Translations under genes and position numbers: made by a program | The notes under the pieces: generated by a model | Seen by the model: only the letters and a program-made list of their open reading frames with translations | What the model was told of the DNA's origin: nothing | The model's database searches: none | Shown: piece after piece, positions 1 through 64,000 of the stretch | Numbering within the stretch: the first letter of the stretch is position 1 | Layout of the letters: each line of letters opens with the position of its first letter | From: Agelas oroides | Taxonomy: Eukaryota > Porifera > Demospongiae > Agelasida > Agelasidae | Assembly (NCBI GenBank): GCA_949130485.1 | Contig: OX422184.1 | Location: 9,154,996-9,218,995, forward strand | Direction: 5' to 3' | DNA: 64,000 nt

Positions 1-588
1 TAGATGTCATGACAAATACAAATTCAACCCAGATTGATCCCCAAGTGAAAATTAACGTGGAAGATAGATGCAGTTTTTAGTGTGCTTAATTGGCTCAGGA
101 ATGAGCTAAAGTCATGTGATATTCTGGCTTGTCCTGCTCCCCCTGGTCTAGTTGTACCGTGCCATGACCTTCAAAATTGTCCTCTTGTTGCATGCAGATG
201 TAAAAAAGAACTGCCACAATATTGGTACAGTTTTGAATCCAGAGCCACTTTACTTGATCCAAAATATAACGGTTTTCCTGGACCTCATGCATCAGCTTTT
301 CTCACCTCCAAATCCTCCAAGTTAACGGTGTGCAATTTACCAGCTCCCGCCGGTAGAAGCAGATAAACATGGCGCGCTCGAGTTGCCTGGCCTTCTCGGC
401 CAGAACTACTAGCAGCTGGTCCAGCAGCACACATAGTTCACCGGTAACAGCATCCAACAACTGCAGAAGATAGTCGGTCTAGTCGAAATTATGAGAAATC
501 GGGAGTAGTCTGGCGAAAAGATGAAGCAACAGCAACACGTGTTCTGACCGGCTGATGTCCGAGAGGCGCGCGTAATTATGATGGTCAC
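1..588. other. No gene recognised; upstream flank of the integrase-like relic
   Basis: Short open frames occur here but none shows a recognisable domain, splice signal or repeat structure. The last 200 bases are richer in G+C than their surroundings and lead into the reading frame that starts at about 589, so they may hold its former promoter. Nothing else can be supported. Confidence 0.4.
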
Positions 589-1272
589 ATGCCTATCTCA
601 TGCTCGAATTATAAAATGGCGATGGAGACCTATGCACAAGAGATTGCTTCTCGGATTGCTGCCGGACAAACATATAGTCATATCAGTCGAGTCCTTCAGC
701 GAAGATCCAATTCATCTCTTGGCTTTTCATCTAGAAGCATCCGTCGATTTTGTGCAGAAAGAGGCATTCACTATCGATGTGGGTTGACAGATCAGCAGTT
801 AGACCGAGTAATTGCATCTCTGATCCAGTCAGTTGGACATTCATATGGAAGGCGTACAATGCACGGTCTGTTAAGAGCCATAGGCATTCATATAAGTCAG
901 CGAAGAGTGGGTAGATCAATGGGAAGAGTGGCTCCCAGTGCCCAGCAGGGCATCCGAGGGGGTATTCCAAATACACTTGCAAGTCATGCTCCACAAACTA
1001 CACATCTAGCATCGGCAAATATACCATCAACTTCGCAAGCAATCTGGTTGCATCAAAACCAAGGGGGCCGAATTGGTGACGAGCACACCTATGGAAGGGA
1101 CCCACTTGCAGGCTATGAACAACTGCAGCAATTAAGAGAGAGGGACTTCTGCCAGATGTACCCTAATATGCAGGAAGTGTTCCAGAATGTAGTAACTGGT
1201 AATGGTTCAATGTTCAAACATGCAATAAAAAGTTTCATTAATTGTACTAGATCGTTTGCTACACTTATATAA
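589..1272 (+). pseudogene. Integrase-like (rve-type) protein relic
   Basis: This 227-codon frame resembles the N-terminal part of a family of integrase-core proteins found in fish, cnidarians and sponges. A helix-turn-helix-like region contains SSRSIRRFCAERGIHY (about residues 47-62), followed by the typical stretch VGHSYGRRTMHGLLRAIGIH and SQRRV. The catalytic DDE core that should follow is not visible. A short C-terminal part (YGRDPL...QMYP...VVTGNG) again looks like the distal tail of the family. I read this as an old, internally reduced and broken copy. I cannot place it in a particular element class. The assignment rests on remembered family sequence, so a profile search would be needed to be sure. 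Confidence 0.5.
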
Positions 1273-1510
1273 GTTAACCTGCTGGTTATTAACTTAGAGC
1301 TTCATTCATTGCTTTGCTATACTATGTCTTTGCCATTCCTGCAGATTATTTGTTTCACAAAGTGTGCGATGATTGTTTACATATAGGATTCATGCAGTGA
1401 CTGTCACTAGTAATCAGCAACAATGCATGGCTGATATCAATGCATACTTCATTGTTGTGTCAACTAAGTGGCATATAATAACACAGCTTGAGATAATTAT
1501 TCACAATCCG

Positions 1511-1575
1511 GACTAGTCTGGACCCAGACTCTTTGCTTGGTCAGAATGGTCTGGGGTCCAGACGAAACCTGGACT
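1511..1575. repeat. Two adjacent GTCTGG/CCAGAC palindromes
   Basis: Two short perfect hairpins lie 20 bases apart. The first has arms GTCTGG and CCAGAC around a 2-base loop (1516-1529). The second has the same arms around a 3-base loop (about 1549-1563). They are flanked by the inverted motif GGACTAG/CTGGACTAG. This could be a tiny foldback or MITE remnant or a cruciform-forming site; nothing supports a function. Confidence 0.45.
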
Positions 1576-1649
1576 AGATTTCAGATTCAGATGTCATAGC
1601 TAGACAGCTTGAAATTGACTAAAAAACCTGGATTGTATGAACAGAAAGC

Positions 1650-1925
1650 TGAAAGCTTGCACAGATTTCAGAATTCAGAATCTGTTGTGAGAGCTGAAAA
1701 CAGAAAGCTGAAAAGCTTTCCGACATTTCAGAATTCAGATGTCAGAGTTGAAAACAGAAAGCTGAAAAGCTTTCCGAGATTTCCGAATTCAGATGTGAGA
1801 GCTGAAAACAGAAAGCTGAAAAGCTTTTTGAAATTTCAGAATTCAGATGTGAGAGCTGAAAACAGAAAGCTGAAAAGCTTTCAGAGATTTCAGAATTCAG
1901 ATGTGACAGTAGCTGAAAAAGAGAA
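1650..1925 (+). repeat. 54-bp minisatellite, open in one frame
   Basis: About five tandem copies of a 54-base unit. Because 54 is a multiple of three, the array is open in one forward frame and would encode an 18-residue repeat with core AENRKLKSF..FQNSDVR. There is no clear start, splice site or neighbouring exon, so the open frame is probably a by-product of the repeat length. The array stops at a normal stop codon near 1938. Confidence 0.7.
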
Positions 1926-1939
1926 TCGGATCTTCTAGA

Positions 1940-2480
1940 TTTTGATTCCTCATTTTATGAAAAGCTGAAAGCAGAATGGCCGGAAGGTACACTCACCACA
2001 AGCAAGCATCATTCTCAAGTAGATATATAAGTGCAAACAGCTGGCTTGGACACACCATGTCAACAATATACCCACATGTAACACAACACCTTACACAAAC
2101 TTTGCTATGCACTCAATATCTACAGCATATTTCTGCATATTTGTAACAAGTGTACCACATTTCTAAACCACAGCTAGCTTTGTAATATAGTGAAGCCACA
2201 CTCTATGCTTTAAGTTTACCCAATAGTGGTTTTGGAGAGTTGTGCACTGGTTTGCAAAGGTGCTGACAGTGTATCAACAAGAGCTGCAATGTTCCAAACC
2301 CATTGCACTGCTGATGCTGTTCTGCTTACATACCCATGCACTCATTAGCTTCAACACGCACCTACATGTATCCACTTATCAACATAGATAAGCAAACTAC
2401 ATAACAAAGTAATGAATAACTACAAGAAAAACTGGTATACGTATACATTATAACAGACTACACAAACATAAAACAACATT
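1940..2480. other. No gene seen; AT-rich spacer
   Basis: I found no coding frame, tandem repeat or paired terminal repeats here. A motif, AAGTGCAAACAGCT, recurs at about 8267, so part of this spacer may be an unresolved dispersed repeat. The right end adjoins the 3' end of the minus-strand gene. Confidence 0.4.
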
Positions 2481-2481
2481 A

Positions 2482-3602
2482 AAATAGTTCTCCTGACGCC
2501 TGCTCGAGCTCCTGACTTGTTGCAGTCCCTGTTGCAGCTTCTCTATCACCATCAGCCTGTAATTAGTAAAGAAGTTATCATCACATCATTTTACACTGCT
2601 TACATTATTACAACCAATTACATAACTATAGGCATGCACAACTTAACATACTTCTTGAGAACCCTCCAGCTGAGTTGAGGTTCTTGACCCAACTTGCAAC
2701 TCTTCACAAGAAATGTGGTATTGGTGTTGATATTTTGGTGGTGGTTGTTTGTCTATGTGTGTAACTAAAGAAATGCAAAATGAAGAATGTAGGGAGTTCT
2801 GGTGGAAAGGGAATGTTCATTGTGTATGAGTCTTGTTCAAGCAGCAATGTTGGGTTTGAGCACACAAGTATTGCAAATAATTGCAAAGTATAATGTTCTT
2901 CACTCTAGACTGAAGGTTGCATTCAATTGTATATGTGGATAGTAATAACATGCAAGAAGAAGCAACCATGCAGGATAATCCATATTTGTTACCACATGCA
3001 TCAAGGTAACCATAGAATTAGCAACAACCAACCTTTGTTTTCTCAAATTGCATCCTTGGACTGAGTAATCAACCAACCCCCTGGCTACTGTAACAACAAC
3101 TAAACTAATTATAACCCATCAATTGGATCACCATTTAGTCTAAACCTCAGTCATGATCAACTCACCTCACACTCTTCTATAAAGCTTGTACATATTGGAC
3201 AATCGAAATGGGCCGTCACCCCTACATCACTCGTCTTTCTTTTTTTGGCCATATAAAGCGAAAGAGGGTCACATGATACCTCTCGTATATTTACCCCCTC
3301 CTTATTCGCTGCCCACAAAACAAATTCAGCGTGAGCCAACTGCTCAACAATCTTCATCTTCTCTTCCCACACCTCCATTCGCTTTTGTACTTCCTTTAAA
3401 ACATTTTGATGTAAAGGGAGTCCTCACTACCAGTATCCTTTTGATTGACAACCCCTTCCACGTCAATTCCGCGCTTATGTGCTGCATCGACAAGGAACTG
3501 CGAATGGACCAGTACTTTTGTTTCAGTCAGTTTCTGTCTCCATACTCCAATTTTCCTAGCTGCCTCTATCTCCCAAGTGACACGCGTTCTCTTTCGATCC
3601 AT
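2482..3602 (-). CDS. Unrecognised multi-exon minus-strand gene with an internal duplicated ~32-residue motif
   Basis: The start is chosen at the ATG whose first base is 3602, because a TATA box lies about 60 bases upstream and the frame then runs MDRKRTRVTWEIEAARKIG. Two successive segments resemble each other: W.QKLTE..VLVHSQFLVDAAHKRGIDV (about 3540-3440) and W.EKM...EQLAHAEFVLWAANKEGVNI (about 3375-3285). They lie in frames offset by one base near 3395, which is either a frameshift or an unresolved tiny intron. The second segment ends at a GT donor at about 3165. A small exon at about 2700-2654 (LQVGSRTSTQLEGSQE) with a good donor joins in phase a last exon at about 2557-2482 ending in ELF and a stop. 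The later exons are acidic and low in complexity. I do not recognise the family and propose no function. The splice sites, TATA box and phase agreement make it the best candidate host gene on this side. Confidence 0.5.
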
Positions 3603-3662
3603 TCTGCTATCTTTTGACCTTCTATACAACTTGAAACTGTTTGAATTAACTGACACTGACTC

Positions 3663-3671
3663 CCTTTTATA
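3663..3671 (-). promoter_or_regulatory. TATA box for the 2.5-3.6 kb gene
   Basis: On the minus strand the sequence reads TATAAAAGG, a near-consensus TATA box, about 60 bases upstream of the chosen ATG. This spacing allows a normal transcription start and a short 5' leader. It argues against the longer frame whose first ATG overlaps the box. Confidence 0.55.
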
Positions 3672-4370
3672 GTCAGTCTTCAACTAAACTTAATACAGGA
3701 AACATACGATTACATTTGATTTGTATGTACATTCATCTCACCCAACCCTTGTTACTAGGAAACTAAGACAACCCATATTATAACCAAATACTTTTCTCTT
3801 TATCAATGCCAACTTCATTTTCTACCTCTGTCTGTCTCTACTTTCTACAGTACACCACTACATGCCACTACATGCAGTATCACTTTACAGTGGTATAAAT
3901 GTTGTGTAGTACATACTTGTGGTTACTACGGAGTTCATCCTTCTGATAGTAATCACAAACACATCAACCTGCCAATAAAGCAACAGATCACTCATACTCA
4001 GCCAGTTGGTATAGCTTTGTAATTAAATAGTATACCTAGTGCACTCTATCAAAATGCTTATCATCTCAACTACTAATAGACTACAACCCATTAGTTACCT
4101 CTTACTCACCACTAAACACTACCAACTGTGGTGAATTTCAACAGTTAACTATTGTACCGAATACTCAAATTTCTGTGTTTTGCCAGTCAAACCTATATCT
4201 TGATAGAACAATACCCAAAGACACATTTCTTAAAACACATTTCAGCAAAATCTAGATACTATACCTACCCTAATGGATTATTGCACTATAAAAACTTGTA
4301 CATAACATGTATAACAAACTCCACAAACTACACGCTACCGGGTCTGTGTATGAAAGCTCAGTGAGGGTGA
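3672..4370. other. No gene seen
   Basis: AT-rich sequence with scattered short frames. No domain, TIR or tandem structure is visible before the 56-bp repeat array begins at about 4400. Confidence 0.4.
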
Positions 4371-4399
4371 TTTCAATTCTCACAAGGAACTGTGTGTCA

Positions 4400-5245
4400 A
4401 ACCACACACAGGGTGATTTCACTTCTCATGAGGAAGCTGTGCTGTCTGTGTGTCAAAGCACACAGAGAGTGATTTCACTTCTCATGAGGAAGCTGTGCTG
4501 TCTGTGTGTCAAAGCACACAGACAGTGATTTCACTTCTCATGAGGAAGCTGTGCTGTCTGTGTGTCAAAGCACACAGACAGTGATTTCACTTCTCATGAG
4601 GAAGCTGTGCTGTCTGTGTGTCAAAGCACACAGAGAGTGATTTCACTTCTCATGAGGAAGCTGTGCTGTCTGTGTGTCAAAACACACAGACAGTGATTTC
4701 ACTTCTCATGAGGAAGCTGTGCTGTCTGTGTGTCAAAGCACACAGAGAGTGATTTCACTTCTCATGAGGAAGCTGTGCTGTCTGTGTGTCAAAGCACACA
4801 AACAGTGATTTCACTTCTCATGAGGAAGCTGTGCTGTCTGTGTGTCAAAGCACACAGAGTGATTTCACTTCTCATGAGGAAGCTGTGCTGTCTGTGTGTC
4901 AAAGCACACAGAGAGTGATTTCACTTCTCATGAGGAAGCTGTGCTGTCTGTGTCAAAGCAGTGAAAACACAGACAGTGATTTCACTTCTCATGAGGAAGC
5001 TGTGCTGTCTGTGTGTCAAGCAACACACAAGGTGATTTCACTTCTCAGAAGGAAGCTGTGGAGTCTGTATGTCAAAGCACACAGAGAATGATATCACTTG
5101 GCAAGGAGGAACTTATGGGATCTGTATGTCAAAGCAATTTACTCCTGGGGAGGAAGCTATGGTGGCTGTGTGTGAAAGCTCACAATGGGTGGTTTCATTT
5201 CTGGGGAAGAAACCATCGGTCCTGTGTGTCAAAACACACAGAGAG
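4400..5245 (+). repeat. 56-bp minisatellite, about 15 copies
   Basis: A tandem array of a 56-base unit with core GTGATTTCACTTCTCATGAG followed by GAAGCTGTGCTGTCTGTGTG. Each unit contains a hairpin, TGTGTG...CACACA, around the tetranucleotide-like loop TCAAAG. Units are almost identical from 4440 to 4960 and decay to the right, where spacing and sequence become irregular, as expected if homogenisation is strongest in the centre. Since 56 is not a multiple of three, adjacent units change frame and the short frames here are not genes. Confidence 0.85.
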
Positions 5246-6323
5246 TGATTTCAATTACATGTCATTTATCCCTGCACAATTACTAGCTAGTACAATTCAA
5301 ACCTGAAAAATAGCAGACCCCACTCACAAGTAAAACCACCCTCACTATACTTTCACAGTTAGTCACACCTTCCTCCCTACATCACATTTCCCACCCCCAT
5401 AAAAAAAAAATAAAAGAAACATATTAGCCTCAACCATCTTACCTACCTACAAGTTAACTCAGAAATTAAGCACCAATTTCCAATACATTGAATCTCTACC
5501 CTAATACAAGTAGTAACAGTTCTACTAACAGCAACACTCACAAATACCTCACAGCTCAGCCGTGAATATATACTATATACCACCAGCTCCATCCGGTCTT
5601 AACCACAAACATGTGACACCACACATCCACCACAAATATGTATTAACCACTACACTTCTTCCGGCCACAACCGCTACATCAACTTCCACTTCAACTTTAC
5701 ACACCCTATAAATCACTTTAACCATGCATTCAGCACAGTTGCACTCCACCAACAGCACAGATTTTCTCAACCTGCTCTACTGACTTTCCTGGCCTGACTC
5801 CACTCTTACTACCTACTGCATGGACCACAGAACTCCAAATGGTCTCTCTTCTACTTACAATTACCTGTAAGTTGTTCAGTAACCCTTAATTAAGACAGAA
5901 ATGTATTCTTAGCTCTCTAAATCACAGGAGAAAATCAACAGACTAATTAACCAACCTAACTTCAGGACACTGACACATGGAGGTAAGAACTCCCGTACCA
6001 AAGCTATATATAAACAAAACTTCTGAACTACCCTGGGCATAAAACTAGGTTGTAACACCTATACACCAAACCCCTAATAGCTTATCCCCATAACTACTGC
6101 ACAATACATTCTGTGAAATTATTAACCGTCTCCAAAGCAACACACTATTACACTCAAATCTCTTCTCACAAACAAAGTAGGTGGAGCCAAATGTTGCACG
6201 TTTCCTTTCCAGCAAAGAGGGATACCTTACGAAACACGGCAACCCTCCTATAAAACCGCTCAAACTCGCGCACCTCTTTCAAAAACTAAAACTACTGCTC
6301 TACTAGCTATAGCTATTTACAAC
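5246..6323. other. No gene seen; 5' flank of the Pro/Thr gene
   Basis: Only short shadow frames occur. The stretch 6240-6320 directly upstream of the next gene's ATG is the presumed promoter, but I see no clear TATA box within 40 bases of it. Confidence 0.35.
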
Positions 6324-7426
6324 ATGAACAGAGCGATGGAACAGCTCTCCATATCTCCCCGTCATCCTCCAGCCACCATGGGGAGCGGGCCCAACCCCGG
6401 CACGTCGAACGCAGCTACTGCACCAACCACCGGCAAAACTACCAGTGGTAAAACCAACACACGACGATTCCGTAGATGCAAACGCAACAACAACCCCTAC
6501 GTAAGTCACAATTAAGACATTATATACGTCACCCTCAAATATAGTCTACAGAGTTACTACCTTGTTGTGAGCTTACATGTTAAATACACAATAAATATGT
6601 ACTATTACAGGCTCAGTGTTATGGAACAACAGCTGTTTGTAAACAAAATAGTTTACATAAACACAACCATTAGTTAATATTTACTGGAAACACCACTCAT
6701 GTATACACTACAGTTTACATGTATACAATTATAGTTTACAAACTGTCTTTAGTACATGGTGAATATTGTGTACTGGAAATATCACTTGCCTATTGGATAA
6801 GCACTTATATCTGCAGCACTCATGCCAATGCTTGCCAAAACTCATGACAATTTCCAGTACACATGTATTGATTATATACTTTATGAAGAAATTACCACCT
6901 TCCACAGTTGAAAGTACAATACAATGAAGTGTCCAACTCCCACAGTTAAAAGTATACCATACACAATGTCCCAGCCTATGATATGTTAAACAAAACACTA
7001 CCCTACCTCTCTGACACACACTCCTTTAACTGGATACACACACACCCCACACCACTGCAGACACGACCGGTCATCATCAATCCCAAAGGAAATTCTTCCG
7101 TCATTTTCTATAATATAATACACCCTGAAGCTGGGGTCCAACCCTTTCAAATCCCAGCTCCTACCACCACTACACCACCTCCACGTCCAGCAACCACCAC
7201 TACCACCACTGCACCACCTCCACGTCCAGCAACCACCACTGCACCACCTCCACGTCCAGCAACCACCACTACCACCACTGCACCACCTCCACGTCCAGCA
7301 ACCACCACTGCACCACCTCCACGTCCAGCAACCACCACTACCACCACTGCACCACCTCCACGTCCAGCAACCACCACTACCACCACTACAGCACCTCCAC
7401 GTCAAGCAACTACCACTACAAGCTAA
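6324..7426 (+). CDS. Two-exon gene for a Pro/Thr-rich repeat protein
   Basis: Exon 1 (6324-6500) begins MNRAMEQLSISPRHPPATM and ends at NNNPY followed by a consensus donor GTAAGT. Exon 2 (7061-7426) follows an acceptor CCACTGCAG and starts TRPVIINPKG. The phases agree, giving a protein of about 180 residues. The N-terminal half is basic (KTNTRRFRRCKRNNN). The C-terminal half is made of TTTAPPPRPAT units and ends in TTTS before a TAA. There is no obvious signal peptide or transmembrane segment. Thr/Pro-rich repeats of this kind occur in extracellular and linker proteins, but without a secretion signal I assign no role. The intron (560 bp) holds dispersed repeats. The protein is unrecognised; the gene model is supported by splice sites and phase. 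Confidence 0.55.
6640..6985. repeat. Dispersed repeat shared with 7.66-7.73 kb
   Basis: A motif of about 40 bases with core AGTACAATACAATGAAGTGT followed by a CCACAGT motif occurs here twice, at about 6910 and 6935. It recurs twice more at about 7668-7725, on the far side of the second exon. It may be a short MITE-like repeat; no target duplication could be fixed. Confidence 0.5.
7160..7415 (+). repeat. Coding repeat: TTTAPPPRPA units of the Pro/Thr gene
   Basis: The array is built from a block beginning CCACCTCCACGTCCAGCAAC followed by one to three ACCACT triplets. Higher-order alternation of units with and without the extra triplets produces 42- and 30-base periods. All lengths are multiples of three, so the frame is kept. 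That is consistent with, though not proof of, selection on a translated product. Confidence 0.7.
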
Positions 7427-8380
7427 ACTTTTACCTATTATGCTATTCATCCTATTACCACACCATTATTAATGCTGCAATACATTATCTTACATCCTTA
7501 CTCCATCTTACACATTGTACATTATCTTACATCCTTATCTTATACTATTATTATATTCTTCTATCCTCGAAATTTGTACCTATTATTCTTATAATACTAC
7601 ATTCTTTTCATCATGCCTATCAACCACAGTCTAAATACAATACATTGTGCATCAACTACATTCAAGTACAATACAATGAAGTGTCCAGCTTCCACAGTGC
7701 AAAGTGTAATACAATAAAGTGTCCAAGATCCAGGAAGAGCAGGTCCTAAACAAATAAAAACAAACACCATAATTACATACAATGCTTTCTACCCACCAAA
7801 CAACAACAACAGCAGTAATTAAAACTTGACTATATTGCTACAAACCTATCTCATCCACACATTACCAACCCAAAGGAAGTGAATAAACAAATAAACATGC
7901 AGAAACAAGTCACAATAATTTCAGTCACATTTACAAACCATGTACCTCCCAAGTAACACACCTATTTACACAACCAATACTCTTACTCTCCAAGGGTTCC
8001 TTTACCACAGTTATGCCTTACCTCTTTATGACCTATGTACCTGCCACCCACCATACACAACCTACACACACCTGCCCACGATGTATAACCAGCTATAGAA
8101 ACTGTTCCTTGGACAACACACAACATACAGTGTTACAACCCTGTCATACAACAGAACAGGTAGACAGTCATGTATATACCACAGTGTCTTAGAACAACCA
8201 CACACACACATGCACATACCCAATTAGACAACAGTTACACCCATGATTCCATTGTCAAGTGGATAAGTGCAAACAGCTAACATCCTCCAGAAATCCATCA
8301 ACATCAACAATAAACTACATAACAAGTCATTTCACTTGGGGTGTGGTTACACAACAACAACAACAAAAAAACAGCAGAAA
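7427..8380. other. No gene seen
   Basis: AC-rich and AT-rich unique-looking sequence. It holds the second pair of the 6.9-kb dispersed repeat and a second copy of AAGTGCAAACAGCT (about 8267). No coding frame is supportable. Confidence 0.4.
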
Positions 8381-9058
8381 CAAGTCACAAAAAAGTTTGC
8401 CAAACGCAAACAAGCACATGTAGGGATGAAATCCTCAAAAACCAACCAAACAAGACGGGAACGACACCACAATACTTCTACACCATCCCTACATCTTGTG
8501 CCATTTTGCCACCTGTACACAACACAAAACCCTCTACATTTGTAATTATTAGCCCACACCAACCACAAACGAACATAGTACTTCACTCCATTCAACTATC
8601 TCACAAAATAACCCATCCTTCACAAAGCATTACAAAATTACCACTACTCACTTCACAGCCACCTGTATACAAGACAACCCATATCTATCATGCTAAACAG
8701 GCATAAAACTTAACAACATAATGCACATTCCAACATACCACACACACTCACCACTCCTCACTCACTCCACACCTTCTACATACAACTTGGACCATACCTG
8801 CTACACTCAGTAGCAACCACCAACAACACAACATACTCACTATGCACAACACACCCACGCCACACCCTTCCATCTACAAGACAACCCTCTTCTACACACA
8901 ACTAAAAAACAAATACAAACACACAGTTTTGGCAAAATGGCACAAGATGTAGGGATGGTGTAAAAGTATTGTGGTGTCGTTCCCGTCTTGTTTGGTTGGT
9001 TTTTGAGGATTTCATCCCTACATGTGCTTGTTTGCGTTTGGCAAACTTTTTTGTGACT
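8381..9058. mobile_element. Foldback element with ~133-bp inverted arms
   Basis: The left arm (about 8381-8513) and right arm (about 8926-9058) are nearly identical in inverse orientation, starting GTCACAAAAAAGTTTGCC. About 410 bp of AC-rich DNA separates them. Each arm is open in one frame (KKFAKRKQAHVGMKSSK), but the second arm's frame only mirrors the first, so I do not call a gene. The right arm ends within two or three bases of the left terminus of the P-like element, so one of the two inserted at the edge of the other. No clear target duplication was found. Confidence 0.65.
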
Positions 9059-10190
9059 TTATAACCTTCGGACCGGGATTGGAAACGGATCACGTGCGCT
9101 AACTTATCCCCGTATTGAACCGCTGAAACACTCCGCGTTATCAGCAACCTGTGAAAATTGGCACCGCATATTATTTCACCTAGCCACGAGATTGTATACA
9201 GAAGCGGACAAAGAGAGCGATCGAAGGACGAATGAGAGAGTAAGAACGGAAAGAGGACGTTCTGGAGCGAACTAAGGTACTTCTTGATTGTTTAATTGTA
9301 CTTTAGCAGCGTATTCTTCCCTACATTCTTAATAATGCCCCTTAGTGAACTTTGTTAGCAAGCGTAACGAGACTTTGTGGGTGTACTGCGGGACGTAGAG
9401 ACTTCTGTGCGTAGGTTTGAGGTTTTCAGTGTATTCCTGGGTAGTTTCTGCGTGGAACGGTACCCGTTTCAAGTGGGTAGAGGAATTATTGATCTGTTGA
9501 AGAGCCCAGAAAGTGTCAAGAAGATACACTTATGGCGGAATAGGCTTGCGTTTGTGGGTGTTTCATGCTTTGTACACTTTTCCAATTGATTTGGAACTTT
9601 TTAAGAAGATAGTTCTGTCCATATAGTGTGGAATGGGGCTAATTGCTTAGCTCTAAGACAAAGCAAGTCTCAGTTTCACTCATTTGTTCACATGTGGTCA
9701 CACCTGTTTTTGTACAGAATGAGCCATTATCACAGAACTGGACATCGAAGGTTTCGACTGAGTAGCAAAAAGAATGCAGAGAGGAAAACGTACAGCCAGA
9801 GACCTGCCACTCTCCCTGTGTCTATTCCTCTCAGTGATGCAATTTCAGTCTACAAGGTCTCACTCCCCATCGACCTCCTGTCATTCAAGGTCTCCTTACC
9901 ACTCAAGGCCTTCCTGTGATTACACTTCATTTTGCAAGCTACGCTCAGGGCTTCGTGACTCTTGTACAGTTGAGGGTAGCCTCAGAATCTTTGGTGACTT
10001 CACATGGATGTTCTTCTACTGTGGTCGACAGGTGGAACCCAGCCGGACTGCACTGCTTGCAGATATTCCAGCAAGTTTGAATACAGGTGTTTGCATGTGT
10101 GTGTGTGTGAGTACACATACTCCAATTCCAGTGAATTGTGTGGTTTACAATGTTTATTTATAATATTCAGTATCAAGGGTGACTGAAGTG

Positions 10191-12660
10191 ATGGAGAGAG
10201 TTGATGCAGCTAAGATTTGCTGTGGTAATCCTGACGACAAGTATGCAGTTTTGCATAACATACGCAAAGGTCATTTCATGGATTCTTCAGGTTCGCTCAT
10301 GTTTGATACACATGGGCAATAACATTGAATGTAATTTAGTTTATTTTGCTTATATACAGGAACCCAGGTTGTGGCATCAGTGGAGTCTGACACTCTTGGG
10401 TTCAGTACTATTCGACATGGTGATGCGTGCTCATTCTAGATGAAAATGCAAGCATTCGCTGTGAGAAATGTAAAACACACCAAAAGTTGCTGAATAGCAT
10501 GCTAAACCGGTACCAGAGAGGATCCCCAAGTGACAGGGTGAAACCAAGCAGCCACACCAACTTCCGTCAGCTGTCAACCCCTGAAAAGATTGACCGTCTC
10601 CACAATTTGCACCGAGCAAATCGTCAGCTAAAGCAGCGACTTGAGCGAGTTAATCAGCGTATCAAACAGGTCATTGAACGAGATGGGATTGAACTTGATG
10701 AGGTGACTGGAAGAAAGTCGCGAGAAAGCCACAAACACGTTCACTGATGGTTCATTCCAGAAGCTGTTTTGGGAACAACAGCAACTAGCCTCCTCTGTCA
10801 AGGATTCTCGATCAATGAGATGGCATCCACTTATCATCAAGTGGTGCATCTATTTGCGGCACCTCTCCAGTGGAGCATATGAAGCACTGCGTTCATCAGG
10901 CTGTGTCAAGCTTCCATCACAGCGTACTCTCCGTGATTATACGCACTACGTTCGTGCGCTTCCTGGATTCTCCGATGATGTCGACAAACAGTTGATCGAA
11001 GCCGCAAAACTTCAAATATGTGAAGAATTTCAGAAGTATGCGGTCTTAGTGATGGATGAGATGCACATTAAAGAAGACCTAGTCTACGATAAACACAGTG
11101 GGGAGCTTGTTGGCTTTGTCAATCTTGGTGAAACGAACAATCACCTCATTCAGTTTGAACACCAGGTCGAGGGCAACACAGGCGAGTACGAACCCTTAGC
11201 CAATTCCATGGTTGTCATCATGGTTAGGGGACTGTTCACGCACCTTCAGTTTCCCTACGCACAGTTTCCCTGTGCTTCCATTACAGGGGACCTTCTATTC
11301 GATCCCCTTTGGGAGGCTGTCTCGAGGCTTGAGATCTGCGGGTTGAAAGTGATGGCCCTGACCTGTGATGGGGCTTCAATGAACCGTCGCCTCTTCAAGT
11401 TGCACCAAACAGGAACACAGCTGGTGTACAAGGTTGTCAACCCAGTTGCCACTGAGCGATACGTATACTTCTTCTCCGACACACCACACCTGCTTAAAAC
11501 GGTGCGAAATGCCTGGCAGAGTAGGAAGCGGCACTTGTGGGTAAGTACTTAGCATACGTATACATACACACACATTCATACATATATACATACAGTGTCA
11601 TACGCACAAATTGATTTTAAACCTGTGCCTTTTACAGTGCAATGGTAAGGAGATAAAATGGGAGCATTTGGCAGCGCTGTATGAGCGTGATAGTGGTGCA
11701 GTGAGGGAGGCCCCTGGACTTTCACTGGTCCCCAAACTCAAGTGGGAGCACATTCATCTCACGTCCTTCTCGAAAATGAGAGTCGACCTTGCTGCACAGG
11801 TGAGTGAGTAAAATTCCTGTAAATGAGGATTGCAAGTGACTTCACAACCTGAATATCTGTAGGTCCTCAGTGAGTCAGTGGCAACAGCAATGAAGTTGAC
11901 AGGAGGATCTGAGGTTACTGAGACGGTGAGGTTTGTCACGATGTTTGACAGGTTCTTCGACTGCCTCAATGTGAACACACTTGTTAGCTTCAAAAGAGGT
12001 TGGTATTATTAGATGTATTAGTGTCAACACACCTGTTATCTGCAACCCCAAGTATGTTTCTGGACTCAGAAACATCATCTTCTTCTCCAATTTTGAAAAT
12101 CCTGGTCGTTCCTTGACGCTCTGCTCCCACTCATTCAGATAGCCAAGAAAGGTCTCCTTCAACCACTGAAATCATTATAATGAGCAAAGATTAGTGATTT
12201 TAATTCAAGTGGTAGAGCCTTAGAATTAGATACCTTCAACCGGAAGTCATTTGCAGACTTGTAGGGCTGCTTAAACACCTTTCTTTTGTGATAGCCCGTC
12301 ATGAAGTTGTAGGGGTGTGTTTACATTAATATAACCGCCACCTTCGTTGTCTACCATTCTACAGTGAACTCATTTGTGGAACTTGTGAAGTTTCTCTTCA
12401 CTATACCTGGCATGAAGGCATTCCTCAGTGAGAAGCTGTCCCAAGACCCTCTGGAGAAGTTTTTTGGTTGCCAGAGACAGAGGGGGAGGGTTAATGAAAA
12501 CCCTACTGCCACACAGTTTTATAAGAACACACAGGCTTTGAGGGTTGTAAATTCTTTTTGTATGCCGTCTGTGAGAGGAAATTGCCGAGGCAACAGAACA
12601 CATATAGATTTTGAGGCTGAGAACCAGCCTTTACCGAAGCGACACCGTGCCAAGAAGTAG
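10191..12660 (+). pseudogene. P-element-type (THAP9-like) transposase
   Basis: The family is recognised from several landmarks: CCGNPDDKYAVLHNIRKG (about 10210-10290), VMDEMHIKEDLVYDKHSGEL with the first catalytic acid (about 11050), LTCDGASMNRRLF (about 11365), the GTP-binding-type insertion region, and DPLEKFFGCQRQRGRVNENP near the C-terminus (about 12450). Introns at 11541-11637 and 11800-11862 have good GT/AG ends. The frame shifts near 10430 and again near 10715. The segment 12034-12313, which holds YKSANDFRLK, WLKETFLGYLNEW and ETYLGLQIT, is on the opposite strand; turning it back restores a 50-54 bp intron before VNSFVELVKF. A THAP zinc finger should lie at the N-terminus, but I could not see one in 9200-10190. 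It would act in the nucleus on the element's own ends. Confidence 0.8.
12034..12313 (-). other. Inverted internal block of the P-type transposase gene (280 bp)
   Basis: Read on the minus strand this block encodes PYNFMTGYHKRKVFKQPYKS, an intron, then WLKETFLGYLNEW...ETYLGLQIT, which belongs between the plus-strand exons ending at 11998 and starting at 12364. It is bounded by AACACACC (12026-12033) and GGTGTGTT (12314-12321), an inverted pair that extends to 11 of 12 bases. Re-inverting rebuilds the donor CAG/GTGTGT opposite the existing acceptor. Confidence 0.85.
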
Positions 12661-12739
12661 TAATTATAATATAGTTTTTTGTTTTGCATTTCCTTGATAA
12701 ATCTTATTCACAAGTTATATCATACATTTAAGTTGAAGA

Positions 12740-13738
12740 ATCTGCAGTGTTACTACTACTACTGAACAAACCACTGCGTAAAGCCTTAGACTTTTGCAGG
12801 GTTTTCTTGTTCGCCTGCTTGTACTGTTCTATCCAGCCACTTACAAAGGAGAAACCACGTATTGTCACCCATAGTTCAAAGAGGTGGTAAGAGAACATTT
12901 GAGGAAGAGCAACATGCAGAGTCTTTCGCTTTCAGGTGGCAAGCATCTTCTAATCAGTAAGATCACATCAGATGAAGATGTCCGCTTCAACTGGTGCATA
13001 GCAGCTGCAGACTTTGGAGAAGCAGAGGAAAAGATCCTACTAGAAAAGATCATCCATGGACTGAAAGACCATAAATGTCGTGTCGCTAACATGCCACAAT
13101 CCTCCCCTATCAATGGAGTTTAACCAGGTCTCTGAACTTCCTTCTTCATCATCATTATCATCCAGAAGGTCCATGATGCTTAAAATCAGCTCCTCTTTTA
13201 ATGGATGAGATGATCTTTCTAACTTCTTCCGCAGGTTCCGGCAGACATACCCAGCGGCATAGCGAAGAGCGTTTTCCTCTTCACCCAAGAGAGGAGGAAG
13301 GTCTTCATTGGAACTAATTCCCTTTTCAAGAGGGAATCGCTGACGAATCATTTCTCTGAACATCAACATTGTCAGATGCTGGGTGAGGATCAGGGTTGCT
13401 GGCTCACCCACTGCTGATGTGGTGAAGGATGACCACCGAGATAGAAAACTAGATGAAGTGCGAATTTTGTGGTAGTTAGCCCACATTTTCTCTCTCTGTC
13501 GGTGTGGTCGCTTCATTCTGGAATCAAATGCTGTGTCCAGATGGGCAATAGTTTCCACTGCAAAGGGCTCCAGCATTGCCTTGTTTTCATCTTTAGAGGC
13601 CCACTCCAGTAGCTTTACTGCTGAGATTCTGGCAGTGGAAGCGTTAGCAGAAGGCAGTTTAAACCTCCCATCCTCCAGCACATCGTTCAATGCCTTCATT
13701 AGACTGTCAGCTGCACCTTCAGGCAAAAAGTTTGACAT
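12740..13738 (-). pseudogene. P-element-associated ORF2, copy 1 (unrecognised family)
   Basis: The minus-strand frame contains MWANYHKIRTSSSFLSRW, MFREMIRQRFPL, ALRYAAGYVCRNLRKKLE and WLNSIDRGGLWHVSDTTFMV. The same landmarks occur in order in the plus-strand copy at 14.4-15.3 kb, so this is a real, conserved protein of roughly 330-350 residues. The LRYaaGYVC motif recalls a motif near the C-terminus of several transposases (P, KDZ), but I do not see catalytic acids I could defend. The block 12873-13053 is reversed. With it turned back the frame runs through to FSFVSGWIEQYKQANKKTLQ and ends near 12740. It lies tail to tail with the transposase. The function is unknown; a DNA-binding or regulatory helper is only a guess. 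Confidence 0.65.
12873..13053 (+). other. Inverted internal block of ORF2 copy 1 (181 bp)
   Basis: On the plus strand this reads FKEVVREHLRKSNMQSLSLS...DVRFNWCIAAADFGEAEEK, homologous to ELEVRKHLKSS...DDVLFYWC in copy 2, while the rest of ORF2 is on the minus strand. Reversing it gives the junctions FQSM-EFKEV and KII-WVTIRGFSF, both in frame. The edges carry CCAT on the left and CCATGG on the right. Confidence 0.85.
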
Positions 13739-14426
13739 CTGTCAACATATATAAAGCATATAATGCACACATATAGTCACTTATCAGTTGACTGTAGAGG
13801 CCGAAAACGTGACATGTCAATTCGAAGCGAACGCCTGCCTCTCACCAATAGACCAGTAGACTTGCTCAACACGTGCTAGCGACAGCGGGCAACAATTGGA
13901 ATACAGAAGTAGGTGTGGCTACACGAGGAACTTCCGGTATAACGCGGAGTGTAGGTGCAAATCGGTGAGAAAACACGCCGTTTCCAATCCTGGTCCGAAG
14001 GTTATATATTATCTATGTTTTGGCCACCTGCCTTTTGCATTGATCAAAGCATAGATAAAAGAGCGGGAAACGGGATTGGCAACGAGCAGTAATTCACACT
14101 ACCTTACACCTCCATCATCGTTTCGGCGGATGTACTTTCAAAGATAACCAGATGTGTTGTTAATTTACAATTATTGACTTCTTGTTTTGGGGCAATTAAA
14201 TGCCCGTTGCGATTCTCCCAACAGCGCCGCGTATTCCGAGTTGTAAGTGCATGGGAGCGATATTCGAGTTGGTGTGACAGCAAGCTAGTAAGCAATAGGA
14301 AATGCACAAGATGTCAAGTGCCTGCAGTCCACAGAGTCCACTTTGTAAGTTCAAAGTCACAGCAGTTACTGTAGAACACATATGTTGACATACATTGATG
14401 TCATTGTGCTTCCTTGTCCTTGTAGA

Positions 14427-15328
14427 AATCCTGCAAAAGGCAGTGGAATCGGTTCTTGCAGATGAAAGCTTCAAGCTCCCTTCACCAACGCCCTCTTGGC
14501 TGCTCAGAAAATAGCAGCATTATTTGGCACAAACCAACAGCTAATCTCAGAGTTCACTGAAAGGCTGGTCAGTACCCTGATGCCTACCTTTGAAAGCAAA
14601 GCATCGTCCTGTAAGGTGAGAAGGGAGAACATGTGGAGAAAATACCACAGCATTAGAACAACACCCGAGTACAAGGCTCTGTGGGAGCAGTTCTTACTAA
14701 AATCTATCAACTCAGTTGCATCACCCACATTCTACCAGTACGCCACAGATGTGGTCTTTCGGCAGTTGATTCAGGAACAATTCCCTCTCCCAAGAAGTGC
14801 AGAGCAAGGTGATCCCTCAGCTGTCATTAGCTACCAAGAGTCAAATGTGCTACGATATGTCTCAGGGTATGTGTGTCATGCTTTAACGGCAACAGTGAAG
14901 TCATCCAATCATCCTCAAAAAAAGGAGTTACTCCTTTGTCTGGGTGATTTAACCACAGATGAACAGGATGAGCAATTGTCCAATACAGAGGACTGGACAA
15001 AACTTATTGATCGTGGAGGACTAACGCATGTGAATGACAGCACATACATGCTGTTCCATTCAATGGAACTGGAAGTCCGCAAGCACCTGAAGTCCAGCGT
15101 AACAAGCACACAAAAGAAACAATTTGTGGATTCAGTGTGCCAAAACGATGATGTATTGTTTTATTGGTGTATGTTAGTAGTAGAGTCAGAATGCTTGTAG
15201 AGCTTTTTGTAAATTTAAGAGGCTTTGCTTTTACTTCAACATGGATGGAACAGTACAAGCAGACCATGAAGAAAGGATTACAACGTTCCAAAGCCTTGCG
15301 ACGAGAAGTCTGTGAAAAAAATGAGTAA
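14427..15328 (+). pseudogene. P-element-associated ORF2, copy 2
   Basis: This is homologous along its length to the minus-strand ORF2 of copy 1. The start of the recognisable frame is EILQKAVESVLADESFKLP after an acceptor at about 14426. A one-base shift near 14485 leads into AAQKIAALFGTN, then MWRKYHSIRTTPEYKALW, FRQLIQEQFPLP, VLRYVSGYVCHAL and IDRGGLTHVNDSTYMLFHSM. A 53-bp intron (15169-15221) separates FYWC from FAFTSTWMEQYKQTMKKGLQ, ending at a TAA at 15328. Unlike copy 1 it has no inverted block, so it serves as the reference for what copy 1 looked like. A possible first exon starts at about 14302. The function is unknown. Confidence 0.65.
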
Positions 15329-15599
15329 CTTTGTGTATACCTGTTTAATATTAGATATAGAAGACAGTACAAATTTCCTTATACACTTTATCTATTTATC
15401 AACAATGTTTATCAATGTTGTAACAATGATAAATAATACGAAATTAGAAGGTCTAAACTTTTCTCGAATATCTTCGTTTTGGAAGTTGTGTGTTGAGTGG
15501 GGGAGCACTGCAGTCCCGGAGTGGGTTTTCTAAGACTTAATGTGATTGGTCAGAAGGGATGATGTCATTATGATGTCATTAATAATCTAGATACAAGCA

Positions 15600-15850
15600 A
15601 CAAAAGTCACAGAAACACAAGAAACCATGAGAAACGCGAGAAACACAAGAAACACAAGAAACGCGAGAAACACGAGAAACGCGAGAAACACGAGAAACCC
15701 CAGAAACACGGTCACAGTAACTGGAGAGTGTTGCTGAGAAACACGAGAAACCCCAGAAAAACAGTCACAGTAACTGGAGAGTGTTGCTGAGAAACACGAG
15801 AAACCCCAGAAACATGGTAACAGGAGTGTTGCTGAGAAACACCGTCACAG
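15600..15850. repeat. GAAAC-type minisatellite, left subterminal array
   Basis: Irregular tandem units of 9-12 bases such as GAAACACGA and GAAACCCCA, plus a longer repeat with CAGTCACAGTAACTGGAGAG that occurs three times. It is the inverse counterpart of the larger array at 24.58-25.33 kb, supporting the terminal symmetry of the KDZ element. Confidence 0.7.
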
Positions 15851-16072
15851 CAACTGCCGAGTGGTGTTCAGAAATGCAAGAAGCATGAGAAGCCGCACAT
15901 AGTAACTGAGTAAGGCTAAGAACACATTTCTCAGCCTTACCCTGAGTGTGTATGGTCTTGCATTATGCAAGAACCACACATAGTGACTGGTGGGTAAGAA
16001 TCATCCAACAGGGTTAGTTAGGGAGGAGGGTGGGGCTGATGGAGGTTTTAGATTTAGGGTTTCAGAATAGGA

Positions 16073-16120
16073 CTAAGGTTAGGGTTAGGGTTATGGAATG
16101 GGGTTAGGGTTAGGGCTAGA
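16073..16120 (+). repeat. Short interstitial TTAGGG-like array
   Basis: Several near-perfect TTAGGG units in two clusters, GGTTAGGGTTAGGGTTA and GGGGTTAGGGTTAGGG, embedded in degenerate TTAGG-rich sequence to about 16170. This matches the metazoan telomere unit but is far too short and too internal to be a chromosome end here. Confidence 0.7.
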
Positions 16121-16579
16121 TTTAGTTATGGTTATGACTTATGACAATTTAGGTCTGAGGGTTATGGCTATGGTGGGATTTAGGACTCATGCAAGTTTAT
16201 GATTATAATGGCGTAAAGATGCTGTTGAGGCATTTGTGGTGCTCGAAATACCAAGTTTGAAAAATACAATGCTACAATCACGATGCATACTGATACATAA
16301 TTTTAACATTGTTACACTGCTCGTTTCTGACATCCTTTTGGCTGTCTATCAATATCATAATTATGCTATTGTGGTGACATGTAGTCTGGTAGTTGTTGAC
16401 ATGTAGTCTGGTAGTTGTTGACATGTATGCCGAGTATGACCAGGAGTTTTGCATAGTGAACATGCATACACAAAGCGGTGTAGACGGTCACGAACAACAG
16501 TCTCGCCTTGTTGGAGTTTAGCTTTCATCTGCTGTAGCTTTTTTGTTATGATGCTTTTGTTGTGCCAGTAGTCCATTAA

Positions 16580-17161
16580 CCGTTTAACAGCGATTGACGC
16601 CTATACGCGTCATCGAAATTCGGCCGCATGTTATCAGTTGGCGCAATCCGTTTTGAAGATAGGTTCTGCGCTAGCAGAAAGGGTGGGACAGGGGGAGGTG
16701 GGTGGGTGCACCGCTCTGGCTGACAGTGCATTGTGCAGACTAGTCCAACCTTCTTTCACCTGTATTTCCACTCCTGCCAGGAGTTAGCTCAAGAAACTTG
16801 ATCCACAGCTTCTTTCAGAAGTTCTTTGCAGGTTCATGACCCTGACCACACCCACTCATTACCGAGCGCTCAACAGTCAGGGCCCTCCGACTAGACAGCG
16901 CTCCTCCAGACTGAAAGCTGCCTAAAAAGCCAGAAATGGAGTCCATACAAGGTGAAAGCACCGTTTTCTACACTCGTTTGTACAAGAAAGCAGAAGAATG
17001 GGCCATCCAGTGCTGACCAGGCCCTTTCTATAGCCAGCTGCAACAGCCGCCATGCACCGTCAGCCAGAGCGGTGCACCCACCCAGTGCTGACCAGGCCCT
17101 TTCTATAGCCAGCTGCAACAGCCGCCAGACTATTAGGGAAATTAATTTAGTAGTTAAAGGG
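16580..17161. mobile_element. piggyBac-type MITE in the last KDZ exon (TTAA target)
   Basis: The 582-bp insert begins CCGTTTAAC and ends in the inverse GTTAAAGGG. It is flanked by TTAA (16576-16579) and CTAA (17162-17165), a TTAA duplication with one change. Removing it rejoins the minus-strand exon as FYNRL-MDYWHN in frame. Inside, a ~45-bp segment beginning CAGTGCTGACCAGGCCC is repeated at about 17009 and 17091, and GTGGGTGCACCGCTCTGGCT (about 16700) recurs in inverse near 17070-17093. It carries no transposase and must have been mobilised by a partner. Confidence 0.8.
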
Positions 17162-18807
17162 CTAACCGGTTATAAAAGAAGTAATGTTGCATGTTTTGCT
17201 GAGAACTGGACTGCAGTTGTACTGTCTTTATTTTAGAGTTTATCACCTCTGACAGCACTGATTGATACTGTGTCACTTCCGGGCAAAGTCGCATGTTATG
17301 GAACTTGCATGTGGGCTTCTTGTGTCCTGATGTTCGTGGGCCATCATGGAAGCGATCTCCAACAATGTATCTATCTGTTGTTTGGGTGAGAGGGTGCAAA
17401 ACCTGCCTACAGTAACTGTGATCTCGCAATGCAACATCAGATGGAGTTGGTAAGGAGTGGGGGCTTTTCAACTGTTGTACATGTATGATCTGTAAATGCA
17501 AACATATTTTATGCGTGAATAAGATTAGACCACTTATACTTTTGTACATGTAGCTCACCTTTGGTGGAGTACTTGCTGATGGTACCTCAAAACATCCTCG
17601 TCTGTCTCCCCACAGGGCACTTGCTAGTTGCGGCTCACGGACTTCCATGTGTGCAACCACATCACACGCCATGTCTACAGCATACACTGTAGGCCAGCAT
17701 CGTGAAGAAAGGAGGAGGTCAACATGATCTCTGGTGCTTTCCTTCCGCACAGTGTACTTTGTGGCAGATATAACCTGCATGTACAGCATGGTGGTGTAAA
17801 CTACTATAAATGTATGCTACATCTGAAGTAATGCAAATTACCTGGTGGTTACAGTTTTTGAAGACTTTCCCACCAGTGCAGGATGGAGCCGCTTCAAATA
17901 CGTGGCATTCACTCTTGCCCTGAAGCACGAATGAATGCAACTTCTCCAAAACAAGAAGCATCTGTGGCTGCAAAATTTAAAACATGTAGCATGGATTAAA
18001 ATTGAAAAGGGTTGATATTACATCGAGATAAAAATATTCAAGCACCTTTGTTGGATGTAATCCAACAGGGATGTCAACTGCTTCACATACTGCTCTCAGT
18101 TCAGGTGCGCTGGTACTGCCAACCTTGGCAGGGTTGTATCATCCTGTTCTTATAACTTCAGCAAGTTTTTTGGGACAACCAGTGGGAGTATCTTCTGAGT
18201 GGTGGTGGTGTTGGTTTCCTCCTACACAGAATTCAAGAAACGTTTAACTGTCTCAGCTACAAGTATCTTTTCTCACTCATTTTTCCCTTTTCCCTGGCTT
18301 CCCCTCAAAAGTTTTATTGTATACTGTACTGAGAAACATATTTTGCACTTTCAAACTAACCTATAATGTGTTTTGTAAGCCTTTTTAGGCTGCTTGATAA
18401 GTATTCCACATGGGGATGCATACCTTTCAAATGCTCCGTGTTTAACACCACTCTTCCTCTGCATGCAGGGGGGATCCATGGAGCAATTTTGTCGGCTTTA
18501 AGGTGGATGGGTGTAGCAGTATAGTACACTGCAGCCTCAATCATTTTGTCCTCAATTGCTTTCCACCACCCGTCCATATCAACTGCTCCAGTGCCATCAG
18601 CAGGCAAGGTTTCAGACCACACACACTGGAAATAACAGAACAGTACAGTACAAATCTATTATAAGTTAATTAGCCTATTTATAGTACCTGTCCTTTCCGT
18701 AGTGGTGTGCACTTTTTACAGTTACCATCTCCACTCTCAAAAACAGGGGCAACACCACAAATCCCACAGATGCTTTCGTTCCAGTCACGCTCTGTCATGG
18801 CCTTGAT

Positions 18808-18925
18808 GCAACTGTGTAATAATTGCATTCAACTGTGTAATATTGCATTCAACTGTGTAATAGCTGCATGTAACTGTCTAATAATTGCATGCAACTGTGT
18901 AATGATTGCATGCAACTGTATTACA
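18808..18925. repeat. 22-bp tandem repeat in a KDZ intron
   Basis: Five copies of a 22-base unit with core CAACTGTGTAATAATTGCAT fill most of the intron between the third and fourth exons (18802-18965). The first copy abuts the acceptor of the downstream exon. Confidence 0.8.
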
Positions 18926-20331
18926 AAACACAAACACATGCACAATAAAAAAAAAATTATGTTACCTTCTCTCCATGTACTGTAACTGTATCTTGCCATA
19001 CAGTCTTGGTTGGTACATTTCCTGATTTTTGCTGTCACTGGAAATAGTTGCACCTTTGTCAGCAGGTAGGATTTTCTGCTTGAGCCTGTTGGATGGATGG
19101 GAGAAGAAAGCTCTTGGTTGCAGAGTACACAGTGGGTGGTGGTGGGATAAAACAAATCAGGCCAGTGGGTAGTGCCACCTGGTGTGCCAATAACTGCCTG
19201 AGCATTGCATGTAGCAATGTGCTGTAGTATATTCGAAATGCTTTCTGGATCTTCAGGGATGCTCTCAGAAACACACAAAAATGCGCTTATGGTGTTCTTC
19301 ACGGCCGCTTCTCGGGTCAACGTTGGCACTAAAACAAAAGAATTAAAATTAATATTAAAATCAGGTGAAAATTGACAGAAACAAATCAATACCTTTCAAT
19401 CTGTCACAATGTACTGTGGGTGATTTCTCCAAGGGTGTGAGCACGTCTCCAGTAGCTAAACATCAGTATGATTATATGTTAATATTATAAAACTGTGTTA
19501 TACAGTACGTGCACCCTCACCTTCACTGTTTATGCCTGAAAGGTAAAAGGAGAACTCATCTCTGAGACTTGTGTTGCTTGCAAAGGCCCACAGGCATACA
19601 TAGAAATGCAGACACCGGCGAGAGAGCTTTGGCGTAGTAGCAGGACCAGGGAGCAGGGAAGAAAACCTCCGAAAGGTGTGACAAGGGCAATAAAAGAAGG
19701 GGCGGGGCTCACAACCGCTTTTGGGGAGGGGCTGCTGCGCTCGGAATCGAACGTGCAGGAGTCCTAGCAGATGTTCCTGAGTGCATTCCCTATTTCGAAC
19801 CACAAAGGAATCACTGGAAACTCTCTGAACCAAAGCTGGGGCTTCTTCTTTCATCGCCTGTAGCTCCTGTCTGATAAAACGCGGAATAGGCAGGTTTGAT
19901 AGGGCATCAGTATTGAGTGAGAGCTGGTCAATGTCGTGCCACTGCAACTCCTCTTGCACGGTGGTTATGTGTTGGCAAGTACACTCCAACTTGGAGGTGC
20001 TAGCAGACCTTTCTCTAGCGTCCTGAGCAGTGTTGCATTCTTTGCAAAAGCATTTCCACTTGCCTTCGTTGCAAACCACAAGTGTCCGGTAGTCGGGGCC
20101 GTCTCTCCTCAATTTTGTAGAAAATATCTTTGTTCCTGCTGGAGTTTCCTGGGAGTCGTTGCGAAGAATAGACACATCTGCAGACAGTAGCTGCTTTGGA
20201 CGTTTCACTGCTTTACCGGGTAACTGGTTCTTGCATGCCTTGCAAGTCAACGCACGGTTGCCATTGCTACATCCACAGTGCACACACACCGAACAAACTC
20301 TTTTTCGCACAATAGAAGGAAGACGCCACAT

Positions 20332-20521
20332 ACTGTATACTTACTCTTGCCCACCTATAAAATAAACTTTACTGCTATTCGTAATGTCATGGCTACGCCG
20401 TAGTACGCAAAATATTAGCCAATAGTATTTCATTCTAACATCAGAGGCTCTGATTGGCTATGAGCAACATCTTCACAACCGTGGTTTCTTAGCTACAATT
20501 TGTGACAGTTGTTGCAAAGGT
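20332..20521. promoter_or_regulatory. Divergent promoter between KDZ transposase and ATPase genes
   Basis: Only 190 bases separate the two start codons, which point away from each other. The interval holds CCAAT-type boxes in both directions (TAGCCAATAG at about 20418 and GATTGGCT at about 20451) and an AT-rich CTATAAAATAAAC at about 20356. A shared bidirectional promoter is the natural reading. No binding factor can be named. Confidence 0.5.
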
Positions 20522-22866
20522 ATGAAAATGCCGGTCACTTCTCTCTGCGTAAAAGAGGACGGAATACATCGAAGCAATGAGCGCAATAACACCAGCGAGC
20601 CTGTTTCCAACTTCACCCTGAAGCTAACAGCTTCAGTTGAGAATGCAGATTCCGGTTTTCTGGTGCTAATAAAGCGCATTCCTGACGGCGTTGAGAGGTG
20701 AGTGTATATATGCTGGAATTGCTTAAGGCCATCTTAACGCAGAGTACTATATAGTGCATGCATGCATGCCCGCTTGGTAATACCTGGTAACACGCGCTGC
20801 ACCAACATGCATACTCATTGAATATACCGAGCATCATGTAGCATAACTATTGTATGGCATGCATCCATGGATGTCGTATCTGCAAAAAGACTAGCAAGCG
20901 CGAGAATGTTACTAATTTGCAGGATAATTATTTCCACAGAGAGTGCTTTCTACCTATGTCTGAGCTGTCCAACCTAAAACAGTTCAGTGCTCACATCAAC
21001 CTTGTGTTTCCTGGTGGGGCACTATTCCTGGTGTGCAATGATGTTGAGTCAAGAGACTGTTCATGGAACTGACGTGTGCATTTCTGCAAGGAAACCATCG
21101 CATTGTCAATGGAGTAAGTGTCATTGGTCGAAACACAACCGATGAAGTGTGGATGTTTTCTCCAAGCACACAGCTTGATCGAGATGGTAATTGGGTAGAA
21201 TGCAACAACTCACGGTTTGTCTGGTTACCAAGTGCAAATGGTCTTGAGGGTGAAAAACGACTACATTGCACTATCTGCATGCCACTTGATGATGGTGAAG
21301 CATTGAAAGACCTCTATGCTGCTGTTGAGGCTTTTATGCCTGATAATGCCATAGCCGTCTGTAGTCTGGCTGTTCAAAAGGTGTGTATCGTGTGCACCAA
21401 ACAACGCAAGACCACACAGGATAGCTTCTGTCTTACAGGATCCAGGCTCTCCAAACAGGAATGGTACACCAACGTGACCACATCTAGTGATGATCTGCTC
21501 ATAAGCTGCTCTCATTATGCATGAAGCCATGGTAGCACAGCATCCTACCTCTTTGGTGCCTTGAAGCGTACCACCATTCCCATAGCAGTGGATGACATCA
21601 ATGAGAAAACCCAAGATATTTGGGAAGAGCTGATCATTGATGCTTACAATAACACTGCTCGAGGAACAAGATCCTACATTGTTGAGAGTTTTTCCACAAT
21701 TCCCATCCTGTCAGCAAATTGGCGGTTTCCCAGTGGAAAGGGAAGGGCATTCACTCGCTGCATCTCAATCCCATTTATTGAGCATAAAGATGAGCCAAAT
21801 GCACCACAGCTCTACAGCAACTTAAAGGAATGTCGCATAAAAGCATCAGCATCAGCAGGAGTGTTCATTCGATTGAGTACTGGGTTCACTACCAATGATG
21901 CACAGATGTTGTTGCGTGGTGACCTGTTCACAAACACGGCTGCACTCTATCAGAATGCCCACGTATGATTCAAAACGATGATGACAATCTTCATGTACTT
22001 TTTCCTCAAGGTATATATAGACTGCCAGTAGTTGTTTTATCCATGCATATACTGCACATCGTTTTTTTACAGCTTGCAGACCTCTGTGAAGTTGCTGAGG
22101 ATACATGTTGGGATTTTGTATCCAGTCAGATGGTGCCACTGGCCATGGAAGGCTCCCCCAACTCCAATAGCCAGCTTTCAAATCCTGGAGAAGTGGTGGA
22201 TAGCTTCATTTCTGTGCTGGCCCAAAATGTTGCTGATATTCCCAGAAATGAGGTTTGTATGTAGTTGACTGCAATTGTTTCAATAAGGTGCGTAGTAATC
22301 ACCTGGATGCAAATATACATCTTTTCCTATTTTAGCTGCTCAAGGTTGTTAGTGTAGACGTTTCAACAAAGTGCTACCTACAATTGTGTCTGGCTGTCCG
22401 AGTGACAAAGGTGATGGCTTTGCTGCCAAGGATGGAAATCAGCGCTGCACAAGTGGAAACAGCACTGAATGCTAGTCCACAGTGCCGAAAATCCCAGCAG
22501 AAGTTTCTTCACCCTGGGAGTGCTGACACCAAGATCTACAAGGCGAGAAAGGACAAGGTGGTAATACAGCTGGACAACACTGCCACATCATTGCTCAGTC
22601 AATCATCGCTGATGAGCAACTAACAAGCATTCGTCAAGGTATGTAACAAATTTATATCTTACTCAGTCAGCAAAGTTTGTTTTAGCATTGCATATCCGTT
22701 TCGATTTTCAATAGCAATGGCAGACAGTGAGGATCGAGAAGAGTCTGAAGATGACATTCAGACATACACAACTCCACAGACTGAAGTTGATCCTTCTGGC
22801 ATGGGTGAAACCACAGGTAGGGCTACCAGTGCCCAGGAGCCCCTGTCTAAACGACAGCGGATATAG
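20522..22866 (+). pseudogene. P-loop ATPase (DUF927-like) carried by the KDZ element
   Basis: The first exon, 20522-20697, encodes MKMPVTSLCVKEDGIHRSNE...FLVLIKRIPDGVER before a GTGAGT donor. Further segments encode FHRECFLPMSELSNLKQF (about 20930), DEVWMFSPSTQLDRDGNW (about 21140), a Walker A motif GEPGSCKTEA found on the opposite strand (inverted block 21353-21528), then a Walker B-like IPIAVDDINEKTQDIWEELI (about 21585) and SFSTIPILSANW (about 21690). Later exons (about 22075-22255, 22337-22640, 22716-22866) end in an acidic tail with SEDREESEDD and SKRQRI. The frame shifts near 22580. The domain order matches DUF927-type helicase/ATPase proteins seen with cnidarian and sponge transposons. 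A role in ATP-driven remodelling during transposition is an inference from its position. Confidence 0.6.
21353..21528 (-). other. Inverted internal block of the ATPase gene (176 bp), contains Walker A
   Basis: Read on the minus strand the block encodes SCIMRAAYEQIITRCGHVGV, PFLFGEPGSCKTEAILCGLA and LFGAHDTHLLNSQTTDG, while everything on either side is plus-strand. It is bounded by CCAT (21349-21352) and ATGG (21529-21532). Re-inverting gives two in-frame joins, PDNAM-ASCIM and TTDGYG-STASYLFGALK, so the ATP-binding loop is put back in front of its Walker B strand. Confidence 0.9.
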
Positions 22867-23273
22867 CTGCCACATGACTCAATGGAGAGCTACGGAGAAC
22901 CAAACAACTTGCTATTCTCATATAATTATTTGGTGCATATACTCACATAACCTTGCGTAACGGAAACACAACCGGCCCGGCGTATATGTACCGCGCCGCG
23001 CCCCGAACCACGTTAGATCTCCCAGGACCCATGCCCATGGCCCAGACTCGAACTCAGGCTCCCTGCAGCTGGTGTTTGTCAATTTGAGTCGTGCTTATGG
23101 TTTATCCGAGGGTTTATCCTCGCTACTGCCGCTTGACTTATCCCCACCAGTACCACTTGCCACGCAACTCAGTGTCCCGATCACCCCTGGCATACGCAAC
23201 TCTCCTGTGTGTAATAACCTGGTCAACTAGGAGTCCACACCTGGCCAGATTAGTAGAACAACGCGTTTCTCTT

Positions 23274-23299
23274 CCATAGATAGTGGAGTCTATCTATGG
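23274..23299. repeat. Perfect 10-bp-stem hairpin
   Basis: CCATAGATAG and CTATCTATGG are perfect inverse arms around the 6-base loop TGGAGT. It is not followed by a T-run and lies in no recognised gene. It may be a remnant of a small foldback. Confidence 0.6.
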
Positions 23300-23859
23300 A
23301 TAAACCAAGTGACAGGTGTGAGGTTGCAATGGTGAGGGTATGATGCACCTATCAATGTTACGATCCACTTGCCCCCAGTACGGACTACAGTGGGGCAAGG
23401 CGAGGGTTTGAGTACTGAAATCTGTACAGTTGCCCCAGAACAGAGGTATGTTATAGAAATAGTGTTTGCCATCTTAGAAGGCAAAATGGCAGTTTTCAGC
23501 TATAGCAATGTTTCTTCAAGTAACATTCCTTTCGTACAGGTGTGTTGAATGTCCATACTAGCTCTCTGCTTAGTCTAAAATTAATGCTAAACACATGCTC
23601 CATACCTCGAAGCCAGCCTGTGGAATAGCCATATAAATTTTGCATACGTTTTAATCACTTGCCTTCCAACATTGGCACGTATACCGGTATATGCGGAAAG
23701 TGTGGCAGTGATGACGTCAGATGGAATTCTGCAAAACAGGGGATTTGACACATACAGTGTAACTAGGCAGAAGATTCATCATCTCGGGGTGTGCGTGAGT
23801 GAGCAGCACAACGCTCATTTAATAGTGCGTGCTTCAACTTGGGTCAGCTTTGCTCTGGG

Positions 23860-23965
23860 TCTCTTAATGCGCTCATTAAGATATGGCCACAAGCAAGCAT
23901 ACACAAACGTGCACAGTGCAGTCACGGTAGTGTGGGGCTCACTCAGGCTTAACCCAACTATGCAG
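23860..23965 (+). repeat. Dispersed repeat shared with 56.74-56.84 kb
   Basis: The segment with ATATGGCCACAAGCAAGCAT, then GTACA/ACGTGC and TAGTGTGGGGCT, recurs at about 56750-56835 in the same order. The copies are diverged and no ends are fixed; a SINE- or MITE-like repeat is likely. Confidence 0.5.
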
Positions 23966-24579
23966 TATATGGAAAACATTGCCATATTCAAGATGTTTTC
24001 AGAGATAATCAAATCCCTGACTATAATGTCTTCTGCCCAGGAATAACATTGATAGGTGCATAAGTAATGCAGCAGTGGTAAGGATAAGTCAAGTACGTGG
24101 TGGGTGTGAGGTGGCAGGATGAGGAAAAGTATGTTGCAGGGAGAGCATAAGTCAAGTGGCAATGATGAGAATGACAAGTGGTAGATGGTGAGCAGCAACG
24201 CCACCATACTTCAACCAGTTTTCGGTGGTAATAGAAAGGTCTGGTTGAGTTATCAAGTCCATCTCACAGAGCACATCACCTTTGAAATAACAACCTCCCC
24301 CAATTAAGTGAACAGAAGTTGGCTGACGTTATCCACTCTCATGTGCAATCACAGTACAATACGTTACTGTGCTGCTTGGAATCCTGATGTATTGACATGC
24401 TGCAAAAACTTTTCATATGTATACATGTCAGATAACAATTACACATACATGTCAGTTCTGAGGGTTGCTTATTATTGACGTTTTAATTGTTTTTGGTTTC
24501 TGTATCTTAAACTTTCAGTAGTTGCTTTTTGCTTCTTGTTTTTATGCATGTTGAAGAATTTGTTGCAATTCACATATTT

Positions 24580-25335
24580 GCTGTGTTTCTCGTGTTTCGT
24601 GTGTTTTTAGTGTTTCTCGTGTCTCGTGTTTTTCGGGTTTCTTGGGTTTCTCGGGTTTCTCGGGTTTCTCGTCTTTCTCTTGTTTCTTGTGTTTCTTGGG
24701 TTTCTCGTGTTTCTCTTGTTTCTTGTGTTTCTCGTGTTTCTTGGGTTTCTCGTGTTTCTTGGGTTTCTCGTGTTTCTCATGTTTCTTGGGTTTCTTGTGT
24801 TTCTCGTGTTTCTTGGGTTTCTCGTGTTTCTTGGGTTTCTCGGGTTTCTCGTGTTTCTCAGGTTTCTCGTGTTTCTCGGGTTTCTCGTGTTTCTCAGGTA
24901 TCTCGTGTTTCACGTGTTTCTCGGGTTTCTCGTGTTTCTCGTGTTTCTTGGGTTTCTCGTGTTTCTCGTGTTTCTCGTATTTCTCGGGTTTCTCGTGTTT
25001 CTCGTGTTGGGTTTCTTGGGTTTCTCGTGTTTCTCGTGTTTCTTGGGTTTCTCGTGTTTCTCGGGTTTCTCGTGTTTCTTGGGTTCTCGTGTTTCTCGTG
25101 TTTCTCGGGTTTCTCGTGTTTCTCATGTTTCTCGGGTTTCTCGTGTTTCTTGGGTTTCTCGTGTTTCTCGTTTCTTGGGTTTCTCGTGTTGGGTTTCTCG
25201 TGTTTCTTGGGTTTCTCGTGTTTCTCGTGTTTCTCTTGTTTCTTGGGTTTCTTGTGTTTCTTTGGTTTCTCGTGTTTCTCTTGTTTCTTGTGTTTCTCTT
25301 GTTTCTCGTGTTTCTTGTGTTTCTTGCGCTTGCTG
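24580..25335. repeat. GTTTCTCGT-type minisatellite, right subterminal array
   Basis: About 750 bases of interleaved 9-10-base units such as GTTTCTCGT and GTTTCTTGG. All six frames stay open for long stretches, giving Phe/Leu/Gly/Ser-rich or Lys/His/Glu-rich pseudo-proteins of up to about 285 codons. These are artefacts of composition. It is the inverse counterpart of the array at 15.6-15.85 kb. Confidence 0.85.
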
Positions 25336-25531
25336 TGTTGCTTGTTATATCTATGGAGCTGGTTGACCAATCAAATTACAGCTTAGAAAGGTCACGTGCA
25401 TGTCACACTTTAGCTGTTTTGACCAATCAGGAGAGACCTTAGAAAAGGTACCCCGGGATGGCTCGGGGAGCACCAACACCACTGGCACATCGATGTTCAA
25501 AATTTCACACGTACATAAAGTGTGAAGTTAA

Positions 25532-26164
25532 GGTGGCGGGATAGTCCCGGTGGGCGTGGTTTATGAAATATATCAACACAAAATATCCCGTACAGAATTC
25601 ATCCCAGTACAACAAAACCTACTGAATATGAAGTAGGGAGGGTAGTGAGTGTGTACAGGAAAAACCGTTGAAGGAACTCACGTTGTAGCCACAGTACGCA
25701 CATGAGTGTCCCCGCAGACTATTCACCAAAAATCTACAGTACGGAGTACGCTAGCGACTTGATCTCGCTGTTGGAGATGCGCATTAATAAACTCTAGGGC
25801 GGCTCGAAACGTTTTTGCCGCTACGGTAAATGGTACTCGAAATAGAAAGGAAAAACTTACTGTCTTACCAAATTTCCTTGAAACAACGGGACGTAACGTT
25901 GCAACGGAAGGCGATATCGCAAAAACTGCTTCGAGTCGCCCTTCGCACGGTATTTTTGCGTAGTTTCACCGTCTTCGCTAGTTGTAAATCAGTCTCCACG
26001 ACTTTATTTTTGGTGACAAAAAAGTTCGATAACTAGCACCGTAACGACTGAGTTCAAAGTTCAAAGTGAATAGCACATGCGCATATATACGTTCAATTAC
26101 GAATTACGGTATCTTAATTTATTGCTACGCGCGCGCCGTACGCACAGAATGGTACCCCGCCACC
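25532..26164. mobile_element. TTAA-flanked MITE with GGTGGCGGG ends
   Basis: The 633-bp insert has ends GGTGGCGGG/CCCGCCACC and is flanked by TTAA on both sides (25528-25531, 26165-26168). The paralogous composite repeat at 43763-43800 reads GTGTGAAGTTAAAACATAAA with no insert. That is the empty site and proves a TTAA target duplication. It has a CpG-rich interior and no plausible coding capacity. TTAA targets are typical of piggyBac and Kolobok families; the ends do not decide between them. Confidence 0.9.
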
Positions 26165-26179
26165 TTAAAACAAAGGGAG

Positions 26180-26345
26180 ATGGGGATGGGGCATTTATGG
26201 CTTAGATGGATGGGGCATTTTATGGCTTAAATGGGTGGGGCATTTATAGCTTAAAAGGTGGGGCATTTTATGGCTTAAATGGGTGTGGCATTTATGACTT
26301 AAATGGGTGGGGCATTTATGGCTCAAATGGATGGGGCGGTTAGTC
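26180..26345 (+). repeat. GGGGCATTTATGG short tandem block
   Basis: Seven or eight copies of a 24-27-base unit with core GGGTGGGGCATTTATGGCTT. A shorter version occurs at 43800-43935 in copy B of the composite repeat. Confidence 0.75.
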
Positions 26346-26925
26346 ACTGTTTTTGGGAGATATGCTCAAAAAAATACTGGTCTTCAGGGGAGTACCCTTT
26401 CCGGTCCTCGCATGACCACGGGTTTCGGTCCCTTTGAACTCCCAACCCGTGGCCTACTACAGAAAGGGCGGGACCACTCCCCGCCTAAAGTTTGCTTTGA
26501 GGAGCCCAGCTTTTGCTTGGCACATAGTGCTAGTGCTATGGGCATTTACAGTGCTATCAAATTACTAAACAAATTGGGGGTGGGCCTTAATGGGTAGAGT
26601 TATCATTAACTTACAATAACTAGGGGGATGGGCGAACGGTTAACGTACGGGTCGCTATCGTGTCGTCTTGGTGGAATGTCTGGGAGGCTTGTTCTTCGCT
26701 GGTAGGCGCTCCTGTACCGAAGATAATTCGGGTCTGTACTGCGGCCACCATCTCACGGTGAGTATTATTAGTTGTTTGTGTGTGATACTCGGTCGACGGG
26801 CTTTAAATGGGAGTGTGCTTCTCTTAGTAATGGCATTGTTATGCTAGTTATGGCATGTGCTTTACTATAGTAACGGTACGCCTAGGGGTGTAGTTGGCTC
26901 CATAAGGCTGACAGTGTGAAGCTGA

Positions 26926-27375
26926 TTCACATTAAAAATTACGAGTGTGAGGCTCACTCACACTTGAGTTACTACTGTTAGGCTCACTAACAGTTTCGCT
27001 ACGGGTGTGAAGCTCATTCACACTTGAGTTACTACTGTGAGGCTCACTCACAATTACGCTACGGGTGTGAAGCTCATTCACACTTGAGTTACTACTGTGA
27101 AGCTCACTCACCACTATGTTACGAGTGTTAAGCTCATTCACATTTTTAAATTATGAGTGTGAAGCTCATTCACACTTCAGTTACATGTACTACTGTGAGG
27201 CTCATTCACCGTTACGAGTGTGAAGCTCATTCATACTTGAGTTACTACTGTGAGGTTCACTCACAGTTACGTTATGAGTGTGAAGCTCATTCACACTTGA
27301 GTTATTGCTGTTACGCTATGGGTGTGAAGCTCATTCGCATTTCAAATTACGAATGTGAGTGTGTTAGGATAAGGG
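26926..27375. repeat. Array of ~13 regularly spaced palindromes
   Basis: Two kinds of hairpin alternate: GTGTGAA-GCT-CATTCACAC and CTGTGAG-GCT-CACTCACAG, separated by 10-13 bases (TTGAGTTACTA or TTACGTTACGA). All share the GCT loop. One unit reads CTGTTAG-GCT-CACTAACAG, with matching changes in both arms, which keeps the stem paired. Related arrays lie at 41935-42400 and 44560-44800. There is no leader or cas gene, and this is a eukaryotic repeat, so it is not a CRISPR array. Confidence 0.85.
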
Positions 27376-27540
27376 CTTTATACTTTATACACATGCATCT
27401 ATGTGGAGATATTATCTCTTCACCAAGGGGGTATCCTATGGTTAACTTTGGAAATGGGAATGGGGCTGGGGCAAGGAATTATTACTGGAGAGATAGAGTT
27501 TTGTTCTTTTCCCCTCGTACTTTTGATGCACACTCAGTCT

Positions 27541-28306
27541 GAATTTTCTCCCCATACTCTCTTCTAATTGGGATAAAGATACCAAATGATTGTGTAAAAA
27601 TACAAATAATGTACACACAGCATTGGGATATCATATGCCTATATACTATATATACTGTAGGCCTGAAGACAAAGCTTTATTGATCCTAATAACGCTGATC
27701 TTAAAGGCACCTAAGTGACAAAGAAGGTTCATCCACTTCAAACACCCATCATGCAACAGAGCAACCATCTGTCTTTAAAGTAAAAGTTATCTACTCCACT
27801 CAAATCTCATGGTTGGAAGTCAGCAGGTAAAGAGCCAAAACACCTCACTGTCTCCCCTTTCATGGTAACTAGGCTGACTATTCACCCATTCACCGGGCTG
27901 ACAACAAAATTTAACTACACCATGCAAAACTTTAACTTGTATACTATTACTTGAAAGCCATTCTATCCCTTTTCTTCACCCCATGAGCTTTCAGGAGGTC
28001 CAGGAGATAAATTACTAACCAGCAACTTCATAAGGGAACAAAATGACCTTAACCGTACGATTTCTAATTACTGCCCACCATCTACGGACGTACAACCAAT
28101 AACAAGTACTAGCAACGCTCTCTAAGTCAACACAACCATACCTTCGCGCTCACTCTTGGTTCTCCTTGGCTCTCTCTCCTTCCACAGATTCACAAAAACG
28201 ACACCTCAAAGGTGCAAATTTCCACAAAGGCAAGCGCAGCAGTGACCGCCACATTAATGCAGCGCTCAATGTAGTCACGTGATCCGTTGCCAATCCCATA
28301 TTATCT
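27541..28306. other. No gene seen
   Basis: Unique-looking AT-rich DNA between the composite repeat and the right terminus of P-like copy 2. No frame or repeat structure was found until the terminus at about 28276. Confidence 0.4.
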
Positions 28307-28678
28307 TAGTCCCGTCCCCAGACACCAAATTTTTCGCGCGCACGCCCTGCGGCCTTGTCGAAAAATAGGGTCTGGACACGTTCACTGGTAAAAGTGGGGC
28401 GTAATCATACAAGCGTATTGGCATGTTGTCGCACCAATCAGATTGCTCAGGTAACGTAAATTGCGTTATGCGTCATCGCAAATAGCCAGCTTGCAAAAGT
28501 TTTAGGCGCCAAAGCAAACGCGGCTGGTAGCTGATAATATGATTAACACCTACAAATACCCAATTTACTGACCGCCGTATGTAAACATGCCCCAGTTTTC
28601 GCAGTGAAAGTGTCCAGACCCTATTTTTCGACGAGTCCGCAGGGCGCACGCAAAAAATTTGGTCTGGGGACGAGACTA
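28307..28678. mobile_element. hAT-type MITE (372 bp) with 8-bp target duplication
   Basis: The terminal inverted repeats are about 75 bases, starting TAGTC(C/T)CGTCCCCAGAC and including GAAAAATAGGGTCTGGACAC. It is flanked by the exact 8-bp duplication TATTATCT (28299-28306 and 28679-28686). An 8-bp duplication with short TAG-type ends fits a hAT non-autonomous element; P-like elements also make 8 bp. It has no coding capacity. It sits in the terminal repeat of P-like copy 2, so it is younger than that element. Confidence 0.85.
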
Positions 28679-28699
28679 TATTATCTGTGATCAAAGCAG

Positions 28700-30840
28700 C
28701 TGCACTCTTTCTTTTCACCAAAAAAAGTTGCTCAGTTGCAAGTGATTGTCTCTTCGTTGCGCTGTTCGTACATTTTTAACCACGGCTGGTGACAGGATGG
28801 ACGAGTGGAGGGGTTCCGCCAGGCCACATCTTAACTTAATTATAAACTGATTATGGGATGCCAATGCCAACAGGAAACGGGGAAAATCCCCAATTTTACG
28901 GACAGTGAACGGCAGTTACTGACACTACAGCACTCTACGTATTTGTTGAGTAGGCCCAGGTTTCGCGGCTGTATGCCTAGCATAGGTGGTGAGGCAGGTG
29001 GAAGCTGATTTTCGTGTGCATATTTGCATTGAGCAACACATTGGAGCTGTAACACAAAACTAGTATGCATGAGAGAATTTTTCATCCAAAAGACTGCAGA
29101 GTTATTATAGTAAGTGTTGTAAAAGTACATGGCATGGTTTTAGCCTCATCCCGAGGCCACATTCGTGATTTTGGCTTAGCTAAAGAGCAACCCCAGCATG
29201 CCTGATGGCAAGAGTTATGGCCACTTCCTAGCTCCCCCCACATGGCCTGGGAACAGGGCTACAAGTTCACTAACCTTTTCCTCATCGCAATAAAAATGGG
29301 ACACACCTTGCATCCCGTTACACTAACCTTGAATGTACCGATATTTGTCAGGTGCACAGTCCACAGTTTTCATTTCTTTAATTACTGAGGTTACTCATCA
29401 TAAATTGGATCCACTGTGTTCCTATTACAAGCCTTATCGGAAAAATTATTTGCATGTTATTGTTGGTAATGTTCCACATGGTTTCACTTTTCAGACCTGA
29501 GTATGTTCTAAACTTAACCCTTGTCCGAATGTTGCAGAACGTGTACACATAGAGTTCGGAAAATGGAGAAGAGAAGCAGGTGCTCTTACAAAATAACTAA
29601 GTACACTTACTAGAAATGTAACCCAACAAGCTATCTAACAAATACTCACAATATTTTACACTAGCCAGGAGGAGCGAGTGGAATCTTGAGTGATATTATA
29701 ACAGGCTTTAGTTTATCTCGCAAAGTTGCGTTCCCCCTTTCCAAAGCCTATGCTACACCTTACCTTTTCATCTCCACGGTTTGAGCTGCTACTGGCGTAG
29801 TACAGTGAATTACGATTGCGCTCGAGATATTACCCATAATATTGCGACGTATTTCTCATCATATTACGAGATATTGCTTGGTCATAAACAGCTTAGCTGT
29901 ACCAAGCCCCTCCCTTGGGGTATATCAGTACAATAAACTTGATATGAGGACTTTTTGCGAACAAAGTTTCACAATTGTTTCTACACCATTACGTTCTATT
30001 TCAGCTGGCTCAACTTTTTATCTGCGGGAATAGTGGATATCTCTTTCCAAAGCGCTGGAACTGGCAGATATGCCACACCCACCAGGCATTTAAACTTCCA
30101 CTTCGCACCTTTAGCGGTAAGCTACGAACTTTTCCCACAGTGAAATTAAAGACAATTGGATTTCTTCTCGATCTATCCCAACAGTATACTCCAGTTCTCT
30201 CCGCAAAAACTCCTCGTGAGTTACTTCCAGAAAAAGACCTGCTAAGCGGCCATTATGCAGCTTATTCGGAGGTAGCTGGCACGTGCTACACTACACCACG
30301 GTGCACGTGACTCCACTATCTGCGCTTTGAAAGTGGCTGAAAGCGCTTGGCAGAACGACTTCTAGTGTTACAGACATGCACCTCACATCACGCTTTAGTT
30401 GAAAAAAGTAAGCACGCGCAAAACAGCTGGACCCAAGCAAAGTCACAAAAGACAATAAAGGAGGCTTCATAACCAAAGCCAGTCAGTGTGAATGTCATTC
30501 TGCTGAAGCGTAAGCAGAAATACATCCCAAGGGGTGGGGCACGTAAAAAGTTGCAGACCCAGGGAAGGATTATGAAAGTTGCAATAAATCGTAATCTAAG
30601 TGCTACGCGACACTGTCAGCTGTTGGTCAGTGATCGTTTTGGTGGCTGAGAGGATGACGAAAAGCAAGCTGCTAGAGCTTTCTTCTCTACCACAGTAGGC
30701 TTTCAAATTTTGCTAACAATGCTTTCAGCACGATGTGTACTTCTTGGTCTGTAGGTATTGATAAAATTAACGAGGAACTCAGGTGCATTAAGGACTGCCT
30801 TGATCTCTCGTAAGGTATATCCGTTCCTTGACATTATCCA
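28700..30840. other. No gene recognised
   Basis: Several short frames (for example 29975-30310) lack domains, splice context or similarity to anything else in the window. No tandem or inverted repeats of note were seen. Confidence 0.35.
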
Positions 30841-30915
30841 GTGAAACCAGGTAGTACAATGGATAAGGCATCAATCACATATTTAGCTCTTGGTTCAAAC
30901 ACATCTAGTATTTTG
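30841..30915 (+). other. tRNA-like internal promoter (possible tRNA-derived SINE head)
   Basis: TAGTACAATGG resembles an A box and GGTTCAAACAC resembles a B box, spaced about 42 bases apart as in tRNA genes. I could not fold a full cloverleaf with a convincing acceptor and anticodon stem. It may be a tRNA pseudogene, a SINE head or chance. Confidence 0.25.
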
Positions 30916-31439
30916 GCTACCGTCATTCCTCTAATGTTATGTATGATCCGATAGGATACCAACGGTTTGCAGTTGCCTTCTACAAAGAATGCACTGAACT
31001 TGTTAGTACCAGAATGTCTTGTAGCTGGTGATATAAATGTACTACGTATGTTAGAAAAATAATGAGATTGTTGACTTTATAGGTTGGATTCATCATTAAT
31101 TTCTGGAAATGAATTTCATCAACACAACTTTTCAAGCTCTTGAAACTGCATGTATGAAAAAGAAAAACAAGCATACTAGCGAAAATGAAAGACGCTTTTT
31201 GATTTGCAATGTTTGCAGCTGAACCATCCTTCAGCGGTTTTTGCTTCAGAGGTACGACTTGTCTCTCGGCTGAAACTTGTCTCGTTTCTCTAGCAGCTAC
31301 TCAGAAGCCATGTCGGTTTACCTGCAGAATGTCCCTCTACATGTTAGCTAAATTTTGTCAGTGTGGATATTTCACACCTGTCATTTGGCAACCCTTTGCA
31401 GCTATCCCTTCTAGCTCGGATGTTGTTGGTGTTCTCCAT

Positions 31440-31912
31440 CGGCGCTTGTCTCATCTTTGTACACCTCTTTGCAAAAAAATCAAAAAATCGAGAAACATCT
31501 AGCGTCCTTCTGTGGCAAGTGCCCAACAATCGCACTGTCCTTGCAAATGGCAACTGCATAGTGAAGGAAAAGCTCAATTGAAAGCACCATGAGCTCACAC
31601 AAATGTAGACAACTAACCTCATCATGTAGCTCCTGAAGGGTCTTTCGGGCATTGTCAGCAGCCTGTACAATGAAAGTAATTGATATGCCACCAGCATGGG
31701 GTTCACTTTTCGTCAGGTAAGTAGATGAGCTCTGAAATTCTCGCTGCTGTTTCAAGAGTTACCTTCCTCTTGTGAGTTATCCAAGCTTTTTTCAACAGTT
31801 TTGGTTGTATCTTTTGCTTTCGAAAAAACGTACACCATTTCTTGTTGACGGGCACGAGAATGCAAGTATGCGCATGCGCAGTAACCCAGAAGTTTAACGT
31901 TTGATCTTTCAC
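31440..31912 (-). pseudogene. Exon scraps of an unnamed transposon-associated protein
   Basis: Minus-strand segments with plausible splice ends encode KLLKKAWITHKRKVTLETAA and RISELIYLPDEK (about 31820-31705, donor after DEK), AADNARKTLQELHDE (about 31664-31620) and CKDSAIVGHLPQKDARCFSI (about 31550-31480). The last resembles the VvGH.Pr..s....Ff.rgG segment I associate with repetitive sponge and cnidarian proteins. No complete gene can be drawn and the assignment is tentative. Confidence 0.3.
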
Positions 31913-31929
31913 AAACTGCCTTTATTAGT

Positions 31930-33560
31930 GCATTGGAGCAAGAGAGGCTTACATCTCACCAAGTACTCGCAAGATGGTGGATAGTGCCAAGCTGGGTTTT
32001 CCTTGCAAGTGTTAGATACAAACTCGGTGACAAGGCGATACAGGACACGTACCTACATGGACTTATTCGTGTCAGGAAAGCTGCTAGACGATGTCCACCC
32101 AAGAGTGACACCCAAGAGTGACTCCTCTATCTCTAGGGAATCCCTCTGGCCTGTGTATTATTTATTTATATTACGCGGGTCCTTTAAGTTGCATCTTGGG
32201 GTGTAATATTACGCAGGTCCTTTAAGTGCATCTTGGGGTGTAATATATTTTATATTATGCAGATCCTTGAAGTTGCATCTTGGGGTCATTGTGTGTATTG
32301 AGCGCACTACCATATGCTTTGGGCTGATACTACACGCACAATGCGCAAGTATAAAGCTTTTTTTAAAGTCTGATTTTTGACCAGGTACAACCTATACGAC
32401 AGTGAAATTCATCTTAACACAAGCAAGACATCAGTTTATCAATCGTGAATAGCAAGGCACGCTTTCACCGGCTTTATACTCGTGCATTATTAGACAGGTC
32501 TCAATACTTCACGTCGTTTGATTCCCCCTCACGTGATGTGTGGGTGGAGCATGCATACTATAGGTTAAGGGTAATTTGGCATGTAATAGTGGCAACATAA
32601 AGACATCTTGTCTATGCACCTCGAGTCTACTCCCTCTTGATCTGTCGACGGTTCAAAGGCAGATGGAAGCTCCAGTCTAGAGGTGTAAGTATGATCCTGT
32701 TGTGAATGTGTGGATGGCCTGGTTCCAAGAATATGCCGTTTGCCACTTCCTGGAAGTGCAATAAGTCCTGCAACAGTATATGTGCAGTTTTAGGACTCAA
32801 AAATTCAGGACGAATATATATCACACTTCCCCCTCACTTAGATCAACACAGTCATTCTGGAGTCTGACTTGACTGACACTTGGTACAGGTTCGCACTTTG
32901 GCCTCCATCAGATAGTACGAGTGCAGTACGGTGCTAATTGTAGTGTATTCACACCATAGCAGGCAACAGAAGTATAAAATAACCAAAATGGCCAATCGTG
33001 TGGCAGTGTCACCTTGCTGAAGAGAGTGGTAGCATGCTTGGATGTCACTTAGCTGCTTCTTGTTGTAGACCCAGCTTTTGAAAGGTAGAGTCAACAGCAA
33101 ATAGCCATGTCACTACATATACTACATTGCAAACTCCTCTGGATATCATCCACATGGAGTTGGCTACGTGAACTGTACTATTGTATGGAAGTATACTGTG
33201 ACTGCCACACATGCGCGAACAGTGGATACCAGGTTGTTTTTCATTTTTGTGAATGGCCTTGGCATGAGGCTAGAGGTGTACTAGTGCATGGTATGGAATT
33301 TGAAATCAGTTACTATAAATGGAAGTGATTTGGATTTTGCCATTTAATGCATGCTATCTCCCCTTTGCGGTCATGTACTCTTGGTAACGTTCTTCATAAA
33401 CGTACACTAACAAGTCCATTTTTGATGGTTTGCTTTCAAAAATTTGATGAGTTGACATTGTAAATTTACTACAGAAGGCTTTGAAGCTGCAATTTTCTGC
33501 AGAATATAGAAGTACTTTGCTAAAATTGACACGAAGTGCAAAGCTGTCATAGTGTATGTA
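31930..33560. other. No gene seen
   Basis: AT-rich. A GGTCCTTTAAGT/TGCATCTTGGGGTGTAA motif is repeated three times in tandem at about 32168-32285. Otherwise no structure was found. Confidence 0.4.
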
Positions 33561-33561
33561 T

Positions 33562-33649
33562 TAGTTATTACATGGCGAACGGCTCTCGAGCTCTGACGTC
33601 ATACAGTGCCAATATTTAGTATATGGCACTTGCCACCGTGTAATAACTA
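33562..33649. repeat. 88-bp foldback upstream of the crypton-like exon
   Basis: The arms TAGTTATTACATGG and CCGTGTAATAACTA are inverse with one mismatch. Within them a second stem, GTGCCAATATTTAG/ATATGGCAC, forms. This may be a miniature inverted-repeat element or a cruciform-forming regulatory site 100 bases before the next gene. Confidence 0.55.
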
Positions 33650-33744
33650 ATTTGTTGCATGACAACCGATAGTAACCCTTAGCAACCCATGGTAACAGTC
33701 ACGTCACACTGCAGCATTTAGCTACCTATTAGCGATCGATCGTG

Positions 33745-34150
33745 ATGGCGAACGGATTTGACTTAAGCGCTGAAGAGCTCGCTAGATGCGTTTTTAGAGG
33801 ATGTGAAAGTAGACCTGTGCACAACACCTAGTCTCATGCAGAGAATCATGGACAGGGCTGCGAAGTTCAAGCTTGACAATGTACCAAAGGACTTACAGCT
33901 TTTACCCGATCATATGATGGACTGGGTGGATGAAACAGATGAGGAAAATGATATTTTGCCACCGCCTGCCAAGAAAACCAAGAAGGGGGTATTGTTGGAG
34001 TCACGGTTCGGTAACAAAGTGACTACGGAAGAAGAATGTGCAGAGTATTCAAAGGATTTTGTACCTGAAGCTACCCGAAAGAATACAAAGTGGGCTGTGA
34101 GTAATTTTCAAGAATGGGGAGAATGGCGCCAGTACCATGACTCCACTGAT
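33745..34150 (+). pseudogene. Crypton-like (tyrosine-recombinase-related) N-terminal exon
   Basis: The frame begins MANGFDLSAEELA, with one extra base near 33787 before DAFLEDVKVDLCTTPSLMQR. It ends at a donor after the segment LESRFGNKVTTEEECAEYSK, ATRKNTKWAVSNFQEWGEWR. The pattern sRFG...v.....s.vP..T..dT.w.v..w..W is characteristic of the N-terminal core-binding region in crypton-type and DUF3504-type proteins of corals and sponges. The catalytic tyrosine-recombinase part was not found downstream. This is therefore an orphan first exon. The upstream region holds an 88-bp foldback. Confidence 0.45.
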
Positions 34151-35030
34151 GTAAGACCCCCAGTTTGCAGGGTTGCGTGGTATGCAAGATACAGTTTCTA
34201 GAGAGCTATGTGAAGCTGTTGAAGTTAAGTCGTGCCAGGGATTTATAGAGGCGTGTCCCTATCTCAGGTTTTTTTTCATAAATGCCATTTAAATTGATTA
34301 TCAAGCATTTGAAGAAACAAAACAACAACACAACTTGAAACTATGTACAAAATCAGAAGATATGGCATCTAGAGAACCACGTTTAAGCCTTGGGAGTGGG
34401 GCTAACTACAGTGAAATGCGCACTTGCCTACTGGCTTATTGCACAATCATTCTCTTGCCTTCACAGTTCTGCCTGGTAACAACGCTTCTTTACAGCATGG
34501 TCGACGCCTCTCATGTAAGGCAAGCTTGGTGTTGTTAGCACCAACACAACTCATACAGATGGCAGTAGCATGCACATCTTGTTTGATAACTGGTGCACGT
34601 GCAGTGTGCCAGCAAAGAACAAAGCATCGTGACCACCTCTCTACTCCGTATTACGGCCACATTTTCGGTCCCAAATGATGTCAGGACCAAGGTGAGTGTC
34701 CACCATAGACAGGGTGGCCACTCATCAGAGGTGGTCGTTAAGAGGGGTTCCACTGTAATTGAATTCGCGCGCCGTTTATGGTCAATCGTGCCAAATCCAG
34801 TGTTGTTTTAGTATAGCAAACTTCTTATAGTTTTTGTGCTAGTTAGTTGCATGGCACCTTACTTCCAATTCTGATTTGGTTATGGTTATTATACAACTGT
34901 GATAGTTATAGTTTAGTTTCCAAGTGATAATGCACTTTAAGTTATAGTTTTGATTATACTTGTAATTACAGTTACAGCTACAGTTACAAAAGTTAAGTAG
35001 GTCTTCATTTTTGTGTGCAATTGGTGCACT
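34151..35030. other. No gene seen
   Basis: No supportable coding frame. The stretch 34860-35000 is a degenerate GTTATAGTT-type low-complexity tract. Confidence 0.4.
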
Positions 35031-35039
35031 TAAATATCT

Positions 35040-35175
35040 CAAGCTCTTCATGGTCAGGCTGAGACTGCTGAGAGATCTGGGTCTTTCCTTGTTTTTTTCA
35101 GACACTCATTAAGAACACTAGAGAGGTACTTGAAGCGTTTATAAGGAGGCTCTTCAGCATCATCCACTTTTTCTG
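35040..35175 (-). pseudogene. Possible hAT-type transposase scrap
   Basis: Minus-strand frame DDAEEPPYKRFKYLSSVLNE resembles the PP.KRFkhLs.vl segment that precedes the C-terminal dimerisation region of many hAT transposases. It is about 40 codons long with nothing recognisable attached. Confidence 0.25.
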
Positions 35176-35284
35176 TCTCTGTCAGAGCTATCCAAGTTGC
35201 AACACTACATGTTTAAGTGAGAAGGAAAATCAGGTGATCCACAGAAGTAGAGTTTCAACATTATGTAATAACTTGCTTAAAGGC

Positions 35285-35465
35285 CCCCATGAAAAACTCC
35301 CTGCGAGATCTCGCGCGAACTTGCGAAGATCCTTCGAGTTCCCAGACGCGGGGCGTGCGCGATTCGTGCGGGAGCCGTGCGGGATCACACGAGAAAGTTG
35401 CCGCGAGATACCGCTAGAACCGGGAAATGCGACGAGAATCCCGCGAACCTCCCTCGGAGACTGTT
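35285..35465. mobile_element. GC- and CpG-rich insert next to a KDZ exon
   Basis: About 180 bases of strongly G+C-rich DNA (CGCGAGATCTCGCGCGAAC at the left, ATCCCGCGAACC at the right) abruptly follow AT-rich KDZ coding sequence. The interior is rich in CGCGAGA/TCTCGCG motifs. It reads through in the minus frame but is unlike the rest of that protein. I infer an inserted MITE; its ends are not defined. Confidence 0.35.
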
Positions 35466-35469
35466 TTTG

Positions 35470-35622
35470 TTTAAAAAATATTTCTGTCATTGCCTCCTTT
35501 TTTGGCTCACAGTGACTATGGTAGTATGTGCTTCCACATACACTGCACGTACCACTGAATGCTGCTGCAACAAGCGTTCCATTTGTGGTATAAACCAAGG
35601 GGAATGATGGCCATTCCTGCAA
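35470..35622 (-). pseudogene. CxC-type exon of a second KDZ-like gene, minus strand
   Basis: After an acceptor at about 35622 the frame reads EWPSFPLVYTTNGTLVAAAF, SGTCSVCGSTYYHSHCEPKK. The vYTt.Gt..a..f.G.C..C...yy.sy pattern is that of the cysteine-cluster region in KDZ proteins. The catalytic part of a KDZ-like protein lies nearby but on the plus strand (36.18-37.20 kb), so the exon is probably reversed relative to its gene. A 50-bp copy in plus orientation lies at 39772-39826. Confidence 0.45.
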
Positions 35623-35639
35623 GTGTAGTTAAAATATCC

Positions 35640-36175
35640 TATTAATTAATATACAATTACATCTGAGTCTCTCAGGCATCCAAAATCTAACATGTTTCGT
35701 GATTTAGAAACTCTTTGCCCTTTCATGTCACACTATGACATCGATCCAGATGATGTTGAAGTGGAACTGATGACAGCAAAACATTTTCTGCTGCTAAACT
35801 GTACTGGAAAGCTGGACTTCATCATGTCTAGCCTGAACTTGTAGGTGATTCCGTTGTTGTTTATAACCAGCCTGCTGGTATTTCTTGTGTTGTTTTGACT
35901 TGACTGGACTGTTAAACTTGCATGATGTCTCCGTGCATGTGTATCCCGAGCATGCGCGCGCCCACTATTGCGCTGGACACTCAGCTCCGCTCCACCGTGG
36001 GATCTCATGAAAGTGGCTACAGCTAAGTGTTTTGTCTAACCAAACAACCCATCCTCTTTGGTAATGGTTTCTTCACCTGATCCCCTTTTTAGACTTTTCT
36101 TGACCCTCTGACTTTGACTCTGGCTCATTTTCCTGTTAGCCTAGTACACCCCTCGCATTTCAGATCAGGGTCAAG
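35640..36175. other. No gene recognised
   Basis: This lies between the two halves of the second KDZ-like gene. Short frames on both strands have no recognisable domain. Confidence 0.35.
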
Positions 36176-36179
36176 AGTG

Positions 36180-37203
36180 TCAACTTTCAGACCAGTTCAC
36201 AGACAGTTTTTACAACTGCACTACTTGAGCAAGTTACACAGCAACCTGTTCATGCATGTGACATTTGAAAGCGACGCTGATGTGTAGAATGCAACATTTG
36301 GTGTCACAGATGCACATAGACTAGCTGCATATGAAGAGCAGTTCAGTCGTGTTAGAAACCCCCAAAGTTCAAGCAGCTGGAAATTGAATAACGATTGGAG
36401 GATGGTTGGTTTTTGTACCAACTTGTATCATTTTTTGATGAGCATGACAAGATAAAGCGAGCAAAGTGTGCTGCACCAAAGTCAAGAGTGTTTCTTGATG
36501 ATCAGAAGATATACATGACACAGTGTTGTAGTAGGTCACCCATATCTGGAGGGAAGTCATTATGGGTCAAAGTACTGTCATCACCACAGTTTCCTTGAAA
36601 GCAGTGAAGATTCAGCAGTTGTTGCAACAACAAACCTGCCTTGTCCACATGTAGCAAACCCACTACTTGAGAAAAGCAAAGTGGGGTCACTGCCAGAGAA
36701 TGACAGTTCTGAATTGTTGGTTGGATGCAAAAAAAAGTCGTCAAGTAAATAAGTTCTATGACAAAACGGCTGGTATTTTGTCATTAGTACGTCCGTGGAA
36801 TTATCATAAATACTGCTGAGATGTATACGTGTGAATCCCCTACTCAAGCATATATTTTTCTGATAATGAAATTTGCCAGAGGACGTGACATTGACAGGAT
36901 TCGTTACATTGGCTATGACCGAGCATGTGACTTGCATCCATTCCTACTGAACCTTTCAAGGCAAGGTGCATATTTTGGTAGACAGTTTTCAATATTAGAA
37001 ACCATGTTGAGAGTTGTTGTATGCCACCGGACAACCTTAATTGTCAATACCATCCAACATTGCCTAAATTTTCAGAAATTCACGGTGTGAACACTGAGTG
37101 TGCTGAGCAGTCTTTTCGTTGGCTGAACAGATTTAAGTATTCCATGAGAAACATGCATCAGTACACTTTTAATTTTTTCCTGCATGTGATTATCAACAAG
37201 TGA
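36180..37203 (+). pseudogene. Second KDZ-like transposase, catalytic half
   Basis: Segments in changing frames encode QTSSQTVFTTALLEQVTQQP, VTDAHRLAAYEEQFSRVRNP, RLEDGWFLYQLVSFFDEHDK, then DIDRIRYIGYDRACDLHPFL (about 36890) and PPDNLNCQYHPTLPKFSEIH, GVNTECAEQSFRWLNRFKYS (about 37020-37140). The YDrACdL.p and NtE.AEQsF...n..K motifs are KDZ catalytic-domain landmarks. The expected D-x-FH-x(n)-H stretch between them is missing where the frame changes near 37020. It has several shifts and at least one stop, so it is dead. It belongs with the reversed cysteine-cluster exon at 35.5 kb. Confidence 0.55.
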
Positions 37204-37419
37204 AACAAGTATCGTGAGTTGCAGCTGAAAGAGAAGAGTTTAATGTGACTTATTATGTTTGGATGTGTGAACGAACATTATGCAATATTGTAAATTACAT
37301 TTGTATTGAATCTGTACATTGTTTTGTCAATACTGTCACCTTGAATTGTTGTTGAAAATCACTAGTAAGTCACATGACTGATTAATGTGGGCCACTTCGA
37401 GTAGTCTCGTGCCCAGACC

Positions 37420-37965
37420 TCACAAGGTTGGGCCTGGGGACGATAGTAACTTTGAGTCCCAACCCACGTAAAGAGAGGTGTGGTGAGATGTTTCCACGAC
37501 AGGGCCAGAGGGATCATCAGCACGCAGGACAACCTTCAGAAGGAATTTGGCCACCTTGCTAGAGTCCTGAAGTAGAACGGTTACCCTGCAAACTGTATCC
37601 GCAATGCTTCTGGCCCACCCACACAGGAAACAGCAGACACAACCAGCCGGACGAGGAACAGGAGACGGAGAAGGGACCACTGGTAGAGATACCGTATGTG
37701 GCTGGGATGAGTGAGGACATTATAGGCATGTTTGCATGAATTTTAACATCAGAGTATTATTTTGTAAGTTTGTGGAGATGTGTGCTGTAGGCGAGAGCAT
37801 GCGTGGGAGAACCACCACCTGATCGACTGGGAGGAGACCACATGCAGTGCTGGACCATGGCAGAGGACAGTAGCTGTTTGTGAAGGAGGCCCTACACATC
37901 CAGATGACACCCTCAGAGGAGTGCTTCAACCGGGATGGAGGACTGGAAGTCCCTGGTAACAAAAA
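37420..37965 (+). mobile_element. Penelope-like retroelement relic (3' part)
   Basis: The plus strand retains the tail of a reverse transcriptase of the Penelope type (a GY.NCIRNA-like stretch and an LPYVAG-like stretch). It also retains the distal C-terminal region that follows the GIY-YIG nuclease, recognisable by HAWENHHLIDWEE and a QPGWRTGSPW-like end. It is a broken, old fragment of about 0.55 kb. It is followed directly by a tandem array, which is common at such insertions. Confidence 0.5.
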
Positions 37966-39770
37966 TTATTATTGTTGGAGTAGTTGGAAATAGGGTATAG
38001 CATGTTTGTAGGATCTGAAAAGGCATTTTGATTATTTTATTAAACCGTTTTGCAATGATGATGGGTGTTTAAACATAAACATTATTATCATTGGAGTACT
38101 TTGAAATAGGGTTTGTATGTTGTGAAAAGGCGCATTGATTATTTTTGTGTATACTAAACCGTTTTGCAATGATGATGGATGTTTACACATAAACATTATT
38201 ATTGTTGGGAGTAGTTGGAAATAGGGTATAGCATGTTTGTAGGTTGTGAAAAGGCACATTGATTATTTTTGTGTATATATTAAACCATTTTGCAATGATG
38301 ATGGATGTTTAAACATAAATATTATTATTGTTGGAGTACTTTGAAATAGGGTATAGCATGTTTGTATGTTGTGAAAAGGCGCATTGATTATTTTTGTGTA
38401 TACTAAACCGTTTTGCAACGACGATGGATGTTTAAACATAAACATTATTAGAGTATAGTGTTGTTATTTTCATGAATTTGATTGGTCTCTAAATGCAATA
38501 GAGACCTGCTTTGTAGGTCTCTATTGCAATAGAGACCCGTCTCTGAGGCTATCAAAATTGTTTACTAAAATAACAATTTTTATGTTGTTTAGTACACAAG
38601 AATTGTTTATAATGTAAGCAAGGAATACACTCTAGGGAGGCTACACTCTAAATAACTTAGATACCTCGACCAACGGGATCTACGGTATTTAGAAGCCTCG
38701 GGCCCTTAGTAGCACCCTCACTGCGCTCGGGTCGCTACAGCCCAGGGCCCTCGGGTTTCTAAATACCGTAGATCCCTTGGTCTCGGTATCTAACTTATAA
38801 TCGTTTTGCAATGATGATGGATGTTTAAGCATAAATATTATTATTGTTGGAGTACTTTGAAATAGGGTATAGCATGTTTGTATGTTGTGAAAAGGCGCAT
38901 TGATTATTTTTGTGTATACTAAATCGTTTTGCAATGATGATGGATGTTTAAACACAAAAATTATTGTTGTTGGAGTAGTTGGAAATAGGGTATAGCATGT
39001 TTGTTGTGAAAAGGCGCATTGATTATTTTTGTGTATACTAAACCGTTTTGCAACGACGATGGATGTTTAAACATAATTGTTGGAGTACTTTGAAATAGGG
39101 TATAGCATGTTTGTATGTTAATTGTGAAAAGGCGCACTGATTATTTTTGTGTATATATTAAACCGTTTTGCAATGATGTTTGCAATGATGATGGATGTTT
39201 AAACATAAATATTATTATTGTTGGACTACTTTGAAATAGGGTATAGCATGTATGTTGTGAAAAGGCGCATTGATTATTTTTGCAAAACGCTTTAATTTGC
39301 ACAGAATTAACTAATGTGCCTTCAAAAATCTACGAACATGCTATACCCTATTTCCAACTACTCCCAACAATCATGTTTAAACATCCATCATCATTGCAAA
39401 ACGGTTTAGTATACACAAAAATAATCAATGCGCCTTTTCACAACATTCAAACATGCTATACCCTATTTCAAAGTACTCCAACAATAATATTTATGTTTAA
39501 ACATCCATCATCATTGCAAAACGGTTTAATATATACACAAAAATAATCAATGCGCCTTTTCACAATTCACATACAAACATGCTATACCCTATTTCAAAGT
39601 ACTCCAACAATTGTTTAAACATCCATCGTCATTGCAAAACGGTTTAGTATACACAAAAATAATCAATGCGCCTTTTCACAACCTACAAACATGCTATACC
39701 CTATTTCCAACTACAACAATAATAATTTTTGTTTAAACATCCATCATCATTGCAAAACGGTTTAGTGTAC
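37966..39770. repeat. ~120-bp tandem array that reverses direction at about 39,290
   Basis: From 37966 to about 39285 units run in one direction, with core GGGTATAGCATGTTTGTATG followed by GTGAAAAGGCGCATTGATTA. From about 39290 to 39770 the same units appear as their reverse complement. That gives roughly nine units one way and four the other. The array is a large imperfect palindrome centred near 39290. A 350-bp insert interrupts it at 38445-38800. Short open frames repeating MFKHPSSLQNGLVYTK are by-products. Confidence 0.85.
38445..38800. mobile_element. Insert with two hairpins inside the tandem array
   Basis: The array is interrupted by sequence with GGTCTCTA..GCAATAGAGACC palindromes (about 38485-38540). 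It also has a long foldback in which GGGATCTACGGTATTTAGAA (about 38677) is mirrored near 38755-38775, with the outer arms GATACC/GGTATC at about 38661 and 38790. This is probably one or two small foldback elements. Target duplications were not resolved. Confidence 0.55.
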
Positions 39771-39771
39771 A

Positions 39772-39826
39772 CACATACTACCATAGTCACTGTGAGCCAA
39801 AAAAGGAGACAATGACAAATATTTTA
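39772..39826 (+). pseudogene. 50-bp copy of the KDZ cysteine-cluster exon
   Basis: The sequence ACCATAGTCACTGTGAGCCA and its flanks match the reverse complement of 35483-35531 at about 90% or better. Here it lies on the plus strand directly after the reversed half of the tandem array. It suggests that this array end and the 35.5-kb exon derive from one rearranged locus. Confidence 0.6.
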
Positions 39827-40159
39827 TAATGATTGTGTTAGTGTAATTTGATTGTGATTGTAAAATTTTTAGTTGTTTTGTGATATTAGTATATGAAGGT
39901 TAGTTACAATTTCAAACAGCATTTGTTTTATTGGTTACATGGCTGACAGAGTGTGAGGAATAATTTATTGAAGAGGATATTAGAAACAGATGCGTACATA
40001 TACATATAAACATTAATGTGAATTAAAAATTTGATCTTTGTTGATATGCAAAGTGGTTGTAATAGGTTGTACATTACAAATTGCAATTTACAATGATGAG
40101 TAAGCAACATTAAAATAACATTATATAGAAGTGTAAGAGTACATAATTATAGGAATGAT

Positions 40160-40961
40160 TTACAGTAATGTATAGTACAAAGGTTTCATGTATTTGTTGA
40201 ACTTTGTCATGGATATGATGTTATCACCATATATGTAAGAGTATCCTGTCCATGAAGGGTGATCGTAGGATCCACCAAGAACAGCAGCTGTTTGTATCCT
40301 CACAAAAACTTGTGTGTCATAAAATGGAACAGTAGTGGGTGACGAAATGATAAGTTCCAATTGATATTTTGAATGAAATCGTTGTCTAACATATTTTCCA
40401 GTGTCCAGTTGTTGTTGTGTGATGATTTCATGTACAAAGGCAGGCTGAAAGCTGTTTACAGGGTGAGGTTTTTTTTCTGTAATCATCAATAACTGTCCTT
40501 TGTGTATGTTCATCGAATGGATTATTACCCTTCAACACAGCAAATTTGAATGAGATAGTGTCACCTATACGTGATTTAATGTTTGCTTTTATTCCTATTC
40601 TTGTAATCAATAGTTCTTCTTGTGCACTGCCAACATAACATGATCCTGATTGATTAATATTGCCTAAAGGTATGTAAAACTCAAAGGATGTAGGACGATG
40701 ACGTATGTTGTAAGTACCTTTAAAGTTGTTGTAATAGTAGTGATTAGAATCCAATAAGTGTTGTGGCATATTAACTGCAATTTTGTCAAAGGTATTTTCA
40801 GTTAGTGTGTTGTAGATGTCAAAGCCCGAAGGGTTATCCAACAATTGTTGAGGCATTGCAGCAGCAATTCCGTCGAACTCTTCGTCGAGCGCGTTGAATT
40901 GAGAGGAGGGTGTGTCCATGCTGATAGTATAAACGATAGTGAGACAACAAACAGTGGGCAC
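40160..40961 (-). other. Two overlapping unrecognised minus-strand frames
   Basis: Two long frames (40428-40961 and 40160-40513) overlap in different phases in strongly AT-rich DNA. The first contains two similar segments around MPQ(Q/H)LLD and then SFEFYIPLGN and ITRIGIKANIKSRIGDTISF. The second contains YQLELIISSPTTVPFYDTQV and a Trp/Tyr/Gly-rich end. The amino-acid make-up looks like real protein rather than shadow. I do not recognise the family, and an old virus-like origin is possible but unproven. If so it should be treated as a broken fossil. There are no splice signals I trust. Confidence 0.3.
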
Positions 40962-41041
40962 GTAAATTGCTGAAATGAATGATTGCTAGGAAACGCTTGC
41001 GCTTATTTGTGACGTAATAAGTCATAACAAACTATAATTGT

Positions 41042-41625
41042 ATGTATACTGTTACGCAAAATATGCAAAATAGACAAATTATACGTGAATCCAAGAGAAC
41101 CAAATATACAAAATGTACAAATTATACAACAGTAGCGTATGTGGAAATTATGCAAAATAGACTAATTATACTTCAATTAGATATAATATCGTATATTATA
41201 CAAAATATACAAAATAGACAATTTATACAGGAATGTAAGGACAAAAAAACAAACAAAAATAGACAAATTATATCAATATACAAAATAAGTTAACTTTGTG
41301 CAAATTAAAGTATATTATACAAAATATACAAAATAGACAAATTATAGAGGACTGTAAGAACAATATATATATATATATATACAAAATAGACAAATTATAT
41401 CAAAATATACAAAATAAGTTATTCATTATACTTAATTTAGACAAATTATACAGGAATGTAAGAACAAAAAAAAACAAAATAGACAAATTATATCAAAATA
41501 AGTTATTATTATACTTAAATTAGATAATATCTAGTATATTATACAAAATATACAAAATAGACAAATTATATCAAAATATACAAAATACGTTATACAGTCA
41601 TATAATATATGATTCATACCCAAGC
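41042..41625. repeat. AT-rich interspersed repeat block
   Basis: The motif TATACAAAATAGACAAATTA and its parts recur about ten times at irregular spacing (30-70 bases), with ATATATATAT and A-runs between. It is too irregular for a simple satellite. It may be a decayed tandem array. Confidence 0.7.
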
Positions 41626-41744
41626 ACACAACACTACACCTAGATGTATGTAATTTACATCAGTGATCAAAATAGCAAATTATACTGTATAATCTTGTAT
41701 AACGACGTATAACTTGCATAAATAGCCAATACTGCACCCTTCTG

Positions 41745-44700
41745 TGAGACGCGGTCGGGGGGCTTTAAATGGGAGCGTGCTTCTCTTAGTAACGGCATAC
41801 CCTAGTAACGGCACCTTTACGCTAGTTATAGCGTGTGCTTTGCTATAGTAACGGTACGCCTAGGGTTATATTCGGTTCTGTAAGGCTGAACTATGGCTAG
41901 GGTTGGGCTGGGGCTGTTTGGCGTTATCTTTGAGGCTCACTCGTATTGGAATTACGAGTGTGAGGCTCTCTCACACTTGACTAACCACTGTGAGGCTCTC
42001 TCACAGTTGCGCTATAGGTCTGAGGCTCACTAGAATTAACATTTCGAGTGTGGGGCTCTCTCACACTTGACTAACCACTGTGAGGCTCTCTCACAGTTGA
42101 ACCTCACAGTAGTAACTCAAGTGTGAATGAGCTTCACACCCGCAGCGGAACTGTGAGTGAGCCTCACAGTAGTAATGTTAATTTTAGTGAGCCTCGGACG
42201 CATAGCATAACTGTGAGCCTCACAGTGATAAGTGAAGTGTGAGAGAGCCCCACACTCGAAATGGTAATTCTAGTGAGCCTCAGAGCTATAGCGCTCACTC
42301 ACAGTTACGTTACGAGTGTGAAGCTCATTCGCACTTGAGTTACTACTGTTACGTTATGGGTGTGAAGCTCATTCGTATTTTAAATTACGAGTGTGAGTGT
42401 GTTAGGATAAGGGTTTTATGCTTTATAGACGTGTATCTATGTGGAGATGGATAAAGACGGGGTCTTTTTGACTACAGCTGTCCTTCCTCTCGCAATTAAA
42501 TACACTATGGTAGTTAAGTGGAGATCCCCTGCGGACAGGGTTGTGGGCCTGGGTGGGTTGACTGTACAAGCACTTTGCCTGAGTGGATACTCTTACTATC
42601 CACCACCTCAGCCTCCGGCTCAATTATCTCTTCACCAAGGTTAACTATGGTTAACTTTGGAAAATGGGAATGGGGCTGGGGGTTGTAAAGATGTATTTGA
42701 CTAAGCTGTGGAAGGCTTGCTTGTGACCTAGTTACAACAGTAAGCTCAGATACTAAAACCTCTCTGTGTGCATGCTGTAGGTTTCTCTACGGGCTGGATC
42801 GGGGGCTGTGTTAGGTTAAGGGCTTTATACTTTATATACATGTATCTATGTGGAGATGGATAAAGACGGGGTCTTTTTGACTACAGCTGTCCTTCCTCTC
42901 GCAATTAAATACACTGTGGTAGCTAGGTGGAGATCCCCTGCGGACAGGGTTGTGGGCCTGGGTGGGTTGACTGTACAAGCACTTTGCCTGAGTGGATACT
43001 CTTACTATCCACCACCTCAGCCTCCGGCTCAATTATCTCTTCACCAAGGTTAACTATGGTTAACTTTGGAAAATGGGAATGGGGCTGGGGGTTGTAAAGA
43101 TGTATTTGACTAAGCTGTGGAAGGCTTGCTTGTGACCTAGTTACAACAGTAAGCTCAGATACTAAAACCTCTCTGTGTGCATGCTGTAGGTTTCTCTACG
43201 GGCTGGATCGGGGGCTGTGTTAGGTTAAGGGCTTTATACTTTATATACATGTATCTATGTGGAGATGGATAAAGACGGGGTCTTTTTGACTACAGCTGTC
43301 CTTCCTCTCGCAATTAAATACACTGTGGTAGCTAGGTGGAGATCCCCTGCGGACGGGGTTGCGGGCCTGGGTGGGTTGACTGTACAAGCATTTGCCTGAG
43401 CGGATACTCTCACTATCCACCACCTCAGCCTCTGGCTCAATTATCTCTTCACCAAGGGGGGTATCCTATGGTTAACTTGGAAATGGGAATGGGACTGAGG
43501 CAAGGAATTATTGTTGGAGAGATATTCCTTCATGCACAGTGAGAAGTCTAGCCTGGTGCCTATTGTCATGCTGTTTAGGTCTAAGGCATGCCTGAGGTAT
43601 TATGGTTGTTGGAACACGTGCGTCTTCCAGTGGATCCATTGAAGGATGCTGCGGGTTCCCCATTTGGCAAGGCTGACAGACTTTATCTGTACCTGCATGT
43701 TCAGAAGTATGTCGAGTGGGGGAGCACCAACACCACTGGCACATCGATGTTCAAATTTCACACATTCATAAAGTGTGAAGTTAAAACATAAAGGGAGATG
43801 GGGATGGGGCATTTATGGGTTAAATGGATGGGGCATTTTATGACTTAAATGGGTGTGGCATTTATGACTTAAATGGGTGGGGCATTTATGACTTAAATGG
43901 GTGGGGCATTTATGGCTCAAATGGATGGGGCGGTTAGTTAATGTTTTTGGGAGATATGCTCAAAAAATTCTGGTCTTCAGGGGAGTACCCTTTCCGGTCC
44001 TCGCATGACCACGGGTTTCGGTCCCTTTGAACTCCCGACCCGTGGCCTACTACAGAAAGGGCGGGACCACTCCCCACCTAATGCTTGCTTTGGGTGAGGA
44101 GCCCTGCTCTCGGTTGGCATTCACACAGCTAAGAATATTCTAATTACTTAAGCAATTTGGGGGTGGGGCTAAATGGGTGGAGTTATCATAACACTAACTA
44201 GGGGGATGGGCGAACCAAGGTACTGTCTCTCGCTGACTCACTGTCGTTCCGTGCGTCTGGGAGGCTTGTTCGGCGGTAGGCGTTTCTGTACTGAAGACTC
44301 TTTTGCTGGATACTCGGGTCTGTGCTGTGGCGACTTTTTCGCGGTGAGTACTATACTAGTTTGTGTATGAGACGCGGACGGGGGGCTTTAAATGGGAGCG
44401 TGCTTCTCTTAGTAACGGCATACTTACCCTAGTAACGGCATCTTTACGCTAGTTATAGCGTGTGCTTTGCTATAGTAACGGTACACCTAGGGTTATATTC
44501 GGTTCTGTAAGGCTGAGCTATGGCTAGGGTTGGGCTGGGGCTGTTCGGTGTTATCTTTGAGGCTGCTCACTAGAATTAGCATTTCGAGTGTGGGGCTCTC
44601 ACACTTTACTTATCACTGTGAGGCTCACTCACAGTTACGCTATGCGTCCGAGGCTCACTAAAATTAACATTACTACTGTGAGGCTCACTCACAGTTCCGC

Positions 44701-45010
44701 TGCGGGTGTGAAGCTCATTCACACTTGAGTTACTACTGTGAGGTTGACTCACAGTTACGTTACGAGTGTGAAGCTCATTCGCATTTTACATTACAAGTGT
44801 GAGTGTGTTAGGATAAGGGCTTTATACTTTATGCTTTATACACAATCATGTATCTATGTGGAGATGGATAAAGACGGGGTCTTTTTGACTACAGCTGTCC
44901 TTCCTCTCGCAATTAAATACACTGTGGTAGTTAAGTGGAGATCCCCTGCGGACAGGGTTGCAGGCCTGGGTGGGTTGACTGTACAAGCACTTTGCCTGAG
45001 TGGATACTCT
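41745..45010 (+). repeat. Composite repeat, copies B and C in tandem
   Basis: This starts with GGGCTTTAAATGGGAGCG blocks (41758 and again 44388, 2.6 kb apart), each followed by a TAGTAACGG-rich stretch and a palindrome array (41935-42400 and 44560-44800), then the 409-bp repeat. The interval 43540-44370 matches 25465-26790 of copy A without its MITE. The unit therefore repeats at about 2.6 kb here. The last copy is cut at 45010 by a transposase fragment. Confidence 0.75.
42399..43540 (+). repeat. 409-bp tandem repeat, about 2.8 copies
   Basis: Units begin GTTAGGATAAGGG at 42399, 42810 and 43219 and are about 97% identical. A partial unit occurs at 44805-45010 and a remnant at 27365-27540. 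Each unit carries ATGGATAAAGACGGGGTCTT and gives the same ~66-codon shadow frames on both strands. No evidence of real coding. Confidence 0.9.
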
Positions 45011-45692
45011 CACTATCCAGTTTGGGTACAGTCACCAACATTTTTCATGAATGGCTGGAGATCATGAGTATGCGGCTCAAGTTCTTAATCATGTGGCCAT
45101 CCAGGGAAATTGTGAGTGAGAAATGCCACAGGTATTTAAAGATCTGTACCCACGAGCACGGTGCATCATAGATTGCTCAGAGGTTTTTACAGAGCGACCA
45201 ACCAGCTTCCAAGCTCGTGCTAAAACATACTCAAATTATAAAAAGCATAATACAGTGAAATTTCTTATAGCAACAACTCCTTCTTGAACAATATCATTTA
45301 TATCTAAGTGCTGGGGGGGTCGAGTGTCTGATAAGTACATTACACAACACAGTGATTTTTTACATCACATAGAACCTGGAGACTTGGTATTAGCTGATAG
45401 GGGGTTCAATATTGCAGAGGATTTAGCCTTGTATGGGGCAAAGTTGGAAATCCCAGCATTTACCAAAGGAAAGAAGCAGCTGTCACAAGAAGTTGAATAT
45501 TCTCAAAGGCTCGCAAAAGTTAGAATTCATGTGGAACGAGTCATTGGACTTTTGAAGAAGTATACAATTCTCCAGAGTGTATTACCAGTATCACTTATCA
45601 AGCACACTGGAGATGAAGAGTATGCCACCATTGATAGAATTCTGACTGTTTGTGCAAGTCTTACTAACCTCTCTCCGTCAATTCTACACTAA
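45011..45692 (+). pseudogene. ISL2EU/Harbinger-type DDE transposase, 5'-truncated
   Basis: The fragment starts abruptly inside a 409-bp unit with TVTNIFHEWLEIMSMRLKFL, WPSREIVSEKC. It continues to the catalytic block CIIDCSEVFTERP (first D, about 45168), NYKKHNTVKFLIA, VLADRGFN (second D, about 45390) and RIHVERVIGLLKKYTILQS (E, about 45525), ending at a stop at 45692. A frame change lies near 45125 and a stop near 45288. The intact relative is at 61.9-63.3 kb. It faces the YqaJ gene at 45.9-47.8 kb tail to tail, the arrangement expected for this element group. Not functional. Confidence 0.75.
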
Positions 45693-45883
45693 ATTGTATG
45701 ACTATTGCTTTGTTGAATGATTTATGTATACATAATCATGGTATTTTCAAACAATGTATGCTGTAATGATTGAACATAAATACACAATATATGTATATAT
45801 AATAGCTCAGGGAGGACTGCTGTACAGTAAAATTTGTCCAGCTTTTGCTTTAGCTCAGAGAAGTAAGTGGGATCATACTCAAT

Positions 45884-47837
45884 TCATTCAACATGCATAC
45901 CACAAGGTGTCCAGCATACAAAGTCACAGAATAACCTTTGACATACAGCCAGTTGGCCTTGTACTTGAGTGTAACACCCATGGCTATAGGAGAGGCTCAT
46001 GCCTTCACTGTTTGGCTGTAGGCAGAAATGGGGATCCTGTACTTCCTTTGGCTTGCAGTGGCGATACTTGAATGGACATTTGATTTCTACTGTGCCTTCT
46101 CCACAACATTCACAGCAAATGAGTCTGTCAGGAGAGGCACCAAGATGAGGAAATAGAGGGTTCACATGAAGACCTGATGGACGATATTCAAGGCCCTCAT
46201 GCTGTGCTGCAGCTCTTTCAAGGTACTGCATTCTTGCAGTCTTTTCATTCTTGATTCCCCACTCCAGTGCAGGAATAGCACTAGAGTTGACATGTTTGTA
46301 CCCCATCAACTGTTCCAGGAGTGAGCGTGGGGGTGGATTAGTGCTAGCCCTACTTGAAGCATGGAATTTGGAAGCTGTAATCCGACCAACTCTATGCTCA
46401 TGCCACACCCAAGACAGATGTTGCAACCTTGTTGATCCTTCCAAATAAAGTGCTTCTTCAGGTGACACATTAAGGTGGCACGGTCGTCACTCGGCGGAGG
46501 TTAACGAAAACATAAACCTGGGTTACAGTCAGGACCAGGGTTACTCCTAGTTCCAGGATTAGGGTTTGCTTTAGGGCAATCTTGCTTTGCCTAATTTTAA
46601 AAAGGGTTTTAATAGCTCATTAATATATTCATGAACCCCAAATTGCCACTCGATGGACGCATCTACACGCTCACTGTAGGTAGCGTCCCAACCACCAATG
46701 TATCTCAAAACAATCTATGCCAGCTTTTGTTCAAAGCTACTCTCAAAGTCAGGCTAGACTCGTGTTTGTCACTACTCTTGGAATGGACAACTTTGACTGC
46801 ACCAAAATGAATGCACATTTTAAAAAATTCACAGCTTGTCTACAGGAGGGGCTCATTCACGAGTGGAAGCAAGCATTACTAGCCCCACCTCTCTCCCTTA
46901 TGTCGCTAAACAACTCACGGCTCTGTTCCACACACAGCCACCGTTCAGCTCCCTTGGCTGTCAGACTGTAGCACCAACGATAAATTGCGTATTCTAGTTA
47001 AAGCCCATCCCAGCACTTGAAGCACCTGGCCACGGTCACCAACTAGGCTAGGCATACAGCCGCGAGACCTGGGCCTACTCAACAAACACAGTCTTGGCCA
47101 CTGTGGCCTTTCTGCTTCTTCTAGACGCAAGCTTGCTTTCACAAGCAGACATTACGCACTACTCACAGCTACTGACACTTCAATGTGCCACCTTAATGCC
47201 ATTTTCAAAAATAGTCATACATGCAGTAGCCAGCTCATCAGGTGTCATTTGTTTGTATTTTTCATCATACCAGCAAGTGAGGCGTTTACGTAGCTTGCAA
47301 ACTTCTCGTGTTTCCTTGGATGTTGATGGTCTTGGAGCAAATGCAGCATAACAGAATGTACTATGATCATGATAACATGAGTCATGGGACATGGAAGTTG
47401 GCTGAAAACAGTTATGGATGTGAGGTAGGTACGTACATGTACCTTTTTGCAAAATGTCTGATTCCAGCTACACAGCTGGGAGGTCACTGATGTGAGTCCA
47501 TTCCGTACTGCATACTCCACCTTGAATAAGAAAGTAGCTGTTCTTGAGTGTAGACTCCGGGCCGTCGTATGAAATACCCAAAGATGTGACTGTACTCAAC
47601 TGGAGGCCATGCCGTCATATCGTCCTGAAAGTTGGCATTTCCAGATGTGTATGGGTTACTTTCCAGGGGAATACCAAGCAACTGTAGTTTGAGGCGATAT
47701 CTTACTTTCACTGTCTCCTTTAGTGATAGATAATGATCGCTCATATTTCTCAAATGCCGCACTGCAGTTAACGCGTTGCAGCTGACAGGGGTGGAGCTTA
47801 GCGCTGCTTTTGACAACCACGCCCCAAGCATGTGCAA
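45884..47837 (-). pseudogene. YqaJ-type (lambda-exonuclease-like) nuclease of an ISL2EU element
   Basis: The minus-strand N-terminal exon (47837 to about 47530) contains NANFQDDMTAWPPVEYSHIF and YTQEQLLSYSR. A second segment (about 47400-47197) ends TPDELATACMTIFENGI. After a TTAA insert the frame continues VSPEEALYLEGSTRLQHLSW, RVGRITASKFHAS, ALEWGIKNEKTARMQYL, then the nuclease core LGASPDRLICCECCGEGTVE, IKCP (the D...ExK motif) and YTQVQGQLAVC. A cysteine/SWIM-like region expected between the second and third segments was not seen, so some sequence is missing. In this transposon group the nuclease accompanies the transposase; its exact role in transposition is not established. Confidence 0.7.
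46474..47192. mobile_element. TTAA-flanked MITE in the YqaJ gene, GGTGGCAC ends
   Basis: The 719-bp insert has terminal GGTGGCAC/GTGCCACC and TTAA on both sides (46470-46473 and 47193-47196). Excision rejoins the minus-strand frame as FENGI-NVSPEEAL. The first six bases GGTGGC are shared with the 25.5-kb MITE, so the two probably used the same or a related transposase. The short plus frame 46717-46971 inside it has no recognisable domain. Confidence 0.8.
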
Positions 47838-48720
47838 TTACGTATGCGCTGTGACGTAATTTGAAACGATCTATAGGACATACCTTGCCAACTAAATGGA
47901 TACGACTGTGGCATCTTTAGTCTTGAGGTAACTATACATAAATACACAGTCAACTGGCAATTAGAATAGTCATGTGCAAGATTCAGTGTTGTGGTTGCTT
48001 TACAGTTATGTTAGTATAAGATCTTGTAAAAACATTTGTACTCAAGCTCGCCAGCCTAACCGCTTGCGTCGGGAACATTCGTGCTTGGCCACCACACCCC
48101 CCACCCTCCCTTAATCGGATGGTAAGATGGGGGCCCCCTCTGATATCAAACTGCCTACATAGCACTGCTGAGATAGGCTGCTACTAGATTAAACTCCATG
48201 CAGTGGGGTGCCCTTACCATAGTAGAGAGACCGAAGATAGGGGCCGAGTACCCGAAGATCGAGGCGAAGAGATCGCGAGGATCGAGTGGGCTTAATTTCT
48301 GTATTCTGTTTTTGTTCACACGATGTAACTAGCTAGCTAACTATAATACTGGTAGTCTGGGCAAAATAAGCGGCAGTCGATGTTGATAATACATGCATGG
48401 TGGAGGGGCTATTACTGCACATTGTAAGGTAGGTATAAGTGTAGAATTACACAAATAACAAAATTTGCAATGTATTCAAAACGGAACCAACAACAGCTAG
48501 GAAAACTTTTGCTACCTTTCATAGCTTTCTCATCCTTACAATTATCATGCGGCTTTTCGAAACCGACACCCTAAGTATAGCATGCCATAAGCAAAATGTA
48601 AATCAGACTTCCTTCTCGGTCCCTTCTGTGATGCATTGATGCTTCTGGACCTTTTACACTGGTATGGCAGGCATTGACACCTTCTGACGGAGCGTAAGGT
48701 GAACGCCAAAGGCCCCCCAA
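47838..48720. other. No gene seen; upstream of the YqaJ gene
   Basis: This probably contains the promoter of the minus-strand YqaJ gene near 47840-47900 (GCTGTGACGTAATTTG carries a CRE-like TGACGTAA). The rest is unremarkable AT-rich DNA. Confidence 0.35.
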
Positions 48721-48808
48721 CCCCCCCCCCCCCCCCCCCCCCCCCCCCGATTTTCGGTCGGGGCCCCATGTTACCGAGAGATTAGGGCTGGGGGGGGGGG
48801 GGGGGGGA
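48721..48808. repeat. Poly-C run facing a poly-G run
   Basis: About 28 C residues (48721-48748) are followed by GATTTTCGGTCGGGGCCCC and then, after 30 bases, about 17 G residues (48791-48807). The two runs can pair or form quadruplexes. Their exact length is unreliable in any assembly. Confidence 0.8.
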
Positions 48809-48833
48809 ACAAAACTTCTGAATGGTGAGATAG

Positions 48834-49010
48834 TGTCAGACTCTGACAGCGATAACCCTGATAAATACATTGGAATTTCATCCCTCTCAAGTGAAACAGC
48901 CAAAGTATTAATAACAAAAAAAGTTGCTGCTATTCATCGTAAGAATCGAAGAGAGCGTGTCAAGATGATATCAGAGAGAAATTTTTTGCTCCGTAAAAAA
49001 AGCACTACTG
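48834..49010 (+). pseudogene. N-terminal scrap of a repetitive protein
   Basis: The frame DSDSDNPDKYIGISSLSSET, KKVAAIHRKNRRERVKMISE, RNFLLRKKST has natural protein composition (acidic head, basic helix). It resembles the RReRmIaERrFLsRk segment I remember from repetitive sponge and cnidarian proteins. It runs straight into a short tandem repeat and ends. No function assigned. Confidence 0.35.
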
Positions 49011-49120
49011 TGACAGTGGGGACAGCTGTCACTACTGTCACCAGTCACAGTAGTCACTATTGTCACAGTAGTCACTACTGTCCCCAGTCACTACTGTCAC
49101 CACTGTCACAGTAGTCACCT
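49010..49120. repeat. GTCACAGTAGTCACTACTGT short tandem/palindromic block
   Basis: About eight copies of a 9-10-base GTCAC(T/A)(A/G) unit in both orientations, giving many small hairpins. It truncates the preceding frame. Confidence 0.75.
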
Positions 49121-49870
49121 CCACGGAGGCTAAAATGTCTTTATCAGGTCTTTCCCGCACATAAACAGGGTTACACGAGCTTCACAGGATTTTCACAGTG
49201 GTGAAAACGGATTGCTGACGGTATGAGCCAACTAAAGCTAACTGAATATCAATTGAGTGTTGTTCATGAACGTAGAGGTGGAAGGGAAACCAATCCATGA
49301 AACAGCGCTTAAATATAGGTTTGCTTAGTAACAGCGTGTACGATAACTAGCAACGGCGTGTATCTAGTGATAGCGTGTTTGCCATGGCAACAGCATGCTA
49401 TCGTAAACTATGTAAGGCCTAAGGGATACAGCATGTGAAAGGCCTAAAGGGACTTCCAATACAAACAAAAAATAAAAAGGGAGGTATTGACACTGGAAAG
49501 GATATCCTAGCGATTTTGATTATACCCTCGCGGATTTGATCCGGGCTATGATCGATGCTATAGCAGGCTCGTAGGCAGGGGGGAGGGGTTCGAGGGTGTT
49601 CACTTTTGGTCTCAAAAGGTATTATACACCGCCCAGCTATGCATTATTTAAGTGCCCTACCGTTTGCAAGTGGTCCACTAGCTTCACTGACTTCTGGAAA
49701 CTGCCTAAGTCTTTTCACAGTGATTTGCTGACTCCTCAAAATGGTTTATTCAGTGCTGCTAGAATGGTAAGCAGACAAGCTAGGTACCCATGTAGTATCA
49801 GCCAGTTTGAATCATGTACACCACATGCATACTGTTGAGGTAGCTTAAGATCATCGCTAAGGCTGAAGCA
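49121..49870. other. No gene recognised
   Basis: A cluster of AGTAACAGCGTGT-like motifs (four degenerate copies at 49325-49400) and a short frame at 49596-49838 without recognisable domain. Confidence 0.35.
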
Positions 49871-50050
49871 ATGAAACGTACCATTATCAGTAGAGAAACC
49901 ATTGATGATGGAAGTGAGATGATCCAACAGCTGAAAGAGAAGTTTCAGTCAACACCACAAAGGAGTGAGCAACTGCAAATTCTTACTGTATTGCCCAAAA
50001 GTTGGTCACTGAAGAAAATTCAGCAGGAATTCGGTGTGTCAACTGAGAAT
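49871..50050 (+). pseudogene. Fragment of a transposon-associated protein (HTH-like segment)
   Basis: The frame MKRTIISRETIDDGSEMIQQ, LKEKFQSTPQRSEQLQILTV, LPKSWSLKKIQQEFGVST matches the P.rse.iqILTl.p.sWs..ki...FgvS segment common before a helix-turn-helix in repetitive sponge proteins. The expected continuation (MvrkAk.L) is absent and unrelated sequence follows. It is a fragment only. Confidence 0.4.
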
Positions 50051-51039
50051 CACCGCTGTCCAAACGAGTTTGGTTGCAGCTACATGTGCATCCCATTTGT
50101 ACATGGAGGACCAGCGCGGAACGCGTGAATAAGCGCTTTACACCGCTGCCATGAAAGGACGTGCGTAAATACGTGCGTAAATGAATCGCTATTTTTTCTG
50201 GCACTTGAGAGTTCACAGTTGTCCTTCTAGTGATTCCACCGCCAACAACGGCAGCGGCAACTAAGCAGTTTGGAGTCAACGACAGCAAGATGTCTACAGA
50301 CTATACCAACATATTATGTATACACTTCCAGGCGTTTTCAAAAAGATGGTTTGTCTTCTGATATAATTTCAGTATTCTCTGCATATCATCTGTTCTTCTA
50401 ACCATAGTACTTTCTTTCATGGAAGTTCTATGTATGTCAGCTGGCTCAGCAAATGCATAATATTATATATGGACAGCCAAAAGTTGGAAACAATACTCTG
50501 CAAGCCATGTAGAGCTACTACGGCTCTGCTTCTGTCCCGAAATGGCCTCAGAAGAAATCCCAGAGCATCTTATTCCTAGGGAAGCATGCCCCCAAAACCC
50601 CCTAGTCTCTCCAACCTTGAGTGAAAACTGGAGGCCGTTTGCTCTCCGTGTTGAAGAGAAAGCTTCGCGTTTAGCAGCCCTTGGTCAAATTCACGATCAC
50701 TCGCGAACTAGCACCACCCCTTCCTGCCTTTTATGAAATCAACGTAAGTGGAAAGGTGTGGCCTAGACTTATTACTACTCAATAGACAGGGATTTACCCT
50801 AACTTCTTGTTTGGCTTTACTATTGCGCGGTTCTGCTTTTCCTAAGATCCCGTGCAGATTTATGTGCACTTCGCGTAGGCTAAATTAATCACATATGCAT
50901 ATATATCTGCACTTCGCGTGCAAAGAGTTAAAATCCTGGCTATGGGCCTGTATAGGACTTCCACTTTCGACTTCTCAGGGAATTTACCGACTCTTAGCAG
51001 CGCCCCATGTCTTTGCAAGCACTGGTTCTCACAGGTAAA
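50051..51039. other. No gene recognised
   Basis: A 64-codon frame at 50542-50736 has ordinary composition (MASEEIPEHLIPREACPQNP) but no known domain or splice context. CTGCACTTCGCGT is repeated at about 50865 and 50908. Confidence 0.3.
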
Positions 51040-52934
51040 TCAGCTTCTGCCATCATAGGATATCTGCATGTCATGCTGCATGTGTTTTGTCTTGCAGCAG
51101 CAGATTCAATTAGCTGGTGGAAGGCTGTTAATAGATTTCTAGAACAGGCTAGGGAAGTAGGCTAGGTTTCCCTTGATTAAAGAGTTTACTTGTTTGCATT
51201 CATCTTGGTTATGTTTGCGAATGGCAAATAGCAACTCATTTGGCTATCGCCCGTGGGGATCAAGGTCTACAGTGGAACTTCACTTTAGAAGCTCATATCT
51301 ATAAAACTATAGGTGATAGGTGAACTTTCCAGCTGCGGTGGCGAGAATAGCGGATTTAGGCCAATTCTGGGGAAATGGGCCTCAGGACCTGGAGCACGAC
51401 TTCTTGACGGCCATCTTGCTGTTCTGTGACGTTTATGGCCACGTGAGCAATACCAGATACATTTACATCAGTGCACGTGCGATGCCGTGGAATTAAGTTC
51501 TACGACCTATCGGACTAGGTGCTAGACAGGGTGATGGTGTTATTTTAGTCAGGGAGCCCCATAATCCTCGGGATTCCAACTGTGTTGCCATGTTTTTGTG
51601 TGGGGGTGCAATGCTGGTCCACGTGGCTAAGGAGGCGGCAGAGTGGCTCTCTCCAATGCTTTTGGGACCCTTCCGCATCACTGGGTGAGTAAATGACTTA
51701 ATAATTTGTACATTATAATAGTGTTTGTATGCATTTGCAGGTATATTATGTCCTCTCCATATTCTATGGACCCTGGTGGGAATCGCTGTTGGAGATATCG
51801 GGTATTGGACATCCACATCTTCATCAAGGGTTCGTGGAAGTACCAGGATGCAGTGGCTGAAGCATTGGAGGGGGGCAGCAGCCTTAGTAATGTTGTGTCC
51901 CCATACCAGCATTGCTGTGCCAATCAGTGTAATGGCGATTCCTTTCTGAATTTCCATTGAAGAATTTCTCCGCATGTACGAAGTGATGCAGCCCAGCCCT
52001 GCGCTGAGAAGGTGGCCCTGTCATAATGGAACATTCTGTACAGGGTGGTTGGTGGAACGTCGGGTTCCATGGTGAACCTAGCCGCTACAGCAGCTGTAGG
52101 ATTTCCCCTAGGAGAGCATTTTGCCTGTTGTACATGTATTTTCTGCTCTGCCCTGACCTTGCATGCTCTCTTGCAGCTGTCAGCAGTGGAAGTGTTGGTT
52201 GAGTCAGCCAATACTGCAGCTATCACACACTTCCTGGTTGCTTTCACTCCGGAAGCGATCGCGGAAGGGAGTGGGTTCTGAAAAGAACCGGTTGTGGGTA
52301 CAGAATCAATATTCATAGCTCACTGACAGCAGACGGCTTCTCACTCAAACTCGAGGTTGTGATATTGCGTAATATCGATGTGACGTCACAACTGTGATAA
52401 TCTTAAGAACAGTAATATGGACAAACCGGAAAAGTGGCCGTCAAGAAGTCGCACTCTGGCTCCTGAGGCACTTTCAGAGATGTCTCCTTAACTCTCAGCC
52501 CATTTCCCCAGAATTGGCCTAGATCCGCGTTTCTTGCCACCGCAGCTGGAAAGTTCACCTACTTGTATTTTATTCCTGGAAGTTCAGACCTTAACTCGCA
52601 TGTTTGCGCGCATACCATGCTAAAGGCGTGGAGGACTCAGAAATGGCTAGTTTGGCCCCCTCTCTGCAGTTCAAAGGAAGTTACCTTGGTGAGAATCAAT
52701 TGGCAGTGGTTTGGGACGTTAAACTATAATGCTTGTGGCAATGGCATGCTAAAAGTCCCTTTCTGACCCAGGGTTGTTTACCCCCACCTCTGGTCACATG
52801 ACTGTCACCTGATGTTGTTTGTACCTATCGGTCTTATGCAGAATTAGCTGGAGATCATGAAAATGTATTTATATTTCTTGTATCACGTATAGTTTTATAG
52901 ATATGAGCTTGTAAAGTGAAAAAAAAAGTTTTTG

Positions 52935-53390
52935 CTCTCTTACCCACCACCACTTCTTGCCGTATGCTCCTCCAACCAGACCTCTTTTACTGCTTCTTGA
53001 TGGGCACTCAAGCCACTACCATGTTGTGAAGAAGGCTGCAGAGGAACAGGTAATTCTGTTCTGCTTGCCTCCTCATACCACCCACCTGACCCAGCCTTTA
53101 GAAATTCGCTTTGAAGAAGGGTATGACTTAGATATTGATCCAAGGTATACACTTTGGAAGAGAATGTATCACCCGGATTATTCTTTTGCTGCTTCGCCTG
53201 TGATTTCACTCTCGACTCCATCTCTCACCTGACAGCTGTCTTTGTCATCGCCATCATCATCATGTCCATTACCTGGTGAGCTGGATCTTTCCGACGACCT
53301 ACGAGAGAAGATAGAAAAACAAGAATTGAAGGAGAAGCGAAAGAGGGAGAGAAAAGAGAAGAAGTTAGTGAAAAGTATTCTGTAGTTGGC
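52935..53390 (+). pseudogene. pogo/Tigger-type DDE transposase, C-terminal part
   Basis: The plus-strand frame encodes LTHHHFLPYAPPTRPLLLLL, DGHSSHYHVVKKAAEEQVIL, FCLPPHTTHLTQPLE. This is the second catalytic D (LLLDGHSSH) and the C-terminal DDE_1 block. The third acid of the family is normally in PLD; here PLE is followed by unrelated-looking sequence. A lysine-rich tail, DDLREKIEKQELKEKRKRER, lies at about 53285-53370. It is the 3' part of the minus-strand gene at 54.2-54.8 kb, reversed by the inversion. Confidence 0.75.
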
Positions 53391-53434
53391 TTTGTAGTCT
53401 AGGTAGGATACAAAAGATGGGGGGGGCAAGAAAT

Positions 53435-53945
53435 TTACATTTTATTGTCAAACTGCAGCATTGCAAGGAGCCAAATGTGGAAGGTCTTGTGGTGATGCCA
53501 CAGAAAATGCCAGGGGCAGTGGTGAGTTAAAATTTTGTGGAGAGGATGGGAAGGAAAGTGACATTTTTGATGTCTAATTATAGGAGCCAAACGAACATTT
53601 TTAATGTCTAATTATAGGAGCCAAATGAGTGACTCGTGCTGCCAGCACCACAGAGAAGACCAGTGGCAGTGGCTCATCTGGTGAATGAAAATTTTGTGGA
53701 GTAGATGGGTGACAAGAAAATAAATGCATATTTTATTGTCAAACTGCAGGATTGCAAGGAGCCAAAATGGTGTGGTGGGTCTTGTGCTGATGCCACAGAA
53801 AAGGCCAGGGGCAGAGGTGAGTTAACATTTTGTGGAGAGGATGGGAAGGAAAGTGACATTTTTGATGTCTAATTATAGGAGCCAATCGAGCGACTTGTGC
53901 TGCCAGCACCACAGAGAAGACCAGTGGCAGTGGCTCATCTGGTGC
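53435..53945. repeat. Tandem duplication of a ~290-bp unit
   Basis: The unit beginning ATTTTATTGTCAAACTGCAG at about 53437 recurs at about 53726 with more than 90% identity over about 220 bases (GATGCCACAGAAAA.GCCAGG, GAGCCAA..GAGTGACT). The same ATTTTATTGTCAAA motif occurs in the arms of the 54.9-55.9 kb element. Confidence 0.75.
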
Positions 53946-54167
53946 TGCCATCATAGGATATCTGCATGTCATGCTGCATGTGTTTTGTCTTGCAGCAGCA
54001 GATTCAATTAGCTGGTAGAAGGCTGTTAATAGATTTTTAGAACAGTCTAGGGAAGTACTTCATTAAAGAGTTTACTTGTTTGCATTCATTTTGGTAATGT
54101 TTGTGAATGGCATGGGTAATAGCAACTCATTTGGCTATCGCTCCGTTGGGATGGTCTACAGTGGAAC

Positions 54168-54824
54168 TCAAAACCACAATTCGAATAAGTCACCATCCAT
54201 CCACCCACTGTAGACAATCCATACATTGTCCCAGGTACTTCCCCTGCTGCCATCTCTGGCTTTAGGGTCTTCCTATCAAATATTACCATCGGAGGCATTG
54301 TATACCCGGCTGCATTGCAGCATGCTACAACCGTTACCTGTGCCTTGTTCCCTGTGGATACCACTTGTGAATGCCGAAAGCCACATGGAGCCACTACCTT
54401 CAAAGCAGCAGGGTCAAGTGGCATCCCACTTTCATCAACAATCAGACAAGGTTTGTCTGTCAGATCGTTTTCTTCAAGGGTGCTCCAAAGAAGGTCATAA
54501 TAACGATCAAGAATTGCAGAACTGGACACTAACCTTACATAGGCCACACGTTCAGCAGTTCGAAGCTTCACTTCTGGGTGGCGACGTTTAAAAGAATCCC
54601 ACCACCCACCGTCACCTTTACATCCAATCCCTTGTCCTTGATCACCTGCTGGACAAGCACAAGCAACTGCAACCGTGTTCTCGCATAGCCAATCTCTGTA
54701 CAACAACAAAGTTCACAAGCTCACTTTCCTCCTGGTCATTAAGGTACCTTGCAGGACCACTCGTGTGCAATGATGACACTGAGGATGAGCGGAGGATTCT
54801 TTCTTTTAGTGGAGGGTGCAACAT
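54168..54824 (-). pseudogene. pogo/Tigger-type DDE transposase, N-terminal and first catalytic part
   Basis: The minus strand encodes HTSGPARYLNDQEESELVNF (the CENP-B/Psq-type HTH region), then GGWWDSFKRRHPEVKLRTAE, the first catalytic block CLIVDESGMPLDP (about 54440), STGNKAQVTVVACCNAAGYT and PPMVIFDRK. A one-base change near 54215 shifts the frame. The original frame then runs GWMDGDLFELWF up to the inversion breakpoint at about 54168. It would bind and cut the ends of its own element. The copy is broken by the frame change and by the inversion. Confidence 0.75.
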
Positions 54825-54946
54825 TACTCTGTATTAGAAAATATTCACAAACAAATGGTCAAGTTCGCATATTTTATTAGCGCATGTGCTTAACGCATGA
54901 TGGGTAGGACCCTCATGTGCTTAGTAAAAATTAATGTCGGCTTACC

Positions 54947-55861
54947 ATGTCCATCACCTCATGAGAGGAATCTGATCTTAGAGTAGAAAGTTGTATTTTA
55001 TTGTCAAAGTGCAGAGTTGCAAAGGGAAACATGGGTCTGTAGGCAACAACTCTTGTGGAATTAGTCTTTTGTTGGCTGGATAGTCTTTCTGTAATGTCCT
55101 TCATCATGCACCTGGAAAATCACAATACCTCACTGGTAGCTGCTGTGCATTAAGTTACATGGCAGTGTAGCTGGTAGGTATTCAATGTTTCCTGTACAGA
55201 CTATTGTGCTATTTTTCTTGAGAGCACAGACTATTTTTCTTGTGCTATTTTTCTTGTGCTATTTTTCTTGCACAGACATTGGGCTCTTGAGTTTATGTGT
55301 ACCTTGATTAGTCATCACCAATGACACCTTGATGACTTTTTGTGTATGCAAGATATTGGACTACCAATGGTAAAGTTGACAAATTTTATTGCAAGGTTTT
55401 GAATAGTAATATCCTTCCTGAAGATTAGCAGTCTATTTACTGTGGGTAGTCCAATATTTTGTGAATGAAATTACATATAGCATGTGTTTGATAGAATGTA
55501 TTAAGCATTACATGTACACCTGTACCAGAATGGCAACTAGCACCGAGATGCCTGACTTTGGTACTTGGTTGGTGCAGGGCAGAATGGTGGGACATAGTTC
55601 AACCCAGTCCGTTCAACAAGTGATTTTGGCGTGGGTATAACATTGCTCATAGACATGCCCCTTAGAATCTAGTGTAAGCACTGAGAAGCAGCTTCATCGG
55701 AAAGTGAAACCAGGGAAGAGAAACTCAATGAAGGAGCGGCTCCATGGCAACTTCCCGTGGTACGAGACCTACATTTCGCTCTTTGCAACTCTGCAGTTTG
55801 ACAATAAAATACCACCTTCTTCTCTATGATCAGATTCCTCTAACGAGGTGATGAGAAATGA
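54947..55861. mobile_element. Element with ~75-bp inverted arms (non-autonomous)
   Basis: The left arm at about 54947-55022 (CATCACCTCATGAGAGGAAT, CTGATC, then TTTATTGTCAAA.TGCAGAG) and the right arm at about 55786-55861 are inverse copies with about 85-90% identity. The interior has no gene. It includes a threefold TATTTTTCTTGTGC repeat at 55205-55270 and ATATTGGACTACC/GGTAGTCCAATAT as an inner inverse pair (about 55352 and 55441). The target duplication is not resolved. Confidence 0.6.
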
Positions 55862-57382
55862 AGAGGTTGAGACTTAAACCACAGGTGAGGAAGCAAAGCA
55901 ATTGGAGATTAGTCTTGTCCCCAAACCATATTCTTGCGAGTAGCCCTGCCCAACAAGGGTGGGTTCTACACTGTCAGTAATTGTAGGTGTTAATCATAAA
56001 AATATCACACTAATAGTGTAAGCCATATACCCACAAAGTTGTAAGCTGGTGGTCAGCAGGTAAAGATTATACGTGATAGATGCCAATTGGCGTCATATGC
56101 ATGCATGTCACAAAACACGATAGACACCAGAGTGAATAGCTATAAGCTTTGTATCCTGTCTGTGATAAGCTTGGGGCTTCCCCTACTACTAAGTAAGATG
56201 ATTCATGCATCATCGTGGGGCGAGCGAGCAATGCACAATATGCTGATTTAATGGTTTGTCATGGCACACAAACCATGCACTGTTAGTAACAGCAGGATTT
56301 GTCACTGTCTGCTGTTCCACGAGCGTGGTAAGCAAAACTTCATGTAGTCAAGCAGTATAGCCAGTTATCACCAGATATAGACGGTGATCATACATGCTGA
56401 CAAATTCCAGCCATTTCTCCGGTCAAGGAAGCTACTAAGGCTATACACATGCTTGGACTAAGCTTCAAACTAAAGTTATAAGCTGAATCTCTGGCACTTA
56501 TGAGTGTCGATTATGCATGGCCCTTCAGACCTGAAGCGAACTCAACTACTGTGCGTAATTTGTACCATCTGTGTGCAGCCTTCTGTCATGGTCCGCAGTT
56601 GCCATGCGTGCGTTAACTTGAGCCGTCTCGCTCCGAGTTTCTTTCACGCTGATGCTGCACTCTGGCAGTAGACCTTCACCGACAGCAGGCTGGCACGCGC
56701 ACGAGACTATCCTCGTGAAATATTTAAATGTGCTCATTTAAAATTTACAGTATATGGCCGCAAGCAAACAAGCAAACAAGCATACACACGTACTTCCGGA
56801 ATGCAGTCCCGCTAGTGTGGGGCTGCTCAGACTTACCGCAATTACAAGTGGGTTGGTCCAGAAGCCCTCAAGAGGTGGAGTATAGTGAGCGATAACAGCC
56901 CAGGTGGTTGTCGATCTCCTGATCGAGTAAACGACTTATTAGTACACGTCAGAGCTGCACAAGAGCTTTACCCCAGCCATAGGCTATTAGCAACAAGTGT
57001 GATATCCGGTTGGTGGTTAGATAGGGGCCTCCCATAGTAATTTGTGGGGTTGGGTCTAGAAGCCGTCAAGGGGTGGAGTGTAGTGAATGCCAGAAGCCAT
57101 GATGGTTGCCGATCGGCTCAATCGTGAAAGTGACTTATTCGCCATGTTTTCTTCTCAATGCCTATAAGCTGAGACAAAACGCTACCTACGAAGGTGCAGC
57201 GGACCTTAGGCTTCATACGTAACGAAGCAGTTCTGGGATTCTTCTGGCTGTCAACGAGAAAAGCCAAAGATGCTACACACAACTAACAACAAGTAAGCAT
57301 CCTCAGCAAAGCAGTACTGTATGCTTTAGAACCACTTACCTAGATGTACATGTATGTATAAATTATTATACTTGATGAACAC
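55862..57382. other. No gene seen; contains the second copy of the 23.9-kb repeat
   Basis: Two related segments, TTGGTCCAGAAGCC..CAAGAGGTGGAGTATAGTGA at 56852-56890 and a similar stretch at 57050-57085, show a ~200-bp tandem duplication. The dispersed repeat at 56740-56840 matches 23.86-23.96 kb. Confidence 0.4.
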
Positions 57383-58244
57383 GTGTCAGCGGTCATTGTA
57401 TGGCACATACTCTGTGGTCAACAGGAAATTGCCTTAAGAGGGCATGATGAGTCTGCCAAATCTATGAATAGGGGAAATTTCCGTGAGATTTTGAACTTGG
57501 TATCCAATCATGATGACATTGTCAGAGAGAGACTGTGCAGTGGTCCGAGAAATGCTACCTACACATCTCCTGAAATCCAGAACATGTTGCTACATAATAT
57601 GGGTGGCATGGTTCAAAGCATCATCTGCAGCAAAATCCAAGAAGCTGGCATATTTTCACTATTGGTAGATGAAAGCAAGGACCATGCGAAGAAAGAGCAA
57701 CTAACCATTGTTCTGAGATGTGTTGATCCGAAAGAATTCGCTATTCAGTGGTCGGACTACCATAGCGGAAGTGCCTTATATGGAAGGTTCTATTTGCAAG
57801 CGGAAGTCGTACGTTGACGCTGGGTCTGAGATAAAATTTGCCGATTTTTTGCGTGAAATTCTTCTCACCGTAACTCTTGAACCATTTACTCAAACTGAAT
57901 GCAGTTTTCACCAAACGAAGCACACATCTTTTCTCAAACAGAAAAAGTATTTAGTGTAGACAGCAGGCACACGAATCCAATGCTATTCAGCAGTATCTAC
58001 ACTTGGTACAAAATGTCCGCGTGCGCAGAGGATGTCAAACTTAGTTGCACAAACTTTGGTCGTCACTCCTTTCGAAGCATATTTGGTACCATTTTGTAGC
58101 TAATAGGCCAAACAACAGCAAGGGTAACTTTAGATTTGTGTCGTGGGCCTATGGTGAGCAGCACAGGATATTTAAAGTTGATAAAATTGCACGCGCGAAA
58201 TCGCTAGTAAACAATATATAGGAATACGAACAAGAAGCTGGGAT

Positions 58245-60613
58245 TTGCGCATGGCAGGAATTAAAGACATGTCTCCATTGTTTTTGGTTTTTGACAGACC
58301 TACATACAGAAAACTAATTCCTAATCATCTCACTGAAGTGTTAACAATGCCTCCAGGTGTCCTCAAGCACCTTCAGGATGGGGCTTTTGCTTCATCCATA
58401 ACAGACAGGGCCCTTCACTGTGAAGCCATAGATGAGGCACATGAGATGAAAATCAATAGGGAAGCAAAAAGCTTGGTTGTGAGACCAACAGAACACAACA
58501 TGCACACAATTTCTAACTCCCTACCATTTCGAGCAAAAATGATGGCAGCATTTGACCTCGAACTCTTTCCCAAGAAGCGTCATGCTACCTCACTTGACAT
58601 CATTTCAGGACAACCTTCAACTACACTGAAAAGAGTAGGTGAAAATATCGCAGCCATGGTTGGAGCGATAGCTGACAGTCAAATGATAGCCTTTACCACT
58701 GTGAACCGAGGTCTCATGAATTTCTTCCCAAAAGAGAAGGCCACACCAGAACAATCCCATGACCTTTCTTTTAGAAAGACTGGTGCGCAGCATTTAGAGT
58801 CATACATAAATACTAACATCCTGCACAATTCGAGTGCAAATGCTGATCAACGCTTACACCGGTTAAGCACTTTTTCAACATCAGTGAAAGAGAAGCAGAG
58901 AGTAAAGCAGGTACAGAGAGAGGAAATGCTAATTTAGTTGTGCATGAGAAAGCAAATAGCTATGGCCAGTGAGAATCCAAACATAAAGGGCAAAGTACAC
59001 ACTTTTAGCAAAATGCCACTTGCTCTGGTTGACAAAGAGGGAATGCCCGGGAATGCCCAGTAAAGGCAAGAAGAGCAGTACAACATCTGCACTCTCCAAA
59101 CGGTATAGCCATGTACCTCCGGTTACTGATCACCTACCATGTGGGTGGCAACCTCATGCAGTTGTAATTGAGGGAATGTTCATTATATATACTGTCCTAC
59201 CCTTACACCACAAAACAATGAAAGAGTACACTATGTTTGTGTTGAAGCGGTTTGTCATGAAACATTTCCTCCGTGGTTGCATTGAAGTACATGTCATCTT
59301 TGACGACCCTAACAGGTACGACCGGTCTCCAAAGACAGTAGAAAGAGAACGGAAGGATAAACAAACTACATCTGACCTAAACCACATTCATTCTAAATTT
59401 GAGGATTCCCTACCACCTAGTAGCAAATGGACAAGTGTATTAAAATGCAGAGAATGCAAGCACAATCTAACTACACAGCTAGCTGTTCACGTGGTTCAAT
59501 TAGTGCAACCCATGTTGTTACCTGGCAAAAGGTTTGTTACGGCTGGTTCGTTCAGAGACTGCTTGAGAGACCATGCTATGTGTGTCGAGCATGGAAATCC
59601 CAGCACTTTCACTGATGAAAGGTTAACCTGTAATATTGAAGAAGGTGGTATGAGAGTGTGGATGCACTGTAAGTATTCAGTGGGAACTCACAAATTGCTT
59701 TTCTCCCCTGACACTGATACTTATCATGTAGGAATGGGACTACTGGAGGATATCTGACTATGTGAATGTGATGTGTATGTGCAGATCAACAGGGTTTGTG
59801 ACCCTGACAAGTACATTTCAACATGCAAGCTTCATTAGCAATGGCCAAGAGCAACCTGGTACACTGGCTGACATAACACCTGAACGAGAGTCACTTGGAT
59901 TTCTTTCATTTGTTAGGCTTGTAGGGACAGTATACTTTAAACTTCACCTGCAAGCATTTGTACATCGCACACCTGAAAGTCACCTCCAAAGTTTCTGCAT
60001 GTTCGACGAAATATCAAACTCAACTGAGCAGCACCTTCTTTGGCTTGATGATATTTGTAAAAAGACATGGGCAAGAGCAAAATCACCTGCAGACAAAGTG
60101 CCGTCCTTTGATGCATTGTTGTATCATTGGAAGCGATGTGTATGGGTACTGCATATGTGGAAACAGTCTTTGAACAACACAGTTAACCTTTTACCCATGA
60201 CAAGCTATGGCTGGGAAATGAAAGATGGCCACCTTGCAGTCAAATGGGAATCACCAGAGAATATAGAGAATGTTGAAAGTCACGTCAAGTACTACCTCAA
60301 AGGTTGTGGGTGCAAAAAATCACAGTGTGGCACCAAGCAGTGTGGGTGTAAAAACCAGGACCCACCTCGCACATGTGGTCCAGGATGCACATGCTCACCT
60401 GAGTTTTGCAGAAATCAGGAAACGTCACAGGAGGAGGGTCAATCATCAACAATTCCAAATGTTGTAAGTCTTGATCAGGAGTTCCTGGATGCATCAGATG
60501 ACAGTGATGACAATGGTGAAAATGATATGCATACACAACAGTTATTAGAAGAAGTTGATCAAATTATGAAAGATGTATTTGGAGAACTTAGCGATTCAGA
60601 AATTTTACTATAA
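58245..60613 (+). pseudogene. Transposon protein with PIN/XPG-like motifs and TSO1-type CXC domain
   Basis: The first part, 58245-58937, contains HLQDGAFASSITDRALHCEA and RGLMNFFPKEKATPEQSHDL. The second, 59020-59757, contains WQPHAVVIEGMFIIYTVLPL, RGCIEVHVIFDDPNRYDRSP, KCRECKHNLTTQL, KRFVTAGSF and KLLFSPDTDTYHVGMG. The third, 59762-60613, has HLQAFVHRTPESHLQSF, YHWKRCVWVLHMW and the cysteine-rich CGCKKSQCGTKQCGCKNQDP followed by CGPGCTC (about 60305-60400), then an acidic tail. Spaced acids including SPDTD suggest a PIN/FEN-like fold. The CXC part resembles tesmin/TSO1 DNA-binding repeats. One stop near 58935, a 10-bp duplication (GGAATGCCCG) near 59045 and frame changes near 59757-59830 break it. 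Confidence 0.65.
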
Positions 60614-61245
60614 ATGAGTAAAATATATGTAACTTCTTCCTTGACACTCTGAAGATTTTAGTTATTGTATCGTAAAATATATGTAACTTCTTGCTGCATG
60701 GATATTCTGAAGATATAACATGGGTAACATAATCTGTTTGTGTGTATGTGCGCTTTTATTAGATCTAGCTAGAAACCTTTTATGAACTACATTCCACCGT
60801 CAACTTTGACCTCCCCAAAGTGCCTACTTAATTAAGACTTTATTCACCTCGTGTAGTTGGATGCACGGTCAGGACACAAAATCTATGGTTATAAACGTGA
60901 TGCCCAGCCCATTAGCTATATTTTGATACCTATTTCGTCACAATAGCTGTGACGACCTGGATTTGTGCAACTATTTGCCTTACCTCCTTCACCGTGACTG
61001 TCCACGAGCAGTCTCTGCTCTCTCCCTCCTGTAGCCGAAGTACCTAACGAAGGGCTTTCATTTAAAGCATACCGAATAGCAGCGCTTCCTTGGCCGTAGG
61101 ACAACGCAAGTCCAGTCAAAATCCGTCCAGCGAGTGAGCTGTTAGAATGTGCTAAACATGGGCCACAAAAAAAACGCTAAATTCTGCACTTCGCTGTTGA
61201 CTCACGTTGCCACTTCCGCGTTGCAAATAAAATACCGGAAGTTTC
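60614..61245. other. 3' non-coding part of the 3.5-kb element
   Basis: After the stop, AAATATATGTAACTTCTT is repeated twice (60625 and 60675), then no gene is seen up to the right terminus. A short minus frame at 60916-61119 has no domain. Confidence 0.4.
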
Positions 61246-61632
61246 TACGGTAGTCCGACCACTGCATTCATGAGTACTTTTTGGCTTTTGTAGAAGCTGC
61301 CAGCCTCAACGCTGAAGGCCTCACTAACTACATTGTGGATACACTAAAAAAGCACCAATTAGATCTGGCATGCATAACTTCTCAAGGTTATGATGGCGCT
61401 TCAGTCATGAGTGGCCATTGTTCAGGTGTTCAGGAAGGCTTAGGTCAATTGCACCACACGCTGTCTATATTCATTGTTATGCACATGTTTGCGACTATCT
61501 GACACTCACTGGAGCTGTCGATATAGTTCAGTAGATGCTGTCTGCTGTACTTTTGACAGAAATAGCAGAAAGCAGTGCTGGACCAAAATCTACGGAAGCT
61601 ACAGGTCTACTGCTTCCGGTGAAGAGTTTCAA

Positions 61633-61808
61633 CATAATCAAAGAGATGATCCCAGGAACAATCACTCCTAAACTCTTCCAGTGTTTCAACAGTAGCCAAA
61701 ACCAAGTCAGTTGCTTTAGCTAGATCCATCTTTGTACTTTGCAATGCATCTGACAAGCGTTTGGTGATTGACAGTAACCTGTCAAAAATAGCAAGTGCAA
61801 GAAGAAAT
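61633..61808 (-). other. Inverted internal block of the hAT-like gene (176 bp)
   Basis: On the minus strand it encodes FLLALAIFDRLLSITKRLSD, ALQSTKMDLAKATDLVLATV, ETLEEFRSDCSWDHLFDY, the segment that belongs between the plus-strand parts ending VKSF and starting VETVANVHC. The edges are the inverse pair GTTTCAA (61626-61632) and TTGAAAC (61809-61815). Reversal restores VKSF-KFLLALA and FDYV-ETVANVH in frame. Confidence 0.9.
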
Positions 61809-61892
61809 TTGAAACAGTTGCTAATGTGCATTGCATTGACACTATTGAACGTTGTCCAGTAGTAAGTATTAATTCTCAGTCTAATAATACAT

Positions 61893-63255
61893 AGGGAGGC
61901 CAGCTCTCTTGTATGACAGCACTAATCCCGACTGGGTACCAAGTTTGAAGATGGGGTATGAGACTTACCACACCCCAGATCAGGAGCGTTACACTCGACT
62001 GCAGCTGCGAAAGAAGAGAAAAATGGATGCTGCAGAAGATGCTGCAGATCATGAAGACCTGGAGACAGGTGTTGCCTGTCAGACAGATATACATGTGAAT
62101 ATGGTTGATGTCACTTGTCAAACAGATGTTGGTATGTTTGAAGTCACCAGAATGGAAGCAGAGTTACAGCAACTGAAAAAAGACAATCAGCGCCTTCAAA
62201 CTGAAACATCCGAGGCCAAGCAACAAGCTGAAAGAGCATCCTTTTGTGTCGAATCACTGCAGAATGATGAGCAGAAACTGAAGTTTTATACCGGTAAGTT
62301 AATTACCACTTTAAATTATGTCATAATTAGAAATTGATAAAATTATTATCTTACTTTTATAGGAATACCAGAATGGTGCGTCTTCAGTGCACTCTTTAAC
62401 TTAATTGCACCAGTGCTAAATGAAAGCCCCAAGCTATCAAAGATTTCTATGTTTTTAATGTTCATTCTAAAGCTACGTCTTAATTTGTTTGATGAAGACA
62501 TAGGATATCGATTTGGAGTCCATGCATCAACTGTGTCAAGAAATTTTCATCGTGTTTTGGATGTTACTTTTGTGAGGACAGTCCATTTGATTAAGTGGCC
62601 TGATAGAGAGACCTTACGCCTGACAATGCCAATGTCATTTCGTAAATTTTTCAAACAGTGTTGTGTTATTATAGACTGTAGTGAAATCTTCATAGAGCGT
62701 CCATCAGATTTACTTGCACGTGCGCAAGTGTGGAGTAATTACAAACATCACTCAACAATAAAGTTTTTGATTGGGATAACTCCTCAAGGTACAATATCAT
62801 ATATATCGGAGTGTGTTGGTGGACGGATGTCAGACAAAGAAATTGTTGAGCAGTCATCTCTCCTACAGCATCTTCTTCCTGGTAAGTGTATTGATATAAT
62901 ATGCTGGGTTTTTGTGACTGCAAATATATTTTTTTGTGTAGGAGATATCATTTTGGCTGATAGAGGATTCACCTGTGATGAATATGCTCGAATGGCAATG
63001 GCCGAAATAAAAACACCCCCCTTTACTAAAGGCAAGAAGCAGTTGGAAAAAGTAAACGTTGACTGGAGCCGAGAATTATCAGTTGTACGAATTCATGTAG
63101 AGCGTGTAATTGGAGTGTTGAAACAAAAATATACAATTCTGCAAAGTATTCTCCCTATTGCTTTATTATCAGATAGTAAAGGCACTGTTGATAAAATGGT
63201 AAAAGTATGTTGTGCATTTGTAAATCTTTGTCCTTCTGTTGTTCCCCAAGAATAA
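61893..63255 (+). CDS. ISL2EU/Harbinger-type DDE transposase
   Basis: Three exons: about 61893-62293 (GRPALLYDSTNPDWVPSLKM, the region just after a THAP finger, then a heptad-rich helix ELQQLKKDNQRLQTETSEAK), 62363-62881 and 62942-63255. The introns are 69 and 60 bp with GT/AG ends and correct phase. The second intron happens to be open, so a naive frame reads through it. The DDE_4 core shows CCVIIDCSEIFIERP (D), DIILADRGFTCDEY (D) and VVRIHVERVIGVLKQKYTIL (E), with NYKHHSTIKFLIGITPQG between. The THAP exon expected upstream is not visible, because hAT-like sequence lies there. The catalytic part has no defects. It converges with the YqaJ-PHD gene. Confidence 0.8.
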
Positions 63256-63334
63256 TTTTTTGGACACATTAATAATTTCTTTCTCTGCATGCAAACGGCT
63301 AGTGATAATTTCATTAAACCAGACATAATAATGA

Positions 63335-64000
63335 TTATGCTTTCTTCTTTTTACAAAACTTAGACAGTTTACGACAAGAAGGGCAATACCACTTGCCTTT
63401 CGGAGGGCACCTAATTCTTAAGCAATCAAAATGATACCATTTAATAGTACACTTTTCATTGTCACACAGTATCATTTCCCCAAAGCTTGGTTCATTACAG
63501 TAGCACCAAAGCTTTGACATATCTTCACTTTCATCAGTATCTTGTTGTTCATCTGTTAAATCTGCGGACGTAGGAATTGGAACCACACCTTCAGAGTTAG
63601 CAATGGGCTTCCGTGTGTACCACTTTCCTACAATTTCCGGCAGGATTCCATAAACAAAGAAATGCTGCACAGTATCTATCACACTGCTAAAGAATTGATT
63701 GTCAGCGGCAATCCTTTCCACAACAAAGTCTTTCTCAGTCCACACAACAAAATCACAATATGAAAGTTTACATACTTCCAGCTGTAATTGAATTTGGTAG
63801 TAATATGCATGGTTCCTCTTCAAAATCCATTTTCCATTCTGCTTTGTCATACAGAAGTCTGTTTCATCCAGATCCCCTGGTAGGCCTTCTTTAATGCAGA
63901 ACGGACACTTCACTTCGAGGACTCCTTTGCCACAACAGTTGCAATTTATAATGCCATCAGGTGATGCCCCGAGATATGGTCTTTCCATGTCCACAAAAAG
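63335..64000 (-). CDS. YqaJ-type nuclease with C-terminal PHD finger (partial at window edge)
   Basis: The gene enters from the right edge of the window. The nuclease core shows PYLGASPDGIINCNCCGKGV, LEVKCPF (D...ExK metal-binding motif) and YYYQIQLQLEVCKLSYCDFV (the conserved Q/QL helix). About 90 residues later comes a PHD finger: WCYCNEPSFGEMILCDNEKC, TIKWYHFDCLRI, KGKWYCPSCRK, with the C4HC3 pattern. The protein ends in a lysine-rich tail, KKKKA. PHD fingers read histone H3 tails, so the fusion may guide the nuclease to chromatin; this is inference. Its convergent partner is the transposase at 61.9-63.3 kb. The N-terminal half is outside the window. Confidence 0.8.
   Translation of the reverse strand, partial: LFVDMERPYLGASPDGIINCNCCGKGVLEVKCPFCIKEGLPGDLDETDFCMTKQNGKWILKRNHAYYYQIQLQLEVCKLSYCDFVVWTEKDFVVERIAADNQFFSSVIDTVQHFFVYGILPEIVGKWYTRKPIANSEGVVPIPTSADLTDEQQDTDESEDMSKLWCYCNEPSFGEMILCDNEKCTIKWYHFDCLRIRCPPKGKWYCPSCRKLSKFCKKKKA

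Follow-up and report, generated by a model that had tools for sequence, protein, structure and literature searches.

Blocks reversed in place within repeat copies of the sponge Agelas oroides: probable small, mostly conservative inversions

Two surveys of microinversions, cited here in part, span 5-38 bp. Those of birds are 5-38 bp long with a median of 22, and hotspots of overlapping inversions occur there without stem-loops or motifs (Braun et al. 2011, PMC3123225); the definite human-chimpanzee microinversions measure 17-33 nt, and 59 of 59 are flanked by inverted repeats (Potapova et al. 2022, PMC8755829). In the cited portion of a study of great apes, short-range template switching yields a reversed fragment with a median of 12 and a maximum of 128 nt, and most events alter length (PMC7954356). 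Clustered breaks in the linkers around nucleosomes, after which the piece is restored or lost, are described in the relevant part of PMC3763544. A literature search of partial coverage found no report of flips such as those presented below. Flips of about 150-1,300 bp disrupt gene models and mimic wrong-strand exons.

We analysed a 64,000-nucleotide stretch of A. oroides contig OX422184.1 (positions 9,154,996 to 9,218,995), hereafter the window. A preliminary description of this DNA had listed five genes, the P-type transposase, ORF2, ATPase, pogo and hAT-like genes, each with one internally reversed block, and all five blocks are indeed reversed relative to homologous sequence. A sixth block, of 395-397 bp, which that description did not contain, lies in a non-coding repeat (Table 1). 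Each block is an in-place reverse complement whose flanks are collinear with the homologue, as in a microinversion. The blocks share with the bird microinversions, as presented in the cited part of PMC3123225, the reversal of segments in place, and differ from them in size (about 165-1,229 bp against 5-38 bp). All exceed the 100 bp that bounds the bird and human-chimpanzee classes, the shortest being about 157-169 bp in a copy on C23 and 173 bp in the window.

Table 1. Features of the window and the evidence that defines them (window positions)
Feature	Position	Strand	Basis
P-type transposase gene remnant, several exons/pieces, TNP-like RNase H domain	10424..12657	+	PF21787 at 10707-11549; copies L010/L065, L018, L020
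Inverted block 1 in P-type gene, ACA/TGT at joints	11975..12310	-	alignment to L065 with scan of the breakpoints
ORF2, companion gene of the P-type element	12764..13717	-	tblastn with L016, L019, L022 ORFs
Inverted block 2 in ORF2, 173-175 bp	~12880..13052	+	comparison with C23 copy L012
Multi-copy non-coding repeat carrying block 3	16576..17166	.	L088, L089 and genome matches
Inverted block 3, 395-397 bp	about 16732..17126	-	clean flip against L088
ATPase gene, 382 codons in copy L066	20883..22028	+	L066 ORF carried over by alignment
Inverted block 4 in ATPase, 174-184 bp	21363-21536 (min) to 21358-21541 (max)	-	L066 alignment and scan
Element with ends TACAGTGGAACTC.., adjoining block 5, right terminus cut by inversion	51268..52941	.	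family copies L069, L070, L071
Inverted block 5, 1,229 bp, next pogo DDE part and 14 bp of neighbour's terminus	52942..54170	+	DDE_1 profile 73-119 on +
Pogo-type transposase, N-terminal part	54089..54712	-	DDE_1 profile 1-34, E=0.0084
hAT-like transposase remnant	61254..61921	+	tblastn to L059, L062, L063, L064
Inverted block 6, 176-190 bp, GTTTCAA/TTGAAAC at joints	about 61626..61815	-	collinear hAT copies and edge test

The P-type block, 330-336 bp long, is 97.3% identical to the C1 paralogue L065, and its flanks are 94.2-96.7% identical. Its extent replaces the 280 bp at 12034-12313 reported earlier, and the true edges share ACA/TGT instead of the formerly proposed pair AACACACC/GGTGTGTT. 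ORF2, which is the gene beside P genes and not a LINE ORF2, has a copy on C23 (L012) with a flip of its own, of about 165 bp (157-169), that overlaps the flip of the window ORF2 and differs from it; about 23-32 bp are missing near one of its edges. When both blocks were turned, the alignment score of the two copies rose from 547 to 1032. Together with a flip of 363-365 bp in a C5 copy (L076), the C23 flip was found outside the window among copies chosen without regard to strand.

The P-family sample comprised 20 loci, five of which also supplied reference ORFs. Since the protein searches were insensitive (the window's own reversed P piece was not among the matches listed), eight P-like places were fetched from protein matches with 48 candidates scored, plus eight hAT copies, the first 8 of 10 picked from such matches. 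Two loci were not counted as flips: L079, whose ORF2 and P gene share one strand, and L068, where mixed strands come from a second, displaced piece at a distance of some 0.8 kb.

The non-coding repeat matches copies L088 and L089 in two long pieces of 98.6-100% identity and short end pieces of 94.9-98%. Among the 40 long matches listed for it in the genome, 39 have the order opposite to that of the window, none is window-like and one is without a partner match. An origin of block 3 by template switching, considered for an extra 75 bp found there, was dropped: matches on C11, C15 and C16 extend into the same piece, and for that reason the extra sequence looks like an older tandem duplication. 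The ATPase block is 99.4% identical to copy L066 (flanks 95.9-99.3%), and a few bases are altered at its left joint. Of 68 homologues found, 28 align across the block, over 93-97% of the unflipped protein. A Pfam search of this gene gave no match; its KDZ label comes from the preliminary description only.

Turning the pogo block joins the parts that match DDE_1 positions 1-34 and 73-119 in frame, the former match being weak (below the Pfam cut-off), and with the same turn the adjoining element regains its terminus except for 2 bp at the junction. One edge of this flip thus lies inside an element terminus. Transposase domains are present in the P, pogo and hAT genes, and the remaining blocks are in repeated sequence, as could be expected if an element's own enzyme cut the DNA, or faulty gap repair after excision flipped the pieces. 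We consider such a transposase-linked origin improbable: the element types are unrelated, no common edge motif is seen by eye, the other edges showed no terminus (termini there are unmapped), and repeats are also where flips were detectable. The 5′ inversions produced by LINE twin priming do not apply to the P, pogo and hAT genes, which carry DNA-transposase domains; the ATPase gene and the repeat are unclassified in this respect. The hAT-like block, which the comparison with copies puts at about 61632-61813, is reversed relative to the collinear copies L059 and L063 and, less sharply, to L062 and L064; PF14291 and PF05699 were found in L064 and L063. None of the eight decayed hAT copies examined contains a flip.

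For the P, repeat, ATPase and hAT blocks, unflipped homologous sequence is present in the same genome, and for ORF2 and pogo the unflipped order follows from the order of protein segments, from the copy on C23 and from the element terminus that turning restores. The reversed state is the derived one, as can be seen from the repeat matches, the 28 ATPase homologues and the collinear P, ORF2 and hAT reading frames. In alignments to homologous copies, divergence of blocks and flanks is concordant. We conclude that the blocks are genuine, arose independently and represent small inversions, mostly conservative, within repeat copies presumably free of constraint. In the likeliest mechanism, given a probability of roughly 0.6, two double-strand breaks would occur, probably in the germline, at a spacing of less than 200 to about 1,200 bp; end joining would then put the released piece back in the opposite orientation and leave joints of 0-3 bp homology or small changes. 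In the hAT flip, the 7-bp inverse match may have been used instead.

The joints of the seven short blocks were analysed by taking the longest exact inverse match no more than 6 bp from both edges and comparing it with random position pairs. Matches of 4 bp were found for P (p=0.46) and ATPase (p=0.45), and of 3 bp for ORF2 (p=0.90), the C5 copy (p=0.86) and the non-coding repeat (p=0.87); the C23 copy has 6 bp (p=0.05) and hAT 7 bp (GTTTCAA/TTGAAAC, p=0.006). The short inverse repeats claimed earlier for the edges therefore stand out for hAT and are marginal for C23, and the other five blocks are at chance. The same division applies to flanking inverted repeats of the human-chimpanzee type. 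The flips are clean in both sets, and those described here are larger and mostly lack inverted repeats, as far as the cited part of PMC8755829 allows the comparison. No edge sequence shared across blocks was seen by eye in the printed edges, and this apparent lack of a motif, with the overlap of the two ORF2 flips, is held in common with the bird hotspots in the portion of PMC3123225 used. Small sequence changes are present at three joints (ATPase, C23 and pogo). Conservative flips with little or no homology and small losses at the joints, as found here with the exception of hAT, are those expected of inversion by end joining.

Replication-based template switching, in which the polymerase jumps to the nearby opposite strand and back and copies a segment reversed, would also place flips in situ and can leave them clean. 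The great ape events, in the part of PMC7954356 cited, are a precedent with reverse-complement fragments derived from nearby sequence, and the inverse matches at the hAT and C23 joints may be read as its marks; in most blocks neither microhomology nor templated duplication or deletion was seen. We regard this route as rather unlikely, since the P, repeat and C5 flips are conservative with joints at chance level, the blocks (about 165-1,229 bp) exceed the ape maximum, and 5.5% of ape events kept length, according to the same part of that study.

A systematic assembly or library artefact, proposed earlier as one of three options, could be suspected where several copies show flips. In the myosin family, where 65 of 183 candidates were scored, no strand conflict occurs among the 97 matches listed, which cover 20 places; some exons are missing from these matches. 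Ten close locus pairs, with 24.9 kb compared, contain no flip; further pairs that share loci with them or overlap were omitted. At the rate sampled in the P family, only 1.0 flip would be expected in myosin (P of none 0.37) and 2.6 in the close pairs (P 0.07), and each control is therefore weak on its own. Both argue against an artefact, as do the unflipped repeat matches, the three altered joints and the different, overlapping flips of the two ORF2 copies, and we consider this explanation very improbable. Another of the options, a programmed germline/soma rearrangement like the scrambled genes of ciliates, has in its favour the reversed segments and the short shared sequence at the hAT, perhaps also the C23, joints. 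The copies of such genes would have the same order and pointer repeats; here the ORF2 copies are flipped differently, joints are mostly at chance with no common edge sequence seen by eye, 39 of the 40 repeat matches are unflipped, and no flip occurs among the myosin matches listed, which makes this option extremely improbable.

In the remaining option, frequent local inversion during break repair, local inversion holds, and microhomology for the most part does not. That the process is generally frequent is unproven, because the eight hAT copies and the ten close pairs have no flips. Sampled flip density is much lower outside the window, and an abundance far above expectation, as formerly asserted, is unsupported as a genome-wide excess. 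Several candidates were not counted: opposite-strand neighbours in inverted-repeat-rich stretches of the window (26.8-27.3k, 38-39.8k and 42.0-44.8k), a weak candidate between L044 and L056 (67-73% identity), and other opposite-strand matches explained by inverted ends, by adjacent copies or by end pieces (among them C22:5505973-5509857, C2:24715187-24716452, C2:25079325-25080813 and C2:10057757-10060480).

With a chromosome-scale genome and flips in multi-copy repeats, rate, size spectrum and joint structure become measurable; such flips could separate end joining from template switching and test break positions against nucleosomes. Viewed post hoc, block lengths near 180 and 330-396 bp hint at nucleosome spacing. 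It is possible, though doubtful, that in this genome, or in some of its chromatin, adjacent linkers are cut and the DNA between them, one or two nucleosome repeats long, is reinserted the other way round; inversions would then carry a nucleosome ladder. The breaks described in the cited part of PMC3763544 are similar in that two of them surround one or a few nucleosomes, and reversal of the piece would be our own extension. The seven short-block lengths (174, 179, 183, 181, 333, 375 and 396) agree with multiples of a period of 150-210 bp (P=0.004-0.014 versus log-uniform) in a post hoc test that omits the 1,229-bp block and in which 181 (C23) and 375 (C5) are midpoints of uncertain lengths. 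Clustering of four of six lengths within 13% has P=0.002 for a range of 30-1,300 bp, 0.006 for 100-1,300, 0.03 for 120-500 and 0.08 for 150-400.

Six pieces of DNA in the window (contig C2, 9154996-9218995) lie reversed in place, one in each of five genes (P-type, ORF2, ATPase, pogo and hAT-like) and one in a non-coding repeat, and two further flips were found in copies elsewhere in the assembly (259.3 Mb, 141 contigs). The preliminary description, with its five blocks, saw something real but undercounted it.

Reversed blocks and related features (window positions unless a contig is named)
Feature	Position	Length (bp)	Joints or strand
P-type block	11978-12307 to 11975-12310	330-336	ACA/TGT
ORF2 block	about 12880-13052	173-175	
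Two ORF2-like genes by one P-type gene	12764-13717; 14529-15310		minus; plus
Non-coding repeat	16576-17166		
Sixth block	about 16732-17126	395-397	
Low-complexity stretch	24529-25442		several frames open
YqaJ-type nuclease gene adjoining DDE_Tnp_4 transposase gene	45288-46486; 62341-64000		YqaJ minus, DDE_Tnp_4 plus at both places
Repeats beside pogo	51039-51279; 53937-54168	about 240	currently direct
pogo block	52942-54170	1,229	
hAT-like block	about 61632-61813		GTTTCAA/TTGAAAC
ATPase block		174-184	
ORF2 flip (L012)	contig C23	157-169 as it stands	
P-like flip (L076)	contig C5	363-365	

A paralogue of the P-type gene (C1:11806500-11813500) is 94-97% identical to the window copy, with one block on the opposite strand. 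Since the collinear ORF of locus L018 matches the C1 copy on a single strand and the window on both, it is the window that carries the flipped form. A scan of both breakpoints gave several equally good solutions, and the 280 bp proposed earlier (12034-12313, with edges AACACACC/GGTGTGTT) were off. ORF2, which in other copies adjoins P-type genes on the opposite strand, is flipped in the window; the C23 copy carries a separate flip that overlaps the window's in position, with about 23-32 bp absent near one edge. The alignment score of the two copies rose from 547 to 1032 once both flips were turned back. Different flips have hit two copies of the same gene. At another locus, L079 (G000:C23:3344500-3348500), ORF2 and the P-type gene share a strand, which they do not in the other fetched copies showing both; perhaps the whole ORF2, about 1 kb, was flipped there.

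The ATPase block is reversed relative to locus L066 (C2:14434600-14441700) at 99.4% identity, with flanks at 95.9-99.3% and a few bases altered at the left joint. The unflipped protein found 68 homologues in a protein search, 28 of which align across 93-97% of it, block included. The hAT-like region is encoded on a single strand in copies on C4, C11, C14 and C21. For pogo, a minus-strand part matches DDE_1 positions 1-34 weakly (E=0.0084) and a plus-strand part matches positions 73-119; turning the block back brings the joint into frame, with stops still present elsewhere in this frame, and restores the terminus of the adjoining TACAGTGGAACTC.. element as in loci L069 and L070, except for 2 bp. 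Under this turn the two repeats beside pogo would become inverted arms flanking the element, and their palindromic centre, GGTCTAGACC, would enclose the TA at the element's site.

The sixth block stands in the opposite order in 39 of 40 long matches and in the window's order in none, one match having no partner row. The search scored 39 of 2,144 first-look candidates, a bias that runs against this result because a copy in the window's order would score higher. Two long pieces of the repeat are 98.6-100% identical in both copies fetched, and the inversion therefore looks recent. In one variant of the repeat (matches on C11, C15 and C16), about 75 bp inside it are tandemly duplicated; the window copy carries this duplication within the flipped block.

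The inverse repeats stressed by the preliminary description proved overrated: compared with random position pairs, edge matches were at chance in five of seven short blocks (p 0.45-0.90) and marginal in the C23 copy (p=0.05), and only the hAT-like edges stood out (p=0.006). Definite human-chimpanzee microinversions measure 17-33 nt, with flanking inverted repeats in each of 59 (PMC8755829), and those of birds 5-38 bp (PMC3123225).

The C5 flip lies in one of eight P-like copies chosen irrespective of strand; it is clean against the C6 copy L019, the score rising from 903 to 1548 when turned. Across 20 P-like/ORF2 loci (38.0 kb of coding sequence covered, window and C1 paralogue excluded), two flips were clear (L012, L076) and one doubtful (L079). 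No flips were detected in eight decayed hAT copies or in ten close locus pairs (24.9 kb in total). Between loci L044 and L056, at 67-73% identity, about 110 bp may be flipped in place, a weak candidate. The rest of the window is broadly collinear with the listed copies, save some opposite-strand matches set aside; such searches disfavour flipped copies because the best-scoring ones are listed. The window's six flips per 64 kb, in a sample otherwise not dense, are an inflated figure because the window was chosen for its flips, the sixth being found later; a local hotspot and chance selection are both possible, and a genome-wide excess is not shown.

An assembly or library artefact is unlikely rather than impossible, since the listed control matches and the close pairs lack flips, joints are altered in sequence and sister copies carry different flips. 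In a myosin-head control, all 97 matches among those listed (18.8 kb, 20 places; 65 of 183 candidates scored) agreed in strand within their place. The rough window rate (4 flips per 16 kb) predicts 4.7 flips there (P of none 0.009), and the rate sampled in the P family predicts 1.0 (P=0.37). With both members of each of the ten close pairs included, the P-family rate predicts 2.6 flips among them (P=0.07). Paired breaks in unconstrained DNA, followed by repair, would leave flipped blocks, and this is the most economical explanation; template switching, transposase-linked damage and artefact are its rivals, and programmed rearrangement is the least likely.

The short blocks measure 174, 179, 183, about 181 (C23; up to about 197 once the absent bases are included), 333, about 375 (C5; now 363, against about 388 in its unflipped counterpart) and 396 bp. 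These lengths fit multiples of a 150-210 bp period (P=0.004-0.014 by null range; 0.015-0.021 with free phase), which counts as a lead, the test being post hoc and based on seven events. A simpler test of length clustering gave P from 0.002 to 0.08.

Pfam searches identified P-type, pogo, hAT-related and DDE_Tnp_4/YqaJ genes in the window or in copies of its elements, and gave no hit for the ATPase and three minus-strand ORFs of the stretch earlier labelled KDZ. Such content may point to a sponge. The YqaJ-type and DDE_Tnp_4 genes adjoin each other twice. Translations of the long low-complexity stretch are repeats rich in Phe/Leu/Ser/Cys/Val or in Glu/Lys/His/Arg.
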